Shown here piece by piece: positions 1-64,000 of a stretch of DNA of 64,000 nucleotides. The position numbers and the translations under genes were made by a program. The stretch is from contig NZ_CP033073.1 of the NCBI RefSeq assembly GCF_003675325.1, positions 2,170,001-2,234,000 of the forward strand, read 5' to 3'. The notes beneath the pieces were generated by a model that was not told where the DNA came from, searched no databases, and saw only the letters and a program-made list of their open reading frames with translations. The first letter of the stretch is position 1, and each line of letters starts with the position of its first letter. Source of the stretch: Streptomyces dangxiongensis (GTDB lineage: Bacteria > Actinomycetota > Actinomycetes > Streptomycetales > Streptomycetaceae).

Positions 1-438
1 CAGGCCTGGATGCAGATGGTGCATGCCATGGGCGGCGGACAGAACGGCCTGTCCGTGTACGACGTCGGGCGGGTGCCGCCGCAGGGCGCCTCCGCCGGTA
101 CACCCGTACTGGTGGTGCGGGACTGCGGTATGCGGCCCCCGCGCGGCCGGGTGGTGTCCGGGCCCTGGCAGTCGGTGCTGACCCTGCTGCCGTACCTCAG
201 CCCGGTCGCGCCCCGGCTGCTCCGGCAGGCCCGGCTCGCCGGCATCCAGCGGGTCTCGCCGGACGAGGCGGCCGAACTGGGGCGCACGATGGGCCTGTCA
301 CGGACCGAGGTCGAGTCGCTGCCCGCGCTGCCCGACGGCGTCACCCTGTGGTGCACCGACCGTGACCGGCAGTACGTGCTGACGCAACCCACCGACGCCG
401 AGATCGGATTGTTGGGCACACCCCGCCGGATGGACTGA
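1..438 (+). CDS. Type VII secretion protein EccE-like, C-terminal part (5' end outside window)
   Basis: The reading frame is open from the first base and ends with TGA at 436-438, so this is the last 145 residues of a longer protein whose start lies outside the window. The C-terminus, with a TLWCTDRDRQYVLTQP stretch followed by a short LLGTPRRMD end, resembles what I recall of actinobacterial EccE, a membrane subunit of the ESX/type VII secretion core. Support also comes from the next gene, a proline-rich MinD/EspI-like ATPase typical of ESX loci. No membrane segment is expected or seen in this C-terminal part. The family call rests on memory of the C-terminal signature and on context; a search with the full protein would settle it. 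Confidence 0.55.
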   Translation, partial: QAWMQMVHAMGGGQNGLSVYDVGRVPPQGASAGTPVLVVRDCGMRPPRGRVVSGPWQSVLTLLPYLSPVAPRLLRQARLAGIQRVSPDEAAELGRTMGLSRTEVESLPALPDGVTLWCTDRDRQYVLTQPTDAEIGLLGTPRRMD

Positions 439-738
439 ACGCCCTTCTCTGTCCCATTTGTTCAGGCTCTCGCAGGGGTCGCCGGGGACGGGCGGGGCGT
501 CTGCGGGCACGCGTGACCTGGTGGGCGGGTGCCGAGGGGCGGGCGGGCCTGCCGAGGGACGGCTCCTGGTGATTAGGCTGGGAGCGGGCGCGATGGCAGG
601 ACCCGTGGACCGGGCGTCGGTGTCCCGGGGGGAGGGCCGGTGTATCGGACCGCCCCGAACGACAACGGACGACTCGGTACGACACGACATGCTCGCCCAG
701 GCACGGCATGAGGGTGCTCGACCACACCAGGAGGAACT

Positions 739-3700
739 GTGAGCAGCGATCGGGACGGGACGCGCGGGGGCTGGGACACACCCGGCGATGACCAGCCCGA
801 CGCGGAGGCCGTCGAGACCACCGGCGAGTTCACCATCGACTACGCTCCCCCCGCCTGGTACACGCAGAACGCGTCCGGTACGGGGGGCGGGCTCGGGCGG
901 CGCGAGCGGCTTCGCCCCGTCCGAGGACCCCCGGGCCGCGGGCGGCCCGGGCTCCTCGGCGGCCCCCGGACTGCCGTTCCCCACGGGTACGCCGGTCACA
1001 GGCCCGACACCGCCTCCCCCGCCCACCCAGCCGACGGGCACCCCGCCCCAGAGCGCGCCGTACGCGCCGCCGCAGGGGGCTCCCTTCACGCCGCCGCAGG
1101 GGACTCCGTACGCGCCGCCGCAGGGCATCCCGTCGCAGGGGGCGCCGTACGCCCCACCACAGGGGGCTCCCTTCACGCCGCCGCAGGGCGTTCCGGCACA
1201 GGGCACACCGGCGCAGGGGATCCCGGCGCAAGGGATCCCGGCGCAAGGGACTCCGTACGCCCCGCCGGCTCCGCCCGCGCCGGTGGACGGTCCGCCGTTC
1301 GCGTCGCCCTCGCAGCCCACGCCGCCGCCCGCGCCGCCGGTCGGCAGCCCCCTCCCCATGCCGCGGCTGCCCGAGGGCTTCGAGCCGCAGGCAGCCGGGC
1401 AGCCGCAGCCGGCCGTCCCGCAGGAATCACCGGGGGCCTCCCCCGTGGTCGAGCCGGAGACGGACAACGGTGACCTGGAGAGCGGGGCGACCATGCGGTT
1501 CTCCGCCGTCGCCCTGAAGCGTCAGATGGCCGAGATCGCCGACCGCACGGCAGCCACCGGGGAACCGGGCGGATCCGACGGCGGGGAATCCACGGAGAGC
1601 GCGATTCCCTCCGGGGACGGCGGCGGGGACGCCCAGGCCGCGAGCGCCGGTACCGCGAACACCGAGGCCGGTACGGACGGGGCCGCGCCGGACGCCGCCG
1701 CAACGCCGGGTGGTCTCGCCGAGGGTGGCGAGCGGCACGCCGAGGAGTCCGGTGACGGCGCGGGCGCACGGGAGGACGCGGCGGCGGACACCGCCGTCCC
1801 CGTCCCCGTCTCGGAGGGCCCCTCGCCCTCCGGGGACGGGGCAGAGCGCGAAGACGATCAGGAAGGTGCCGAGGACACGAGGACACCGGGTGCGTCGGAG
1901 ACGGCCGTCGCGGGCAAAGGTGCGGTGGAGAACGCCGCCGCGGAGCAGGGCACGGCCGAGGCCGTACAGCCCGGCGGGCAGGAGGACACCGCCGACGCCG
2001 ACGCCCGGTCCGGGGCGCCCGAGGACTCCGCCGACGCCGCGCAGTCCCACGCACCGAGGGACACCGTTTCCGGTGACGGTGGCTCAGATGATGCCGCCCA
2101 GTGGACCGGTGTGCCGCACTCGGAGGCCCCGCACGCGGAGGCTCCTCAGGGCGACTCGCCGCGGCCTGACGCACCGCAGACCGACGCCGCCCCGCCCAAC
2201 GCTCAAGTGACCGGCGCCGCGCAGCCCGGTGTCCAGCAGTTCGGCGGCCACGGCGTCCAGCAGCCCGGCGGATACGGCTTCCCCCAGCCCAACCCGACCG
2301 GGACCGGCCCCCGACAGCCCGGCGCCGCACAACCGGGCGGCCAAGGCGTTCCGCAGCCCGGCGGATACGGCTTCCCGCAGCCCAACGCGGCCGGAACCGG
2401 TGCCCCGCAGACCGGCACCCCGCAGGCCGGTGCGTTCCAGCCCGGCGCGGGCGGCCCTCAGCCTGGCATCCCGCAGCCTGGTGTGCCGCAGTCCGGCCCC
2501 GGCACCCCGAATCCCGCGGCGCCCCCCGCTCCCCCGGCCCCTCAAGGTGCGCAGCCCGGCTGGCCCTCACAGCCCGCACCGCATGCGCCGTCCGCACCGA
2601 GCGCGCCGTCCGCGCCTCAGGGCGGGCTGCCCCCGTTGCCGCCCTCGTATCAGCCCGCCGCCCCCGCTGCCGCGGCCCAGTGGCCGGCGCAGCCCGTGCC
2701 GCAGCAGGCTCCTCCTCAGCAACCCGGCCCGATGCCCGGCCGGCAGCCCCAGCCGCAGCCGCCGGCCGCGCAGGGTTTTGTCGGCGTGCCCGGTCAGCAG
2801 CCGCCGTTCCAGCCGCAGGCCCCACAACCCTCGCCCGCCGCATGGAACCAGCAGAACCAGGCCGGCCAGGCCGACCAGCCAGGCGCGCCCGCCGCACCGG
2901 CGCCGTCCCCGCAGGCGGCTCCCAACGGTCCCACGCCGGCGAGCGGATACGGCTTCCCCCAGCCCGGCGCCCCCAACCCCCCGGCTCAGCCCGGCGGTTA
3001 CGGCTTCCCCCAGCCCCCGGCGCCCCAGCCGAACCCCAACGCCCCCACCCCGCCGAGCGGATACGGCTTCCCCCAGGGAGCCCCCACCCCCCAGCCCCAG
3101 CCCCAAGCCGGTGGTTACGGATTCCCCCAGCCCCCGCAGAACCCGGGCTTCGCCCCGGGGTCCGACGCGCCGCAGGCCCCCCAGGCCCCGGTCGATCCTC
3201 GTTCCGGTGCCGCGTGGCCGCAGGCCGTTCAGCATGACCAGCGGCAGCCGACCAACGCCGGTGCGGCGCCGCTCGGTTACACCGCTGCCGTGGAGCTGTC
3301 CGCGGACCGGCTGCTCAACAACAAGCGGCAGAAGGCGAAGAGCGGCCGGCCCACGGCGGCCACCTCACGGTTCAAGCTGGGCGGGAAGAAGGAGGAGGCC
3401 GAGCGGCAGCGGAAGCTGGAGCTGATCCGTACGCCGGTGATGTCGTGCTACCGGATCGCGGTCATCAGTCTCAAGGGCGGCGTCGGCAAGACGACCACGA
3501 CGACCGCGCTCGGCTCGACCCTGGCCACCGAACGGCAGGACAAGATACTCGCCATCGACGCGAACCCGGACGCCGGCACGCTCGGGCGGCGGGTGCGGCG
3601 CGAGACGGGGGCGACCATCCGTGACCTCGTCCAGGCGATCCCGTACCTGAACTCGTACATGGACATCCGCCGGTTCACCTCGCAGGCGCCCTCCGGTCTG

Positions 3701-4516
3701 GAGATCATCGCCAACGACGTGGACCCCGCCGTCTCGACCACGTTCAACGACGAGGACTACCGGCGCGCGATAGACGTACTCGGGCGGCAGTACCCGGTCA
3801 TCCTGACCGACTCGGGCACGGGCCTGCTGTACAGCGCCATGCGCGGGGTGCTCGACCTCGCCGACCAGCTGATCATCATCTCGACACCGTCCGTGGACGG
3901 GGCGAGCAGCGCCAGTACGACGCTGGACTGGCTGTCCGCGCACGGGTACGCCGACCTGGTCTCCCGTGCCCTCACCGTGATCTCCGGGGTCCGCGAGACC
4001 GGCAAGATGATCAAGGTCGAGGACATCGTGGCGCATTTCGAGACGCGGACGCGTGCCGTCGTGGTCGTGCCCTTCGACGAGCATCTGGCCGCGGGCGCCG
4101 AGGTCGACCTCGACATGATGCGCCCACGGACACGCGAGGCGTACTTCAACCTCGCCGCGCTGGTCGCCGAGGACTTCACCCGCCACCAGCAGGCGCACGG
4201 ACTGTGGACGAGTGACGGCAACCCGCCGCCGGTGGCCGCTCCGCCCATGCCGGGCCTGGGCCAGCCGTACGGCCCCGGCCAGCCGTACCCGCAGGGACAG
4301 GGGCAGCCGTACCCGCAGGGACAGCCGCCCTACCCGCAGGGGCAGCAGCCGCCGTACCCGCAGGGCCCCGGACAGCCGTACGCCCCGGCGCAGCAGCCGT
4401 ACCCGCCGCAGCCGTATCCGGCGCAGCCCGGCTATCCGCAGCCCGGCCACCCCCAGCCGCAGCCGCAGCCGGGGCAGCAGCCGCCGCAGGCTCCCCCGGC
4501 CCCGCCCCAGCATTAG
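739..4516 (+). CDS. Proline-rich MinD/ParA-like ATPase, EspI-like (apparent +1 frameshift near 882-887)
   Basis: The GTG at 739 follows an AGGAGGAAC ribosome site. The first about 50 residues are in one frame and the rest in the next: a G6 run at 882-887 has one base too many. Removing it gives a single protein of about 1258 residues. Residues about 60-860 are Pro/Gln/Ala-rich, with YAPPQG/FTPPQG repeats near the N-terminus and at least six copies of YGFPQ further on. A MinD/ParA-type ATPase domain follows, with deviant Walker A KGGVGKTT at about residues 912-919 and [10 protein letters not shown] just after it. The tail is a PYPQGQ-rich region of about 100 residues. The architecture, a proline-rich region joined to a MinD-like domain beside an EccE-like gene, matches mycobacterial EspI, an ESX-associated ATPase. 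Role in secretion is inferred. Confidence 0.75.
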
Positions 4517-4529
4517 GGACACACGGAGA

Positions 4530-4562
4530 AGGGCGGCCGGTGCTCACCGCACCGGCCGCCCT
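4530..4562. terminator. Strong hairpin between convergent espI-like and ribF genes
   Basis: A perfect 14-bp stem (AGGGCGGCCGGTGC and its complement) with a 5-base loop starts 13 bases after the stop of the ATPase gene. ribF ends at 4603 on the other strand. There is no U tract, which is usual for Streptomyces terminators, and the hairpin could serve both directions. Confidence 0.8.
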
Positions 4563-4602
4563 CCGCGTTGTACCGCGCTGACGCGCTACCGCCGTACGAC
4601 GG

Positions 4603-5551
4603 TCACTCCTGCGCCGCCACGATCTGCCGGCACCGCTCCACGTCCACCGCCATCTGCTCCAGCAGAGCCTCGAGCGACTCGAACTTCGCCTGGCCGCGCA
4701 CGAACGCCAGGAAGTCGACGGCGACGTGCAGGCCGTACAGGTCGAGGCCGACGCGGTCGATGGCGTACGCCTCCACCGTGCGCTCGGTGCCGTCGAACTG
4801 CGGGTTCGTGCCGACGGAGATCGCGGCCGGCATGACCTCGCCCTGGGCGTGCAGGTAGCCGGCGTACACGCCGTCGGCGGGGATGGCGGGTGTGCGGCAG
4901 GGTCTCGACGTTGGCGGTCGGGAAGCCCAGTTCACGGCCGCGCTGGGCGCCGCGGACGACGATGCCCTCGACGCGGTGCGGGCGGCCCAGGATCTCGCGG
5001 GCGCCCGCGAGATCGCCCTCCGCGACCAGACGGCGCGTCAGGGTCGAGGAGAACGGCTCGCCGCCGCCCGCCTCACCGGTGACGTACAGGTCGACGACGT
5101 CGACCTCGAAGTCGTAGACCTTGCCCTGCCCGGTGAGGAACTCGACGTTGCCTGCGGCCTTGTGGCCGAAGCGGAAGTTGGGGCCTTCCACGACCGCCTT
5201 GGCGTGCAGCTTGTCCACCAGGACCTTCACCACGAAGTCGGCGGGCGACAGCTTGGAGAACTCGGTGGTGAACGGGAGGATGAGGACCGCCTCGACGCCC
5301 AGCTCGGCCATCAGTTCGGCGCGGCGGTGGTGCGGGGCGAGCAGCGGCGGGTGGCTGCCGGGGCGGACGACCTCGCTGGGGTGCGGGTCGAAGGTGACCA
5401 CGACGGCGGGGACGCCCAGTTCACGGGCGCGGTCGACGGCGTGCTTGATGATCAGCTGGTGGCCGCGGTGGACGCCGTCGTAGGAACCGATGGTGACGAC
5501 GCTGCGCCCCCAGTCCTGGGGGATGTCCTCCAAGCCACGCCAGCGCTGCAC
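4603..5551 (-). CDS. ribF: Bifunctional riboflavin kinase/FAD synthetase RibF (apparent frameshift at 4888-4890)
   Basis: Makes FMN from riboflavin and FAD from FMN. The GTG start at 5551 has AGGAG 8 bases upstream. The N-terminal nucleotidyltransferase domain carries GSYDGVHRGH (residues 22-31), with the HxGH nucleotide site. The flavokinase domain begins around GRELGFPTAN. The frame then breaks: a GGG run at 4888-4890 (plus strand) has one extra base, and beyond it the neighbouring frame continues with AIPADGVYAGYLHAQGE and a normal C-terminus ending at 4603. The corrected length is 315 residues, normal for the family. RibF is usually essential in bacteria, so a real truncation is unlikely and a sequencing or assembly error is the best explanation. 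Confidence 0.9.
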
Positions 5552-5682
5552 TGTGACCGCTCCTCGAACCCGTGTCCGTGTCTGTCCTGACCTCGTCGTG
5601 CAGGTCTAAGGGTGCCATGCCGGGTGCTCGCTGCCAGCATCGGCATAGGGGCTGTGACGGGGCGCACGTTCCCCGCCGCCGC

Positions 5683-5967
5683 TCAGGCCGGTACGCGTAC
5701 GCCCGCCAGGTTCTCGATCATGCGGAGGGTGCCGGGGCCCACCACGGCGGCCCGGTCGTCGGGGGCGTCGGTCAGCCAGCGGGCCTGGCTCGCGGCGAAG
5801 CCGGGCACGTGCCGTCCGAGGTCGGCCAGACCGCGGTCGAAGCGGGCGGCTCCCTCGGGCGTGCGGGCGAGGAGGAGCCCGGTGCGATGGACGAGGCCGC
5901 GGACCCCCTCCTCGCGGCTGCCCTCCCCCTGGCCGCTCTCCCCCTGACCTCCGCTGTCCTGGGCCAC
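5683..5967 (-). CDS. Small hypothetical protein, 94 aa
   Basis: A short frame with GTG start at 5967, lying between the HelR-like gene (ends 6020) and ribF (starts 5551) on the same strand. The first 20 residues are Gly/Ser/Glu-rich; the rest (LVHRTGLLLARTPEGAARF, then HVPGFAASQARWLTDAPDD) looks like an ordinary folded sequence. No signal peptide, membrane segment or family motif is recognised and no good ribosome site is visible. The frame is open upstream into the end of the HelR-like gene, so it may be the remaining C-terminal part of a longer protein. Function unknown. Confidence 0.4.
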   Translation of the reverse strand: MAQDSGGQGESGQGEGSREEGVRGLVHRTGLLLARTPEGAARFDRGLADLGRHVPGFAASQARWLTDAPDDRAAVVGPGTLRMIENLAGVRVPA

Positions 5968-6019
5968 GGCCGCGTGCCGCGCCGGGTGCGCCCGCGGCGA
6001 CGACGCGGGCGCCGAGTCG

Positions 6020-8101
6020 TCAGGCGGGCTGGACGGTGATTGTGCAGAGGCGCTTGGTGGCCCGGGTCAGGGCTACGTACAAGTCCCTTTCCCCACCGGG
6101 GCGGGCCGTGATGATTTCCTCGGGGTTCATGACGACGACCCCGTCGAATTCCAGGCCGCGTGCTTCGGACGCCGGCACGATGCGTGCGTGGTGAGCGATG
6201 CCCTGGGCCGTCAGCTCGCTCACCCTGGTGTCCGCGCAGATCACTCCCAGAAGCTCGCCCGGGTGCGCGGTGCTCTGGGCGCGGAGTTCCTGAACGGCGG
6301 CGGTGACCAACCCCTCCGGAGGTGTGGTCACGGTGCGAGGGCTCTCACCGCTTCGCAGTGACCGTGTGGGCTTCTGGTCCGGAGCGATCCGCGTGAGCAG
6401 GTCCCGGACGCTCTCCAGGATCTCCTGCGTGGTGCGGTAGCTGACGGTCAGGTTGTGCAGTTTGAACCGCGGTCCGACGTGGGGGCTCAGTGCTTCCTTC
6501 CAGTCGCGTGCTGTCGCGACCGGGCCTGCCTGGGCGAAGTCACCCACCAGCGTCATCGCCCTTGCCGGGCAGCGGCGGACGATCATCCGCCACTGCATGG
6601 CGGTCAGTTCCTGCGCCTCGTCGACGACGACGTGCCCGTACGTCCGCTCGGGGGGGCCGTCGACCAGGCTCGCCGCCTCGTCCAGCAACGGCACATCGTC
6701 ATCGGTCCACGGGTCGTCCGGACCGCGCAGCAGAAGGGACCGCTCCTGCGCGCTCAGGCGGGGCAGGTGCTCGGCGAGAGCGCCGGCGTTCGTCAGGAGC
6801 GCCTTCACGAGGTCACCGGGTACCAGCCGCGGCCACAGCACCTCGACCGCCCGGTCGACGCCGGCGTCGTCGAGGAGATCGGCTCGGATGGCGTCCACGT
6901 CCAGCTCGTGGACCGGACCCGAGTCGGCCGCACCTTCGGCACGGTGCTGGGCGGCTCCCGTGAACCGGTCGAGGTCCATGCCCGTCATCCTGGCGGCATC
7001 GGCGTCGATCTGCTCCAGGAGGTCGCCCATGTCTCGTTGCATCGCGTCGGTGACGGCGTCGACCAAGAGCTCCCTGAACACCTGGCGCGCGAGGTTGTGC
7101 CCCGGTGCGGCTGCCACGGCGGCGTCGCGTGCCGTGGCGACTTCCTCGCCGGACAGGTGAACCAGTTCCTGTCCGACCCGTACGGTGAAGTCACCGGCGG
7201 GAGCTTGGTGGACGCGCAGCAGGCCGGCCAAGGCGTCGGCGAGGTCGGAGCTGCCCTTGAGACGCGCCGTATCGAACGGGTCCACCGTGTCCGTGGACAC
7301 TCCGGCCAGTTCCCGGCAGGTCGCCAGAACGACGTCGTTCTCTCCGAGCGAGGGAAGGACCTGGGAGATGTAGTCGAGGAACCGGGCGTTCGGGCCCACC
7401 ACCAGGACACCCTCCTCCGCGGCGCGCGGGAACGCGTACAGGACATAGGCCGCCCGGTGCAGGGCGGCCTATGTCTTGCCGGTGCCGGGGCCGCCCTGCA
7501 CCACGGTCACCCCGCGGTGGGCGGAGCGGACGATCTCGTCCTGCTCGGCCTGCAGCGTCGCGACGGCCGCGTGCATCCTGCCCGTACGCCGTGCCGACAT
7601 AGCCTCGGTCAACGGGCCGTCCCCCACGACGTCCTCGTCGGTCGGGGCGGTCCCGTCCAGCAGTTCGTCGCTCACCGAGATGACCGTGCGTTCCTCGAGG
7701 CGCAGGTGCCGGCGCCGCCGCAGGTCCATCGGGTGGACCGGTGTCGCCTCGTAGAAGGGCCGCGCCGCGTTCGCGCGCCAGTCCACGAGCAGAGGCAGGT
7801 CATCCTCCTCCGTATGCAGTCCGATCCGCCCGATGCGCAGGGCCGTGCCATCCGTCCAGTCGATGCGCCCGAATACCAGCCCCTTTTCGGCGCCCTCCAG
7901 CCGGCCGATTTCCTTGGCCAGACGCTCGGCGGCGATTTCTCTCTCGTACGCCTCATCGGCGCTTTCCGCCGGGCCCTTCAGCACACTCGCTCGGCGTACT
8001 CGCGCCTCGGAAAGCCGCTCGGTGAGCAACTCATACAAGGAGGACACATAATCCCGCTCCGATTCAACCGCACGCACAGCGGGATCATTCATTTTCGACA
8101 A
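6020..8101 (-). pseudogene. HelR/HelD-like RNA polymerase recycling ATPase, interrupted by an in-frame TAG just after Walker A
   Basis: UvrD/Rep-like superfamily 1 protein of the HelD/HelR group, which removes stalled RNA polymerase; the Streptomyces HelR branch displaces rifamycins. The likely start is TTG at 8101 (GAAGGAG 7 bases upstream), with ATG 8092 as alternative; both keep the N-terminal coiled arm (ESERDYVSSLYELLTERL). Walker A GGPGTGKT is followed directly by TAG at 7469-7471. The same frame then continues without a shift as AALHRAAYVLY, through the VVDEAQELTAMQWRM motif, GDFAQAG, VSYRTTQEIL and LTRATKRL, to the stop at 6020. Read through, the length is 693 codons, normal for the family. 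As written the gene yields only the N-terminal third. The stop codon lies in a perfect inverted repeat (7442-7475). Confidence 0.75.
7442..7475. repeat. Perfect 14-bp inverted repeat carrying the amber codon
   Basis: GACATAGGCCGCCC at 7442-7455 and its exact reverse complement at 7462-7475 are separated by 6 bases. One arm encodes the conserved Ala-Tyr-Val of the helicase; the other covers the codons after Walker A and contains the TAG. Confidence 0.9.
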
Positions 8102-8128
8102 CAGGGGGCTCCTTCGATTCGAGCCACA

Positions 8129-8283
8129 CCATACGGTCAAAATTCCCTGAAGATAAGTCTTGACTTACTTGGTGAAGCCATGGCCTCACGACTGAATCCA
8201 TGACGGCTGACCGTATGGCGTATCACGCATTCCGCCGTTCCGTATATCGCTGATTGCGCTCCCGATACCCGCATGCCGTATGG
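8129..8283. promoter_or_regulatory. Promoter region of the HelR-like gene with repeated CCATACGG elements and a palindrome
   Basis: The 535-bp stretch 8102-8636 has no convincing gene and is less GC-rich than its surroundings near the helR end. CCATACGGTCA at 8129-8139 is inverted exactly at 8208-8218 (TGACCGTATGG), and CCGTATGG recurs at 8276-8283. Between them lies the palindrome TAAGTC-TT-GACTTA at 8154-8167. These are candidate operator elements for the divergent or upstream control of the HelR-like gene. I looked for the rifamycin-associated element known from such genes and did not see it. From 8284 to 8636 I see nothing notable. Confidence 0.4.
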
Positions 8284-8636
8284 GCGAGCCCGCCCTTGGA
8301 TGCCGGCGATGTTCTGCCGCGCTCGGAAAAAAAGGGGCAAGATCCGGCGAGGCGACCGGCGCCATCGAGTTCACTGCCAGGGGGCATCTGGTCGCTTCGT
8401 CTGGCGACCCGGCCGAGGAGACGAGCACAGAATGGGTTGAGCCCTCGACCGGTCCACCACTGCCCGACCCGTGCCGACGGCCCCGTCTCAGGACCGCGGC
8501 ACCACGCCGCCGTCGGTCGCGGCCGACCCAGAACGTCAAAGGAACGAATGACGACAGGCGCGGCGGGCGTGGCTTTCCGGGGCCCCGGTGGTGGCACCGA
8601 TCCAATCAGATTGACCGACCACCACACCCGCAAAGA

Positions 8637-11600
8637 TCAGGAACTGGCGGCTCTTGGGCTTACCTCGGCGCTACCCCGGTCCTGTTCCCGGGTGAGCAGG
8701 AACTCCAGCAGCTCACGGCGGAGCGGGCGGGAGGCGGGAGTTCCGGCGGCGGCCAGGACGGTGGCGAGCGCCGCCCGGACCTGCTCGGGACCGCCCTCGA
8801 GCAGACCGGTGACGAGAGGCAGCAGGACCGAGCGGGCGGTGGGACCCTGTTCGAGGCGGCGGTCGACGTGCCCGGCGACGTGTCCGGCGGTTCCCGGGCA
8901 CAGCCGCACCGCCTCCCCCACGAGGACGGCGACGCGGCGGGCGAGGGCCGGCGTGGTCACCTCGCCGAGGCCGCGCAGGACCGCCGCGGTCTGCGGGCCG
9001 TCGGCGTCCGGGGCGTGCAGGCGTGTGCGGAAGGCATCCAGAACCGGCTCCGGGTGGGTGGCCAGGGCCGGGACAAGGGCGCTCGGCGGCAACAGCGGGT
9101 CGCCGTCGGCGAAGTGGCGCAGGGCGGCGGGCAGATGCCGGTCGCGGGTGTGCGGGTCGCGGACCAGCAGGGCGAGGGCGCCGCCGTGCAGGGCGCGGTC
9201 GGCGGGGCGGGCGAGCAGGGCGAGGGCGGCCCAGCGCAGCAGCTCCCGGTCGGCGTCCGAGCCGACGTGCGGGGCCGCGCGCAGCCCGCTCGTCACCGCT
9301 GCCGCCCGGCGGGCGGGACGTTCGTCGTGCACCCAGCGGTCCACGGCCCGGCACACCGCCGACGGCTCGTCCTCGGCGAGTACGGCGAGCAGCTCGTCGG
9401 CACGCGGGTCCGCGCGGTTCACCAGCACCTCGGTGAGATCGTCCAGGGCGCCGTGCCGGTGCGTGTGCAGCAGTGCCTGCGCGGCGGTGGCCACGGTGGC
9501 GTGCGGGGTCGCGGGCAGCGGGCGCTCGTCGGTGAACCAGTGGGTCAGCAGGGGCTGTACGACGGTGGGGGCGGCGGCGAGCAGCCCGGCGACGGCGTCC
9601 AGGTACCGGTCCCCGGCCGCGGGCGGCGCCGGGTCCGCCAGCACCAGCCGGCGCAGCAGGTCCAGGCGCTCGGTGCCGGAGACGGGCACGGCCGTCCAGA
9701 AGGCGGGGCCGAACTCGGCCGGCACGGGCCGCTCGGCACGGCGCCAGGCGACGACGCGGTCGGCCAGCAGGCGCAGCGTCTCGGTGTACGGCGTCGCGTC
9801 CGGGACCCCGAGCAGAGTCCGGGCGAGCAGCCGGGCGGCCCACCAGGAACCGGGGTCCCGCTCCAGGGCGTCGATCAACTCACCGAGCCGCGACGCCAGT
9901 TCCTGGGGGCCGTGCTGGCGGGCGAGGTGCAGCAGAGCCTGTACGACCGGGCCGGCGCGGTGGTGCGGCACCGGGACGGGGTGCGGCTCACGCCGGCCGC
10001 CGGGGCGGTGCACCAGGGCGCGCAGGGCCTCGTCCAGGTCCAGGTGCACCCCCTGGATCCAGTCGGCCAGCTCCTCGTGGGCGAAGCGGTAGCCGCGGCC
10101 GGCCGGCACGAGGAGGCCTTCGGTGAGGACGGCGGAGGCCCAGCCGGTACCGCCGCCCAGCCGGGCCGGGGCGGGCCCCCAGGGGAACACCGTCTCGAAC
10201 GCCTCCCGGTCCAGCTCGCCCTGCCCGGGCCCGAGACTGCGCCGGGCGGCCTCGTGCACCTGGCCGGCCACGCGGGCGGCGAGCCGCCGTACGGCCGTAC
10301 CGCGCAGACCGGCCGCGGCGGCGAGCCGCACCGCGACGCGCAGGCAGATCACGTCGAGGTAGGCGGTGAAGACGTCGTGCCGCTCGACGGGTCCGGCGAC
10401 CTGGGCGTCGGGGACGGCGGCCCCCACCTCGGACACCAGCCGCAGAGCGAGCGGATGCGCGGCGTCCCGCTCGGCCAGCACCCCCTCCGCGACGCCGTAC
10501 CGGACCCGCGCCCGCCGTGCCTCACCGACGTCCAGGTCTCCGAGCCGCAGACAGGGCGGAAGCGGTAGGGGGGCGGTACCGGGCACGGGTCCGGCCAGGG
10601 GGCTCGGCGGCGCCGGGGACGTGGCCGGGGTGAGGGGCGACGTTGAGGACGTGGCTGAGGCGGGGGGTGATGCCTCCGGCCGGGCCGGGGTGTGGGGCGA
10701 GGCCTCCGGCGACGCGAAGGGCTGGGACGACGCATCCGGCGGGGTCGGGGTGGGCGAGGCCGGGGGCGGTGCTTCCGACGGGGCCTCGGCGAGGAGCAGC
10801 ACTTCCGGCGTGATCGGGCCGGACGAGGCAGGCGCCGTAGCCGGAGCCGGAGCTGTGTGGACAAGGGCCGAGGCGGAGGGCCGCGCACCCGGGGTGGGGG
10901 CGTTGGGCGGTGAGACCGCATGGTCGCCCGGAGCGGGCAGCGGCGCTGCGGGTGTGGACGGGGTGAGGACCGGCGCCGCCAGCAGGGCCCGGTCCGGGCA
11001 GGCAGCCGGCGGCACCGCATGGGCGGCCGGAGCGGAGGGTCGCGCGTCTGCGGTGGGGACAGCGGGCGGCGCGACCGCTTGGCTGACCGGAGCAGGGAGC
11101 GGCGCGTCCACCATCGGGACGGCGGACGGCGAGACCACTCGGACGGCCGGAGCAGGGGGCGGCGCGTCCGTGGCCGGCCGTGGGGGCGCGTGGGTGGCCG
11201 GGGTGTGGAGCAGGTCGGCCGGGAAGTACGTTCCGGCGCGTTCCCAGTACTCCTCGCGGCAGGCCACCACCAGCCGGGCCCCGGTTGCGCGCAACCAGTC
11301 GGTCGTCCCCCGGGTCCACTCCGGCAGCCGGTGGGCGAGGACGGGCGGCATCTCCTCCGGGCCGTCGAGGAGCAGGAGCAGCGGGCGGCCTGCCCGGGCG
11401 GCGAGGCGCGCCAGGCGTTCGGGGGTGAGGTCGCCGAGGTCCTCGGGCTGGACGCCCAGGGACGCGGCGACGATCCGGGCGGCCCGCTCCACGGTTCGAG
11501 CGGCGGCGTCCGCCACGGAACTGTCGCCCTCGATCAGGTCGGCGCCCCGCAACCACACCGTCGGCGCGGACAGACCACCCCCGGCCCGGCCGGCTCGATC

Positions 11601-13004
11601 CGCCACGGAACCGTCGCCCTCCGAACGGTCAGCACCGTGCGACCGCAACGTCGGCGCAGGCAGGCGGCGCCCCATCCGTTCGGCGGCCCCCGCCCCCGAA
11701 CCGTCGCTCTCCGACCGGTCGCCACCACGCAACCAGAGCATCGGCGCGTACAGACCACCCCCCGCCCCACCAGCCACCTCAACCCCAGCACCATCGCTCG
11801 CCGACCGGTCGCCACCGTGCGACCGCAACGTCGGCGCAGCCGGAGCACCCCCCGTCCGGAGGGCGGCCCCCGCGCTCGAACCGTCGCCCTCCGCCAGGTC
11901 GCCACCGCGTGACCACACCGTCGGTGCGGCCAGATCACCCCGGGCCCTGCGGGCGGCGAGTGCTGCGAGTTCTGTTGTACGGCCGCTGCCCGGGGCGCCC
12001 ACCAGGCCCAGCACCGGCCGGTCGGCCCCGGTGAACGCGGCCAGCTCCCGTACGACGTCGGCTCGTTCGACGGGTTCGACGGCGTCCATGTGGCCGGTGA
12101 GGGCGCCCGGAGGGCCGTCCTGGCCCACGGACGTCTCGGTCACCTGAAGGATGCCGGCGAGGTTGAGGTCGGCGCCGTACGCGGGCACGGTGGCCGCGTT
12201 ACGCTCGAGCAGACCGGCGAGGGCGGCGTCGGCGGCGGGCCGCAGCGGGACCGCGAAGCCCGCGTCACGCCGGTCGGTGTGCAGGGCGGTGCCGAGGACC
12301 CCGACGACCGCGCCGGTACGGGCGTCGAGCACCGGTCCGCCGGCCGCGCCGCCACCGAGCCGAAGGGCGTCCCGGCCGGCCGTGCCGATGGCCAGCTCCA
12401 GGGCGTCGTCGAGGAGGTGGACGCCGTCGGTGGCGGTGTACGTCACCGGTGTCGCCGCCAGCACCCGGGCCTCACGCCAGCAGCCGGCGACGATCCGTAC
12501 GTACGTACCGGCGTCGATCCGCTCCCGCACCGTCAGCGGCAACGGGTCCACGCCCAGGCCCTCGGTGTGCACCAGGGCGAGGTCGAGGGCGGGCAGCGGG
12601 GTGACGGCGTCGGAAGTGACCACGCACGTGCGGTCGGCCGCGTGCAGGACCAGCCGGGACAGGCCGTCGACGCACTCGTGGCTGGTGAGCAGGGTGCCCT
12701 CGTGGTCGACGAGGAAGCCGAGACCGTGGGGGCGGCCGGCCGGGTCGTGGACCCGGACGAGAGCGGCATCGGCCCGGCCGGCACCATCACCGGCAATGGC
12801 ACCGGCGCCGTCGCCCCCCGTACCGTCCACGTCCGCCTCGCAGCGGCCCCGGCCGGACCCGGCCGCTCCCCGTCCACCGGCCGCGTCCCGCTCTTCTCCG
12901 CCGCGCTCGTCCGAGCTTGCGGCCTGCGCCGCCTGCGCCCCGCGTGCGGGCTCGTCCCCGTGGTCCCGGCGCCCGCCCGCGGTGCGCGGGCCCCGTTCCG
13001 TCAT
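8637..13004 (-). CDS. Large trypsin-like/STAND NTPase fusion protein, 1455 aa, with degenerate catalytic sites
   Basis: Residues about 80-265 form a trypsin/HtrA-like domain: His109 (LLTSHECVDG) and Asp141 (ALDLALVH) fit the triad, but the nucleophile position in the GGP motif is Ala221 (GGGAAGGPVLD) where Ser is expected. A STAND-type P-loop domain starts near 325; its Walker A is GAPGSGRT (336-343) with Arg342 in place of Lys, and Walker B is LLLLLDGPEE (Asp547). Between them lie five 30-residue tandem repeats (about 359-508). After about residue 595 comes a Pro/Ala-rich linker of about 215 residues, and then a long alpha-helical, leucine-rich C-terminal half. No signal peptide or membrane segment is seen. 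Trypsin-STAND proteins are often signalling or defence ATPases, but with these changes a protease role is unlikely. Function unknown. Confidence 0.75.
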   Translation of the reverse strand: MTERGPRTAGGRRDHGDEPARGAQAAQAASSDERGGEERDAAGGRGAAGSGRGRCEADVDGTGGDGAGAIAGDGAGRADAALVRVHDPAGRPHGLGFLVDHEGTLLTSHECVDGLSRLVLHAADRTCVVTSDAVTPLPALDLALVHTEGLGVDPLPLTVRERIDAGTYVRIVAGCWREARVLAATPVTYTATDGVHLLDDALELAIGTAGRDALRLGGGAAGGPVLDARTGAVVGVLGTALHTDRRDAGFAVPLRPAADAALAGLLERNAATVPAYGADLNLAGILQVTETSVGQDGPPGALTGHMDAVEPVERADVVRELAAFTGADRPVLGLVGAPGSGRTTELAALAARRARGDLAAPTVWSRGGDLAEGDGSSAGAALRTGGAPAAPTLRSHGGDRSASDGAGVEVAGGAGGGLYAPMLWLRGGDRSESDGSGAGAAERMGRRLPAPTLRSHGADRSEGDGSVADRAGRAGGGLSAPTVWLRGADLIEGDSSVADAAARTVERAARIVAASLGVQPEDLGDLTPERLARLAARAGRPLLLLLDGPEEMPPVLAHRLPEWTRGTTDWLRATGARLVVACREEYWERAGTYFPADLLHTPATHAPPRPATDAPPPAPAVRVVSPSAVPMVDAPLPAPVSQAVAPPAVPTADARPSAPAAHAVPPAACPDRALLAAPVLTPSTPAAPLPAPGDHAVSPPNAPTPGARPSASALVHTAPAPATAPASSGPITPEVLLLAEAPSEAPPPASPTPTPPDASSQPFASPEASPHTPARPEASPPASATSSTSPLTPATSPAPPSPLAGPVPGTAPLPLPPCLRLGDLDVGEARRARVRYGVAEGVLAERDAAHPLALRLVSEVGAAVPDAQVAGPVERHDVFTAYLDVICLRVAVRLAAAAGLRGTAVRRLAARVAGQVHEAARRSLGPGQGELDREAFETVFPWGPAPARLGGGTGWASAVLTEGLLVPAGRGYRFAHEELADWIQGVHLDLDEALRALVHRPGGRREPHPVPVPHHRAGPVVQALLHLARQHGPQELASRLGELIDALERDPGSWWAARLLARTLLGVPDATPYTETLRLLADRVVAWRRAERPVPAEFGPAFWTAVPVSGTERLDLLRRLVLADPAPPAAGDRYLDAVAGLLAAAPTVVQPLLTHWFTDERPLPATPHATVATAAQALLHTHRHGALDDLTEVLVNRADPRADELLAVLAEDEPSAVCRAVDRWVHDERPARRAAAVTSGLRAAPHVGSDADRELLRWAALALLARPADRALHGGALALLVRDPHTRDRHLPAALRHFADGDPLLPPSALVPALATHPEPVLDAFRTRLHAPDADGPQTAAVLRGLGEVTTPALARRVAVLVGEAVRLCPGTAGHVAGHVDRRLEQGPTARSVLLPLVTGLLEGGPEQVRAALATVLAAAGTPASRPLRRELLEFLLTREQDRGSAEVSPRAASS
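11483..11930 (-). repeat. Five in-frame 90-bp tandem repeats inside the trypsin-STAND gene
   Basis: Encodes five 30-residue units whose Ala-Pro-(Thr/Met) starts fall at residues 360, 390, 420, 450 and 480. The consensus is APTxxxRGGDRxExDGS. The last unit runs into the expected post-Walker A sequence (RTVERAARIV), so the array looks like an amplification of one ancestral segment. Confidence 0.85.
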
Positions 13005-13190
13005 GGCCTTGCCTCCCCGCCGTCCCCGCTGCCCTGTGCCTCGACGGTAGGCGCGTGATGATCGGCAGGACAGATCCCTCGGTGAACGCGCCCCCTTCCG
13101 CTCCCCCGGTTCACTCCGAGCGCCCGCCCGGACGGGTGAATAGGCGGGGGCGGCTGGATAAGCCTAGGGGTGGGGGAACCGAGGGGGGAC

Positions 13191-13238
13191 CGTGGAGCGG
13201 CGGCAGGGCCGGAGTCCGTGCCCGGCCGCCGCTCCACG
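13191..13238. terminator. Hairpin in the truB downstream region
   Basis: The 445-bp gap 13005-13449 lies between the end of truB and the start of the trypsin-STAND gene, both on the minus strand. It holds a perfect 14-bp stem (CGTGGAGCGGCGGC and complement) with a 20-base loop, a likely terminator for the rimP-to-truB operon. Three copies of CCCCAGCCACCC also lie between the hairpin and truB; I see no gene. Confidence 0.5.
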
Positions 13239-13449
13239 GGAAGACGCCGGCCCGGCGGCCCCCCAGCCACCCGCCGACCGGGCAGGCCCCCAGCCACCCA
13301 CAGGCCCGGAGCCTCCCCCAGCCACCCGAACAGCCCGGCAGCCCGGCAGACCTCCAACCGCTCGACCGACCCGGCAGCCCGGCGTGCCCGGCACGGCCCC
13401 GCCCCCGCACCGCCGCAGATCAGTCGGGCGACAGCCCCGCGGTATCCGC

Positions 13450-14355
13450 TCAGCCGAAGACGGCCAGGCTCTTCGCCTTGCCCTTGTGTTCCTCGACGAG
13501 CGCGAGGAAGCGGCCCTCGCGGTCGAACACGGCCACGGGTCCGGCGCCCGCGTACTCGTCGGGCATCTCCAGGCGGACGCCGTTCAGCAGGAGCTGGGAC
13601 CGCCTGGCGTCGACGTCCCAGCGGCGGAACGCCGCCGTCGCGGCCTCGGCGACCGGCATCACGGTCAGCTCCTGCTGGAGCTGGTCCAGCGTCTTCGCCG
13701 CGTCGAGCTTGTACGGGCCGACACGCGTCCGGCGCAGCGCGGTGAGGTGTCCGCCCACGCCGAGACCGGCGCCCAGGTCGCGGGCGAGGGCGCGGATGTA
13801 GGTGCCGGAGGAGCAGACCACCGACACGATCAGGTCGAGCACGGGCGTGCCGTCCTCGGCGACGGCGTCCCGGACGTCGTACACCGTGAAGGAGGAGACG
13901 GTCACGGGCCGGGCGGGGATCTCGAACTCCTCGCCCTCACGGGCCCGCTTGTAGGACCGTACGCCGTCGATCTTGATGGCGCTGACCTTGGACGGCACCT
14001 GCATGATGTCGCCGGTCAGCCGGGCGATGCCGGCGTCGATGGCGTCCCTGGTCACCTTGGAGGCGTCGGTGGCGGAGGTGATGTCGCCCTCGGCGTCGTC
14101 GGTGAGGGTGTTCTGGCCCAGGCGGATGGTGCCCAGGTACTCCTTCTCGGTGAGCGCGAGGTGCCCGAGGAGCTTGGTGGCGCGCTCGATCCCGAGGACC
14201 AGGACACCGGTCGCCATGGGGTCGAGCGTGCCGGCGTGGCCGACGCGGCGGGTCCTCGCGATGCCGCGCATCTTGGCGACCACGTCGTGCGAAGTGAAGC
14301 CCGACGGCTTGTCGACGATGACAAGGCCGTCGGGCGTGGTGTGCTTCTGGGTCAT
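13450..14355 (-). CDS. truB: tRNA pseudouridine-55 synthase TruB, 301 aa
   Basis: Converts U55 of the T-loop of tRNAs to pseudouridine in the cytoplasm. The N-terminus (LVIVDKPSGFTSHDVVAKMR) and the catalytic block GHAGTLDPMATG with Asp45 are canonical. The CSSGTYIRALARDLG motif and a C-terminal PUA-like part are also present. The ATG overlaps the rbfA stop by four bases (ATGA), which indicates translational coupling as the last gene of the rimP-nusA-infB-rbfA block. Confidence 0.97.
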   Translation of the reverse strand: MTQKHTTPDGLVIVDKPSGFTSHDVVAKMRGIARTRRVGHAGTLDPMATGVLVLGIERATKLLGHLALTEKEYLGTIRLGQNTLTDDAEGDITSATDASKVTRDAIDAGIARLTGDIMQVPSKVSAIKIDGVRSYKRAREGEEFEIPARPVTVSSFTVYDVRDAVAEDGTPVLDLIVSVVCSSGTYIRALARDLGAGLGVGGHLTALRRTRVGPYKLDAAKTLDQLQQELTVMPVAEAATAAFRRWDVDARRSQLLLNGVRLEMPDEYAGAGPVAVFDREGRFLALVEEHKGKAKSLAVFG

Positions 14356-14807
14356 TCCGCGGCGTCGCCGTCCGTGTCGTCGTCGTCGGCCGGCTTGCGG
14401 TAGGGGTCCGCGCCGGCGGCGTACGAGGCGCCCGTGGCCACGTCGCGCACCTGCTGGTCGGACTGCCGGGCCCGGTCGAGGAGGTCCTCGATGGTCTTGG
14501 CGGTGTCCGGCAGGGCGTCGGCGACGAAGGTCAGGGTGGGCGTGAACTTCACCTGGGCCGCGCGGCCCACCTCGGAGCGCAGGACGCCCTTGGCGCTCTC
14601 CAGGCCCGCGGCGGCGGCGGCCCGCTCCTCCTCGTCACCGTAGACCGTGTAGAAGACGGTCGCCTCCCGCAGGTCACCCGTGACCCGGGTGTCCGTGATG
14701 GTGACGTGCGAGCCGAGCCGCGGGTCCTTGATCCCGCGCTGAAGCTTCTGGGCCACCACCTCCCGGATGAGGTCCGCCAGCCTTTTCGCCCGCGCGTTGT
14801 CGGCCAC
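14352..14807 (-). CDS. rbfA: 30S ribosome-binding factor RbfA, 151 aa
   Basis: Helps mature 16S rRNA and the 30S subunit, and matters most in the cold. The GTG start at 14807 gives VADNARAKRLADLIREVVAQ, the usual RbfA N-terminus, with GGGAG 8 bases upstream; the open frame reaches further upstream but there without family similarity. The KH-like core (VTITDTRVTGDLREATVFYT) is clear. The tail is acidic (DDDDTDGD). Lies between the DUF503 gene and truB, overlapping truB by four bases. Confidence 0.96.
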   Translation of the reverse strand: MADNARAKRLADLIREVVAQKLQRGIKDPRLGSHVTITDTRVTGDLREATVFYTVYGDEEERAAAAAGLESAKGVLRSEVGRAAQVKFTPTLTFVADALPDTAKTIEDLLDRARQSDQQVRDVATGASYAAGADPYRKPADDDDTDGDAAE

Positions 14808-14848
14808 TGGTCCGTCTCCCGTTCTTTCTTCTGCTTCGTGTTCTGTGG

Positions 14849-15142
14849 TCAGTCGTCGTCGCCGTGGAGGCGCCGTCGTGCGGACAGCAGCTCCACCTCG
14901 GGGCGGCCGGCGACCAGCCGTTCGCACCGGTCCAGTACGTCGGCGACGTGCGCCGTGTCGCCGGAGACCACGGCCAGGCCGATGACCGCCCGCCGGTGGA
15001 GGTCCATGTGGTCCACCTCGGCCGCGCTCACGGCGTACTTCCGCTGGAGTTCGGCGACGATCGGGCGGACGACGGAGCGTTTCTCCTTCAGCGAGTGGAC
15101 GTCGCCGAGGAGAAGGTCGAAGGACAGAGTCCCCACGTACAT
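14849..15142 (-). CDS. DUF503 (YlxP-like) protein, 97 aa
   Basis: Small cytoplasmic protein of the DUF503/YlxP family, commonly found between infB and rbfA and thought to act in ribosome maturation. ATG at 15142 starts MYVGTLSFDLLLGDVHSLKE, the family signature, followed by KRSVVRPIVAELQRKYAVSA. Neighbouring genes and length (90-100 aa) fit. The exact biochemical role is not known from sequence. Confidence 0.92.
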   Translation of the reverse strand: MYVGTLSFDLLLGDVHSLKEKRSVVRPIVAELQRKYAVSAAEVDHMDLHRRAVIGLAVVSGDTAHVADVLDRCERLVAGRPEVELLSARRRLHGDDD

Positions 15143-15335
15143 GTGTGTAACCGGTTCACCCGCCGGTACGGGATCGGTGGCCCCGGAGCCGTATGGCCGG
15201 GGACACCAAGAACCGTACAACGAAGCGGCCCGTGGGCTCGACGGATATTACGCTCCGTGGGCCATGGACACGGGCCGCAAACGGCGCGCCGGCCGGCGGG
15301 ACCGAAGTCCCGCCGGCCGGCACGCACCGTGAGCG

Positions 15336-18443
<3,108 letters not shown>

Positions 18444-18588
18444 TTCGCTCCTTTGAGGTCCGGGTTGAAGCCGGACCGTCGCTAGTTCATGGGCGTACTC
18501 ATCGCGTACTCATCGAGTGCTCATCGCAATCTCGACCTGCTTTCGACTCGCGAGGTACCAAGCCGCACGGTTTTCCGTACGGCATGTC

Positions 18589-18885
18589 TTACGGCGTTGC
18601 CTGCTTGGCAACTGTCGTCTGCTCGACGTATCGGCGCAACGCCTTTGTGTCGAGCGCTCCCGGGGCGCGCAGTGCCCGCGGGAACACCCGGCGGCGTACC
18701 GCCTGGTCGAGACAGACCAGGACGGGATGCACGTACGCACCCCGGCCGGGCAGCGTACCGCGAGGATCGGGGACGCATGCATCCTCGTTCTTCACGATCC
18801 GCAGGAGATCGTTCTTGGCCGCCCGCTCCCGGCACCCCACACAGGTGCGTTCTGGGCATACTGGGTCGTGCGTCCGGCCAGACAC
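18589..18885 (-). CDS. YlxR (DUF448) RNA-binding family protein, 98 aa
   Basis: Small basic protein between nusA and infB, the standard place for YlxR. The sequence RTCVGCRERAAKNDLLRIV and the downstream GTLPGRGAYVHP are the DUF448 signatures for RNA binding. Starts with GTG at 18885. Proposed roles for the family include an RNase P partner and a nucleoid-associated regulator; nothing in the sequence decides between them. Confidence 0.93.
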   Translation of the reverse strand: MSGRTHDPVCPERTCVGCRERAAKNDLLRIVKNEDACVPDPRGTLPGRGAYVHPVLVCLDQAVRRRVFPRALRAPGALDTKALRRYVEQTTVAKQATP

Positions 18886-19006
18886 GCTTAAGTCTACCTC
18901 CCCGTACCGACCTCACCCCTTCGGGGCAGCGATCGAACGGCTCTTGTCGTGATTCAACCGACCTACGGCCTGGATCTATTCCCCGGGCCGCGGTCTCCCC
19001 CGGTGC

Positions 19007-19993
19007 CTACTCCCCGGCCTGCTCGATGTCGGGCCGGATGTCGATCCGCCAGCCGGTGAGGCGGGCGGCGAGGCGGGCGTTCTGGCCCTCCTTGCCGATC
19101 GCCAGCGAAAGCTGGTAGTCGGGCACGGTCACCCGCGCGGAGCGGGCGCCCATGTCCACGACCTCCACCTTGTTCACCCGCGCGGGTGACAGGGCGTTCG
19201 CGACCATCTCCGCCGGGTCGTCCGACCAGTCGACGATGTCGATCTTCTCGCCGTTCAGCTCGCCCATCACGTTGCGCACCCGGCCGCCCATCGGGCCGAT
19301 GCAGGCGCCCTTGGCATTCAGACCCGAACGGGTGGACCGTACGGCGATCTTCGTGCGGTGACCGGCCTCACGGGCGATCGCGGCGATCTCCACCGAACCG
19401 TCGGCGATCTCCGGCACCTCCAGGGCGAAGAGCTTCTTCACCAGGTTGGGGTGCGTGCGCGAGAGGGTCACGGAGGGGCCGCGGACGCCCTTGGCGACCC
19501 GGACGACGTAGCTGCGCAGCCGCATGCCGTGCGGGTAGGTCTCGCCGGGCACCTGCTCCTGCACCGGCAGGATGGCCTCCAGCTTGCCGATGTCCACGAG
19601 CACGTTCTTCGGGTCGCGGCCCTGCTGGACGACACCGGTGACGATGTCGCCCTCCCGGCCGGCGTACTCGCCGAGCGTCGCGTCGTCCTCGGCGTCGCGC
19701 AGCCGCTGGAGGATCACCTGCTTGGCGGTGGTCGCGGCGATCCGGCCGAAGCCGGACGGGGTGTCGTCGAACTCGCGGGACTCCTGGCCCTCTTCGAGGT
19801 CGTCGGGGTCCTCCTTCGCCCACACGGTCACATGTCCGGTCTCCCGGTTGAGCTCCACGCGCGCGTGCCGGCGGCTTCCCTCGGTGCGGTGGTAGGCGAT
19901 GAGGAGGGCCGATTCGATCGCTCCGACCAGCAGGTCGAAGGAGATCTCCTTCTCCCGCACCAAGCCCCGCAGGGCGCTCATGTCGATGTCCAC
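19007..19993 (-). CDS. nusA: Transcription termination/antitermination protein NusA, 328 aa
   Basis: RNA polymerase-associated factor for pausing, termination and antitermination. The open frame extends far upstream, but GTG at 19993 has GGAGGAGG 7 bases before it and gives [20 protein letters not shown], the true NusA N-terminus. The order is NTD, S1 domain, KH1 and KH2 (ending [20 protein letters not shown]). It stops soon after KH2 with no acidic repeats, as in other actinobacteria. Begins 2 bases after the rimP stop, so the two are coupled. Confidence 0.97.
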
Positions 19994-19995
19994 GG

Positions 19996-20526
19996 CTACG
20001 CCTCCTCCTCTTCCTTCATGTCCTTCTCGGTGTTCTTGCTGTCCGTGCTGTCCTTGCGGTTGAACTCGACCTGCACGCGGGCGCGGGCCACCTCCGGGAA
20101 GGCGAGCCTGCGGGCGGTGGGCTTGCGGCCCTTCACCCCGGGCACCTCGACGTCGACGCCCTCGTCGTCCACCCGCAGGATCCGCGCCACCAGCTCGTCG
20201 CCCTCGGCCAGCCGGAACCGCACCAGCCGGCCGGTGGCGCGCACGAAGTGGCGGTGCTCGGTGAGGAGGCGCTCGGCGCCGGGGGTTCCGACCTCCAGGT
20301 CGTAGGCGTCCTCGCCCATCGCGTTCGTCTCGTCGAGCTTCGCCGAGAGCGCACGGCTCACATCGGCGATCGCGTCCAGGTCCGCTCCGGTGTCGGAGTC
20401 CACGACCACGCGCAGCACCCGCTTGCGTCCGACCGAGTCCACGGCGATCTCTTCGAGATCCAGCCCCTGGGAGGTGACGAGCGGTTCGAGCAGCTCTCGC
20501 AGCCTCTCGCTCTGGGTGGTGCTCAT
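19996..20526 (-). CDS. rimP: Ribosome maturation factor RimP, 176 aa
   Basis: Needed for assembly of the 30S subunit. Starts [20 protein letters not shown], followed by the family core ([25 protein letters not shown] and the [20 protein letters not shown] block, each seen in the translation). The C-terminus is highly charged ([14 protein letters not shown]). First gene of the minus-strand rimP-nusA-ylxR-infB-DUF503-rbfA-truB operon, divergent from the lipoprotein gene at 20732. Confidence 0.96.
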
Positions 20527-20731
20527 CCGGGTGACTCCTCGGCCGCGTGTGCTGTTGTGGGATGGTCGCGTGTCTGGTCAAAGGGTATCGGGTCGCGGGA
20601 GGTGTTGCGGTCCACCCGGTGCCCCGCGGTGCCGGTGAGTGGCGCGGGACGGGTGCGCGGGTACGGTGATCACGGGCGGGCCGCCCGCCAGCCGTTCTTC
20701 CCTCCGCACGAGTTCTCCGAGGACGTCCGCA

Positions 20732-21244
20732 GTGCCGTACCCCCCACCGCCGCGCACCCCCTCGGGGCCGCGCAGAAGATCCCTGCTCGCCTCGGCCGGC
20801 GCCGCCGCCCTGCTGGCGGGCTGCTCGGCCGGACCGGACACCGGCGGCGACGGCCCGTCGGCCGTCGCCCGGGCCCGCGCGCGTGCGGCCCGGGACAGCC
20901 GGGAGCTGCTGGAGCGCTACGACGCCGTGCTCGCCGCCCGTCCCGGGCTCGCCGAGCGGCTGCGCCCGCTGCGGGCCCAGGTCGCGGCCCACGCGGCGGC
21001 CTTCGGGGACGGTACGGCGGCCACCGGCGCGGTCGCCGGCACGGCCACGGCGTCGCCCTCCCTCGCTCCCGTACCCGGCACCGACAAGGAGGCCCTCGCC
21101 GCTCTCGCCGCCGCCGAGCGGGTCCTCGCCGACCGGCGGGGCAGGGAGCTGCTGGACGTGCCGGGTGAGCTGGCGCGGCTGCTGGCGTCGGTCGCGGCGG
21201 CCGGGGCGGCGCACGCGTACCTGCTGACGGAGGGGGCAAGGTGA
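20732..21244 (+). CDS. Putative lipoprotein, 170 aa
   Basis: GTG at 20732 with GAGGA 8 bases upstream gives a short N-terminus, then a twin-arginine-like [18 protein letters not shown] signal whose LLAGC is a lipobox, so export and lipid anchoring are likely. The mature part is an Ala/Leu/Arg-rich helical protein with no recognised motif. It overlaps the next gene, a ferritin-like protein, by four bases (GTGA), so the two are translated together and may work together. Function unknown; divergent from rimP. Confidence 0.75.
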
Positions 21245-21726
21245 GCGACGGGACCGAGCAGGCCGAGCTGACGGCGCTCCAGGCGGCGCTGGCGGCGGAA
21301 CACGCGGCGGTGTACGGGTACGGCGTCGTCGGCGGGCGGATCGGCGAGCAGCGCCGGTCCGAGGCGCGGGCGGCGTACGACGCCCACCGGGCGCGCCGGG
21401 ACGCACTGGTGCGCGCGGTGCGTGACCTGGGCGGCGCGCCGGTCGCCGCGAGCGCCGGGTACGCGCTGCCGTTCCCGGTCCGGGACGGGGGGTCGGCGGT
21501 GCGGCTGGCGGCACGGCTGGAGGAGCGGGTGGCCGGGGTGTACTCGGACCTGGTGCGGGCGGCGAGCGGGGCGCGGCGGGCCGATGCCGCCGGCGCGCTG
21601 CGGGAGGCCGCGGTGCGGGCGGTGCGCTGGAACGGGGAGAGCGTAGCCTTCCCTGGGCTCGCCGAGCGGTCCGCCGGGCAGGCGGGCGCGGCCGGCACGA
21701 CCCCGTCGGCGTCGGCGTCCCGGTAG
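21241..21726 (+). CDS. Ferritin-like (DUF4439) protein, 161 aa
   Basis: Helical protein beginning [20 protein letters not shown], the start of a DUF4439 ferritin-like four-helix bundle, with conserved Glu and His that could bind metal. GPYG-type features such as [12 protein letters not shown] fit the family. It starts inside the stop of the upstream lipoprotein gene, so the pair is coupled. The actual metal and substrate are unknown. Confidence 0.75.
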
Positions 21727-21740
21727 GCACCGGGCACGGG

Positions 21741-21770
21741 CCGGACAGGACCGGACAGGACCGGACAGGA
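21741..21770. repeat. Three tandem copies of a 10-bp unit
   Basis: CCGGACAGGA is repeated exactly three times in the 60-base gap between the ferritin-like gene and the kinase-like gene, ending just before the ribosome site of the latter. Confidence 0.9.
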
Positions 21771-21786
21771 AGGGAACGACTCGCGC

Positions 21787-22686
21787 ATGGCTTTCGAACC
21801 GCCGCAGCGCCTGGTGCGGGCGCTCGGTGAGACGGCGCCGGCCGGTGACGACTGGCTGGCGCGGCTGCCCGGGCTGGCCGAGCGGGCCGTCGCCCGGCGC
21901 GAGTTGACCGTCGAGCGGGTCCAGGTGCCGGGCGGGCGCAGCAGCCTGGTCGTGCTGGTGCGGCGGGCGGACGGCACGCCGGCCGTGCTGAAGCTGGCCC
22001 CGCCGCGGGCCCGTCCGGGCAGCGAGCGGGCGGCGCTGGCGCACTGGGCCGGGCTGGGCGCCGTACAGCTACTGGAGGCGGAGCCGGACGAGGGGGTGCT
22101 GCTGCTGGAGCGGCTGCACCCGGATGTGTCGGTGCGGTCGCTGCCGGAGGCGAAGGCGCTGCTGGAGGCGGCGGGGACGCTGCGCAGGCTGTGGGTGGAG
22201 CCGCCGGCCGGTCATGTCTTCGAGACCGTCGCGGAGCGCACCGGCCGGCAGGCGGCGGCGATGCGGGCGGGCGCCGGGGCCGACGCGGAGGCGGCGCCGC
22301 TGGTCGACGCGGCGCTCGCGGCCCGCGAGGAGCTGCTGGCCGCGCCGCCCGCGCAACTGCTGCTGCACGGCACGTTCCGGCAGAGCAAGGTGCTCGGCGG
22401 GGAGCGGACGCCGTGGCTGGCGGTGGGGCCGGACCCGGTGGTCGGTGAGAGCGCCTTCGACCTGGCCCGGCTGGTGCGGGACCGGGTCGAGGACCTGATC
22501 GCGACGCCGTCCGGCCCGGCCGTCACCCGGCGCCGGATCAAGCGGCTGGCGGAGTCGCTGGAGGTGGACCAGGAGCGGCTGCGCGGCTGGACGCTGTTCC
22601 GGGCGGTGGAGTCGGGGATCCGGGCCCGGCGGGTCGGCCGGGAGAAGGACGCGGAACTGCTGCTGGAGTTCGCGGGCTGGCTGTGA
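21787..22686 (+). CDS. Degenerate aminoglycoside phosphotransferase-like protein, 299 aa
   Basis: Overall resembles the streptomycin 6-kinase/APH(6) fold: N-lobe with TPAVLKLA (Lys69) and a C-lobe with [15 protein letters not shown] (192-205) and [19 protein letters not shown]. The key positions are altered: the catalytic Asp of the HGD motif is Thr196, the Asn of that loop is Lys201, and the metal-binding Asp of the IDP motif is Gly214. It is therefore probably a pseudokinase or a binding protein and not a resistance enzyme. ATG 21787 has GGAAGGGA upstream. It follows the lipoprotein/ferritin-like pair on the same strand. Confidence 0.7.
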
Positions 22687-22758
22687 GGGCCGCTCCGCGG
22701 GCAGGGCCGTGCCCGGTCGCCGTGCCTGCCGGCCACGGCTCCGGCTGCGTCCGGAGGG

Positions 22759-23262
22759 TCACCAGGGCCGGCCGGTGTTCGTGTCCAGGCGGCGTCGGTA
22801 GCGGACGCCGGGGCGGCCGGCGACCAAGGTGTTTCCCGTCACGGTGAACCCGTTGCGCTCCAGGACGGTCCGGGAGGCCGTGTGGTCGGTGGTGGTGAGC
22901 GCGGTGAGGGCGGACAGCCCGTACGCCCCGCGGGCCAGGTCGCAGACCTCGGCGACCATCGCCGTGGCCAGTCCGCGGCCCGCGGCGCGCTCGCCGATCC
23001 GGTAGCCGAGTTCGGCGCTGCCCGCGTCGACGTCCACCAGGTTGACGCGGCCGACGAGTTCGCCCCGGTCGTCGAGGATGACGTGGAAGTGGCAGACACC
23101 GGCCGCCTGTTCGGCGAGGAGCGCGCGGTGGCGGGCGGCGAACCCGGCGAAGTACGCGTCTGTGCGGTCGGACACCGTCCGGGCGAAGTACGCCCGGTTG
23201 GCGCGTTCGAAGGCCAGCAGGGCGGCCTCGTGACCGGGCCGGAGTCGCTCGAGTGTCGGCAT
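22759..23262 (-). CDS. GNAT family N-acetyltransferase (RimJ/RimL-like), 167 aa
   Basis: Acetyl-CoA-dependent acetyltransferase. The fold is recognised from LVGRVNLVDVDAGSAELGYR, then ERAAGRGLATAMV, which carries the acetyl-CoA binding R-x-x-G-x-G/A pattern, and a C-terminal ERNGFTVTG. The layout suits the RimJ/RimL branch, which acetylates N-termini or small molecules, but the substrate cannot be read from sequence. Convergent with the kinase-like gene, transcribed in the same direction as proS. Confidence 0.85.
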   Translation of the reverse strand: MPTLERLRPGHEAALLAFERANRAYFARTVSDRTDAYFAGFAARHRALLAEQAAGVCHFHVILDDRGELVGRVNLVDVDAGSAELGYRIGERAAGRGLATAMVAEVCDLARGAYGLSALTALTTTDHTASRTVLERNGFTVTGNTLVAGRPGVRYRRRLDTNTGRPW

Positions 23263-23371
23263 GCGGGCCAGCCTAGGCAGCGGTCCCCGTCGGACCGAAG
23301 CGGTTTTCCGGGGGGTGGCACCGGCGGGAGTCCGGGGCGGCCGTGCGCCCGCGGACTCCCGTGGGTCTCCC

Positions 23372-25078
23372 CTACCGCGCGGTCAGGCGGGCGATCGCGT
23401 CCTCGACCGTCAGCTCCTCGCGCTCACCGGTCCTGCGGTCCTTCAGTTCCAGGACGCCCTCGCCGGAGCGGCGGCCGGCCACCAGGATCTGGGGGACGCC
23501 GATCAGCTCGGCGTCGGTGAACTTCACGCCCGGGGAGACCCCGGCCCGGTCGTCCACCAGGACGCGGACGCCCGCGGCGGCCAGCTTCCCGGCGACGTCG
23601 AGGGCCAGCTCGGTCTGGAGGGCCTTGCCCGCGGCGACGACGTGCACGTCGGCCGGGGCGACCTCCTTGGTCCACACCAGGCCGTGCTCGTCGGCGGTCT
23701 GCTCGGCCAGCGCGGCGACGGCGCGGGAGACACCGATGCCGTAGGAGCCCATGGTGACGCGGACCGGCTTGCCGTTCTGGCCGAGGACGTCCAGCTTGAG
23801 GGCGTCGGTGTACTTGCGGCCCAACTGGAAGATGTGGCCGATCTCGATGGCGCGGTCCAGCTTCAGGCCGGTGCCGCACTTCGGGCAGGGGTCGCCCTCC
23901 TGGACCACGACGACGTCCACGTAGGCGTCGACCTCGAAGTCACGGCCGGCGACGACGTTCTTGGCGTGCGTGTGCTCCTTGTTGGCGCCGGTGATCCAGG
24001 CGGTGCCGGGGGCCACGCGAGGGTCGGCGATGTACGTCACCTTCTCGCCGAGGCCCTGCGGGCCGACGTAGCCGCGCACCAGGTCGGGGCGGCCGGCGAA
24101 GTCCGCCTCGGTGACCATCTCGACGGCGGCCGGGGCGAAGTGCGCCTCGACCTTGTCCAGGTCGACCTCGCGGTCCCCGGGCACGCCGACGGCGACGATC
24201 TCGCCATCGACCTTGACCAGCAGGTTCTTCAGCGTGGCGGAGGCCGGGACACCGAGGGACGCGGCGAGGGTCTCGATGGTCGGGGTGTCGGGCGTGGGGA
24301 TCTCCTCGAGCGCGGGCACGGCGGAGCCGTCGACCGGCTTCAGCTCGTAGGTGATCGCCTCGGTGTTGGCGGCGAAGTCGCAGTTCGGGCAGTCCGCGAA
24401 GGTGTCCTCGCCGGCCTCGGCCGGGGCGAGGAACTCCTCGGACTTCGAGCAGCCCATCGCGCCGGCGGTGGCGGCGCAGATGCGGTAGTCGAGGCCGAGG
24501 CGCTCGAAGACGCGCTGGTAGGCCTGGCGGTGCAGGGCGTAGGACTTGGCGAGGCCCTCGTCCTCCGTGTCGAAGGAGTACGAGTCCTTCATGAGGAACT
24601 CGCGGCCGCGCAGGATGCCGGCGCGGGGGCGGGCCTCGTCGCGGAACTTGGTCTGGATCTGGTAGAGGATCACCGGCAGGTCCTTGTAGGACGTGCACTG
24701 GTCCTTGACCAGGAGGGTGAAGATCTCCTCGTGGGTGGGGCCGAGGAGGTAGTCGCCGCCCTTGCGGTCCTTGAGCCGGAACAGTTCCTGGCCGTACTCC
24801 TCCCAGCGGCCGGTCGCCTCGTAGGGCTCGCGGGGCAGCAGGGCGGGCAGCGAGACCTCCTGGGCGCCGATGGCGTCCATCTCCTCGCGCACGATCCGCT
24901 CCACGTTGGCGAGGACCTTCTTGCCGAGGGGCAGCCAGCTCCAGATGCCGGCGGCCGTGCGGCGGACGTAGCCGGCGCGGACGAGGAGCTTGTGGCTGAG
25001 GACCTCGGCGTCCGCCGGGTCGTCGCGCAGCGTCTTCGCCATCAACTGGGACATGCGCTGGACCGGTGCGTTGGCCAT
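23372..25078 (-). CDS. proS: Prolyl-tRNA synthetase, bacterial type, 568 aa
   Basis: Charges tRNA-Pro with proline in the cytoplasm. Class II synthetase: motif 2 region [19 protein letters not shown], motif 3 [16 protein letters not shown], and the bacterial editing (INS) domain between motifs 2 and 3 (about residues 225-385). The anticodon-binding domain forms the C-terminus. The ATG at 25078 has AGGAG 10 bases upstream. Length fits the bacterial form (about 570). Confidence 0.98.
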
Positions 25079-25187
25079 GGTTCTCGTACTCCTGCCGGAT
25101 GGGGGTCCCCCACTCGGGCGGGGCCGGGAGTGGGGAAGGGTGCTGGCACAGGAGGTTAGCCGGGCCTCCTGTGCCGGTGGAAATCGG

Positions 25188-25718
25188 TTAGGGCCTGCGC
25201 AGCGGCAGGGGGGCGCCCATGACGGCGTACGGTCTCGGTGCGCTCGGGAAGTGGACCTGGCGGGCCAGGTCGGTGTAGCCGAGGGAGTGGTAGAGGCCGC
25301 GGGCGGGACTGTCGGTGTCGATCGCGGAGAGGATCGAGCGGGGCTGCGTGGCGGTGTCGGTGATCGTGGTGATCAGGCGCCGGCCGATGCCGCGGTTCTG
25401 GTGGTCGGGGTGGACGTGCAGCTCGGTGATGACGAAGGAGTCGTCCAGCCAGGCGTGGTTGCCGTTGGCGCGCAGATAGGGCTCCACGACGGTGGACCAC
25501 CAGTGGATACGGCTGTTGGGCATGCCGTACACGAATCCGACGAGCAGCCCGGCGACTCTCGCGCCGTAGGCCCGGGCGCCCTGGTACTGCATGTGGCGCA
25601 GGACGATCTGGCGGCGTACGGCGACCTCGTCGGGGCCCAGTCCGAAGGCGAGGGCTTGGACCGCCAGGGCCTCGTCGACGTGGGCGGTGAGGTCCAGGGT
25701 GCCGATCACGGGGTCCAT
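25188..25718 (-). CDS. GNAT family N-acetyltransferase, 176 aa
   Basis: ATG at 25718 starts [20 protein letters not shown]; the open frame upstream belongs to overlapping coding sequence of the next gene and shows no family similarity. The acetyl-CoA site is [20 protein letters not shown] (Q-x-x-G-x-G), followed by a [11 protein letters not shown] helix. Substrate unknown. It lies 20 bases after another GNAT gene (25739-26587) on the same strand, so the pair is probably co-transcribed. Confidence 0.85.
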
Positions 25719-25738
25719 GCGGGGAGCGTACAGGGGGT

Positions 25739-26587
25739 TCAGAACAGCACACTCATGAAGGCGCCGACCTCGTGGAAGCCCACGCGGTGGTAGGTGCTGC
25801 GGGCCGCGGTGTTGTAGTCGTTCACGTAGAGGCTGGCGACGGGGGCGATGTCGGTCAGGGCGTAGCGCAGGACCGCCGCCATGCCGGGGGCGGCCAGGCC
25901 CCTGCCCCGGTGTTCGGGGGCCACCCAGACGCCCTGGATCTGGCAGGCGTGGGGGGTGGCCGCGCCGATCTCCGCCTTGAACACGACCCGGCCGGTGTCG
26001 TCGACGCGGGCGAAGGAGCGGCCGGCGCCGACCAGTTCGGCCACGCGGGCCTGGTAGAGCAGGCCGCCGTCGCCGGCCATCGGGGAGACGCCGACCTCCT
26101 CGGTGAACATCGCCACGCACGCCGGCATGATCGTCTCCAGCTCGTCCTTGCGGACGCGGCGGACGTGCGGGTCGGGGGCGATGCCGGCGGGCATGCGGTC
26201 GGTGACCATCAGCGGCTGGTGGCCGCGGACCTCGCGGGCCGGGCCCCAGTGCGGTTCCAGCAGCCGCCACAGCTCGGCGGTGGCGTCGGCCGGGCCGACG
26301 ATGGAGGAGCAGCGGCGGCCGGCCCGCCGGGCGCGGTCGGCGAAGGCGCGGACGGCGCGGGGGGTGGCGCAGAGGGGGACGAGGTTGGCGCCGGCGTAGC
26401 ACAGGGAGGTGAGCATGCCGTCCTCGTACCAGCCCCACATCTCGCCGCCGAGGCGCCAGGGGTCGAGGCCGGCGACCTGGACCCGGGAGGTCACGAAGGC
26501 GTTGGCGACCGGCTCGCGGTCGAGGACGGCGAGCGCGGCGTCCAGGTCGCTCGGTTCGAGCACCCGTGAGGTGGTCTGGGTCAACAC
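25739..26587 (-). CDS. GNAT family N-acetyltransferase with DUF4081-like N-terminal domain, 282 aa
   Basis: GTG at 26587 (VLTQTTSRVLEPSDL) with GGTGAGG 8 bases upstream is preferred over the longer frame. The N-terminal half (NAFVTSRVQVAGLDPWRLGG) matches the DUF4081 type of partner domain found in actinobacterial GNAT proteins. The C-terminal half holds the acetyl-CoA site IQGVWVAPEHRGRGLAAPGM and VNDYNTAARSTYHRVGF. Conserved next to the dxr-rseP-ispG genes in Streptomyces as I recall. Substrate not known. Confidence 0.85.
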   Translation of the reverse strand: MLTQTTSRVLEPSDLDAALAVLDREPVANAFVTSRVQVAGLDPWRLGGEMWGWYEDGMLTSLCYAGANLVPLCATPRAVRAFADRARRAGRRCSSIVGPADATAELWRLLEPHWGPAREVRGHQPLMVTDRMPAGIAPDPHVRRVRKDELETIMPACVAMFTEEVGVSPMAGDGGLLYQARVAELVGAGRSFARVDDTGRVVFKAEIGAATPHACQIQGVWVAPEHRGRGLAAPGMAAVLRYALTDIAPVASLYVNDYNTAARSTYHRVGFHEVGAFMSVLF

Positions 26588-26686
26588 GTGCGGGGCCTCA
26601 CCCTGGCTGGGTTCTGCTGATCTCCGCACTATAGCCGCGCTGCTTGTGCGGTGCGCCTCCCGGCCGGTGGGCCGCGGTGGGCCGGA

Positions 26687-27844
<1,158 letters not shown>

Positions 27845-28013
27845 CTGCTGTGCAACCCCAAGTCGTGGATCAAGGCCGGTCCCGTGAACGGCGGGTCCCG
27901 GGCTTCGAGATTACGGCACAGGCCCGGGCGCGGGCACATCCCACCCGGTAACGGCACCCGTTCGGGGCGGCCCGGAAACGGTCGTGTTCCGGGCCGCTCC
28001 GAACACCGTGCGA

Positions 28014-29315
28014 CTAAGTGATCTTCACCGGGTTCACCACGTCGGCGATGAGGACCAGGACGGTGAAGCAGACGAAGATCCCGGCCACCACGTACGCCAC
28101 CGGCATCAGCTTGGCGACGTCGAACGGGCCGGGGTCGGGGCGGCGCAGCACCCGGGCCAGGTTGCGCCGCAGCGACTCCCACAGGGCGCCCGCGATGTGC
28201 CCGCCGTCGAGCGGGAGCAGCGGGAGCATGTTGAACAGGAACAGGGAGAGGTTGAAGCCGGCGAGCACGAACACGAACATGGCGAGCTGCTGCGAGGCCG
28301 GGATGTCCAGGGTGGCGATCTCGCCGGTGACCCGGGCCGCGCCGACGATGCCCATCGGGGAGTCGGGTTCGCGCGGGCCGTCGCCGAAGGCCGCGTCCCA
28401 CAGGGCCGGGATCTTGCCGGGCAGGGCGACGAGGGAGTCGACGGCGTCGCCGACCCGGTCCCCCATCCAGGTCACGGACTCGCCGAAGTCCTGCTTGACG
28501 ACGCCGGTGGCGGAGCCGAAGCCGAGGAAGCCTGCCTTGACGTAGCCGCCGACGTAGTTGCCGGCGGCGTCCTTCCTGGCGACCCGGTTCTCGGTGATCT
28601 TCGCGTGCAGGGTCAGCCGGTGGCCCTTGCGGTCGACGACGATCGCGACGTTCTTGCCGGCGCTGTCCCGGATGAGGTCCGAGAGCGTGTTCCAGTCCTT
28701 GGTGGGCACGCCGTCGAAGGAGACGATCCGGTCACGCGCCTTCATGCCGGCCCGCGCCGCCGGGGACTCGGGGTCGGACTTCTTGCAGGTGTCGCGGTGC
28801 TGGCTCTGTGCGATGACGCAGGGCGAGACGGAGGCGACGGTGGTGGTCTGCTGCTGGATGCCGAAGCCCATCAGCACCGTGAGGAACAGGGCGATCGCGA
28901 GCACGAGGTTCATGAAGGGGCCCGCGAACATGACGATGACGCGCTTCCACGGCCTGCGCGTGTAGAACATGCGCGTCTCGTCACCCGGCTGGAGCTCCTC
29001 GAAGGCCGCCGAGCGGGCGTCCTCGATCATGCCGCGCCACGGCGAGGTGGAGCGGGCGGAGACCCGGCCCTGCCCGTCGGGCGGGAACATGCCGATCATA
29101 CGGATGTAGCCGCCGAGCGGGACGGCCTTGATGCCGTACTCGGTGTCGCCCTTCTTCCGCGACCAGATGGTGGGGCCGAACCCCACCATGTACTGCGGGA
29201 CGCGGATGCCGAAGAGCTTGGCCGTGGACAGGTGCCCCAGCTCGTGCCAGGCGATCGAGACGAGCAGGCCGACGGCGAAGACCACTATGCCGAGAATGAA
29301 CATCAAGGTCGTCAT
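28014..29315 (-). CDS. Site-2 intramembrane metalloprotease RseP/RasP type, 433 aa
   Basis: Membrane zinc protease of family M50 that cleaves anti-sigma factors and signal peptide remnants. Zinc motif HELGH is at residues 24-28 in the first membrane helix, [12 protein letters not shown] carries the third ligand region, and a PDZ domain ([19 protein letters not shown]) lies between. The ATG overlaps the dxr stop (ATGA), so it is coupled to dxr. The upstream open frame is the dxr shadow. Substrates cannot be read from the sequence. Confidence 0.95.
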
Positions 29316-30583
29316 GCACGCGCCTCCGCGGTCGCCGTCGTGGCTGTGAGTTCGCGGGCCCGGGCCCGCGCCCAGGTCTCCGCTTCGAGGACGTCCGACA
29401 CGGTGAGCGAGGTTCCCGCGAACGGGGTGCCGTGCTCCTCGACCACCCGGGTCACGGTCTCCATGATCCCGTTGAAGGGCAGCGCGCCGTCCAGGAAGGC
29501 CGCGACGCACTCCTCGTTGGCGGCATTGAACACCGCCGGGGCCGTGCCCGCGAGCTGCCCCACGTGCCGGGCGAGGTCCACCGAGGGGAAGGCCTCGTTG
29601 TCCAGGGGGAAGAACTCCCAGGTGGAGGCCTCGCTCCAGGAGAAGGCGGGCGCCGCGTCGGGAACGCGTTCGGGCCAGCCCAGACCGATGGCGATCGGCC
29701 CGCGCATGTCGGGGGGCGTCGCCTGGGCGATCGTGGATCCGTCGGTGAACTCGACCATCGAGTGGACATACGACTGCGGGTGCACGACGACCTCAATGCG
29801 GTCGAAGGGAATGTCGTAGAGCAGGTGTGCCTCGATGACCTCCAGCCCCTTGTTGACGAGGGTCGCGGAGTTGACAGTGATCACCGGGCCCATCGCCCAG
29901 GTGGGGTGGGCGAGGGCGTCCGCCACGGTGACGTGCGCCAGGTCCGCCCTGCTCCGGCCGCGGAAGGGGCCGCCGGACGCGGTGACGACGAGCTTGCGGA
30001 CGTCGGCGCGGGTGCCGGCGGCGAGCGCCTGGAAGAGGGCGGCGTGCTCGGAGTCGACCGGGATGATCTGGCCCGGCGCGGCGAGCGCCCTGACCAGCGG
30101 GCCGCCGACGATCAGCGACTCCTTGTTGGCGAGCGCGAGGGTGCGGCCCGCCTCCAGGGCGGCGAGGGTCGGGGCGAGACCGATGGAACCGGTGATGCCG
30201 TTCAGCACGGTGTGGCAGTCGGAGGCGGCGAGCCGGGTGGCCGCGTCGGCTCCGGCGAGGATCTCGGGCAGCGGCTCCCCGCTGCCGTACTCGGCGGCGA
30301 GCGCCTCGCGCAGCACGGGTACGACGTCCTCGCGGGCGACCGCCACGGTCCGCACCCGCAGCCGGTGCGCCTGCTCGGCGAGGAGGGCGACCCGGCCGCC
30401 GTTCGCGGAGAGGCCGGTGACCCGGAAACGGTCGGGGTTGCGCAGCACGAGGTCGATGGCCTGGGTGCCGATGGATCCGGTGGAACCGAGGATCACCACA
30501 TTCCTGGGTCCGTCCCCGGTGACGGGGTCGTACACGAGGTGCGGGTCGGCGAGGGGCGCCGGATGGGCGGGACTGTCGGTCAT
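29312..30583 (-). CDS. dxr: 1-deoxy-D-xylulose 5-phosphate reductoisomerase (IspC), 423 aa
   Basis: Catalyses the first committed MEP-pathway step, NADPH-dependent conversion of DXP to MEP; target of fosmidomycin. NADPH site [17 protein letters not shown] near residues 28-44, then [12 protein letters not shown] and [12 protein letters not shown] with the metal and substrate ligands. An N-terminal extension of about 25 residues precedes the Rossmann domain. First gene of the dxr-rseP unit, divergent from the lamin-tail gene at 30759. Confidence 0.97.
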
Positions 30584-30758
30584 CCCCCCATTGTGGCCGC
30601 AAGCGGTGGCGTCTCGGGCAGGGCGTCCCTCGCACGGGTGTCCCGGCGGTCCGCACGGCCGGAGGAAGGGGTTTCTCCGAAGGTGAAGCCCTCGTGAAGA
30701 TCATATGATAACACTTCTGTCCTCACGCTTTCGCGGACGACATCCTGGGGGGATCTCC

Positions 30759-31217
30759 ATGCGTACTGCGCACCTGCGCGCTGCCCTGCCCGCCTTCGCC
30801 GGAGCCGCCGTGCTCACCGGCACCCTGCTCAGCACCCCGGCCGAGGCCGCCGGGGGCGTGCGGATCCATCACGTCTGGTTCGACAGCCCGGGCTCGGACA
30901 ACCGCTCGAACAAGAGCCTGAACGCCGAGTGGGTGCAGCTCAAGAACACCAGCGGTTCCGCGGTCTCCCTCAAGGGCTGGGTCCTCAAGGACGCCTCGAA
31001 CCACAAGTACGTCTTCCCGAACGTCAGGATCGGTGCCGGGAAGTATCTGAAGGTCCACACCGGGAGCGGCTCGGACACCGCGTCGGACAAGTACCAGGAC
31101 CGCCGTGCCTACGTCTGGAACAACGACAGGGACACGGCCACGCTGACCAAGGCGAGCGGCACCAAGGTCGGCTCCTGCTCCTGGACGACGCGGGACCCGA
31201 GCGACAAGTACTGCTAG
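30759..31217 (+). CDS. Secreted lamin tail domain protein, 152 aa
   Basis: ATG 30759 starts a Sec signal peptide (about 1-30, ending in TPAEAA). The mature protein is one lamin-tail (LTD) beta-sandwich domain: NAEWVQLKNTSGSAVSLKGW, VLKDASNHKYVFPN and a final VGSCSWTTRDPSDKYC with two cysteines. Such proteins are common in Streptomyces secretomes; the role, perhaps in wall or DNA binding, is not known. Its stop codon shares a palindromic CTAG at 31214-31217 with the stop codon of the convergent acyl-CoA dehydrogenase gene. Confidence 0.85.
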   Translation: MRTAHLRAALPAFAGAAVLTGTLLSTPAEAAGGVRIHHVWFDSPGSDNRSNKSLNAEWVQLKNTSGSAVSLKGWVLKDASNHKYVFPNVRIGAGKYLKVHTGSGSDTASDKYQDRRAYVWNNDRDTATLTKASGTKVGSCSWTTRDPSDKYC

Positions 31218-33151
31218 TTCCCGAACGGACGGCGGGCGTTGTCGTGGGCGCTCGGACCGGGGGTCGCGTCGGCGATCCACGGACCGTCGCCCGAAGGGTC
31301 GAGAATGCCCTCCTCCAGCCACTCGTACGCGCCGCCGAGGACCTGCTCGACCACCTTGCGGTCCAGGTCGTCGGTGTTGGTCCACAGCCGGGTAAAGAGT
31401 TCGTCCACCCGGATGCGGGCCTGGCGGCAGAAGGCGTCGGCGAGCTGGTAGGCCTCGCGGCCGTGCTCGCCCCGGGTGCGCAGGCGCTCGGCCCGGACGC
31501 AGGCCGCGCTCATCGCGAACAGTTCCGCGCCGATGTCCACGATCCGGCCCAGGAAGCCCTGCTTGGTCTCCATCCGGCCCTGCCAGCGGGACATGGCGTA
31601 GAAGGTGGAGCGGGCCAGTTTGCGGGCCGTGCGCTCGACGTACCTCAGGTGGCCGGAGAGGTCGATGCCGTGCCGGAAGTCGCCGTACGAGGTGGGCAGT
31701 TGTCCCGGGCCCGCGACCAGTTTCGGCAGCCACCTGGCGTAGAAGACACCCGCGCTCGCGCCCGCCTTGGCCTTGGCGGACAGGGACTTGTCGGGGTCGA
31801 TGAGATCACCGGCGACCGAGAGGTGGGCGTCGACGGCCTCGCGGGCGATCAGCAGATGCATGATCTCCGTCGAGCCCTCGAAGATGCGGTTGATGCGCAG
31901 GTCGCGCAGGATCTGCTCGGCCGGGACACCGCGCTCGCCCCGCGCCCGCAGCGACTCGGCCGTCTCGTAGCCCCGGCCGCCGCGGATCTGGACCAGCTCG
32001 TCGGCCATCGTCCAGGCCATCTCGGAGCCGTAGAGCTTGGCGAGGGCGGCCTCGATGCGGATGTCGTTGCGGTCCTCGTCAGCCATCTGCGAGGACAGGT
32101 CGAGGACGGCCTCCAGGGCGAAGGTGGTGGCCGCGATGAAGCTGATCTTGGAGCCGACGGCCTCGTGCAGTGCGACCGGCTTGCCCCACTGCTCGCGCTC
32201 CGCCGCCCATTCGCGGGCGATCTTCAGACACCACTTCCCGGCGCCGGCGCACATGGCGGGCAGCGAGAGCCGGCCGGTGTTCAGGGTGGTGAGGGCGATC
32301 TTGAGCCCCGCGCCCTCGGGGCCGATGCGGTGGGCGGCGGGGACGCGGACCCGGTGGAAGCGGGTGACGCCGTTCTCGATGCCGCGCAGGCCCATGAAGG
32401 CGTTGCGGTGCTCCACGGTGATGCCCTTGGACGTGGCCTCCACCACGAACGCGGTGATGCCGCCCTTGTGGCCCTCGGACCTCGGCACGCGCGCCATGAC
32501 CACGAGCAGGTCGGCGACCACCCCGTTGGTGGTCCACAGCTTCACCCCGTCGAGGACGTAGTCGTCGCCGTCCGGCACGGCCGTGGTGGCGAGCCGGGCC
32601 GGGTCCGAGCCGACGTCCGGCTCGGTGAGCAGGAAGGCGGAGATGTCGGTGCGGGCGCAGCGGGGCAGGAAGGCGTCCTTCTGCTCCTGGGTGCCGAACA
32701 GCTTCACCGGCTGCGGGACGCCGATCGACTGGTGGGCGGAGAGGAGCGCGCCGACGGCGGGGCTGACGGAGCCGACCAGGGCGAGGGCCTTGTTGTAGTA
32801 GAGCTGGCTGAGGCCGAGACCGCCGTACCGGGGATCGATCTTCATGCCGAGGGCGCCGAGTTCCTTGAGGCCGGCCACGACCTCGTCGGGGATGCGGGCC
32901 TCGCGCTCGATGCGGGCCGGGTCGATGCCCGACTCGCAGAAGGCGCGCAGCTTCGCCAGGAACTCCTCGCCGCGCCGGACCGACTCGTCGGCGGGGAGCG
33001 GGTGGGGGTGGATGAGGTCGAGCCGGAAGCGTCCGAGAAAGAGTTCCTTGGCGAAGCTGGGCTTGCGCCAGTCCTGTTCCCGGGCGGCCTCCGCCACCTG
33101 TCGGGCCTCGCGCTCGGTGACGGTGGTGCGTGGGGTGGAGGGGGCGGACAT
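31214..33151 (-). CDS. Long acyl-CoA dehydrogenase, 645 aa
   Basis: FAD enzyme oxidising acyl-CoA in fatty-acid beta-oxidation or a related step. Recognised by GLSQLYYNKALALVGSVSPA, LTEPDVGSDPARLATTAV, the KLWTTNGVVADLLVVM block, and RGGRGYETAESLRARGE. At 645 residues it is about 250 longer than the usual 380-residue form; the extra part is a C-terminal helical extension from about residue 430, like the long FadE type. Starts ATG 33151. Divergent from the lacI regulator across a 314-bp gap. Electron acceptor and substrate chain length unknown. Confidence 0.9.
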   Translation of the reverse strand: MSAPSTPRTTVTEREARQVAEAAREQDWRKPSFAKELFLGRFRLDLIHPHPLPADESVRRGEEFLAKLRAFCESGIDPARIEREARIPDEVVAGLKELGALGMKIDPRYGGLGLSQLYYNKALALVGSVSPAVGALLSAHQSIGVPQPVKLFGTQEQKDAFLPRCARTDISAFLLTEPDVGSDPARLATTAVPDGDDYVLDGVKLWTTNGVVADLLVVMARVPRSEGHKGGITAFVVEATSKGITVEHRNAFMGLRGIENGVTRFHRVRVPAAHRIGPEGAGLKIALTTLNTGRLSLPAMCAGAGKWCLKIAREWAAEREQWGKPVALHEAVGSKISFIAATTFALEAVLDLSSQMADEDRNDIRIEAALAKLYGSEMAWTMADELVQIRGGRGYETAESLRARGERGVPAEQILRDLRINRIFEGSTEIMHLLIAREAVDAHLSVAGDLIDPDKSLSAKAKAGASAGVFYARWLPKLVAGPGQLPTSYGDFRHGIDLSGHLRYVERTARKLARSTFYAMSRWQGRMETKQGFLGRIVDIGAELFAMSAACVRAERLRTRGEHGREAYQLADAFCRQARIRVDELFTRLWTNTDDLDRKVVEQVLGGAYEWLEEGILDPSGDGPWIADATPGPSAHDNARRPFGN

Positions 33152-33344
33152 GAAGGCTCACCTCGCCGCGAAAAGGGATGAGGGGGATGGTTCACGACCG
33201 ATCGGTGCTACTGGATCGTTGGTACCCGAAACGCACCGGCCCCACCACCCCTCGCGCGTCCGAACGGCCGAAAGGCCCGCCGGCGGATGGCAGGGGCGGT
33301 TCAGGGGAGACTGTGGAAGCGGTCCGATGGCACCGGGAAAGTTG

Positions 33345-33358
33345 TCGAAGCGCTTCGA
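33345..33358. promoter_or_regulatory. LacI-type operator 1 (palindrome TCGAAGCGCTTCGA)
   Basis: Perfect 14-bp palindrome, extended to 16 bp with flanking G and C, in the intergenic region 108 bases upstream of the lacI start. The same core appears at three other sites around the xyloglucan locus. The CG-centred, inverted layout is typical of LacI-family operators. Confidence 0.8.
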
Positions 33359-33434
33359 CGGCCTATGGACACCCCGGCCCGGCTGGAGCTAATGTCCTCC
33401 TCACCCTTACTCGTCATGTCGGCAGCGCGCATTG

Positions 33435-33447
33435 TCGAAGCGCTTCA
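33435..33447. promoter_or_regulatory. LacI-type operator 2 (TCGAAGCGCTTCA)
   Basis: Same core GAAGCGCTTC ending 19 bases before the lacI start codon at 33466, placed to block lacI's own promoter. With operator 1 this suggests autoregulation. Nothing else is seen in the 33152-33465 gap. Confidence 0.8.
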
Positions 33448-33465
33448 CCAGGTTGGGAGAGCTGG

Positions 33466-34479
33466 ATGGTCACCCTCGCCGAGGTCGCCCAGCACGCCGG
33501 AGTCTCGGCGAGCACGGTGAGCTATGTCCTCAGCGGCAAGCGGTCCATCTCCACCACCACCCGGCACCGGGTCGAGCAGAGCATCCGGGAACTGGGATAC
33601 CACCCGAACGCGGGTGCCCGCGCCCTGGCGAGCAGCCGTTCCAACATCATCGCGCTGATGATCCCGCTCCGTACCGACATGTACGTGCCGGTGATGATGG
33701 AGATCGCCATCGCGGTGGCCACCACGGCCCGCACGCACGGCTACGACGTCCTGCTGCTCACCGGCGAGGAGGGGCCCGACGCGGTGCGCCGGGTCACCGG
33801 CAGCGGGCTCGCCGACGCCATGATCCTGATGGACGTGGAGCTGGACGACGAGCGGCTCCCGCTGCTGCGGGCGACCGGCCAGCCCTCGGTACTGATCGGC
33901 CTGCCCGCCGACACCGCCGGCCTGACCTGCGTGGATCTGGACTGGAGCGCCACGGGCGCGCTCTGTGTGGAGCACCTGGCCGGGCTCGGCCACCGTGACA
34001 TCGCTGTCATCGGCGAGGCCCCGGCGGTCTACGAGCGACACACCGGCTTCGCCGAGCGCACGCTCGACGGGCTGCGCTCCCGGGCCCGGGAGACGGCGGT
34101 ACGGGTGCTGCACCGGCCCTGCGAGGGCGGATACGACGCGATGGCCCTCACGCTGGCCCGGATCTTCGACGAGCGCCCGGGGACGACCGGGTTCGTGGTG
34201 CAGAACGAGTCGGCGGTGGAGCCGCTGCTCGCGCTGCTGCGCCAGCAGGGCCGGGCCGTGCCCGAGGACGTGTCCGTGGTCGCGGTCTGCCCGGAACAGG
34301 TCGCCGTCCAGGCCTCGGTGCGGCTGACCTCGGTCGCCGTGCCCGCCCAGGAGCTGGGCCGGCACGCCGTGGAACATCTGGTCGCCAAGCTGGAGGGGCG
34401 GGACGGCGACGAGGTCGAGCTGCTCGCACCCGAGCTGACGGTACGGGCGAGTTCGGGACCGGCACCCGCGACGTCCTGA
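33466..34479 (+). CDS. LacI-family transcriptional regulator of the xyloglucan locus, 337 aa
   Basis: Starts at ATG 33466 (upstream open frame is non-coding). The HTH is textbook: VTLAEVAQHAGVSASTVSYV, LSGKRSISTTTRHRVEQSIR, then the hinge helix ALASSRSNIIALMIP. The rest is a periplasmic-binding-protein-like effector domain (GTTGFVVQNESAVEPLLALL). Repressor of sugar genes by family knowledge. The palindromes at 33345, 33435, 47821 and 48001 are the natural candidates for its binding sites. The effector is probably a xyloglucan-derived oligosaccharide, which is inference. Confidence 0.9.
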   Translation: MVTLAEVAQHAGVSASTVSYVLSGKRSISTTTRHRVEQSIRELGYHPNAGARALASSRSNIIALMIPLRTDMYVPVMMEIAIAVATTARTHGYDVLLLTGEEGPDAVRRVTGSGLADAMILMDVELDDERLPLLRATGQPSVLIGLPADTAGLTCVDLDWSATGALCVEHLAGLGHRDIAVIGEAPAVYERHTGFAERTLDGLRSRARETAVRVLHRPCEGGYDAMALTLARIFDERPGTTGFVVQNESAVEPLLALLRQQGRAVPEDVSVVAVCPEQVAVQASVRLTSVAVPAQELGRHAVEHLVAKLEGRDGDEVELLAPELTVRASSGPAPATS

Positions 34480-34754
34480 CCCACCGCGCCCCGGCCCACG
34501 GCCCACCACCGCCGGCCCCACCCCGTCCCCCGGCCCACCACCTTCTCCCCGCCGCTTCCCCGGCGCACCGCCTTCCCCCCCACCCCCACCGCTTTCCGGC
34601 CCACCGCCTCTCACCGACCGCGTCCCGGCCCGTCCCCGCCCGCGCCCCGCGCGCCCCGCGCGCCCCGCGCCCCGCGCCCGCGCCCCCCGCGCCGGTGGGA
34701 TACGCCCGCCCGCCTGTCCCGCATCCGTCCGCACGTCTCTCCTCGGGAGCCGCC
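34480..34754. other. Low-complexity, C-rich spacer
   Basis: The 275-bp gap between lacI and the GH31 gene is strongly C-rich and G-poor on this strand up to about 34690, with runs of GCGCCCCGC units near 34645-34690. No gene or hairpin with clear stem is seen. The GH31 ribosome site (GGGAG) lies at its end. Confidence 0.7.
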
Positions 34755-36794
34755 GTGAACCAGCCTGCCGTCGCGCAGCCCGCGATCAGCCTCGCCCAGT
34801 CCTCCCCCACCGTCGGCACGCTCCGGGAACGGGACGGGGCGCTGGAGTGGAGCGGCCGTCAGGAGACGGTGCGGATCGAGCCGTGGGGTCCGGACGCGGT
34901 CCGGGTGCGGGCCCGGCTCGGCGGCCCGGTGCTCCAGGGGCTGCCCGGGGCACTCCTCGAACCGCCGCCCGCCCCGGGCATCACCGTCGTGACCGGTGAC
35001 GGCGTGGGACGGCTGACCGTCGGCGCCCTGACCGTCGAGGTGTCCGCCGAGGGACTGATCCGCTTTCTGCGCACCGACGACCGTAGCTGCTGGCCGAGGA
35101 GCACGCCCACTTCTGGTGGCCGGGCCCCCGCCTGTACACGGCGGTCGGCAACGGGCACCACCGGCTGGAGCAGCGGTTCGCCGCCTACGAGGGCGAGAAG
35201 CTGTACGGCCCTGGGCCAGCACCAGCACGGCCGCCTCGACCAGAAGGGCCTGGTGCTGGACCTGGTGCAGCGCAACGCCGAGGTCAGCGTGCCGGTGCTG
35301 GTCTCCAGCCGCGGCTACACCCTGCTGTGGAACAACCCGGCGATCGGCCGGGTGGAGCTGGCGGGCAACGGCACCCGGTGGGTCGCGGACTCCGCCCGGC
35401 AGATCGACTACTGGATCACGGCGGGCACGCCGGCCGACGGTCAGCGCGCCTACAGCGCGGTGACCGGGCGGTCGCCGATGCTGCCGGAGTGGGCGGCGGG
35501 CTTCTGGCAGTGCAAGCTGCGCTACCGCACGCAGGACGAACTCCTCGCGGTGGCCCGGGAGTACAGGCGCCGGGGGCTGCCCCTCGCGGCGATCGTCTGC
35601 GACTTCTTCCACTGGACCCACCTGGGCGAGTGGAAGTTCGACCCGAAGGAATGGCCCGACCCGGCGGCGATGGTGCGGGAGCTGGAGGAACTCGGCGTCA
35701 AGCTGGTCGTCTCCGTCTGGCCGTCGGTGTCGCCGCTGTCGGAGAACCACCCGGTGATGGAGCAGCGCGGCCACTTCATCGGCACGCAGTACGGGCCGCT
35801 GGCGCACGCCGACTGGCCGGACAAGGGCGTCGACTCCACCGTCCAGGTCGCGTTCTACGACGCCACGAACCCCGAGGCCCGGGAGTTCGTGTGGTCGCGC
35901 GTCCGCGACAACTACCTGGTCCCGTACGGCATCACCGCCTTCTGGCTGGACGCGTGCGAGCCCGAGCTGAAGCCCGGCTTCCAGGAGAATCTGCGGTACT
36001 GGGCGGGCCCCGGCCTGGAGGTCGGCAACCTCTACCCGGCCGAGAACGCCCGCACCTTCCACGAGGGCCTGCGCGCGTCCGGCGAGCAGGAGGTGATCAC
36101 CCTCAACCGCTCGGCGTGGGCGGGCAGTCAGCGGTACGGTGCCGCGCTGTGGTCCGGTGACATCGGCACCGACTTCGCGACCCTGCGCCGGCAGATAGCG
36201 GCCGGGCTGAACACCGCCCTGTCCGGCATCCCGTGGTGGAACACCGACATCGGCGGCTTCCACGGCGGCGACCCGGACGACCCGGCGTACCGGGAGGTGC
36301 TGGTGCGCTGGTTCCAGTTCGGCGCGCTGTCCCCGCTGATGCGGCTGCACGGTTTCCGGGACCCGGGCATGCCGCTCGGCCCGGAGATGACGGGCGGCCC
36401 GAACGAGGTGTGGTCGTACGGCGAGGAGGCCGGTGCGATCCTGGAGCGCTTCCTGCGGCTGCGCGAGCGGCTGAGGCCGTACGTCCTGACGGTGATGCGG
36501 GAGGCGCACGAGGAGGGTCTGCCGGTGATGCGCCCGCTGTTCCTGGAGTTCCCGGCGGACCAGGCGGCCTGGGCGGTGGACGACGCCTATCTCTTCGGCC
36601 GGGACCTGCTCGTCGCCCCGGTACTGACGGCGGGTGCGACGGCCCGGACGGCGTACCTCCCGGCGGGCGCGCGCTGGACGGACGCGTGGACGGGTGTGAC
36701 GTACGAGGGCGGTGCGGCGGTGACGGTGGACGCGCCGCTGGACCGGATCCCGCTGTTCCTGCGGGACGGGGCGCGGCTGCCGGTCGCGGAGTAG
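34755..36794 (+). CDS. GH31 alpha-xylosidase-like glycosidase, 679 aa (two compensating single-base indels)
   Basis: Releases alpha-linked xylose from xyloglucan oligosaccharides (YicI-like). GTG 34755, GGGAG upstream, no signal peptide, so cytoplasmic. Nucleophile Asp399 is in FWLDACEPE and the acid/base Asp469 in ALWSGDIGTDF; SPLSENH and PWWNTDIGGFHG are also family motifs. Between 35085 and 35211 about 41 codons are read in the wrong frame: one G seems missing at CGT-AG (35084/35085) and one C is extra in the CCC at 35209-35211. With both corrected, a normal RELLAEEHAHFWWPGPRLY segment appears. Whether alpha-xylosidase or alpha-glucosidase activity dominates is inferred from context with xyloglucanases. 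Confidence 0.85.
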   Translation: MNQPAVAQPAISLAQSSPTVGTLRERDGALEWSGRQETVRIEPWGPDAVRVRARLGGPVLQGLPGALLEPPPAPGITVVTGDGVGRLTVGALTVEVSAEGLIRFLRTDDRSCWPRSTPTSGGRAPACTRRSATGTTGWSSGSPPTRARSCTALGQHQHGRLDQKGLVLDLVQRNAEVSVPVLVSSRGYTLLWNNPAIGRVELAGNGTRWVADSARQIDYWITAGTPADGQRAYSAVTGRSPMLPEWAAGFWQCKLRYRTQDELLAVAREYRRRGLPLAAIVCDFFHWTHLGEWKFDPKEWPDPAAMVRELEELGVKLVVSVWPSVSPLSENHPVMEQRGHFIGTQYGPLAHADWPDKGVDSTVQVAFYDATNPEAREFVWSRVRDNYLVPYGITAFWLDACEPELKPGFQENLRYWAGPGLEVGNLYPAENARTFHEGLRASGEQEVITLNRSAWAGSQRYGAALWSGDIGTDFATLRRQIAAGLNTALSGIPWWNTDIGGFHGGDPDDPAYREVLVRWFQFGALSPLMRLHGFRDPGMPLGPEMTGGPNEVWSYGEEAGAILERFLRLRERLRPYVLTVMREAHEEGLPVMRPLFLEFPADQAAWAVDDAYLFGRDLLVAPVLTAGATARTAYLPAGARWTDAWTGVTYEGGAAVTVDAPLDRIPLFLRDGARLPVAE

Positions 36795-36802
36795 GACCGG
36801 GA

Positions 36803-36833
36803 GGGGCCGGCCCCTGGAGAGGGAGCCGGCCCC
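36803..36833. terminator. Hairpin between convergent GH31 and GH12 genes
   Basis: 9-bp stem GGGGCCGGC/GCCGGCCCC with a 13-base loop, in the 45-base space between the two stop codons; likely bidirectional. Confidence 0.65.
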
Positions 36834-36839
36834 GACGGC

Positions 36840-37553
36840 TCAGCCGCTGCTGACGCTGAGGCTGTTGGTGGTGAAGTCCAGTCCGCCGGATGAGGACGTG
36901 ATCTCGTAGCCGAACTGGACGTCGCCGATGGTCACGTTGCCGAACCAGCCCTTGGTGTCTTTGATCCACTTCAGGATCGGCAGGATGTTGACCGTGCCGG
37001 AGCCGGAGTTGGAGCTGCGGACGAAGGAGAAGACCTCGTTGGAGCCGTTGTTGCCCTTGTAGACGGTCCAGGTTGAACCGCCGAGGGTGACGGTGCCCTG
37101 GGAGCCGCCGAGCGGGCCGACGGCGCCGGTCTTGTTGACCCAGAGCATGATCTCGTACTTGTAGCCGGTGTCCCAGATGTCGTACGACGTGTTGTACGCG
37201 CCGGACGCCGGGACGGTGACGTTGTAGCTGCTGGTGAGGGAGGTCAGGGAGCCGATCGGCTTGTTGATGACCTTCTTGGCGTTGGGGTAGGACTTGATGC
37301 CGCCGGTGTTCGGGTGGTTCGCCCGGACGCCCCAGTTGGTGCCGGAGTCGGCCCAGATGCACTGGCTGCCGGCGCCGGAGCCCCAGATGTCGTTGTAGAG
37401 GGTGTAGCCGTTCAGGGTGGTGCTGCCCCACTGGTCGCAGGAGTTCCAGACGGCGGCGGAGGCGGGTGCCGAGGCGAGGCCGACGGTGGCGCCGAGGGCG
37501 AGGGCGGGGGCGATCAGGGCCTTGACGACCCTGGTCCGTGTGCTTGTTGCCAT
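36840..37553 (-). CDS. Secreted GH12 endo-glucanase/xyloglucanase, 237 aa
   Basis: Extracellular hydrolase that cuts the beta-1,4-glucan backbone. Sec signal peptide about residues 1-33 (ending PASA). The beta-jelly-roll domain begins AVWNSCDQWGSTTLNG. The nucleophile Glu134 is in KYEIMLWVN and the acid/base Glu217 in QFGYEITSS. No cellulose-binding module. Last gene of the minus-strand operon, overlapping the GH95 3' end by 40 bases. GH12 includes xyloglucan-specific and general cellulases; the locus favours xyloglucan. Confidence 0.9.
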   Translation of the reverse strand: MATSTRTRVVKALIAPALALGATVGLASAPASAAVWNSCDQWGSTTLNGYTLYNDIWGSGAGSQCIWADSGTNWGVRANHPNTGGIKSYPNAKKVINKPIGSLTSLTSSYNVTVPASGAYNTSYDIWDTGYKYEIMLWVNKTGAVGPLGGSQGTVTLGGSTWTVYKGNNGSNEVFSFVRSSNSGSGTVNILPILKWIKDTKGWFGNVTIGDVQFGYEITSSSGGLDFTTNSLSVSSG

Positions 37554-39793
37554 GGTGTCCCTTCCATGGGTGGGGGAGGTGGGGGAGGTGGTGCTGGTTG
37601 CCGCGCCCTCAGGGTGAGGACGCGTTCTTCTCCGGCGACCAGGTCGAGCGGCTCGGCGCCGGAGGAAGTCCGCAGTTCGATGCGGTGGGTGCGGTGGGGC
37701 CGCAGGACGGCGCGGACACCGTCCGGGCTCCAGCCGAGGTCGAGTTCCGCGCCGAACCGGGTGCGTATGCCGCGCAGTTCACCGCTGGGGCAGGCGTCCG
37801 GTACGGCCGGCAGCAGGACCAGCCGGTGGGGGGTGGACTGGACGAGCATCTCGATCAGCACGCCGGGCAGGGTGTGCGCGGCGTCCGCGTTGTAGACGTC
37901 GCGGTGCGGGTAGTGGGCGCTCATCAGGGAGGCGTGGAAGAAGTCGCCGGCCAGGACCCGGCGCAGGGCGCCGGCGGCCCGGGCGGTGTCCCCTAGCCGG
38001 GCGGCGACCAGGGCGTGGTGCAGGTGGCCGTGGGCGGAGTCGTTCTCGGCACCGCGCAGGGCGAGCGCCCGGCGGGCTGCGGCGGCCAGGCGCGGGGTGT
38101 CGTACGGGTTGATCTCCTCCAGCGGCCAGACGCCGTACAGGTGGCTGAGGTGACGGTGGTCGTAGTTGTCGTCGAGTCCCGGCCAGGCCCATTCGGCGAG
38201 GGCGCCGTCGGCGTTGATCCGGTGCGGGGGCAGCCGGTCCGCCAGGGCCGACCAGGCGGCGGCGCGTTCGGGGTGGTACCGGGCGGCGGTGCGCAGGGTG
38301 TGCCGGGCGGCGGAGAGGTCCATGGCCGCGTTGACCGCGGCCGGGCCGCCGTTCGCGGGGCGGTTCTCGGGCGAGTAGGAGGGTACGACGACGAGGTGGC
38401 CGTCGGCGTCGGTGCGGGTGAGGAAGTCCTCGTAGAAGACGGCCGCCTCGGCGAGGGCGGCGGCGGTGCGCGGGTCCTGGGCGCCGCGGATCTCGTCGTG
38501 GTCGACCAGCGGTTTGAGCAGCCAGTCCGCGCCGGCGGTCCACAGATGCAGCGGGTGGTCGCGGCTGAAGTGGTACGTCAGCCCGGACTCGCCGTCGGTG
38601 TGCGAGGGCGCGACCGCGCCCCGGGCGCCGAAGACGGCGCGCGCGTTGGCCCGCCAGTCCGGCAACTGCCGCTCGATGAGGGCGGCCAGGGATTCGGTGA
38701 CCTCGGGCAGGGCGGCGGCGGGTGCGGCGGCGGTCTGGAGGTTGAGGTTGGCGTTCGTGGTGAACGCCCCCGACCAGGCGGTATCCCAGTCGCCGGTCCA
38801 CAGTCCGGTGAGCCGGGGCGGGAGCAGGCCGCTGCTGGAGAGCAGGTGGTAGCGGCCGGCGGCGAAGAGCCGTTCCAGCAGGGCCGGGCTGTGCGGGCGC
38901 CGCAGCAGTTCGGAGCCGGGCAGGGCGCGCTCGGCCGGATCGGCGCCGAGGTCGAGGGTCACCCGCAGGTAGGCGGCGCGGTGCCGGGCCAGATGGCGGC
39001 CGAGCAGGCTGTCGTACGACCGCTCGGTGCCGTCGAGCAGGTCCTGGAGCTGCCGGGCCTCTGCGACGACGTCCGCCTCGCCGCTGTGCCGGCGCACCCG
39101 GGTGAGCAGCAGCACCGAGCGGGCGCCGGTGACGCGGACGCCCTGTGGGACGAGTTCGGTACGGCCGCCGACGGCGGCGACGAGGGTCACGCCGGTGTAG
39201 GCGCGGTCGCTGTCCGGGTAGCGGGCGCGCAGGCTGAGCAGGGCGCCCTCGGGGGTGAGCAGGGTGCCCTGGCCGACCCGCAGTCCGGTGGGGGCGCCCG
39301 GCAGCCGGTGGTCCAGGCAGACATCGAGATCGCCGGCGGTGACCTCGTGCACGATGACGTCGTCGGCGCGGGAGACGAAGACGCGGCTGCCGGTGCCGGC
39401 GCGGACCGCGGTGACCTCGCCGGTGGTGAAGTCGACGGCACGGTGGTGGCCGTCGGGCCCGGCGCCCGCCGGTCTGCGCAGCCGGATCCGGAAGGCCGGA
39501 TGGAAGGGCTGCACCCACTGCAACGGCCGGCCGTCGGTGAAGCTGTCGGCGGCGGTGAGGTCGCCGGCGAGCAACCGGTCCTGGACGGCGGGCAGTTCCG
39601 CGGCGAGCCGGGGTGGCCGGGCGTGCTCGGCGCCGTTGGGCCGCACCAGGGTGTGATGGGTGACGACGACCCGCTCGTCGTTCGGGTCACCGGACACGAG
39701 GGCGCCGTGGTGGCCGTTCCCGCTCAGGAAGGCGTCCTCCCAGCGGGCGGCCGCGGCCGGTTCCCAGGTGCCGTGGACCGGGGTGCGGCTCAT
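37514..39793 (-). CDS. GH95 alpha-L-fucosidase-like enzyme, 759 aa
   Basis: Removes alpha-1,2-linked fucose from the side chains of xyloglucan. The N-terminal GH95 domain starts GTWEPAAAARWEDAFLSGNG; the central (alpha/alpha)6 barrel includes WTGDWDTAWSGAFTTNANLN and DNYDHRHLSHLYGVWP. No signal peptide, so it acts on imported oligosaccharides. The ATG at 39793 overlaps the GH42 stop (ATGA). The reading frame runs on through a stretch of eight prolines and over the GH12 start before its stop at 37514, an unusual end. Confidence 0.85.
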   Translation of the reverse strand: MSRTPVHGTWEPAAAARWEDAFLSGNGHHGALVSGDPNDERVVVTHHTLVRPNGAEHARPPRLAAELPAVQDRLLAGDLTAADSFTDGRPLQWVQPFHPAFRIRLRRPAGAGPDGHHRAVDFTTGEVTAVRAGTGSRVFVSRADDVIVHEVTAGDLDVCLDHRLPGAPTGLRVGQGTLLTPEGALLSLRARYPDSDRAYTGVTLVAAVGGRTELVPQGVRVTGARSVLLLTRVRRHSGEADVVAEARQLQDLLDGTERSYDSLLGRHLARHRAAYLRVTLDLGADPAERALPGSELLRRPHSPALLERLFAAGRYHLLSSSGLLPPRLTGLWTGDWDTAWSGAFTTNANLNLQTAAAPAAALPEVTESLAALIERQLPDWRANARAVFGARGAVAPSHTDGESGLTYHFSRDHPLHLWTAGADWLLKPLVDHDEIRGAQDPRTAAALAEAAVFYEDFLTRTDADGHLVVVPSYSPENRPANGGPAAVNAAMDLSAARHTLRTAARYHPERAAAWSALADRLPPHRINADGALAEWAWPGLDDNYDHRHLSHLYGVWPLEEINPYDTPRLAAAARRALALRGAENDSAHGHLHHALVAARLGDTARAAGALRRVLAGDFFHASLMSAHYPHRDVYNADAAHTLPGVLIEMLVQSTPHRLVLLPAVPDACPSGELRGIRTRFGAELDLGWSPDGVRAVLRPHRTHRIELRTSSGAEPLDLVAGEERVLTLRARQPAPPPPPPPPMEGTPWQQAHGPGSSRP

Positions 39794-41766
39794 GACCGCA
39801 GCACCGCCACCCCGTGGCGGCCGAGGGTGACCTCGTCCGTGACGTCCGTACCGCCGAGCAGGTCGTGATGCGTGCCGGGCACCTGGACGGTGATCTGCTC
39901 CCGCCCGTGGTTGAGCAGGAACAGCAGCTCCCCGCGGCGCACCGCCTCCACCCCCGCCGGGAGCCCGTCGAGCACCGGCCGCACCCCCGCGCCCGCGGCG
40001 ATGCCGGACAGCAGGGTGCGCAGCGCGTCCGGCTCGGGGAGGGTGGAGACGTACCAGGCGCGGCCCCGGCGCAGCACGGCGGGCAGCCCGTCGAGTTCGC
40101 CGCCCCGGTACGGCACGGTCTCGGCGGCCCCCGGCTCCGGTTCGATCTCCTCCGACCACAGCGTGCCGCGGAAGCCCTCGCACGCCACGGTCTCCCCCGC
40201 CTCCAGCGGCCACCACTCGTGCAGGGTGCGGATGCCGAACAGCTCGCGCAGCCGGGCGTCCATGCCGCCGGTCCTGACCCGGTCGTCCTCGTCGGCGACG
40301 CCGGTGAGGAAACCGCAGACGAGGGTGGAGCCGCCGCGGACGTACGCGAGGAGGTTGGCGACGGCGGCGTCGGTGAGGAGGTACAACTGCGGGACGACGA
40401 CGAGCCGGTAGCCGGACAGGTCGTGCTCCGGGTGGGCGAAGTCGGTGGTCAGATGGGCCTCCCACAGGGCCCGGTGCCATGCGGTGAGCACCTCCGGGAG
40501 GTCCACGAGCGTCGACAGCCGCCCCTCGTGCGCGCCGGCCCACCAGGAGTGCCAGTCGTGCAGGACGACGACGTCCGCGTCGATCCGGCCGCCGCTCACG
40601 TCCCCTGAGATCCGCTCCAGTTCGGCCCCGAGCTGCCGGACCTCCTGGTAGGCGCGGCCCTGCTCCCCCGCGTGGCCGACCATCCCGGAGTGGAACTTCT
40701 CGGCGCCCTGCCGGGACTGGCGCCACTGGAAGTAGCAGACGGCGTCGGCGCCGCGGGCGACGGCCTGGAACGACCACAGGCGGTTGAGACCGCGCGGCTT
40801 GGGGTGGTTCACACCTCGCCAGTTGACCGGTCCGGCCGCCTGTTCCATGAGCATCCACGGCCCGCGCGCCTGCGAACGGGTGAGGTCCTGCACGAGCGCC
40901 CCGTGCTGCGCGCCCAGCGGATCGCGCGGGTCGGGGTAGAGGTCGACGGAGACGACGTCCTCCTCCCGGGCCCAGCGCCAGGCGTCCTGCCCGATCCACA
41001 GCGGCATGAAGTTGGTGGTCACGGGGAGGTGCGGGGTGTGCCGGCGGACGATGTCCCGTTCGGCGGTGTAGCACTCCAGGAGCATGTCGGAGGTGAAGCG
41101 GCGGAAGTCCAGCACCTGGCCGGGGTTCTTCAGGTAGTGGTGGGCGCGGCGTGGGGGCAGGATGCCGTCCCAGGTGTCGTAGCCCTGGCTCCAGAAGGCG
41201 GTTCCCCAGGCGGAGTTGAGCGCGTCCAGGGTGGTGTAGCGCTGCCGTAGCCAGCGGCGGAAGGCGGCGGCGGCCTCGTCGCCGTGATCGGCGGTGCAGT
41301 ACTCGTTGTTGATGTGCCACATGGTGAGGGCCGGGTGGGTGCCGTAGCGGGCGGCGAGGTCCTCGGTGATGGCGGCGGCGTACCGGCGGTAGGTGGCGCT
41401 GGAGTGCGAGAAGTGCTGCCGGCCGCCCCACCACTCGATGTGGCCGTCGGCGTCCCGGGGCAGGGTGTCGGGGTGCAGCCGGCCCATCCAGGGCGGCGGG
41501 GAGGACGTGGGCGTGGCGAGGACGACGCCGATGCCGTTGTCGTGCAGGAGGTCCATGAGCCGGTCCAGCCAGCCGAACTCGCGTGCTCCCGGCTCGGGTT
41601 CGAGTCGGGACCAGGAGAAGACGCCGAGGGTGACGGAGTTGACCCCCCGGGCCTGCTTCATCAGCCGGACGTCGTCCTGCCAGGTCTCCTCGGGCCACTG
41701 CTCGGGGTTGTAGTCGCCGCCGAAGAGGATGCGGCCCCGGGTGGCGTCGGCGAGGGCCGGTTTCAT
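39790..41766 (-). CDS. GH42 beta-galactosidase, 658 aa
   Basis: Removes galactose from xyloglucan side chains in the cytoplasm. ATG 41766 gives MKPALADATRGRILFGGDYN, a typical GH42 start (GGDYNPEQW). Catalytic acid/base Glu155 (MWHINNEY) and nucleophile Glu308 (WMLMEQAAGPVNWR) are in place; the trimerisation and C-terminal beta domains follow. No signal peptide. Coupled to GH74 upstream and GH95 downstream through four-base overlaps. GH42 is unusual here, since GH2 or GH35 galactosidases are more often found in xyloglucan systems. Confidence 0.9.
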   Translation of the reverse strand: MKPALADATRGRILFGGDYNPEQWPEETWQDDVRLMKQARGVNSVTLGVFSWSRLEPEPGAREFGWLDRLMDLLHDNGIGVVLATPTSSPPPWMGRLHPDTLPRDADGHIEWWGGRQHFSHSSATYRRYAAAITEDLAARYGTHPALTMWHINNEYCTADHGDEAAAAFRRWLRQRYTTLDALNSAWGTAFWSQGYDTWDGILPPRRAHHYLKNPGQVLDFRRFTSDMLLECYTAERDIVRRHTPHLPVTTNFMPLWIGQDAWRWAREEDVVSVDLYPDPRDPLGAQHGALVQDLTRSQARGPWMLMEQAAGPVNWRGVNHPKPRGLNRLWSFQAVARGADAVCYFQWRQSRQGAEKFHSGMVGHAGEQGRAYQEVRQLGAELERISGDVSGGRIDADVVVLHDWHSWWAGAHEGRLSTLVDLPEVLTAWHRALWEAHLTTDFAHPEHDLSGYRLVVVPQLYLLTDAAVANLLAYVRGGSTLVCGFLTGVADEDDRVRTGGMDARLRELFGIRTLHEWWPLEAGETVACEGFRGTLWSEEIEPEPGAAETVPYRGGELDGLPAVLRRGRAWYVSTLPEPDALRTLLSGIAAGAGVRPVLDGLPAGVEAVRRGELLFLLNHGREQITVQVPGTHHDLLGGTDVTDEVTLGRHGVAVLRS

Positions 41767-43929
41767 ATGCGTTCTCCGTACTGGATGCCCCGCCCGTTGG
41801 TGGCGAGGTAGACACGGCCGTGGATGCGCGGGTCGCCGGTGATCGCCTGCCCGGTCCAGCCCCATCGGTGCGCGTCGTCGCTGATACGCGTCCAGGTCCT
41901 GGCCCGGTCGTCGGAGCGCAGGACGGCGGGGCCGGAGTCCGTGGCGCCGACCAGGTAGAGCGCCGGGTAGCAGGCGCCGGGCGCGGCCTTGCCGAAGCCG
42001 AGGGTGTAGGCGGCCCGGACGCCACCGACCGCGGTGAAGCCGACCCCGCCGTCGGTGGACCGGAACAGCCCGTGCTCCTTGGCGCTCAGCCACAGGTCTC
42101 CGGTGCGCCCGGGTGCTACGGCGAGCTGGAACTGACTGTCGCCGGCGGGCAGTCCGGTGGCGCGGGCGGTGAACGTACGGCCGTGGTCGGTGCCGGCGTA
42201 CAGCGTGCCCGTGCCGGTGTCGTAGGCGTAGAGGACGGCCGGGTCGGCCGGGTCGGCCACCGGGGTGGCGCCCTGCGGGAAGGAGGGCACCTCCTCCCAG
42301 CCGGCACCGCCGTCGGCCGACCGGTGGGCGGGCCCGTTCGTGAGGGCCCACAGCAGCACGCCGCCGTCGGCGCTGACGGCGACCGGTCCGGGGCCGTCGC
42401 CGGCGTGGGCGGGCTGGGCCGGGAAGGGGGCCCAGGTGCGTCCGCCGTCCTCGGAGAAGGCGCCGTTGCCGTGGTCGCCCCACCCGGTCCGCACGACGTA
42501 CGACGGTTTCGCCGCGGCCAGCGCGAGTCCGGTCGCCGTGCCGAAGACGGGGTTCGTGGCCATGCCGCGCGCCGGGGAGGCGGTGAGCCGGTCGTGGTAC
42601 AGCACGCCGATGTCCCCGTTCCCGCTGATCAGGTGGGCCGCTCCGGTGGGCGGCGAGATCAGCCGCCGTACGGAGGTCTCCTCCAGGCCGCGGACGCGGG
42701 GCGCCCAGTGGACGAGGTCGCGCGTGCCGTAGACCGTGGCGCCGGTGCCGTACAGGACGTGCCGCGGGTCGTACGGGTCGACGGCGACGGCCTGGATCCA
42801 CCAGCCGAACTTGGGCTCGTCCTGGCCCCAGCGGAGGTAGGGGGTCTCGGAGACGTCGAGGACGGCGGTGTCCTTCAGGGAGACCCAGCTACGGCCCCCG
42901 TCCGTGGTCCGGTACAGGGTGTCGACGGCGGCCCAGCGGTTGTTGGTGGAGACGACCACCGTGCCGGGGCGGCGGGTGGCGACGGCGACCCCGCCGTACC
43001 CGAAGGTGTCGGTGCCGCCCGGGACGGCCGGGGTGACGTCGGTCCAGGCGCCGGTGACGGTGTCCAGCTTGTGCACGCTGCCGGTGGACTGGCCGTTGGG
43101 GCCCGGGGCGTCGGCGTACGTGACGTACAGCTCGCGGGTGTGGTGGTCGTGGGCGGCACGGACCGGGACCCTGGCGGAGGTGCCGGCCGGCTGCCCGGGG
43201 ACGGGTTCCCAGGTGGTGCCGTCGGTGGTGCGGTACAGGTTGGGCCGCGCGGGGGTGCCGTCGGCGTCGCCCCAGCCGGCGTGGACGGTGCGGCCGGCGG
43301 CGACGAGAAGGGTGACGCCCTGGCCGGTACCGGTCGGGGTGGCAGGGAAGCCCGTCGCCCTCGACCAGGTGGCGCCCCGGTCGATCGACCTGAGCAGCCC
43401 GTCGTGGCGGGTGCCGAGCCAGAGGGTGTCGCTGTCGCGGGGGTCGACGAGGAGCCGCTCGCCGGTGCCGCGGCCGTCCTCGTTGGCGCCGAGCCGCGCG
43501 GGGAGGGCGGTGCGGTGCCAGGTGGCGCCGCGGTCCTCGGAGCGCAGGAACGCGCCGTCGCCGGCCCAGGGCTGGGCGTACGTGCCGAGGGCGAGGTACA
43601 GCCGGTCCGGGTGGGCGGGGTCGACGGCCAGGGCCTCCACCCCGAGGAGGTTCCAGTCGTCCCAGCCGAGGTGGTCGGTGAGCGGGGGTCCAGCGGTCGG
43701 TGTCCCGGTCCCAGCGGTAGGCACCGCCGATGTCCGTGCGGGCGTAGGCGAGGCCGGGGACGGCGGGGTGGAAGAGGATGCCGGTGACGAATCCGGTGCC
43801 GCCGATCACCGCCGTGCGCCAGCGGTACGCCGGGCGCCGCGCCCCGGCCGCGTGCGCCTGCGTGGGCAGACCGGCGAGCGCGGCGGCGGCGCTTACGGCG
43901 AGTACGGTTCTGCGGCTGGGATCGGGCAT
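41763..43929 (-). CDS. Secreted GH74 xyloglucanase (apparent frameshift at 43684-43688)
   Basis: Two seven-bladed beta-propellers, cutting xyloglucan backbone outside the cell. ATG 43929 opens a twin-arginine signal (SRRTVLAVSAAAALAG), cleaved near residue 28. The catalytic block GLAYARTDIGGAYRW follows, with Asp66 as a likely catalytic residue. The frame breaks at a G5 run (43684-43688, plus strand): one G too many. In the next frame the protein continues LTDHLGWDDWNLLGVEALAV and the rest of both propellers, with GDHGNGAFSEDGGRTW further on. Corrected length is 721 residues. No binding module. Coupled to GH42. Confidence 0.88.
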
Positions 43930-43970
43930 GGGGTACCTCACTGGACGCGGGTGGGGGTGGGTGGTCCGGG

Positions 43971-43995
43971 GCCGGGGGTGGGTCTCTCCCCCGGC
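43971..43995. terminator. Possible intercistronic hairpin before GH74
   Basis: 8-bp stem GCCGGGGG/CCCCCGGC with a 9-base loop in the 80-base gap between the permease and GH74. It may attenuate transcription into the hydrolase genes; weak evidence. Confidence 0.35.
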
Positions 43996-44009
43996 TTCCA
44001 CGGGGTCGG

Positions 44010-44969
44010 TCAGCCCTTCACCGCTCCCGTCAGCATCCCCTTGCGGAAGTGCTTCTGGACGAACGGCGACAGCACGGCGACCGGCAGCAGGGCCATCACC
44101 ATGACCGCCATCTGCACGGCCAGCCCGGACAGTTCACCCGTCTTGATGGCCTGCCCGAGGCCCACGGGGGCCTCCTGTTTCTGCACGAGCTGGATCATGA
44201 CGTTCTGGAGCGGCATCATGTCCTGCTCGTTGAGGTAAAGCGACGCGTTGAACCAGGCGCTCCAGTACCCGACCGCGTAGAACAGCGTGATCACCGCGAG
44301 GACGGCCCGGGAGAGCGGCATCACGATCTGCCACAGGATGCGGATGTCCCCCGCCCCGTCGATGCGCGCGCTGTCGGTCAGTTCGGGCGAGATGCCCATG
44401 AAGAAGCCCCGCAGGACGAGGATGTTGAAGACGCTGACCGCGCTGGGAAGGATCAGCGCGAGGTAGGTGTCGGTCAGCCCGAGGGACTGCACCAGCAGGT
44501 ACGTCGGGATGAGCCCGGCGCTGAAGAACATGGTGGCCATCAGCACCATCAGGATCCACCGGTGCCCCAGCGACCCGCTGCGCGAGAGGCCGTAGGCGCA
44601 CAGCACGGACACGGTCATCGAGAAGACCGTGCCGACCAGCGTGACGACGATGCTGACGAGCGCGGCCCGGGTGACCTGGCCGCCGCTGAGCAGTTCCCGG
44701 TAGGCGACGAAGGTGATGCCCTTGGGGACCATGACCAGGCCGCCGGCCTCGTCGATGGTCTTCCGCGAGGACAGGCTGGTGACGAGGACGATCCACAGCG
44801 GGAAGAGGACGCCCAGGCAGGCGAGCGTGAGCACGAGGCTCTTGCCCGCGAGGCCCGCCCCGCCCGGCTTCTCCTCCCACGCCGGGCGGGGCGGGGCGGC
44901 CCACCGGCGCGGCCGGTCCACCACCGGGTCCGCCGCCGGGTCCGCCGGTCGGCCGAGGACGGCTGTCAC
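44010..44969 (-). CDS. Carbohydrate ABC transporter permease (LplC/MalG type), 319 aa
   Basis: Second membrane subunit of a CUT1 sugar importer. GTG at 44969 overlaps the first permease's stop (GTGA). Six membrane helices are visible, starting with SLVLTLACLGVLFPLWIVLV. The EAA loop is of the form SARIDGAGDIRILWQIVMPL. N-terminal 40 residues are cytoplasmic and Pro/Arg-rich. Belongs to the divergently controlled operon beginning with the binding protein at 47713. Confidence 0.92.
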   Translation of the reverse strand: MTAVLGRPADPAADPVVDRPRRWAAPPRPAWEEKPGGAGLAGKSLVLTLACLGVLFPLWIVLVTSLSSRKTIDEAGGLVMVPKGITFVAYRELLSGGQVTRAALVSIVVTLVGTVFSMTVSVLCAYGLSRSGSLGHRWILMVLMATMFFSAGLIPTYLLVQSLGLTDTYLALILPSAVSVFNILVLRGFFMGISPELTDSARIDGAGDIRILWQIVMPLSRAVLAVITLFYAVGYWSAWFNASLYLNEQDMMPLQNVMIQLVQKQEAPVGLGQAIKTGELSGLAVQMAVMVMALLPVAVLSPFVQKHFRKGMLTGAVKG

Positions 44970-45997
44970 TTCCGGTACACCCCCTGCTCGCCCATGAGAT
45001 GGGCCACCTTGTTGGCGGCGAGGACCAGGCCGATGCTGACCACGCCCTTGACGAGACCGGCGGCGGCCGCGTAGCCGAAGTCCTGGTTGCGGACGCCGTT
45101 CCACCACACGAAGGTGTCCAGGACCTCGGAGGCGCCCGGTCCGACCGCGTCGCGCTGGAGCAGGATCTGCTCGAAGCCGACGGTCAGCGCGTCACCCACG
45201 CGCAGCACCAGCAGCAGCGCGATCACCGGGCGCAGCGCGGGCAGCGTGACGTGCCACATGCGGCGCCGGCGGCCGGCGCCGTCCATCGCGGCGGCCTCGT
45301 ACAGATCGGGGCTGACGGAGGCCAGTGCGGCGAGGAAGACGATGATCCCCCAGCCGGCGTCCTTCCACACGCTCTGCGCGGTGACGAGGAACTTGAAGGT
45401 GTCGGGGTCGGTCATGATGTCGAGGCCGTCGAAGCCGTGCTGCCGCATCAGTTGGGAGAACAGCCCGGCGCCGCCCAGGAGTTGCTGGAACACGGCGACG
45501 ACCAGCACCCAGGAGAAGAAGTGCGGCAGGTAGAGGACGGCCTGCGCGACGGCCCGCACCCGGGGCCGGACGACGCTGTTGATGAGCAGCGCGAGGAGGA
45601 TCGGGACCGGGAAGTAGAGGACTAGCTGGAGGACGAAGAGCACCAGCGTGTTCCACATCGCGTTCCAGAACGCGGAGTCCTGGAAGATCTGCTGGAAGTT
45701 GGCCAGGCCGACCCAGGGGCTGTGCAGGATGGAGACGACGCCGTTGTCGCTGACGTAGGGGTCGTAGTCCTCGAAGGCGACGATGTTGCCGAGGATCGGC
45801 AGGTAGTTGAAGAGCAGGAGCAGGACGACGGCCGGGAGCGTCATCAGGAGCAGGACGCGGTCGCGTCCGAATCTCAGGCGCAGGCTCGGCCTCGCCGCGC
45901 GTCGTCTGTCACGGGAACCGGTGGCGTCGCCGGACGCCGCCGGGGTCGCAGTCATGTCGGCCTCGGCCCTGCTCCGAGGCACCGTGCTGTGGGACAC
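44966..45997 (-). CDS. Carbohydrate ABC transporter permease (LplB/MalF type), 343 aa
   Basis: First membrane subunit of the CUT1 importer. GTG at 45997 has AAGGAG 6 bases upstream. The N-terminus is basic, then LLLMTLPAVVLLLLFNYLPI begins the membrane part; the EAA loop YEAAAMDGAGRRRRMWHVTL contacts the ATPase. LplB-like permeases typically accompany lipoproteins for large oligosaccharides or aldouronates. No ATPase gene is present in the locus, so a shared ATPase such as MsiK is likely. Confidence 0.92.
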   Translation of the reverse strand: MSHSTVPRSRAEADMTATPAASGDATGSRDRRRAARPSLRLRFGRDRVLLLMTLPAVVLLLLFNYLPILGNIVAFEDYDPYVSDNGVVSILHSPWVGLANFQQIFQDSAFWNAMWNTLVLFVLQLVLYFPVPILLALLINSVVRPRVRAVAQAVLYLPHFFSWVLVVAVFQQLLGGAGLFSQLMRQHGFDGLDIMTDPDTFKFLVTAQSVWKDAGWGIIVFLAALASVSPDLYEAAAMDGAGRRRRMWHVTLPALRPVIALLLVLRVGDALTVGFEQILLQRDAVGPGASEVLDTFVWWNGVRNQDFGYAAAAGLVKGVVSIGLVLAANKVAHLMGEQGVYRK

Positions 45998-46024
45998 GGA
46001 CTTCTCCTTGCCTCGTGCCTCGGG

Positions 46025-47713
46025 TCAGCCGGCCGCCGGGCCGTTCTCGTCGAGGATCTTCTTGTACCAGTCGCGCAGCTTGTCGCCGCCCCTGCTCCTC
46101 CAGTCGGAGACGGCCTGCTGCATGTCGCCGATCTTCTTGCGCCCGCGCACGACGTCGTCCTCCAACTGCTCGAAGTCGTTGCCGAGGTTGGTGTAGCGGC
46201 TGGGCTCGGTGATCTGCATGCCGTAGAAGGAGGACTTGGTGGTGAAGGCGCCCATCCGCTGCTGCCACTCGACCTGGCCCTTGGCGACCTCGGGGAAGTC
46301 GGGGTGGGCGATGGTCGGGGCGGGACTCGCGATCATGACGTAGGCGTTGAGCACGTCGATGTTGCCCTGGTCGGTCTTGGTGGGCACACCCTTCTTGACG
46401 GTGTAGTGGGTGCCCTCGACGCCGTAGTTGGTGAGCATGTACTCCTTGGTGCCGTACGGCGCGGCGGTGGCGTCGGCGACGGCGAGCACGTCCCGGATCA
46501 CCGCTTCGGAGGCCTTCTTGTTGACGAAGGCGAAGATCCCGGCGGGCTGTTCTGCCCACAGGTGCGGGTCACCGCCGTCGTGGCCGAAGACGTCCATGCC
46601 CCAGATCTTGAACTCGGGGTTGTGGGTGGCCTGTTCGGCGGTACGGCTCCACCACTGCGAGATGTTGTTGGCGTAGATGAGGAACTCGCCCGCCGCGAAC
46701 TTGGGGCCGGGGTCGGTGGCCTGGCTCTTGCCGAGCTCGGCGTCGGGATGCACGACGCCGGCGGCGAAGAGCTTGCGGGTCCATTCCAGTGTCTCGAGGT
46801 ACTCGTCGGTCTCGATGCGGTTGACGAGCTTGCCGTCGGTCAGGTTCCAGCCGAGCGGCTTCTCGCTGCCGGAAAACACGCCGAACATCTGGAAGGCGGT
46901 CCACTTCATGTCGAGACAGGCCCACCGCTTGGCCTTGGCATTGGTGATGTCCTTGGCGAGGGCCATGAACTCGTCCGCCGAGCGCGGCACCCGGTAGCCC
47001 TCCTTGTCGAAGACGTCCTTGCGGTACAGGGGCACGATGCCGGTGACGTACGGGGCGGGCTGGGGCAGGCCGCGCAGCTTGCCGCCGAAGATGGAGCGCT
47101 GCCAGGCGTCCGTGGGGATCGCGGCCAGGTTCGGGTAGTCCTTGACGGCGTCGCCGGAGAGGTAGGGGCCGAGGTCGGCGAACTTGGAGATGACGGCGCT
47201 GGGGATCTTGCCGTTCATGTTCCAGCCGGGGATGACCACCACGTCGGGGACGTCGCTGGAGGCGAGGACCGCGCCGAGCTTCTGCTCGTAGGTGTTGCCG
47301 TCCTGGTTCTGCCACCGGACGTCGACGCCGACGAGGTCGTTCATCGCCCTGTAGTAGGCGTTGTCCTGCTTGGGCGGGGAGCCCCAGAACGGCGACATGA
47401 CGGTGACCTTGTTGCCCTTGCCGAGCTTCCTGGGCACGGACGTCTTCAGGCCGGCGAGGTCGAGCCGGTGGGTGAACCCGGCGGCCGAGCCGTTCTTGGC
47501 GGGGATGTCCGGCGCCACCACGTTTCCGGCCACGTACGCCGGGAGCAGTTTCCTGGCGTTCTTGCCGGCCGAGGTGCCTCCCCGCGCACCGCTGTCCGCG
47601 CTTCCGCAGGCGGTGAGCAGCGGCATCCCCCCGGTCACCGCCGCGGCGGCGACCGCGGTGGAGGCGAGGAAGGTTCTCCTGCTGGGAGCGGAGGAGGCGG
47701 CGTTCGGCGTCAT
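46025..47713 (-). CDS. Sugar ABC transporter substrate-binding lipoprotein, 562 aa
   Basis: Extracellular solute-binding protein (LplA/YtcQ-like) anchored to the membrane: twin-arginine SRRTFLASTAVAAAAVTGG leads to the lipobox LLTAC, Cys36. At 562 residues it is larger than simple maltose-type binders, as for long oligosaccharides. ATG 47713 with GAAGGG 8 bases upstream; the longer frame upstream is not coding. First gene of the importer-hydrolase operon. Ligand by context: xyloglucan oligosaccharides. Conserved features include APYVTGIVPLYRKDVFDK and GMDVFGHDGGDPHLWAEQP. Confidence 0.92.
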   Translation of the reverse strand: MTPNAASSAPSRRTFLASTAVAAAAVTGGMPLLTACGSADSGARGGTSAGKNARKLLPAYVAGNVVAPDIPAKNGSAAGFTHRLDLAGLKTSVPRKLGKGNKVTVMSPFWGSPPKQDNAYYRAMNDLVGVDVRWQNQDGNTYEQKLGAVLASSDVPDVVVIPGWNMNGKIPSAVISKFADLGPYLSGDAVKDYPNLAAIPTDAWQRSIFGGKLRGLPQPAPYVTGIVPLYRKDVFDKEGYRVPRSADEFMALAKDITNAKAKRWACLDMKWTAFQMFGVFSGSEKPLGWNLTDGKLVNRIETDEYLETLEWTRKLFAAGVVHPDAELGKSQATDPGPKFAAGEFLIYANNISQWWSRTAEQATHNPEFKIWGMDVFGHDGGDPHLWAEQPAGIFAFVNKKASEAVIRDVLAVADATAAPYGTKEYMLTNYGVEGTHYTVKKGVPTKTDQGNIDVLNAYVMIASPAPTIAHPDFPEVAKGQVEWQQRMGAFTTKSSFYGMQITEPSRYTNLGNDFEQLEDDVVRGRKKIGDMQQAVSDWRSRGGDKLRDWYKKILDENGPAAG

Positions 47714-47820
47714 TGCGTCAACCCTTCGTGGCGCACCAGGACACCCGGCGGTGGCCGTCGGCTGCGGTGTCTCGAGTGGATCTGGCTGAGCGGAAGCGTT
47801 CTCCGGTGCGGACTCGGCAG

Positions 47821-47834
47821 TCGAAGCGCTTCGA
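47821..47834. promoter_or_regulatory. LacI-type operator 3 (TCGAAGCGCTTCGA)
   Basis: Perfect palindrome in the 338-bp divergent promoter region 47714-48051, 108 bases upstream of the binding-protein start. Same sequence as operator 1 before lacI, placing the importer-hydrolase operon under the same regulator. Confidence 0.85.
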
Positions 47835-48000
47835 TGTTGCTGCGAGGTTAAGTGAACGCCTGGGGGCACACAAGGGCCGTCACCAAGATTCCTGTGATCT
47901 CCGGTGACCGCCAGGGAAGTCGGTTACGCCTGTGGCAGCAAGGAGAAGTCGGTGATGTTTCGCCCCGGCACCTTGACACCCGGCCGCGTCCGGCTGAGCA

Positions 48001-48014
48001 TCGAAGCGCTTCGA
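48001..48014. promoter_or_regulatory. LacI-type operator 4 (TCGAAGCGCTTCGA)
   Basis: Perfect palindrome ending 37 bases before the GH3 start codon (48052) and 180 bases from operator 3; paired operators could allow looping. Controls GH3 and possibly both divergent promoters. Confidence 0.85.
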
Positions 48015-48051
48015 AAGCGTCGTGCCGCTCCATTCGCAAGGGGAACCACTC

Positions 48052-50886
48052 GTGACCGTCGACTCGCCGTCCACCCCGCCCTTCCGCGATCCGCTTCTGC
48101 CGTTCGCGAAGCGCGTCGAGGACCTGCTGGCCCGGCTCACCCGTGAGGAGAAGATCTCCTTCCTGCACCAGTTCACGCCCGCCGTGGAGCGTCTGGGCAT
48201 CGCCGCCTGGCGGACCGGCCAGGAGGCGCTGCACGGCGTGGCCTGGATGGGCCCGGCGACGGTGTTCCCGCAGGCCGTCGGCCTCGGCGCGACCTGGAAC
48301 CCGGACCTCGTACGACGGATCGGCGAGGCGGTGTCCAGGGAGATCCGCGCGATGCGCGCCCGCGACGAGCGGGTCGGCCTCAACGTCTGGGCCCCGACGG
48401 TCAACCTGCTGCGCCACCCGCTGTGGGGGCGTAACGAGGAGGGCTACGCGGAGGACCCGAAGCTGACATCGGCCATCGCCACGGCGTACACCCACGGTCT
48501 GCGGGGCGACCACCCCCGGTACTGGCGTACCGCCCCCGTACTGAAGCACTGGCTGGCCCACAACAACGAGCAGGACCGCGCCACTTCGTCGTCCTCCGTG
48601 CCTCCGCGCGTGCTGCACGAGTACGACCTGCGCGCCTTCCGGGACACGGTCGAGGCGGGCGCGGTGGCCGGGGTGATGCCGGCCTACAACCTGGTCAACG
48701 GCCGCCCCAACCACGTCTCCCCCTACCTGCGCGAGCACCTGCGCACCTGGACCGACGAGGAGCTGCTGGTCTGCTCGGACGCGGGCGCGCCCTCCAACCT
48801 GGTCGACGCGGAGCACTACTTCGACACCCACGAGGCGGCCACCGCGGCGGCCCTGCTGGCCGGCGTGGACAGCTTCACCGACCACGGCACGGACGGCACG
48901 CTGATCACCGCCCGGGTCCGAGGGGCCCTCACCCGGGGCCTGTTGACGGAGGCGGACATCGACACCGCCGTGCGCCGCCAACTGTCCGTCCGTTTCCGGC
49001 TCGGCGAGTTCGACCCGCGGCACGACCCGCACGCGGGCACCGGCGCGTTCGACACCCCCGCGCACCGGGCGCTCGCGCAGGAGGCCGCCGAGCAGGCGAT
49101 CGTACTGCTGAAGAACGACGGCGACCTGCTGCCGCTCGCCCCGGACACCCGTCTCGCGGTCGTCGGCCTGCTCGCCGACGAGTGCAAGCTGGACTGGTAC
49201 AGCGGCAGCCTCCTGCACCGCTCCACCCCGCTGGAAGGCCTTTACGAGCGGTTCGGCGCGGAGCGGGTGCGGTTCGCGGAGGGCGTGGACCGGGTCCGGC
49301 TGCGGACGGCGGCCGGCGCGTTCCTCGCCGTGCCCGTGGCCGACGCCCCCGACGAGACGCGCGGCGCCGAGGGCGCCCTGGACCCCGCGCTGCTGTCCGG
49401 GCGCACCGACCTGCCGCCGGTCACCACCGACGCCACCGGCACCGAGTTCGCGCTGGCCGACTGGGGCGAGGGAGTGCTGACCCTGCGCGCCCCCGACGGC
49501 CGCTACCTCTCGGTCGCCGAGGACGGCTACGTCCGGGCCTCCGCCGACCAGCCCGGCGGCTGGGTCGTCCAGGAGACGTTCCGCCTGGAACCGCACCACG
49601 ACGGTCACCTCCTCAAGCACCTGGGCACGGGTCGTCATCTCCGTGTCGCCGCCGACGGCCTGCGGGTTGCCGACACGGGTGACGTGTTCGAGGTGGTCAC
49701 GGTCGAACGGGGCGAGGACGCGGTGGCCCGGGTGGCGGGCGAGGCCGACGTCGTCGTGGTGGTGGCGGGCAACGACCCGCACATCAACGGCCGCGAGACC
49801 GAGGACCGTACGACGCTGCTGCTGCCGGAGCACCAGCAGCGGCTGCTGCGCGCGGCCCGGGCGGCCAACCCGCGCACCGTGCTGGCGCTCGTGTCGGCGT
49901 ACCCGTACGCGGTGGACGCGGCCTCACTCCCGGCCGCGCTGTGGACGGCGCACGGCGGGCAGGCGGCGGGCACCGCGCTGGCCCGGGTGCTGGCCGGCGA
50001 CGTCTCCCCGGCCGGCCGCCTCCCCCAGACCTGGTACGCCGACGACGCCGATCTGCCCGGCCTCCTCGACTACGACGTGATCGGCGGCCGGCAGACCTAC
50101 CTCTACTTCGACGGCAGCCCGCTCTTCCCGTTCGGCCACGGCCTGTCGTACGCGTCCTTCGCGTACGCCGGCCTGACGGCCCGCGTCCGGGCCGGCTCCG
50201 TCCTCGTGAGCTGCACGGTCGGCAACACCGGGGGCCGGCCGGCGGACGAGGTGGTCCAGCTCTACGGCCGGGCCGTGGACCCCTCGGTGCCCCGCCCGCG
50301 CCGCGAACTGCTGGACCACCGCCGGCTCACGCTCGCCCCCGGCGAGACGGCCGAGGTCACGTTCGAGGTCCCGCTGTCCGCGCTGGAGTTCTGGGACGTG
50401 GCGCACGGCGTCCGGCGACTGGAGGACGGCCCGTACGAGCTGCTGGTCGGGGCGTCCAGCGAGGACGTACGGCTGCGCACGACCGTCCGCCCCGGGGGCC
50501 GGCCCGCCACCCCGCGACCGCTGCTGGAACGGGGCCTTCCGGCCGTCGACTTCGACGAGCAGTCCGGCATCGCGATCGTGGACTGGACGAGAACGGCGGG
50601 CGACGCGGTGACCCCGGCCCACGACCGGACCGCTGAACTCGTCTACCGCGCCTGCGACTTCGGCCCCGGGGTGACCGAGGTGACCGCACACCTGGCGGGC
50701 GAGGGGACCCTGGAGGTGTCCCTGGACGGCGGCCCGGTGCTGGCCGCCCTCACCCTGGACACCCCCACCGCCGGCCCGTACGCCTACACCACCCGCACCA
50801 CCGGACTCGTCACCGCGGGCGTCCACGACGTCCGCCTCACGCTGCGCGGCCCCCTGCGGCTCGCGCACGTCGGTTTCCCCGGCTGA
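48052..50886 (+). CDS. GH3 beta-glucosidase/xylosidase with fascin-like insert, 944 aa
   Basis: Completes xyloglucan oligosaccharide breakdown by removing beta-linked glucose. GTG 48052 is preferred (AAGGGG 8 bases upstream) over ATG 48022. N-terminal barrel with nucleophile Asp243 in LLVCSDAGAPSN; C-terminal domain with candidate acid/base Glu582 in NGRETEDRTTLLLP. Between them residues about 420-560 resemble a fascin-like beta-trefoil (LTLRAPDGRYLSVAEDG, LLKHLGTGRHLRVAADG). An FnIII-like domain follows (to about 810), then a C-terminal CBM6-like region with a VEVSL-type strand (TLEVSLDGGPVLAALTL). No signal peptide. Exact substrate uncertain. Confidence 0.88.
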   Translation: MTVDSPSTPPFRDPLLPFAKRVEDLLARLTREEKISFLHQFTPAVERLGIAAWRTGQEALHGVAWMGPATVFPQAVGLGATWNPDLVRRIGEAVSREIRAMRARDERVGLNVWAPTVNLLRHPLWGRNEEGYAEDPKLTSAIATAYTHGLRGDHPRYWRTAPVLKHWLAHNNEQDRATSSSSVPPRVLHEYDLRAFRDTVEAGAVAGVMPAYNLVNGRPNHVSPYLREHLRTWTDEELLVCSDAGAPSNLVDAEHYFDTHEAATAAALLAGVDSFTDHGTDGTLITARVRGALTRGLLTEADIDTAVRRQLSVRFRLGEFDPRHDPHAGTGAFDTPAHRALAQEAAEQAIVLLKNDGDLLPLAPDTRLAVVGLLADECKLDWYSGSLLHRSTPLEGLYERFGAERVRFAEGVDRVRLRTAAGAFLAVPVADAPDETRGAEGALDPALLSGRTDLPPVTTDATGTEFALADWGEGVLTLRAPDGRYLSVAEDGYVRASADQPGGWVVQETFRLEPHHDGHLLKHLGTGRHLRVAADGLRVADTGDVFEVVTVERGEDAVARVAGEADVVVVVAGNDPHINGRETEDRTTLLLPEHQQRLLRAARAANPRTVLALVSAYPYAVDAASLPAALWTAHGGQAAGTALARVLAGDVSPAGRLPQTWYADDADLPGLLDYDVIGGRQTYLYFDGSPLFPFGHGLSYASFAYAGLTARVRAGSVLVSCTVGNTGGRPADEVVQLYGRAVDPSVPRPRRELLDHRRLTLAPGETAEVTFEVPLSALEFWDVAHGVRRLEDGPYELLVGASSEDVRLRTTVRPGGRPATPRPLLERGLPAVDFDEQSGIAIVDWTRTAGDAVTPAHDRTAELVYRACDFGPGVTEVTAHLAGEGTLEVSLDGGPVLAALTLDTPTAGPYAYTTRTTGLVTAGVHDVRLTLRGPLRLAHVGFPG

Positions 50887-50914
50887 GGGTCCGTGGGGAA
50901 CCGGCGCGGGGAAA

Positions 50915-50948
50915 GGGCCCGGCACCGCGGGAAACCGGTGCCGGGCCC
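50915..50948. terminator. GH3 terminator hairpin
   Basis: Perfect 13-bp stem GGGCCCGGCACCG/CGGTGCCGGGCCC with an 8-base loop, 29 bases after the GH3 stop codon. Confidence 0.8.
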
Positions 50949-50969
50949 CTTCCGGACCGGCGGACGCAC

Positions 50970-51008
50970 GAACGGCCGCAACCCCCGCACAGTGGGCTGC
51001 GGCCGTTC
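50970..51008. terminator. Terminator hairpin after the aldehyde dehydrogenase gene
   Basis: Perfect 11-bp stem GAACGGCCGCA/TGCGGCCGTTC with a 17-base loop that can pair further. It lies 25 bases after the dehydrogenase stop on the minus strand. Confidence 0.7.
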
Positions 51009-51032
51009 CTGTTCCGACCTGTCCGTGGCAGG

Positions 51033-52478
51033 TCAGAGCGCGAGACCGGTGAGAACCAGCACGCGCTCGTAGGTGTAGTCCTCCATCGCGAACCGGACGC
51101 CCTCGCGGCCCACGCCGGACTGCTTGGCGCCGCCGTACGGCATCTGGTCGGCGCGGTAGGACGGGACGTCGCCGATCACCACACCGCCGACCTCCAGGGC
51201 GCGGTGGGCACGGAAGGCGACCTGGAGGTCGTGGGTGAACACGCCCGCCTGGAGGCCGTACTTGGAGTCGTTGACCGCGTCGAACGCCTCGGCCTCGCCG
51301 TCCACCTTCCGCACGGTGAGGACGGGCCCGAAGACCTCCTCGCAGGCGATCGTGGTGTCGGCCGGTACGTCGGTGAGGACGGTCGGCGCGTAGGAGGCGC
51401 CGTCGCGCTTGCCGCCGGTGAGGAGCTGCGCCCCCGCCGAGACGGCCTCGTCGACCCACGACTCCACGCGCTTGGCGGCGTCCTCGCTGACCAGCGGGCC
51501 GACGTCCGTCCTGTCGTCGGTGGGGTCACCGGTGACCTGGGCCTCGACGGCGGCGACGATGCGCGGCAGCAGCCGGTCGTACACGGACGCGTCGGCGATC
51601 ACCCGCTGCACGGAGATGCAGGACTGGCCGCCCTGGTAGTTGGAGAAGGTCGCGATGCGGGTCGCGGCCCAGTCCAGATCGGCGTCGGAGGCGTAGTCAC
51701 CGAGGACGACCGCCGCCCCGTTGCCGCCGAGTTCGAGCGTGCAGTGCTTGCGCGGCACCGAGTCCATGATCGCGTAGCCGACCTTCTCGGACCCGGTGAA
51801 GGAGATCACCGGCAGGCGCTCGTCCTGGACGAGGGCGGGCATGCGGTCGTTGGCGACCGGGAGGATCGACCAGGAACCGGCCGGCAGGTCCGTCTCGGCC
51901 AGCAGGTCACCCAGGATCAGACCGGAGAGGGGCGTGGCCGGGGCCGGCTTCAGGATGATCGGCGCGCCGGCGGCGATCGCCGGGGCGACCTTGTGGGCGC
52001 ACAGGTTCAGCGGGAAGTTGAACGGCGCGATGCCGAGCACGACGCCCTTCGGGAAGCGGCGGGTCAGCGCCAGCCGGCCCTGGCCGCCGGCGTCGGTGTC
52101 GAGCCGCTGGGCCTCGCCGCCGTTGAACCGGCGGGCCTCCTCGGCGGCGAACCGGAACACGGAGACGGCACGGCCGACCTCGCCCCGGGCCCACTTGATC
52201 GGCTTGCCGTTCTCGGCGGAGATCAGCTCGGCGATCTCCTCGGTGCGCTCGGCCAGCCGCTTGCTGACGTGGTCGAGGGCGGCGGCGCGCACGTGCGCCG
52301 GGGTGGCGGCGAACTCGTCCCGCACGGCGTACGCGGCGGCCACGGCCTCCTCGACCTGGGCGTCGGTCGGCACGCCGACCTTCCCGACGAGCCGGCCGTC
52401 CCACGGGGAGGTGACGTCGAAGCTGTCCTCGCCGGTGACCTGGCGGCCGGCGAGCCAGAAGGCATGGGTGGAAGTCAT
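51033..52478 (-). CDS. NAD(P)-dependent aldehyde dehydrogenase, 481 aa
   Basis: Oxidises an aldehyde to the acid. ATG 52478 (MTSTHAFWLAGRQVTGED); the frame extends further upstream through repetitive DNA that is not coding. The catalytic Cys287 is in GGQSCISVQR, preceded by LELGGNGAAVVLGDY with the general-base Glu; SFTGSEKVG is the NAD site. Close to gabT and a PuuB-like oxidase, so a role in succinic semialdehyde or aminobutyraldehyde oxidation is likely, but the substrate is inferred. Same strand as the PucR regulator just upstream. Confidence 0.9.
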   Translation of the reverse strand: MTSTHAFWLAGRQVTGEDSFDVTSPWDGRLVGKVGVPTDAQVEEAVAAAYAVRDEFAATPAHVRAAALDHVSKRLAERTEEIAELISAENGKPIKWARGEVGRAVSVFRFAAEEARRFNGGEAQRLDTDAGGQGRLALTRRFPKGVVLGIAPFNFPLNLCAHKVAPAIAAGAPIILKPAPATPLSGLILGDLLAETDLPAGSWSILPVANDRMPALVQDERLPVISFTGSEKVGYAIMDSVPRKHCTLELGGNGAAVVLGDYASDADLDWAATRIATFSNYQGGQSCISVQRVIADASVYDRLLPRIVAAVEAQVTGDPTDDRTDVGPLVSEDAAKRVESWVDEAVSAGAQLLTGGKRDGASYAPTVLTDVPADTTIACEEVFGPVLTVRKVDGEAEAFDAVNDSKYGLQAGVFTHDLQVAFRAHRALEVGGVVIGDVPSYRADQMPYGGAKQSGVGREGVRFAMEDYTYERVLVLTGLAL

Positions 52479-52617
52479 GTACGAGTCCCGGCCCTTCCGC
52501 GTTGTGGGGTGTACTTGGCTTGCGTGCTCCACGGTAGGACGGGGACGCCGGACGGTCGCTTGTCCGTGTCGTACCACTCGGGGCGGGGGGTGCGCCGGTT
52601 TGGCGGGGTGAGCCGCA

Positions 52618-52740
52618 CGTGGCGGGCCGGGATGCCCGCGCGCGCCGGGCCCGCCGGGGTGGAGCGCCGTGGCGGGCCGGGATGTCCGCATGCGCCGGTC
52701 CGGCTGAGGCGGGCCGCCGTGGTGGGTCGGGATGTGTCCC
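52618..52740. repeat. About 2.5 copies of a 50-bp imperfect tandem repeat upstream of the aldehyde dehydrogenase
   Basis: CGTGGCGGGCCGGGATG occurs at 52618 and 52668 and a variant (CGTGGTGGGTCGGGATG) at 52718, exactly 50 bp apart. The array fills much of the 292-bp gap 52479-52770, which has no gene. Confidence 0.85.
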
Positions 52741-52770
52741 GGGAGAGCTGGCTGCCTGCCCCGGGGGTGG

Positions 52771-54355
52771 TCACTCGGTCGACGTCGTCTTCAGGGCCAG
52801 CCACAGCTCCATGCGTACGTCCGGGTCGTCCAGGCTGCGCCCCAGGATCTCCTCGACCCGGCGCATCCGGTACCGCAGCGTGTGCCGGTGGACGCCCAGG
52901 TCGGCCGCGGCCGCGTCCCACTGCCCGTGCCGGGACAGCCACGCCCGCAGCGACGCCACCAGATCGCCCCGCCCCGTCGCGTCGTGCTCGCGCAACGCCC
53001 GCAGCAGCCCGTCGGCGAACGCCTTCACCGCGTCGTCGGCCAGCAGCGGCAGCACGGACCCGGCGGCCAACTGCTCGTGCTCCACGAACGCCCGCCCCCG
53101 TCGCCGCGCCACCGACAGCGCCTGCCCGGCCTGCTTGTACGCCGCTGCCGCCGCGGTCGGCCCGGCGGGCGCCGACAGGCCGACGACCAGATCGTTCTCC
53201 TCCGCACGCGCACGCCCCTGCTCGGGCACGGCTCGCGCGCTCTCGCGCGCCGCCGCGTACGCGGCGCACGCGGCCACCGCCGTACCCTCGTCGGCGGCCA
53301 GCACCACCAGCCGCTCCCCCTCGGGCACGACCAGCACGGCCTCCCCCCGACCGCGCCGCGGCGGACTCCACGGCCTCCGCGAGTTCACCCAGCGGTTCGC
53401 CCGCCGCGCCGGCCGGGGACTCGGCGACGATCATCCGGAACGGCGCGTCGAGCAGCCCGCCGTACAGGTCCCCGGCGACGGCCCGCGCGTGGTCGGGCTC
53501 GCCGGCGAGCAGCATGCGCAGCACCGCCGTACCGATGCGCTGCTCGGCCGCGTACAGGGAGCGGGAGCGTTCGGTGGTGAGGGTGAGCAGGGCGATGGCG
53601 GAGTGGACGGCGTACCGCTCGGCGGTGCCGAGGGGCGCGGCCGTGCCGACGGCGAGCGCGGCCCGCGGGCGGCGGCCGGTGCCGAGGCTGTGCAGCTCCA
53701 CCCGGTCCTCGTGGTCCGGTCCGCCGACGACGGACGACGCGGGGGCGGGCCGCTCCCGCAGCCGCTCGACCTCGGCGGTGATCCGGGCGGCCCGCCGGCC
53801 GGCCCAGTCCGGGGCGGCGGCGACGACGGAGCCCGAGGCGTCGTACAGCGCGGCCCAGCCGTCGACCTGCCCGGCGAGCACGCCGAGCACGCCCTCGGGG
53901 CCGGCGTTCAGCGCCTGCCGGGTCAGCTCGCGCTGGGCGGCGAAGCCCGCCGTGACCGCGCGGTACTGGTCGGCGGCGATCGCCGCGGACACCGCCTTGC
54001 TGATGGCGAGGAAAGGGGTGCGGCGGGGCACCTCCAGCAGCGGCAGCCCCTCCTGCGCGCAGGCGTCGACGAGCGGCTCGGGCACCTGCTCGTAGTTGAC
54101 GCCCACGGCGAACCCCAGGCCGACCACGCCCGCGCCGGCGAGGCGCCGCACATACCGCCGCATGGCCTCCGGGTTCTCGGCGTCCAGTTTCAGCGCGGTG
54201 ATCAGCAGCAGCTCGCCGCCCTCCATGTACGGCACGGGGTCGGCCAGCTCGCTGACGTGCGCCCAGCGGACGGGCACGTCGAGACGGTCCTCGCCCGCGC
54301 GCACGGTCAGCTTCAGCGCGGAGTGGTGGACGAGCGAGGCGAGAGTCGGGGGCAT
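52771..54355 (-). CDS. PucR-family transcriptional regulator (apparent frameshift at 53343-53348)
   Basis: Regulator with N-terminal PucR domain (LASLVHHSALKLTVRAGEDR), a GAF/GGDEF-like middle, and a C-terminal HTH_30 domain (AAADLGVHRHTLRYRMRRVE). ATG 54355. The frame is lost at a C6 run (53343-53348, plus strand) with one base too many: after LAEAVESAAARSG the next frame gives EAVLVVPEGERLVVLAADEG and a normal C-terminus to 52771. Corrected length 527 residues. Regulators of this type control purine, amine or GABA catabolism; the neighbours suggest control of gabT and the aldehyde dehydrogenase, which is inference. Confidence 0.88.
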
Positions 54356-54460
54356 GGCGCCTTCACGGTGGAGGGAGGGGGTGATCTTTTGGCCACGGTG
54401 TATGAACGGCCTACGCCGATTCTGCCTCACCGTACGATCACCCGCTGGCTCCCGCCGGAC

Positions 54461-56623
54461 TCACCCCCGCAGATCCACCAGCAACGGCGGCGCGTGCTCC
54501 CCCCGCACGGTGGTCAACGACAGCACCGCGTGCCCCGCCGGCACCCCATGAGCCAACTCGGAAGCCGACCACCGCTCCCGCTCCACCTGCCGAACGGTGA
54601 CGGCCCGCGCCGTCGGCGCCTGACCGGTGATGACCCGGCGCAGCATGTGCACGGCCTTGCCGGCCGGGGTCTCGGCGATGATCTGCCGGTCGGTGACGTC
54701 CCGGGTCTCGGTCCACTCCTTGCCCCACACCTCGGCGAAGTCCTGCCCGTCCCAGGGCGTGAGCCCGGACAGCGCCATCCGGCAGCCCGTGGCACCGAGC
54801 AGCGGGCCGCGCAGCGGCCGGGGCGCGTCGTCCAGGGTGCGCAGCGTGAGCACTGTCCCGGCGTTGACGCTGCGCAGCCGCTGGATGCCGCGCACGGCCT
54901 CCGGGGTGACGACACCGGTGGCGTCGTCGAGCAGCAGGCAGGCGAAGAGCGAGCGGTCCTCGCGCACCGTCACGGCGGCCGTGAACTGGGCGAGCACCAG
55001 CCGGGCCAGGATCCGGGAGGCGTCGGCGTGGCCGCGCTGCGGCAGGTCGATACGGACCCGGACCGGGTGATCGAGGGCCCGCAGCGAGAAGGGCCGGCTC
55101 TGTCCGGAGGTGTCGAAGAACGCGGCGAAAGCCGGCCGGTCGAGCAGCGCGATCCGGTCGGCGAGAACCGTGCCGACATCGCCCGGGTGGGCCATCTGCC
55201 GCTCCCGGGCGTCCAGTTCGCGCAGCAGCGAGGAGTGCCCGGCATCGGTCAGCGCCTTGCGCAGCGCGGCCAGCGGGCCGGGTGCGCCGTCGAGGAGCTG
55301 TCGCAGTTCCGGGACGGAGGGGAAGCGGTCGTGGACGGCCCGGAAGGGGCCGAGCAACTGGGCGAGGACGGTGGTGGAGCGGCGGGTGTCGCTGCCCGGG
55401 TGCGGGTCGGCGAGGTCGCCGACGAGGGCCTCGGCGAGTATGGCGGCGGCCTCGTCGGGATCGGTGGTGCCGCCGTAGAGGTCGAGGTCGTGGACGGAGT
55501 CGGGGTGGCCGACGCGTACGACGACGTCGTAGGCCTCGGCCGGACCGAGCCCGGCGCCCGCCGCGCCGGCCACCACGACCGCCGCCCGGCCGGCGAGGGC
55601 ATGCAGGCACAGGGACTCGGCGAGCGGCCGCACGACGGCGCCGGTCTTGCCCGATCCGGCCGGCCCGACGGCGAGCAGCGAGGTGCCGAGCAGATCGGGA
55701 CCGAGGGCCAGACCGGCGCCGCGGTAGTGGTAGGGGTTGCGGGGGTCGTCGGCGGTGGTGCCGAGCCGGACCTGGCCGGTGAGCAGGTCGTGCCGGGCGT
55801 GCCGGGCGGGCAGGTCCCGTTCGCCTGACGGGTGCGGGCAGGCGGCGGCGCCGTCCTTGAGCACGGCCCCGGTGAAGGCGGCCAGGGCGTGCCCGCCGGA
55901 CCGCACACCCTGCCAGGCCCTGCTGATCCGCGCGTGGTCCACGTCCCGCATCAGCCCGGCCCGCGCCTCACCGGCCAGCCGCTCAGCAGCCTCGTACGCC
56001 CCGGCCTGCCGCAGCGGGGGCCATGCGGCGGGGTCGTGGTCGGGGGTGGAGGGTTGTGCGGCCTCGGGCGCGGCGGGGCTCCAGGCGGGCGGGCCGAAAC
56101 GGCGCCAGACCTCACCCCAGCGGCCGAGGCGGCCGACGACCAGCAGGATGGCGAGGGCGATGACGGTGTAGTACGAGTACCAGAGGATCGCGTTGCCGAC
56201 GCGGTCGTTGCCCTGGCGCCAGGAGTCGGGGGTGAACAGCTCCAGCGGCAGCACCCACCAGCCGCCGAGGTAGTTGTTCCACAGCAGGGACCACACCAGC
56301 CAGCCCACCAGGAAGGCGATCACCGCGCCGCTGAGCAGTTGGCGGGACGGGATCCGTTCGGGCTCCTGTTCGGGCCGGGGCCGGTACCCGAAGCGCCAGA
56401 CGCCGGGCGCCGCATCCGGGCGGGGGGTCCTCAGCCAGGTCAGGAACGCCGAGCCGTCCGGCCGGGGCGGCGCACCGGGCGGCATCGACGGCATGGCCGG
56501 CACCCCGTAGGCCTCCGGCGGGCCCGCCGGATGCGGTACCGGTGTGGTGTGGGTGCCGCGTGTGTCGTGTGTGCCGTCGCTGTCCATCCGCCCTGCCCCC
56601 TGACCAGCCGTTCCGTCCGCCAT
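54461..56623 (-). CDS. Membrane-anchored VirD4/FtsK-like P-loop ATPase, orphan, 720 aa
   Basis: Two membrane helices (about 97-118 and 144-164) after a disordered Pro-rich N-terminus, then a cytoplasmic NTPase domain with Walker A GPAGSGKTGAVV (Lys326, Thr327) and a Walker B-like FACLLLDDATGVV. The shape, two N-terminal helices plus a P-loop domain, resembles the type IV coupling proteins, but there is no relaxase, pilus or conjugation gene nearby. ATG 56623 has no ribosome site but a TAGATT hexamer 9 bases upstream, as in leaderless genes; ATG 56587 is an alternative. Function unknown. Confidence 0.65.
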   Translation of the reverse strand: MADGTAGQGAGRMDSDGTHDTRGTHTTPVPHPAGPPEAYGVPAMPSMPPGAPPRPDGSAFLTWLRTPRPDAAPGVWRFGYRPRPEQEPERIPSRQLLSGAVIAFLVGWLVWSLLWNNYLGGWWVLPLELFTPDSWRQGNDRVGNAILWYSYYTVIALAILLVVGRLGRWGEVWRRFGPPAWSPAAPEAAQPSTPDHDPAAWPPLRQAGAYEAAERLAGEARAGLMRDVDHARISRAWQGVRSGGHALAAFTGAVLKDGAAACPHPSGERDLPARHARHDLLTGQVRLGTTADDPRNPYHYRGAGLALGPDLLGTSLLAVGPAGSGKTGAVVRPLAESLCLHALAGRAAVVVAGAAGAGLGPAEAYDVVVRVGHPDSVHDLDLYGGTTDPDEAAAILAEALVGDLADPHPGSDTRRSTTVLAQLLGPFRAVHDRFPSVPELRQLLDGAPGPLAALRKALTDAGHSSLLRELDARERQMAHPGDVGTVLADRIALLDRPAFAAFFDTSGQSRPFSLRALDHPVRVRIDLPQRGHADASRILARLVLAQFTAAVTVREDRSLFACLLLDDATGVVTPEAVRGIQRLRSVNAGTVLTLRTLDDAPRPLRGPLLGATGCRMALSGLTPWDGQDFAEVWGKEWTETRDVTDRQIIAETPAGKAVHMLRRVITGQAPTARAVTVRQVERERWSASELAHGVPAGHAVLSLTTVRGEHAPPLLVDLRG

Positions 56624-56703
56624 CAGCGAGTCAATCTACGCCCCGGCCTGGGGAGTTCACCGCTTACGTGGCCGTAAGGAGCCGTACCCGCCCGGGTGGG
56701 CTA

Positions 56704-56718
56704 TGTCCACCGCGGACA
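56704..56718. promoter_or_regulatory. Candidate operator TGTCC-N5-GGACA upstream of gabT
   Basis: Inverted repeat in the 231-bp divergent region between the ATPase gene and gabT. A candidate site for the PucR regulator or another factor; not identified. Confidence 0.35.
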
Positions 56719-56854
56719 ACCGGTCCCGCCGACAACGCCCACATGGAGCATGCCCACCCCGCGGGAGCGGTCTTAGCCTGCGAGAAAAGAAGGTATGCGT
56801 CCGAAAACGCACCGCCCGGAACCGCCCGGTACGCAAGATCATCAGGGAGCCCTC

Positions 56855-58189
56855 ATGACCGCACTTCCGCAGGAGCGCCGCGTCGTCACCGCCATTCCCG
56901 GCCCGAAGTCGCAGGAGCTTCAGGCCCGCCGTACCGCCGCGGTCGCGCAGGGCGTGGGCTCCGTGCTGCCCGTGTTCACCACCCGCGCGGGCGGCGGCAT
57001 CATCGAGGACGTCGACGGCAACCGGCTCATCGACTTCGGTTCCGGTATCGCGGTGACGAGCGTCGGCGCGTCCGCCGAGGCCGTCGTGCGCCGGGCCTCC
57101 GCCCAGCTCGCCGACTTCACCCACACCTGTTTCATGGTCACCCCGTACGAGGGCTACGTGGAGGTCGCCGAGGCGCTGGCCGAGCTGACCCCGGGCGACC
57201 ACGCCAAGAAGTCGGCGCTGTTCAACTCCGGCGCCGAGGCCGTCGAGAACGCCGTCAAGATCGCTCGCGCGTACACCAAGCGGCAGGCCGTGGTCGTGTT
57301 CGACCACGGTTACCACGGCCGGACCAACCTGACCATGGCGCTGACGGCGAAGAACATGCCGTACAAGCACGGCTTCGGGCCGTTCGCGCCCGAGGTGTAC
57401 CGCGTGCCGGTGGCGTACGGCTACCGCTGGCCGACCGGTGCGGAGAACGCCGGTCCGGAGGCCGCCGCGCAGGCCATCGACCAGATCACCAAGCAGGTCG
57501 GTCCGGACAACGTCGCCGCGATCATCATCGAGCCGGTGCTCGGTGAGGGCGGCTTCATCGAGCCGGCCAAGGGCTTCCTGCCGGCGATCGTGAAGTTCGC
57601 CAACGACAACGGCATCGTGTTCGTCGCCGACGAGATCCAGTCCGGTTTCTGCCGTACGGGCCAGTGGTTCGCGTGCGAGGACGAGGGCATCGTCCCGGAC
57701 CTGATCACCACCGCCAAGGGCATCGCCGGCGGTCTGCCGCTGGCCGCCGTCACCGGCCGCGCGGAGATCATGGACGCCGCGCACGCGGGCGGCCTGGGTG
57801 GTACGTACGGCGGTAACCCCGTCGCCTGCGCGGGTGCGCTCGGCGCCATCGAGACCATGCGGGAGCTGGACCTCAACGGCAAGGCCAAGCGCATCGAGGA
57901 GATCATGAAGGGTCGCCTCACCGCCATGGCCGAGAAGTTCGACATCATCGGCGACGTCCGTGGCCGTGGCGCGATGATCGCCGTCGAGCTGGTCAAGGAC
58001 CGCACCACCAAGGAGCCGAACCCGGAGGCCACCGCCGCGCTGGCCAAGGCCTGCCACGCCGAGGGTCTGCTGGTCCTGACCTGCGGCACCTACGGCAACG
58101 TGCTGCGCTTCCTGCCCCCGCTCGTCATCGGCGAGGACCTGCTGGGCGAGGGCCTCGACATCATCGAGCAGGCTTTCGCGGGCGCCTGA
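56855..58189 (+). CDS. gabT: 4-aminobutyrate aminotransferase, 444 aa
   Basis: PLP enzyme that converts GABA and 2-oxoglutarate to succinic semialdehyde and glutamate. Start ATG 56855 with AGGGAG upstream. Class III aminotransferase: DFGSGIAVTSVG, FNSGAEAVENAVKIARAYTK for phosphate binding, VFVADEIQSGFCRTG, and PLP lysine Lys288 in TTAKGIAGGLPL. GLGGTYGGNPVACAG is the substrate-carboxylate region. Fits with the nearby aldehyde dehydrogenase and putrescine genes. Confidence 0.95.
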   Translation: MTALPQERRVVTAIPGPKSQELQARRTAAVAQGVGSVLPVFTTRAGGGIIEDVDGNRLIDFGSGIAVTSVGASAEAVVRRASAQLADFTHTCFMVTPYEGYVEVAEALAELTPGDHAKKSALFNSGAEAVENAVKIARAYTKRQAVVVFDHGYHGRTNLTMALTAKNMPYKHGFGPFAPEVYRVPVAYGYRWPTGAENAGPEAAAQAIDQITKQVGPDNVAAIIIEPVLGEGGFIEPAKGFLPAIVKFANDNGIVFVADEIQSGFCRTGQWFACEDEGIVPDLITTAKGIAGGLPLAAVTGRAEIMDAAHAGGLGGTYGGNPVACAGALGAIETMRELDLNGKAKRIEEIMKGRLTAMAEKFDIIGDVRGRGAMIAVELVKDRTTKEPNPEATAALAKACHAEGLLVLTCGTYGNVLRFLPPLVIGEDLLGEGLDIIEQAFAGA

Positions 58190-58508
58190 GCCACCCTGAG
58201 CCGCACATCCGAGCGACTCGTTCGCACGTCTGTCGGGTGCCTGCGGCAGGCCGTGTGAAGAAGGTGTGCGGGGTGGATGGCGGGACCCGATTCCGTCTGC
58301 CCAACCGCCCCGGCCTGCCGTAGGTTCTCTCCCGATGAGAGATACACCCCGCCCACAGGGGACTGTGGGCGGCGCCGGGCCGAGGTTTCCCCAGCTTCGA
58401 CCTGGTCGTGCCCTCGCGCACGGATCCGGCGCCTGACGGCTCCGGGTTCTCCTCACCGATCGGACGGTCGCCGCCCCAAACCCCCCGGGGCGCGCGACGT
58501 TCCGGTCC

Positions 58509-58555
58509 GGCCGGCCGCCCCGGAACGACCCCCCCTTGTTCCGGGGCGGCCGGCC
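58509..58555. terminator. 18-bp perfect hairpin upstream of the PAP2 gene
   Basis: GGCCGGCCGCCCCGGAAC at 58509-58526 pairs exactly with 58538-58555 across an 11-base C-rich loop. The rest of the gap 58190-58588 after gabT shows no gene. A terminator, or a leader structure that ends 33 bases before the phosphatase start. Confidence 0.6.
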
Positions 58556-58588
58556 TCCTTCTCGGGATCGTCTGCCAAGCTGGTCGTC

Positions 58589-59209
58589 GTGTCGACCTCA
58601 GTCCGCCGCGCCCTGTTGCCCGTCGTCGCGGCCGTCGCGGCCCTCCTGTTCGTCCTGATCACCTGGCAGGTCGTGGCGCACGGCCCGCTGCTGGGACCGG
58701 ACGCCCGGCTGAGCCGGGCCCTGATCCGTCCGGACCGCTTCTCCGAACTCCTCGCCGACCTCGGCAACGTCCAGGTCGCCCTCCCCGCGCTCGCCGCGGC
58801 CCTCGTGCACGCGGCCCGGCGGGGCCGGGCCACCGGTGCGGACCGGTGGTGGATCCCGCCGCTCGCCGCGGCCGCGCTGATGGCGCTGGTCCCGGCACTC
58901 GTCGTGCCGCTGAAGGACTTCACCGGCCGGCCGGGGACCCCTGTGGTGCCCCCGGCGACCGGCTACTTCCCGTCGGGTCACACCGTGACGGCGGTGGTCG
59001 CGTACGGCTCCGCGACCCTGCTCCTGCTGCCCCGGCTGCGCTCGTCCGCCGCCCGCCGCCTGCTGGTGGCCGGCTGTGCGGTGCTCGTCCTCGGGGTGTC
59101 GTACGGCCTGGTGCGCCGGGGCTGGCACTGGCCGCTGGACGTGGTGGCCGGCTGGTGCCTGGGCACGGTGCTGCTGACCGCCCTCGCCCTGGTGATTCAG
59201 CCGAAGTAG
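58589..59209 (+). CDS. PAP2 family membrane phosphatase, 206 aa
   Basis: Integral membrane phosphatase of lipid or isoprenoid pyrophosphates. GTG 58589 is preferred, giving an N-terminal membrane helix (LLPVVAAVAALLFVLITWQV); the open frame upstream is not membrane-like. PAP2 signature: KDFTGRPG, FPSGHTVTAV and RRGWHWPLDVVAG (His and Asp). Five to six membrane helices. The 3' end overlaps the chitinase stop by 13 bases (convergent). Substrate unknown. Confidence 0.88.
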   Translation: MSTSVRRALLPVVAAVAALLFVLITWQVVAHGPLLGPDARLSRALIRPDRFSELLADLGNVQVALPALAAALVHAARRGRATGADRWWIPPLAAAALMALVPALVVPLKDFTGRPGTPVVPPATGYFPSGHTVTAVVAYGSATLLLLPRLRSSAARRLLVAGCAVLVLGVSYGLVRRGWHWPLDVVAGWCLGTVLLTALALVIQPK

Positions 59210-61023
59210 GCGTCGAAGTTCTTCTGGAACTCCCAGTTCGCGTAGCGGTCCCAGTTCACCGACCACGTCATCAGACCGCGCAGCGCGGGCCAGGTCCCGT
59301 GGGGCGCGTACGAGCCGCAGTTCGTCTTCTTCGTGAGGCAGTCCAGGGCCTTGGTGACCTCGGACGGGGAGACGTGGCCGTTGCCCGCGTTCGTCGACGC
59401 CGGCATGCCGATGGCGACCTGGTCGGGGCGCAGCGGCGGGAAGACGTTGTTCGCGTCGCCGGCGACCGGGAAGCCGGTGAGGAGCATGTCGGTCATGGCG
59501 ATGTGGAAGTCGGCGCCGCCCATGGAGTGGTACTGGTTGTCGAGGCCCATGATGGGGCCCGAGTTGTAGTCCTGGACGTGGAGCAGGGTCAGGTCGTCGC
59601 GCAGGGCGTGGATCACCGGGAGGTAGGCGCCGCAGCGCGGGTCCTGGCCGCCCCACTTGCCGGCGCCGTAGAACTGGTAGCCGTTCTGCACGAAGAAGGT
59701 CTCCGGGGCCATGGTCAGGACGAACTTGGCGCCGTACTTGGCCTTCAGGGTCTTCAGCGCCGAGATCAGGTTGACGATCACGGGGGTGGTCGGGTTCCTG
59801 AAGTCGGTGTCGCCGGCGTTCAGGGACAGCGAGTGGCCCTCGAAGTCGACGTCGAGTCCGTCGAGGCCGTAGGTGTCGATGATCTTCGAGACGGAGGAGA
59901 CGAAGGCGTCGCGGGCGGCCGTCGTGGTCAGCGTGACCTGGCCGTTCTGGCCGCCGATCGAGATCAGCACCTTCTTGCCGGCCGCCTGCTTGGCCTTGAC
60001 CGCGGCCTTGAAGTCGGCGTCGCTCTCCACGTTCGGGCATTCGGTGACCGGGCAGCGGTTGAAGCGGATGTCGCCCGAGGTGGCCGAGGTGGGCTCGCCG
60101 AAGGCCAGGTCGATGATGTCCCAGCCGTCGGGGACGTCCGCGAGGCGGGTGTAGCCGGCGCCGTTGGCGAAGCTGGCGTGGAGGTAGCCGACGAGGGCGT
60201 GGGCGGGCAGGTCGGCCGGGCCGCCGCCGGTGCCCGCGCCGGTCGTGGCGGTCACTGCCGCGGACTTCGCGGACTCACCGGCGTCGTTGACCGCGGCGAC
60301 CTGGAAGCCGTACGCCGTCGAGGCCGCGAGGCCGGAGACGGTCGCCGACGTGCCGGTCACGGTCTGGACCCGGGCGCCGTCGCGGTAGACGGCGTAGCCG
60401 GTGGCGCCGGTCGCCGCCGACCAGGACAGGCCGATGGAGGACGAGGTCACGGTGGTGGTCCGCAGGCCGGTGGGTGCGGTGGGCGGCTGCCCGGTGCCGC
60501 TGCCGCCGGGGCCGACGAGGGTGATGTCGTCGGCGTTGTAGGCGCCGGTGCCGTACCAGCCGTGCGTGTTGATCGTGACCTTGGTGGTGCTGGGTCCCGT
60601 GCGGAAGGTGGTGCTCAGCTTCTGCCAGTCGGGGGCGGACTGGGTCCAGGTGGAGACGTCGGTGGTGCCGGTGCCGGTCGCGCCGAGGTAGACGTAGGAG
60701 CCGCGGACGTAACCGGACAGGGTGTACTGCGCGTCGGGCCGGACGGTCACCGTCTGGCTGCACTGGGCGTTGTCGCCGCCCGCGGGGGTCGCCTGGAGGG
60801 CGGCCTTCCCGCTGTGCACGGGCGAGTCGACGGTCGTGCCGGCCGTGCAGGTCCAGTTGGTGAGGCCGGACTCGAAGCCGCCGTTGACGGCTGTGTCCAC
60901 GTCGGCCACGTCGGCCACGTCGGCCGCGTCGGCGGCCGACGAGAGCGCGGTGATACCGGGCACGGCCAGCAGTGCGGCCGTGAGCACGGTGAGGACGGAG
61001 CCGGGACGTCTGGGGCGATCCAC
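59197..61023 (-). CDS. Secreted GH18 chitinase with N-terminal carbohydrate-binding module and FnIII domain, 608 aa
   Basis: Endo-chitinase. GTG 61023 has GGAGG 5 bases upstream. Signal peptide to about residue 34, then a beta-sandwich module (about 45-165, starting AVNGGFESGLTNWTCTAG), one FnIII domain (about 185-275, GLSWSAATGATGYAVYRDG) and a GH18 barrel (about 285-608) with the D-x-x-D-x-D-x-E motif LDGLDVDFEG, Asp388/391/393 and Glu395. The DasR-type site at 61070 lies 47 bases upstream. Degradation of chitin feeds the N-acetylglucosamine signal known to control this class of gene. Confidence 0.93.
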   Translation of the reverse strand: MDRPRRPGSVLTVLTAALLAVPGITALSSAADAADVADVADVDTAVNGGFESGLTNWTCTAGTTVDSPVHSGKAALQATPAGGDNAQCSQTVTVRPDAQYTLSGYVRGSYVYLGATGTGTTDVSTWTQSAPDWQKLSTTFRTGPSTTKVTINTHGWYGTGAYNADDITLVGPGGSGTGQPPTAPTGLRTTTVTSSSIGLSWSAATGATGYAVYRDGARVQTVTGTSATVSGLAASTAYGFQVAAVNDAGESAKSAAVTATTGAGTGGGPADLPAHALVGYLHASFANGAGYTRLADVPDGWDIIDLAFGEPTSATSGDIRFNRCPVTECPNVESDADFKAAVKAKQAAGKKVLISIGGQNGQVTLTTTAARDAFVSSVSKIIDTYGLDGLDVDFEGHSLSLNAGDTDFRNPTTPVIVNLISALKTLKAKYGAKFVLTMAPETFFVQNGYQFYGAGKWGGQDPRCGAYLPVIHALRDDLTLLHVQDYNSGPIMGLDNQYHSMGGADFHIAMTDMLLTGFPVAGDANNVFPPLRPDQVAIGMPASTNAGNGHVSPSEVTKALDCLTKKTNCGSYAPHGTWPALRGLMTWSVNWDRYANWEFQKNFDAYFG

Positions 61024-61069
61024 AAGGGCCTCCGAATTAAGGGGAGTTGGCGGGCGGAGCGCACACAAT

Positions 61070-61083
61070 TTGGTCCAGACCAA
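61070..61083. promoter_or_regulatory. DasR-type operator (dre) upstream of the chitinase
   Basis: TTGGTCCAGACCAA matches the DasR consensus core TGGTCTAGACCA except for one central base. DasR is the GntR-family regulator of chitin and GlcNAc genes in Streptomyces. Position 47 bases before the start codon is right for promoter control. Confidence 0.8.
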
Positions 61084-61107
61084 TCCCGTTGTCAAGGTGT
61101 CCGGGCG

Positions 61108-61566
61108 TCACCCGTCCGCGTTCCTCTCCCTGGCCGGCCCCACCACCGCCTCGTGCATCGCCAGTTCCAGCAGTGCCGGGTCGGTCAGCGTGCCCGAGCC
61201 GTCCGGCGGCACCAGCCAGCGCACTCCCCGGCTCGCCCGGCCCGGATACGGCACGACGATCCAGGTGCCTGCCCCGGCGGTACGGATGCCGGTGCCCAGC
61301 CAGCGGGCCGCGGTGCCCGGCGGCACGAGGAACCCGACCCGGCTGTCGCCGAAGTCGGCGAGCACCGGGCCGGGCTGGTCGAGCATGCGGCTGAGCACGT
61401 CGAGGGTCGGGTAGCCGAGGTCGCCCGGCAGGATGAGGACGTCCCACCCCTTGCCCGCGGGCAGCAGGGTGACCCCGAGGGGGTTGCGTTCCCACTCCCA
61501 GCGGCAGGCCCCGGGGTCCGGTGCCACGGATGCGAGCCATTCGACCGCCGTCTTCGGCCCAGTCAT
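61108..61566 (-). CDS. Conserved hypothetical protein, 152 aa
   Basis: ATG 61566 with GGGAGG upstream. Starts MTGPKTAVEWLASVAPDP; middle GWDVLILPGDLGYPTLDV and GTGIRTAGAGTWIVVPYP; ends DPALLELAMHEAVVGPARER. I see no catalytic motif, signal peptide or membrane helix. The alternating pattern has some look of the N-terminal fold of prim-pol-like proteins, too weak to name. Lies between the chitinase and the FAD oxidoreductase on the same strand, 84 bases from the chitinase start. Function unknown. Confidence 0.7.
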   Translation of the reverse strand: MTGPKTAVEWLASVAPDPGACRWEWERNPLGVTLLPAGKGWDVLILPGDLGYPTLDVLSRMLDQPGPVLADFGDSRVGFLVPPGTAARWLGTGIRTAGAGTWIVVPYPGRASRGVRWLVPPDGSGTLTDPALLELAMHEAVVGPARERNADG

Positions 61567-61706
61567 CGAAGAACCTCCCTCTCTCGTCCGACGCGGTCGC
61601 GTCACGGGGAGAGAGGGAGGTCCGGCCGGAGCATTACGCGGGTTTCCCGCCCTTCGTCGCGCGGTCCGGGCCGCCGCTGGCCGTCGGAGCGCGGTCCGGG
61701 CCTCGG

Positions 61707-63137
61707 CTAGCTGTCGAAGCCCAGGCCGAGCCGGTCCATCGTCCGCAGCCACAGGTTCCGCCGGCCACCGTGGGCGTCCGCGCGGGCCAGGGACCACTTG
61801 GTGAGGGCGATCCCGGTCCAGGCGAAGGGTTCCGGCGGGAACGGCAGCGGCTTCTTGCGGACCATCTCCAGCTCGGTCCGCTCGGTGCGCTCTCCGTCCA
61901 GCAGGTCCAGCATGACGTCCGCGCCGAAGCGGGTCGCGCCGACGCCGAGGCCCGTGTAACCGGCCGCGTAGGCCACGCGGCCCTGGTGGGCGGTGCCGAA
62001 GAACGCCGAGAAGCGGGAGCAGGTGTCGATCGCGCCGCCCCAGGCGTGGGTGAAGCGGACGCCCTCCAACTGCGGGAAGCAGGTGAAGAAGTGGCCGGCG
62101 AGCTTGGCGTACGTCTCGGGCCGGTCGTCGTACTCGGCGCGGACCCGGCCGCCGTACGGGTAGATCGCGTCGTAGCCGCCCCACAGGACGCGGTTGTCGG
62201 CGGAGAGCCGGAAGTAGTGGAACTGGTTGGCGCTGTCCCCGAGCCCCTGCCGGTTCTTCCAGCCGATCTCCGCAAGCTGGGCGGGTTCGAGCGGTTCGGT
62301 CATCAGCGCGTAGTCGTAGACCGGGACGGTGTACGACCGCACGCGCCGCAGCAGGCTCGGGAAGATGTTCGTGCCGAGCGCCACCCTGCGGGCGCGCACC
62401 GCGCCGTAGGGGGTGCGTACGGCCATGCCGCCGCCGTACTGCTTCAAGGTCAGCGCGGGCGTGTGCTCGTAGACCCGGACCCCGAGCCTGACGCATGCCT
62501 GCTTCAGGCCCCACGCCAGTTTCGCCGGGTGCAGCATGGCCACGCCCCTGCGGTCCCACAGGCCGGCCTCGAAGGTCGGCGAGTTCACCTGCTCGCGCAC
62601 CGCGTCGGCGTCCAGGAACTCGATGTCGTCGGCGAGCCCCTTCTCCTCCAGCTCCCGGTGCCAGTCGCGCAGTTCCCAGGCCTGGTAGGTCTCGGTGGCG
62701 ACGTCGATCTCGCCGGTGCGTTCGAAGTCGCAGTCGATGCCGTGCCGGGCGACGGCGGCCTCGATCTCGTCGAGGTTGCGCCGGCCCAGCTCCTGGAGCC
62801 GGTGGATCTCGCCGGGCCAGCGGGCGAGGCCGTTGGGCAGGCCGTGGGTGAGGGAGGCGGCGCAGAAGCCGCCGTTGCGGCCGGAGGCGGCCCAGCCCAC
62901 CTCGCGGCCTTCCAGCAGCACCACATCGCGCTGCGGGTCGCGCTCCTTGGCGTTGAGCGCGGTCCACAGCCCGCTGTAGCCGCCGCCGACGACCAGCAGG
63001 TCACAGGTCTCGGTGCCGGTGAGAGCGGGCTCGGCGGGCGGCTTGCCGGGGTCCTCCAGCCAGTACGGCACCGGCCGTGCCTCGGAGAGCGAGGCGGTCC
63101 AGTTGTCTCTGCCACGGCTCATGGCGCTCGGGGCCAT
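61707..63137 (-). CDS. FAD-dependent oxidoreductase, gamma-glutamylputrescine oxidase-like, 476 aa
   Basis: DAO-family flavoenzyme: DLLVVGGGYSGLWTALNAKE dinucleotide-binding motif near residue 47, WAASGRNGGFCAAS, and a C-terminal GYTGLGVGATRFGADV. The closest picture is PuuB, which oxidises gamma-glutamylputrescine to an aminobutyraldehyde. ATG 63137 with GGGAG 8 bases upstream. The adjacent genes encode polyamine ABC permeases, so a polyamine role fits; other amine substrates remain possible. Confidence 0.85.
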   Translation of the reverse strand: MAPSAMSRGRDNWTASLSEARPVPYWLEDPGKPPAEPALTGTETCDLLVVGGGYSGLWTALNAKERDPQRDVVLLEGREVGWAASGRNGGFCAASLTHGLPNGLARWPGEIHRLQELGRRNLDEIEAAVARHGIDCDFERTGEIDVATETYQAWELRDWHRELEEKGLADDIEFLDADAVREQVNSPTFEAGLWDRRGVAMLHPAKLAWGLKQACVRLGVRVYEHTPALTLKQYGGGMAVRTPYGAVRARRVALGTNIFPSLLRRVRSYTVPVYDYALMTEPLEPAQLAEIGWKNRQGLGDSANQFHYFRLSADNRVLWGGYDAIYPYGGRVRAEYDDRPETYAKLAGHFFTCFPQLEGVRFTHAWGGAIDTCSRFSAFFGTAHQGRVAYAAGYTGLGVGATRFGADVMLDLLDGERTERTELEMVRKKPLPFPPEPFAWTGIALTKWSLARADAHGGRRNLWLRTMDRLGLGFDS

Positions 63138-63159
63138 GATTTCAACTCCCTACAGGGGC

Positions 63160-63960
63160 TTATGCCTTGTGCTTGTTGCGGCGATTGCTGATGACCATCG
63201 ACGTCAGCACGAACACCACGGCGACCAGGAACATGGCCGTACCGATGACGTTGATCTGCACGGGTGTTCCGCGCTGCGCCGACCCCCACACGAACATGGG
63301 GAAGGTGACGGTCGAACCGGCGTTGAAGTTGGTGATGATGAAATCGTCGAAGGAGAGCGCGAAGGAGAGCAGCGCGCCCGCGGCGATCCCGGGTGCCGCG
63401 ATGGGCAGGGTGACCCGCACGAAGGTCTGCACGGGACCGGCGTACAGATCCCGGGCGGCCTCCTCCAGACGCGGGTCCATCGACATCACGCGCGCTTTGA
63501 CGGCGGTGACGACGAAGCTCAGGCAGAACATGATGTGCGCGATGAGGATCGTCCAGAAGCCCAACTGGGCGCCCATGTTGAGGAACAGGGTGAGCAGTGA
63601 GGCGGCCATGACGACCTCGGGCATCGCCATCGGCAGGAAGATCAGCGAGTTGACGGCGCCGCGGGCGCGGAAGCGGTAGCGGACCAGCGCGAAGGAGATC
63701 ATCGTGCCGAGGACGGTGGCGCCGATCGTCGCCCACACGGCGATCTGGAGGCTGAGGGACAGCGAGCCGCACATGCCGGCGACCCCGCACGGGTCCTGCC
63801 AGGCGTCCGTGGAGAACTGCTGCCACTCGTAGTTGAAGCGTCCCTTGGGCCGGTTGAAGGAGAACACCGTGACGACGACGTTCGGCAGCAGCAGATAGGC
63901 GAGCGTCAGCAGTCCCGCGATGACGACGAGACGGCGCTTGAGCCAGTTGACGAGGAACAT
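63160..63960 (-). CDS. Polyamine ABC transporter permease (PotC-like), 266 aa
   Basis: Inner-membrane subunit of a spermidine/putrescine importer. Begins MFLVNWLKRRLVVIAGLLTL; six membrane helices. EAA-loop LEEAARDLYAGPVQTFVRVT and LSFALSFDDFIITNFNAGS are typical of PotC. The ATG at 63960 directly abuts the stop of the upstream permease gene (TAG at 63961-63963), and the FAD oxidase follows 22 bases downstream, suggesting one operon. Confidence 0.93.
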   Translation of the reverse strand: MFLVNWLKRRLVVIAGLLTLAYLLLPNVVVTVFSFNRPKGRFNYEWQQFSTDAWQDPCGVAGMCGSLSLSLQIAVWATIGATVLGTMISFALVRYRFRARGAVNSLIFLPMAMPEVVMAASLLTLFLNMGAQLGFWTILIAHIMFCLSFVVTAVKARVMSMDPRLEEAARDLYAGPVQTFVRVTLPIAAPGIAAGALLSFALSFDDFIITNFNAGSTVTFPMFVWGSAQRGTPVQINVIGTAMFLVAVVFVLTSMVISNRRNKHKA

Positions 63961-64000
63961 CTAGACCAGGTCCTCCGTCCCCGACCGGCGGATGTAGAGC
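63961..64000 (-). CDS. Polyamine ABC transporter permease (PotB-like), last residues only
   Basis: Minus-strand frame ending with TAG at 63961-63963 and reading LYIRRSGTEDLV just before it, the expected C-terminus of a PotB-type permease paired with PotC. The rest lies beyond the window. Confidence 0.6.
   Translation of the reverse strand, partial: LYIRRSGTEDLV

Follow-up and report, generated by a model that had tools for sequence, protein, structure and literature searches.

As detailed in Table 1, the window (the whole 64,000-nucleotide stretch of DNA that was analyzed) encodes a LacI-family repressor, an ABC importer and glycoside hydrolases of families GH3, GH12, GH31, GH42, GH74 and GH95. 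Pfam domain matches confirm every family named in the original prediction, which also had the gene strands and the outer limits right, from the lacI ATG at 33466 to the GH3 stop at 50886. The four-base overlaps that it described for the operon are found at three of the six junctions (permease 1/permease 2, GH74/GH42 and GH42/GH95), but two of the remaining junctions are gaps, of 27 and 80 nt, and at the third a C-terminal extension of GH95 runs 40 nt into GH12. Inspection by eye gave the secretion signals that had been expected, Sec-type in GH12 and RR (Tat-like) in GH74, with none in GH42, GH95, GH31 or GH3. While all the families are present, the word "complete" has to be qualified because GH74 and GH31 are out of frame in the assembly.

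Table 1. Genes and putative regulatory sites of the locus, by position in the window.
Feature	Position	Strand	Evidence or remark
Distal lacI operator (putative)	33345..33358	.	perfect TCGAAGCGCTTCGA, 14-bp palindrome
Proximal lacI operator (putative)	33435..33448	.	TCGAAGCGCTTCAC, 17 nt before start codon; position conserved
lacI, LacI/GalR-family repressor, 337 aa	33466..34479	+	PF00356 3.5e-18, PF13377 3.6e-26
GH31, putative α-xylosidase, with local out-of-frame stretch	34755..36794	+	PF01055 1.4e-81
Out-of-frame stretch of GH31 (~120 bases)	35078..35200	+	frame +2, remainder of gene +3
GH12, putative secreted endo-xyloglucanase, 237 aa	36840..37553	-	PF01670 5.7e-20
GH95, candidate α-L-fucosidase, cytoplasmic	37514..39793	-	PF22124 1.9e-63
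GH42, predicted β-galactosidase, cytoplasmic, 658 aa	39790..41766	-	PF02449 3e-147
GH74, predicted endo-xyloglucanase, RR signal, frameshift-split	41763..43929	-	C-terminal piece 5jwz 2.9e-128
ABC permease 2	44010..44969	-	PF00528 6.5e-8; UgpE-like, below cut-off
ABC permease 1	44966..45997	-	PF00528 1.4e-16; UgpA-like, below cut-off
Lipoprotein solute-binding protein, cluster-G-like predicted fold	46025..47713	-	lipobox by eye
Operator (putative) of importer operon	47821..47834	.	conserved position
TTGACA, candidate -35 box of GH3	47973..47978	+	each base at least 90% conserved in 31 relatives
Operator (putative) of GH3	48001..48014	.	conserved position
GH3, putative β-glucosidase, no signal	48052..50886	+	PF00933 1.5e-33, PF01915 1.3e-47

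The best match of GH12 in the PDB is 6sdu (E = 8.1e-45), the structure of NopAA, which is a xyloglucan hydrolase according to the title of its paper (PMC7303141). The C-terminal piece of GH74 also matches the xyloglucanases 6p2o, 6p2n and 6mgj, GH31 is closest to the α-xylosidase MeXyl31 (5zn6, E = 2.5e-194), and the nearest solved structures of GH42, which matches 9ta3 (1.5e-161), are β-galactosidases. GH95 is a candidate α-1,2-L-fucosidase that would act on Fuc-α-1,2-Gal. Its solved family members are only distant relatives (best match 7kmq, 2.3e-58), part of a motif found in the best of them is missing, and the predicted structure is poor (pLDDT 58); its SPEN motif, a residue of which we take to be the catalytic acid, is invariant in 11 of 11 aligned sequences. 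As for GH3, whose start codon was picked by eye, it carries PF03422 (CBM_6) at its C terminus (1.4e-8) and may be a β-glucosidase; its nearest NCBIfam model is a β-xylosidase, far below the cut-off of that model. The earlier claim that the set covers every xyloglucan linkage depends on the specificities of GH95 and GH3, which sequence does not settle.

The binding protein of the importer is large, and a sequence profile built from 14 binding proteins matched no close relative of solved structure. A structure search with its model places the predicted fold nearest to AlgQ and FusA, in cluster G, a class that includes what PMC12710961 describes as the first protein of known structure that binds xyloglucan oligosaccharides. 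The Anaerocellum bescii importer Athe_2052-2054 treated there resembles ours in its predicted cluster G fold and is a xyloglucan-oligosaccharide importer of a Gram-positive bacterium; in contrast, gene context is what suggests the ligand here, and the A. bescii structure 9PMY is absent from the profile matches and from the best 50 structure-search matches listed. Self-contained, as the locus had been called, was too strong a term, since no ATPase gene was found in it and a second, possibly coregulated site lies elsewhere. CUT1 importers commonly use a shared MsiK-type ATPase encoded elsewhere, and the genome has four OB_MalK matches, three of them over the cut-off and none in the window.

Both the helix-turn-helix (PF00356) and the periplasmic-binding-like domain (PF13377) of LacI score over their cut-offs. 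The perfect 14-base palindrome TCGAAGCGCTTCGA has three copies in the 8.16-Mb genome, all of them in the locus: one precedes lacI, one the importer operon and one GH3. The TTGACA box lies before the GH3 operator. Related loci were gathered from other genomes by a contig scan with GH42 as the query. The gene was translated with a one-base frame offset, the matches arose through DNA conserved in that wrong frame, and the at least 42 loci that the scan returned are not an unbiased sample. Forty-one of the 42 are from Streptomyces, each with a correct-frame GH42 match, and L043, a weak match in an uncultured Litoreibacter, was excluded from the counts. Loci entered the count only where the stretch contained lacI, the binding protein and GH3, so that the occurrence of these three in 31/31 is no result, inclusion having required them. 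Excluded were 10 of the 41 Streptomyces loci, L010, L014, L017, L031, L033 and L042 as short, and L006, L012, L019 and L023 as lacking such a lacI; the last four have the GH3-importer operators, with this lacI absent from the long stretch examined.

All 31 loci display at least two GAAGCGCTTC core sites upstream of lacI and two operator copies in the interval between GH3 and the binding-protein gene (31/31), and operators nowhere else in the stretch examined. A LacI at least 72% identical is encoded by 112 of the 199 Streptomyces genomes sampled, and TCGAAGCGCTTCGA is present in 56/56 sampled LacI-positive genomes versus 3/45 LacI-negative ones, negative meaning outside the positive list (45 sampled, 61 negatives unlisted). 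The presence of the palindrome, its conservation and its co-occurrence with LacI make it a candidate for the site that LacI binds. Within the window, loose matches to it (at most three mismatches) show just a slight excess, 8 against 3.6 expected, a figure reached by 3 of 100 shuffles. A generic promoter scan of the two regulatory regions gave no match, and a terminator scan was likewise empty. Sites were also recorded in the genome at C2:682038 and C2:7942603, the latter apparently inside a coding region.

At the second site, 2 Mb away, a YicI-type GH31 gene lies together with a further importer and two near-operators, GTGAAGCGCTTCGA and TCGAAGCGCTTCAA, and the window's LacI perhaps controls this site in trans. 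Control by another protein would fit the variant sequences of these sites, and some relatives do have a second LacI, about 55% identical, beside a YicI-type GH31 (L130); moreover, neither the operator core nor GH3 occurs in 14 of 29 relatives' yicI stretches, each about 5 kb or less. We nevertheless regard another regulator as rather unlikely, since this genome (G000) has a single LacI match at E ≤ 1e-80 and none of the nine open frames scanned in the 13-kb distant stretch has a LacI domain. The relatives argue the same way: in the four closest, a pair of core sites occupies the same place at yicI, L173 has two perfect operators between the importer gene and yicI, and in 10 others yicI follows a GH3 that is 56-63% identical over the part examined.

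The frame breaks raise the question of whether decay of the locus is under way in this strain, with GH74 and perhaps GH31 as true pseudogenes, so that the backbone would be cut by GH12 only and oligosaccharides released by others would be imported and trimmed. In GH74, the frame changes at 43684/43685 on the minus strand, where the L002 protein aligns by tblastn as two pieces in frames -2 and -3, and a frame-switch scan puts the break at 43686. The two halves form one open frame in 27/27 related loci passing the filter, and the GH31 stretch is in frame in 21/21 related loci holding this GH31, by a motif test that asks only for FW before a GQ motif. That two genes are broken would suit decay, as would the variable gene content of the related loci, 21/31 of which have GH74, 21/31 GH31, and 16/31 all of GH12, GH31, GH42, GH74 and GH95. 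However, the two shifts in GH31 compensate each other, and frame switches are in excess outside the window too, with 9 in 360 kb here versus 1 in 380 kb from a relative (p 0.01; 12 against 1, p 0.004, when the window's 3 are added), as counted by a simple method of our own that was trained only on the two genomes compared and prompted by the window's two breaks. Decay is in our judgment improbable, and because of this excess in the assembly we consider the breaks in GH74 and GH31 to be probably sequencing errors rather than marks of dead genes, which also warns that working genes can look dead in this assembly.

Streptomyces live in soil as decomposers, and a main hemicellulose of primary plant walls is xyloglucan. 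PMC11475409 reports that four of six Streptomyces strains grew on the tamarind polymer (Mut1, Alt1, Alt2 and Alt4, as opposed to Mut2 and Alt3). The enzyme families, their nearest solved structures and the conserved operator lend good support to the LacI-controlled xyloglucan locus proposed originally, and we conclude that the locus very probably serves xyloglucan utilization, with a LacI-family repressor of its own. Secreted GH12 and GH74 would cut the backbone, and the lipoprotein-dependent ABC importer, powered by an ATPase encoded elsewhere, would take up the oligosaccharides, from which GH95 (terminal L-sugar), GH42 (galactose), GH31 (xylose) and GH3 (glucose) would be expected to trim residues in turn in the cytoplasm. 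Without substrate, LacI would sit on the TCGAAGCGCTTCGA sites before three units, namely lacI (probably with GH31 transcribed behind it), the importer-enzyme operon and GH3, until an import product causes its release; the distant YicI-type GH31 and second importer may fall under the same repressor. Although GH3, GH42, GH95 and GH12 are multispecific families, which would allow the true substrate to be a different glucan oligosaccharide, bearing galactose, xylose or fucose, or a β-glucan mixture, this is most improbable given that GH74 shares one operator-linked set with a GH31 whose nearest solved structure is an α-xylosidase and that such enzymes are again found next to this LacI in other genera. 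Of the possible substrates, xyloglucan has the best support.

The Bacteroides XyGUL is a locus against the same polymer, and CebR is itself a LacI-family protein. While the XyGUL, named in PMC4780118, is a SusC/SusD-type counterpart, we found no SusC/SusD in the 16 open frames scanned, and import here would be by an ABC system. The same source describes a Ruminiclostridium cellulolyticum cluster (Gal42A, Xyl31A, Glu3A and an ABC importer) in which an import-then-trim pathway is proven. Both systems have a binding protein and two permeases, which import whole oligosaccharides there and probably here, and cytoplasmic GH42, GH31 and GH3, the GH31 here with its local frame break. R. cellulolyticum relies on a two-component system (XygS/XygR, per a reference title) and cellulosomal xyloglucanases, whereas here secreted GH12 and GH74 as well as GH95 lie within the locus, and the 16 open frames scanned, covering the locus and its immediate flanks, contain no two-component regulator but LacI with its operator. 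In the cello-oligosaccharide regulon of Streptomyces, CebR recognizes the box TGGGAGCGCTCCCA according to PMC5332605, a palindrome with the same AGCGCT center as ours; the box differs from TCGAAGCGCTTCGA, as does the gene set, and a table in that paper marks the S. scabies GH74 as ND for the CebR box.

In nature, this arrangement is nothing unusual: it recurs in named Streptomyces loci, and its LacI is widespread among Streptomyces. The original prediction may be right that few descriptions of it exist, for no paper naming it was among the open-literature matches listed; the new element is the putative regulation through the operator, while the arrangement itself is not rare. We also hand-picked 40 stretches, 17 from the 27 LacI-matching genomes outside the genus and 23 from Streptomyces (3 + 20). 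Outside the genus, the perfect operator is present in 15/17 stretches around this LacI, and all 17 match one or more of GH3, GH31, GH42, GH95 and GH74, some of the GH31 matches being only 26-32% identical. We tentatively propose, at a confidence just short of even, a class-wide actinomycete xyloglucan regulon that we did not find named, in which one orthologous LacI would read TCGAAGCGCTTCGA and gather differently ordered sets of GH12, GH74, GH95, GH42, GH31 and GH3 with cluster G importers. In Streptomyces, it would have two tiers, a main locus importing whole oligosaccharides and a distal, trans-controlled YicI-importer site scavenging isoprimeverose-like fragments, one of which would be the inducer. 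A repressor that can be read from sequence, with its 14-base operator, may make growth on xyloglucan predictable from the genome and may offer a small, directly testable regulon. Against the main reading, this LacI can persist in stretches with a diminished locus or none in sight (L134, L136 and L152). A GH42 at least 62% identical is found in 13 of the 20 further stretches from the genus, L150 holding a 45% identical one.

Domain family searches bore out all the gene families originally predicted for the xyloglucan locus (see table); the window lies at 2.17-2.234 Mb on the 8.09-Mb contig C2 of an 8.16-Mb, two-contig genome. This locus is real and well conserved, is probably functional, and is a known kind of system, common in Streptomyces. 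The four-base overlaps proposed for the minus-strand operon exist at three of its six junctions, the other three being a 27-nt gap, an 80-nt gap and a 40-nt overlap. This last overlap joins GH12, whose NCBI family (PRK06215) is still named "hypothetical protein", to a proline-rich C-terminal extension of GH95. Window GH95 extends beyond the end of its counterpart in the related locus L002, whose match stops at 37601, and 8 of 10 aligned relatives stop short of this tail. Directly beyond the window end lies a MalK-type ATPase with an OB domain, which is not known to power the window importer.

Features of the xyloglucan locus, its putative operators and the distant site (window coordinates unless prefixed C2)
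Feature	Position	Strand	Remark
TCGAAGCGCTTCGA, putative operator	33345		upstream of lacI
Operator variant	33435		17 nt ahead of lacI
lacI	33466-34479	plus	
GH31	34755-36794	plus	
Binding protein, two permeases, GH74, GH42, GH95, GH12, in that order	47713 down to 36840	minus	
GH12	36840-37553	minus	
GH95 C-terminal extension	37514-37600	minus	proline-rich
TCGAAGCGCTTCGA, putative operator	47821		upstream of importer operon
TCGAAGCGCTTCGA, putative operator	48001		upstream of GH3
GH3	48052-50886	plus	
Variant operator sites	C2:218246, C2:218628		near 6245 and 6629 of L102 (C2:212001-225000)
MalK-type ATPase	C2:2235166-2235963		

The three copies of the 14-base palindrome TCGAAGCGCTTCGA in the locus are the only perfect ones in the whole genome. 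Their arrangement is shared by all 31 loci compared within the genus, each with two copies between GH3 and the binding-protein gene, at least two core sites ahead of lacI, and none at other places in the stretch examined. On the GH3 side, a TTGACA motif conserved at ≥90% is separated by 17 bases from a downstream hexamer, which reads GAGCAT in the window and has its last five bases conserved at ≥90%. The final base of this hexamer is the first base of the operator, so that the predicted operator would overlap the start region, a placement that would suit repression. A generic promoter scan called no GH3 promoter.

Across 101 Streptomyces genomes, the 14-mer is present in all 56 that encode a LacI matching at E ≤ 1e-80 and in 3 of the 45 that do not (Fisher P = 3e-25, a value that covers related genomes, which are not independent events), and the operator read backward, used as a control pattern, yielded 20 sites versus 212. 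Four of these 56 genomes (G055, G058, G069 and G094) carry just a more distant LacI, with best E values of 1e-102 to 1e-114 (54-58% identity in the three matches listed). In four loci (L006, L012, L019 and L023), the GH3-importer operators are present with no match to the window lacI in the stretch examined, and the regulator may be located elsewhere.

LacI matches at E ≤ 1e-80 occur in 118 of 199 Streptomyces genomes, 112 of which, once six with the distant LacI alone are set aside, encode a protein at least 72% identical. Presence of LacI does not by itself mean presence of the locus. Among 20 hand-chosen genus stretches around such LacI genes, 13 encode a GH42 at least 62% identical. Both permeases are found in 31/31 genus loci, GH12 in 30, GH95 in 27, and GH74 and GH31 in 21 each; these four enzymes and GH42 occur together in 16. 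Class-wide, LacI matches at 1e-70 were found in 44 of 296 genomes, 17 being Streptomyces. From the 27 others we fetched 17 stretches, 15 of which contain a perfect operator; 11 match at least one of GH31, GH42, GH95 and GH74, and the remaining six carry GH3 (tblastn at 1e-8, some matches being weak). Within the genus, a PF13469 sulfotransferase-family gene lies inside the locus in six of nine relatives scanned, between GH12 and GH31 in L005, L009, L020, L021 and L028 and between GH95 and GH31 in L035, and the other three differ, L003 and L041 each carrying a chorismate mutase and L024 an FAD-binding protein. Two stretches, L142 (G137) and L143 (G182), have a LacI 75-76% identical, with no match to any locus gene and no perfect operator in the 20 kb examined.

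A second site possibly belongs to the system. YicI is an α-xylosidase, and the two variant operator sites far from the window lie at a GH31 gene divergent from a binding-protein gene with permeases, that is, an ABC importer. The top PDB hits of this GH31 are yicI entries (E values of 2e-281 and better). The first variant site falls within the 5' part of yicI, and no LacI was found among the open frames scanned in L102. With moderate confidence, we propose that the window LacI would control this site in trans. The four closest sampled relatives (L154-L157) also have two core sites at yicI. Among the stretches of 25 other relatives (all ~5 kb or less), two perfect operators separate the importer gene from yicI in one (L173), and in 10 yicI lies behind a GH3 that is 56-63% identical over the part examined; in one of these genomes, G065, this is the locus GH3 by coordinates. 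The other 14 showed neither an operator core nor such a GH3. Because 14 of the 29 yicI stretches show no link, our estimate for a two-tier reading, in which the main locus would admit whole oligosaccharides and the distant site, under the same repressor, would scavenge isoprimeverose-like fragments, has moved from evenly balanced to slightly short of even.

In R. cellulolyticum, import followed by GH42, GH31 and GH3 action is proven (PMC4780118). By its legend, Figure 12 of that paper draws similar clusters, α-fucosidase genes included, from cellulosome-producing firmicutes and "some more distantly related procaryotes", which may include actinobacteria. The R. cellulolyticum regulator is a two-component system, in contrast to the LacI here, and the CebR box of S. 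scabies, as seen in part of PMC5332605, differs from the window operator. Tamarind xyloglucan supports growth of some Streptomyces (PMC11475409), and Streptomyces Xgh74A and an α-xylosidase have been tied to tomato loci (PMC9203511); the parts consulted of these two papers mention neither the window locus nor the operator. Among the matches listed, no open-access paper was recognized as describing either, subscription literature being mostly outside this scope. What is new here is the putative operator, on which no paper was recognized among those listed.

Two locus genes are broken in the assembly, which was analyzed as deposited, with neither break mended. The GH74 frame shifts at 43,684/43,685, a relative's protein matching in frames -2 and -3, and the two halves share one open frame in all 27 related loci passing the filter. 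In GH31, 35,078-35,200 reads in a different frame from the remainder of the gene, which implies two shifts that cancel, and this stretch is in frame in 21/21 related loci by a motif test. A rough scan for coding-frame changes without a nearby stop found nine across 360 kb of this genome outside the window (18 stretches) and three more in the window, versus one across 380 kb (19 stretches) of a congeneric genome in a single contig (two-sided binomial P = 0.004, or 0.01 without the window). This excess favors indel errors of assembly over biology for both breaks. Further signals near 4888 of the window and in L086, L087, L090, L092, L095, L096, L100 and L101 point to indel errors at other places in the assembly.
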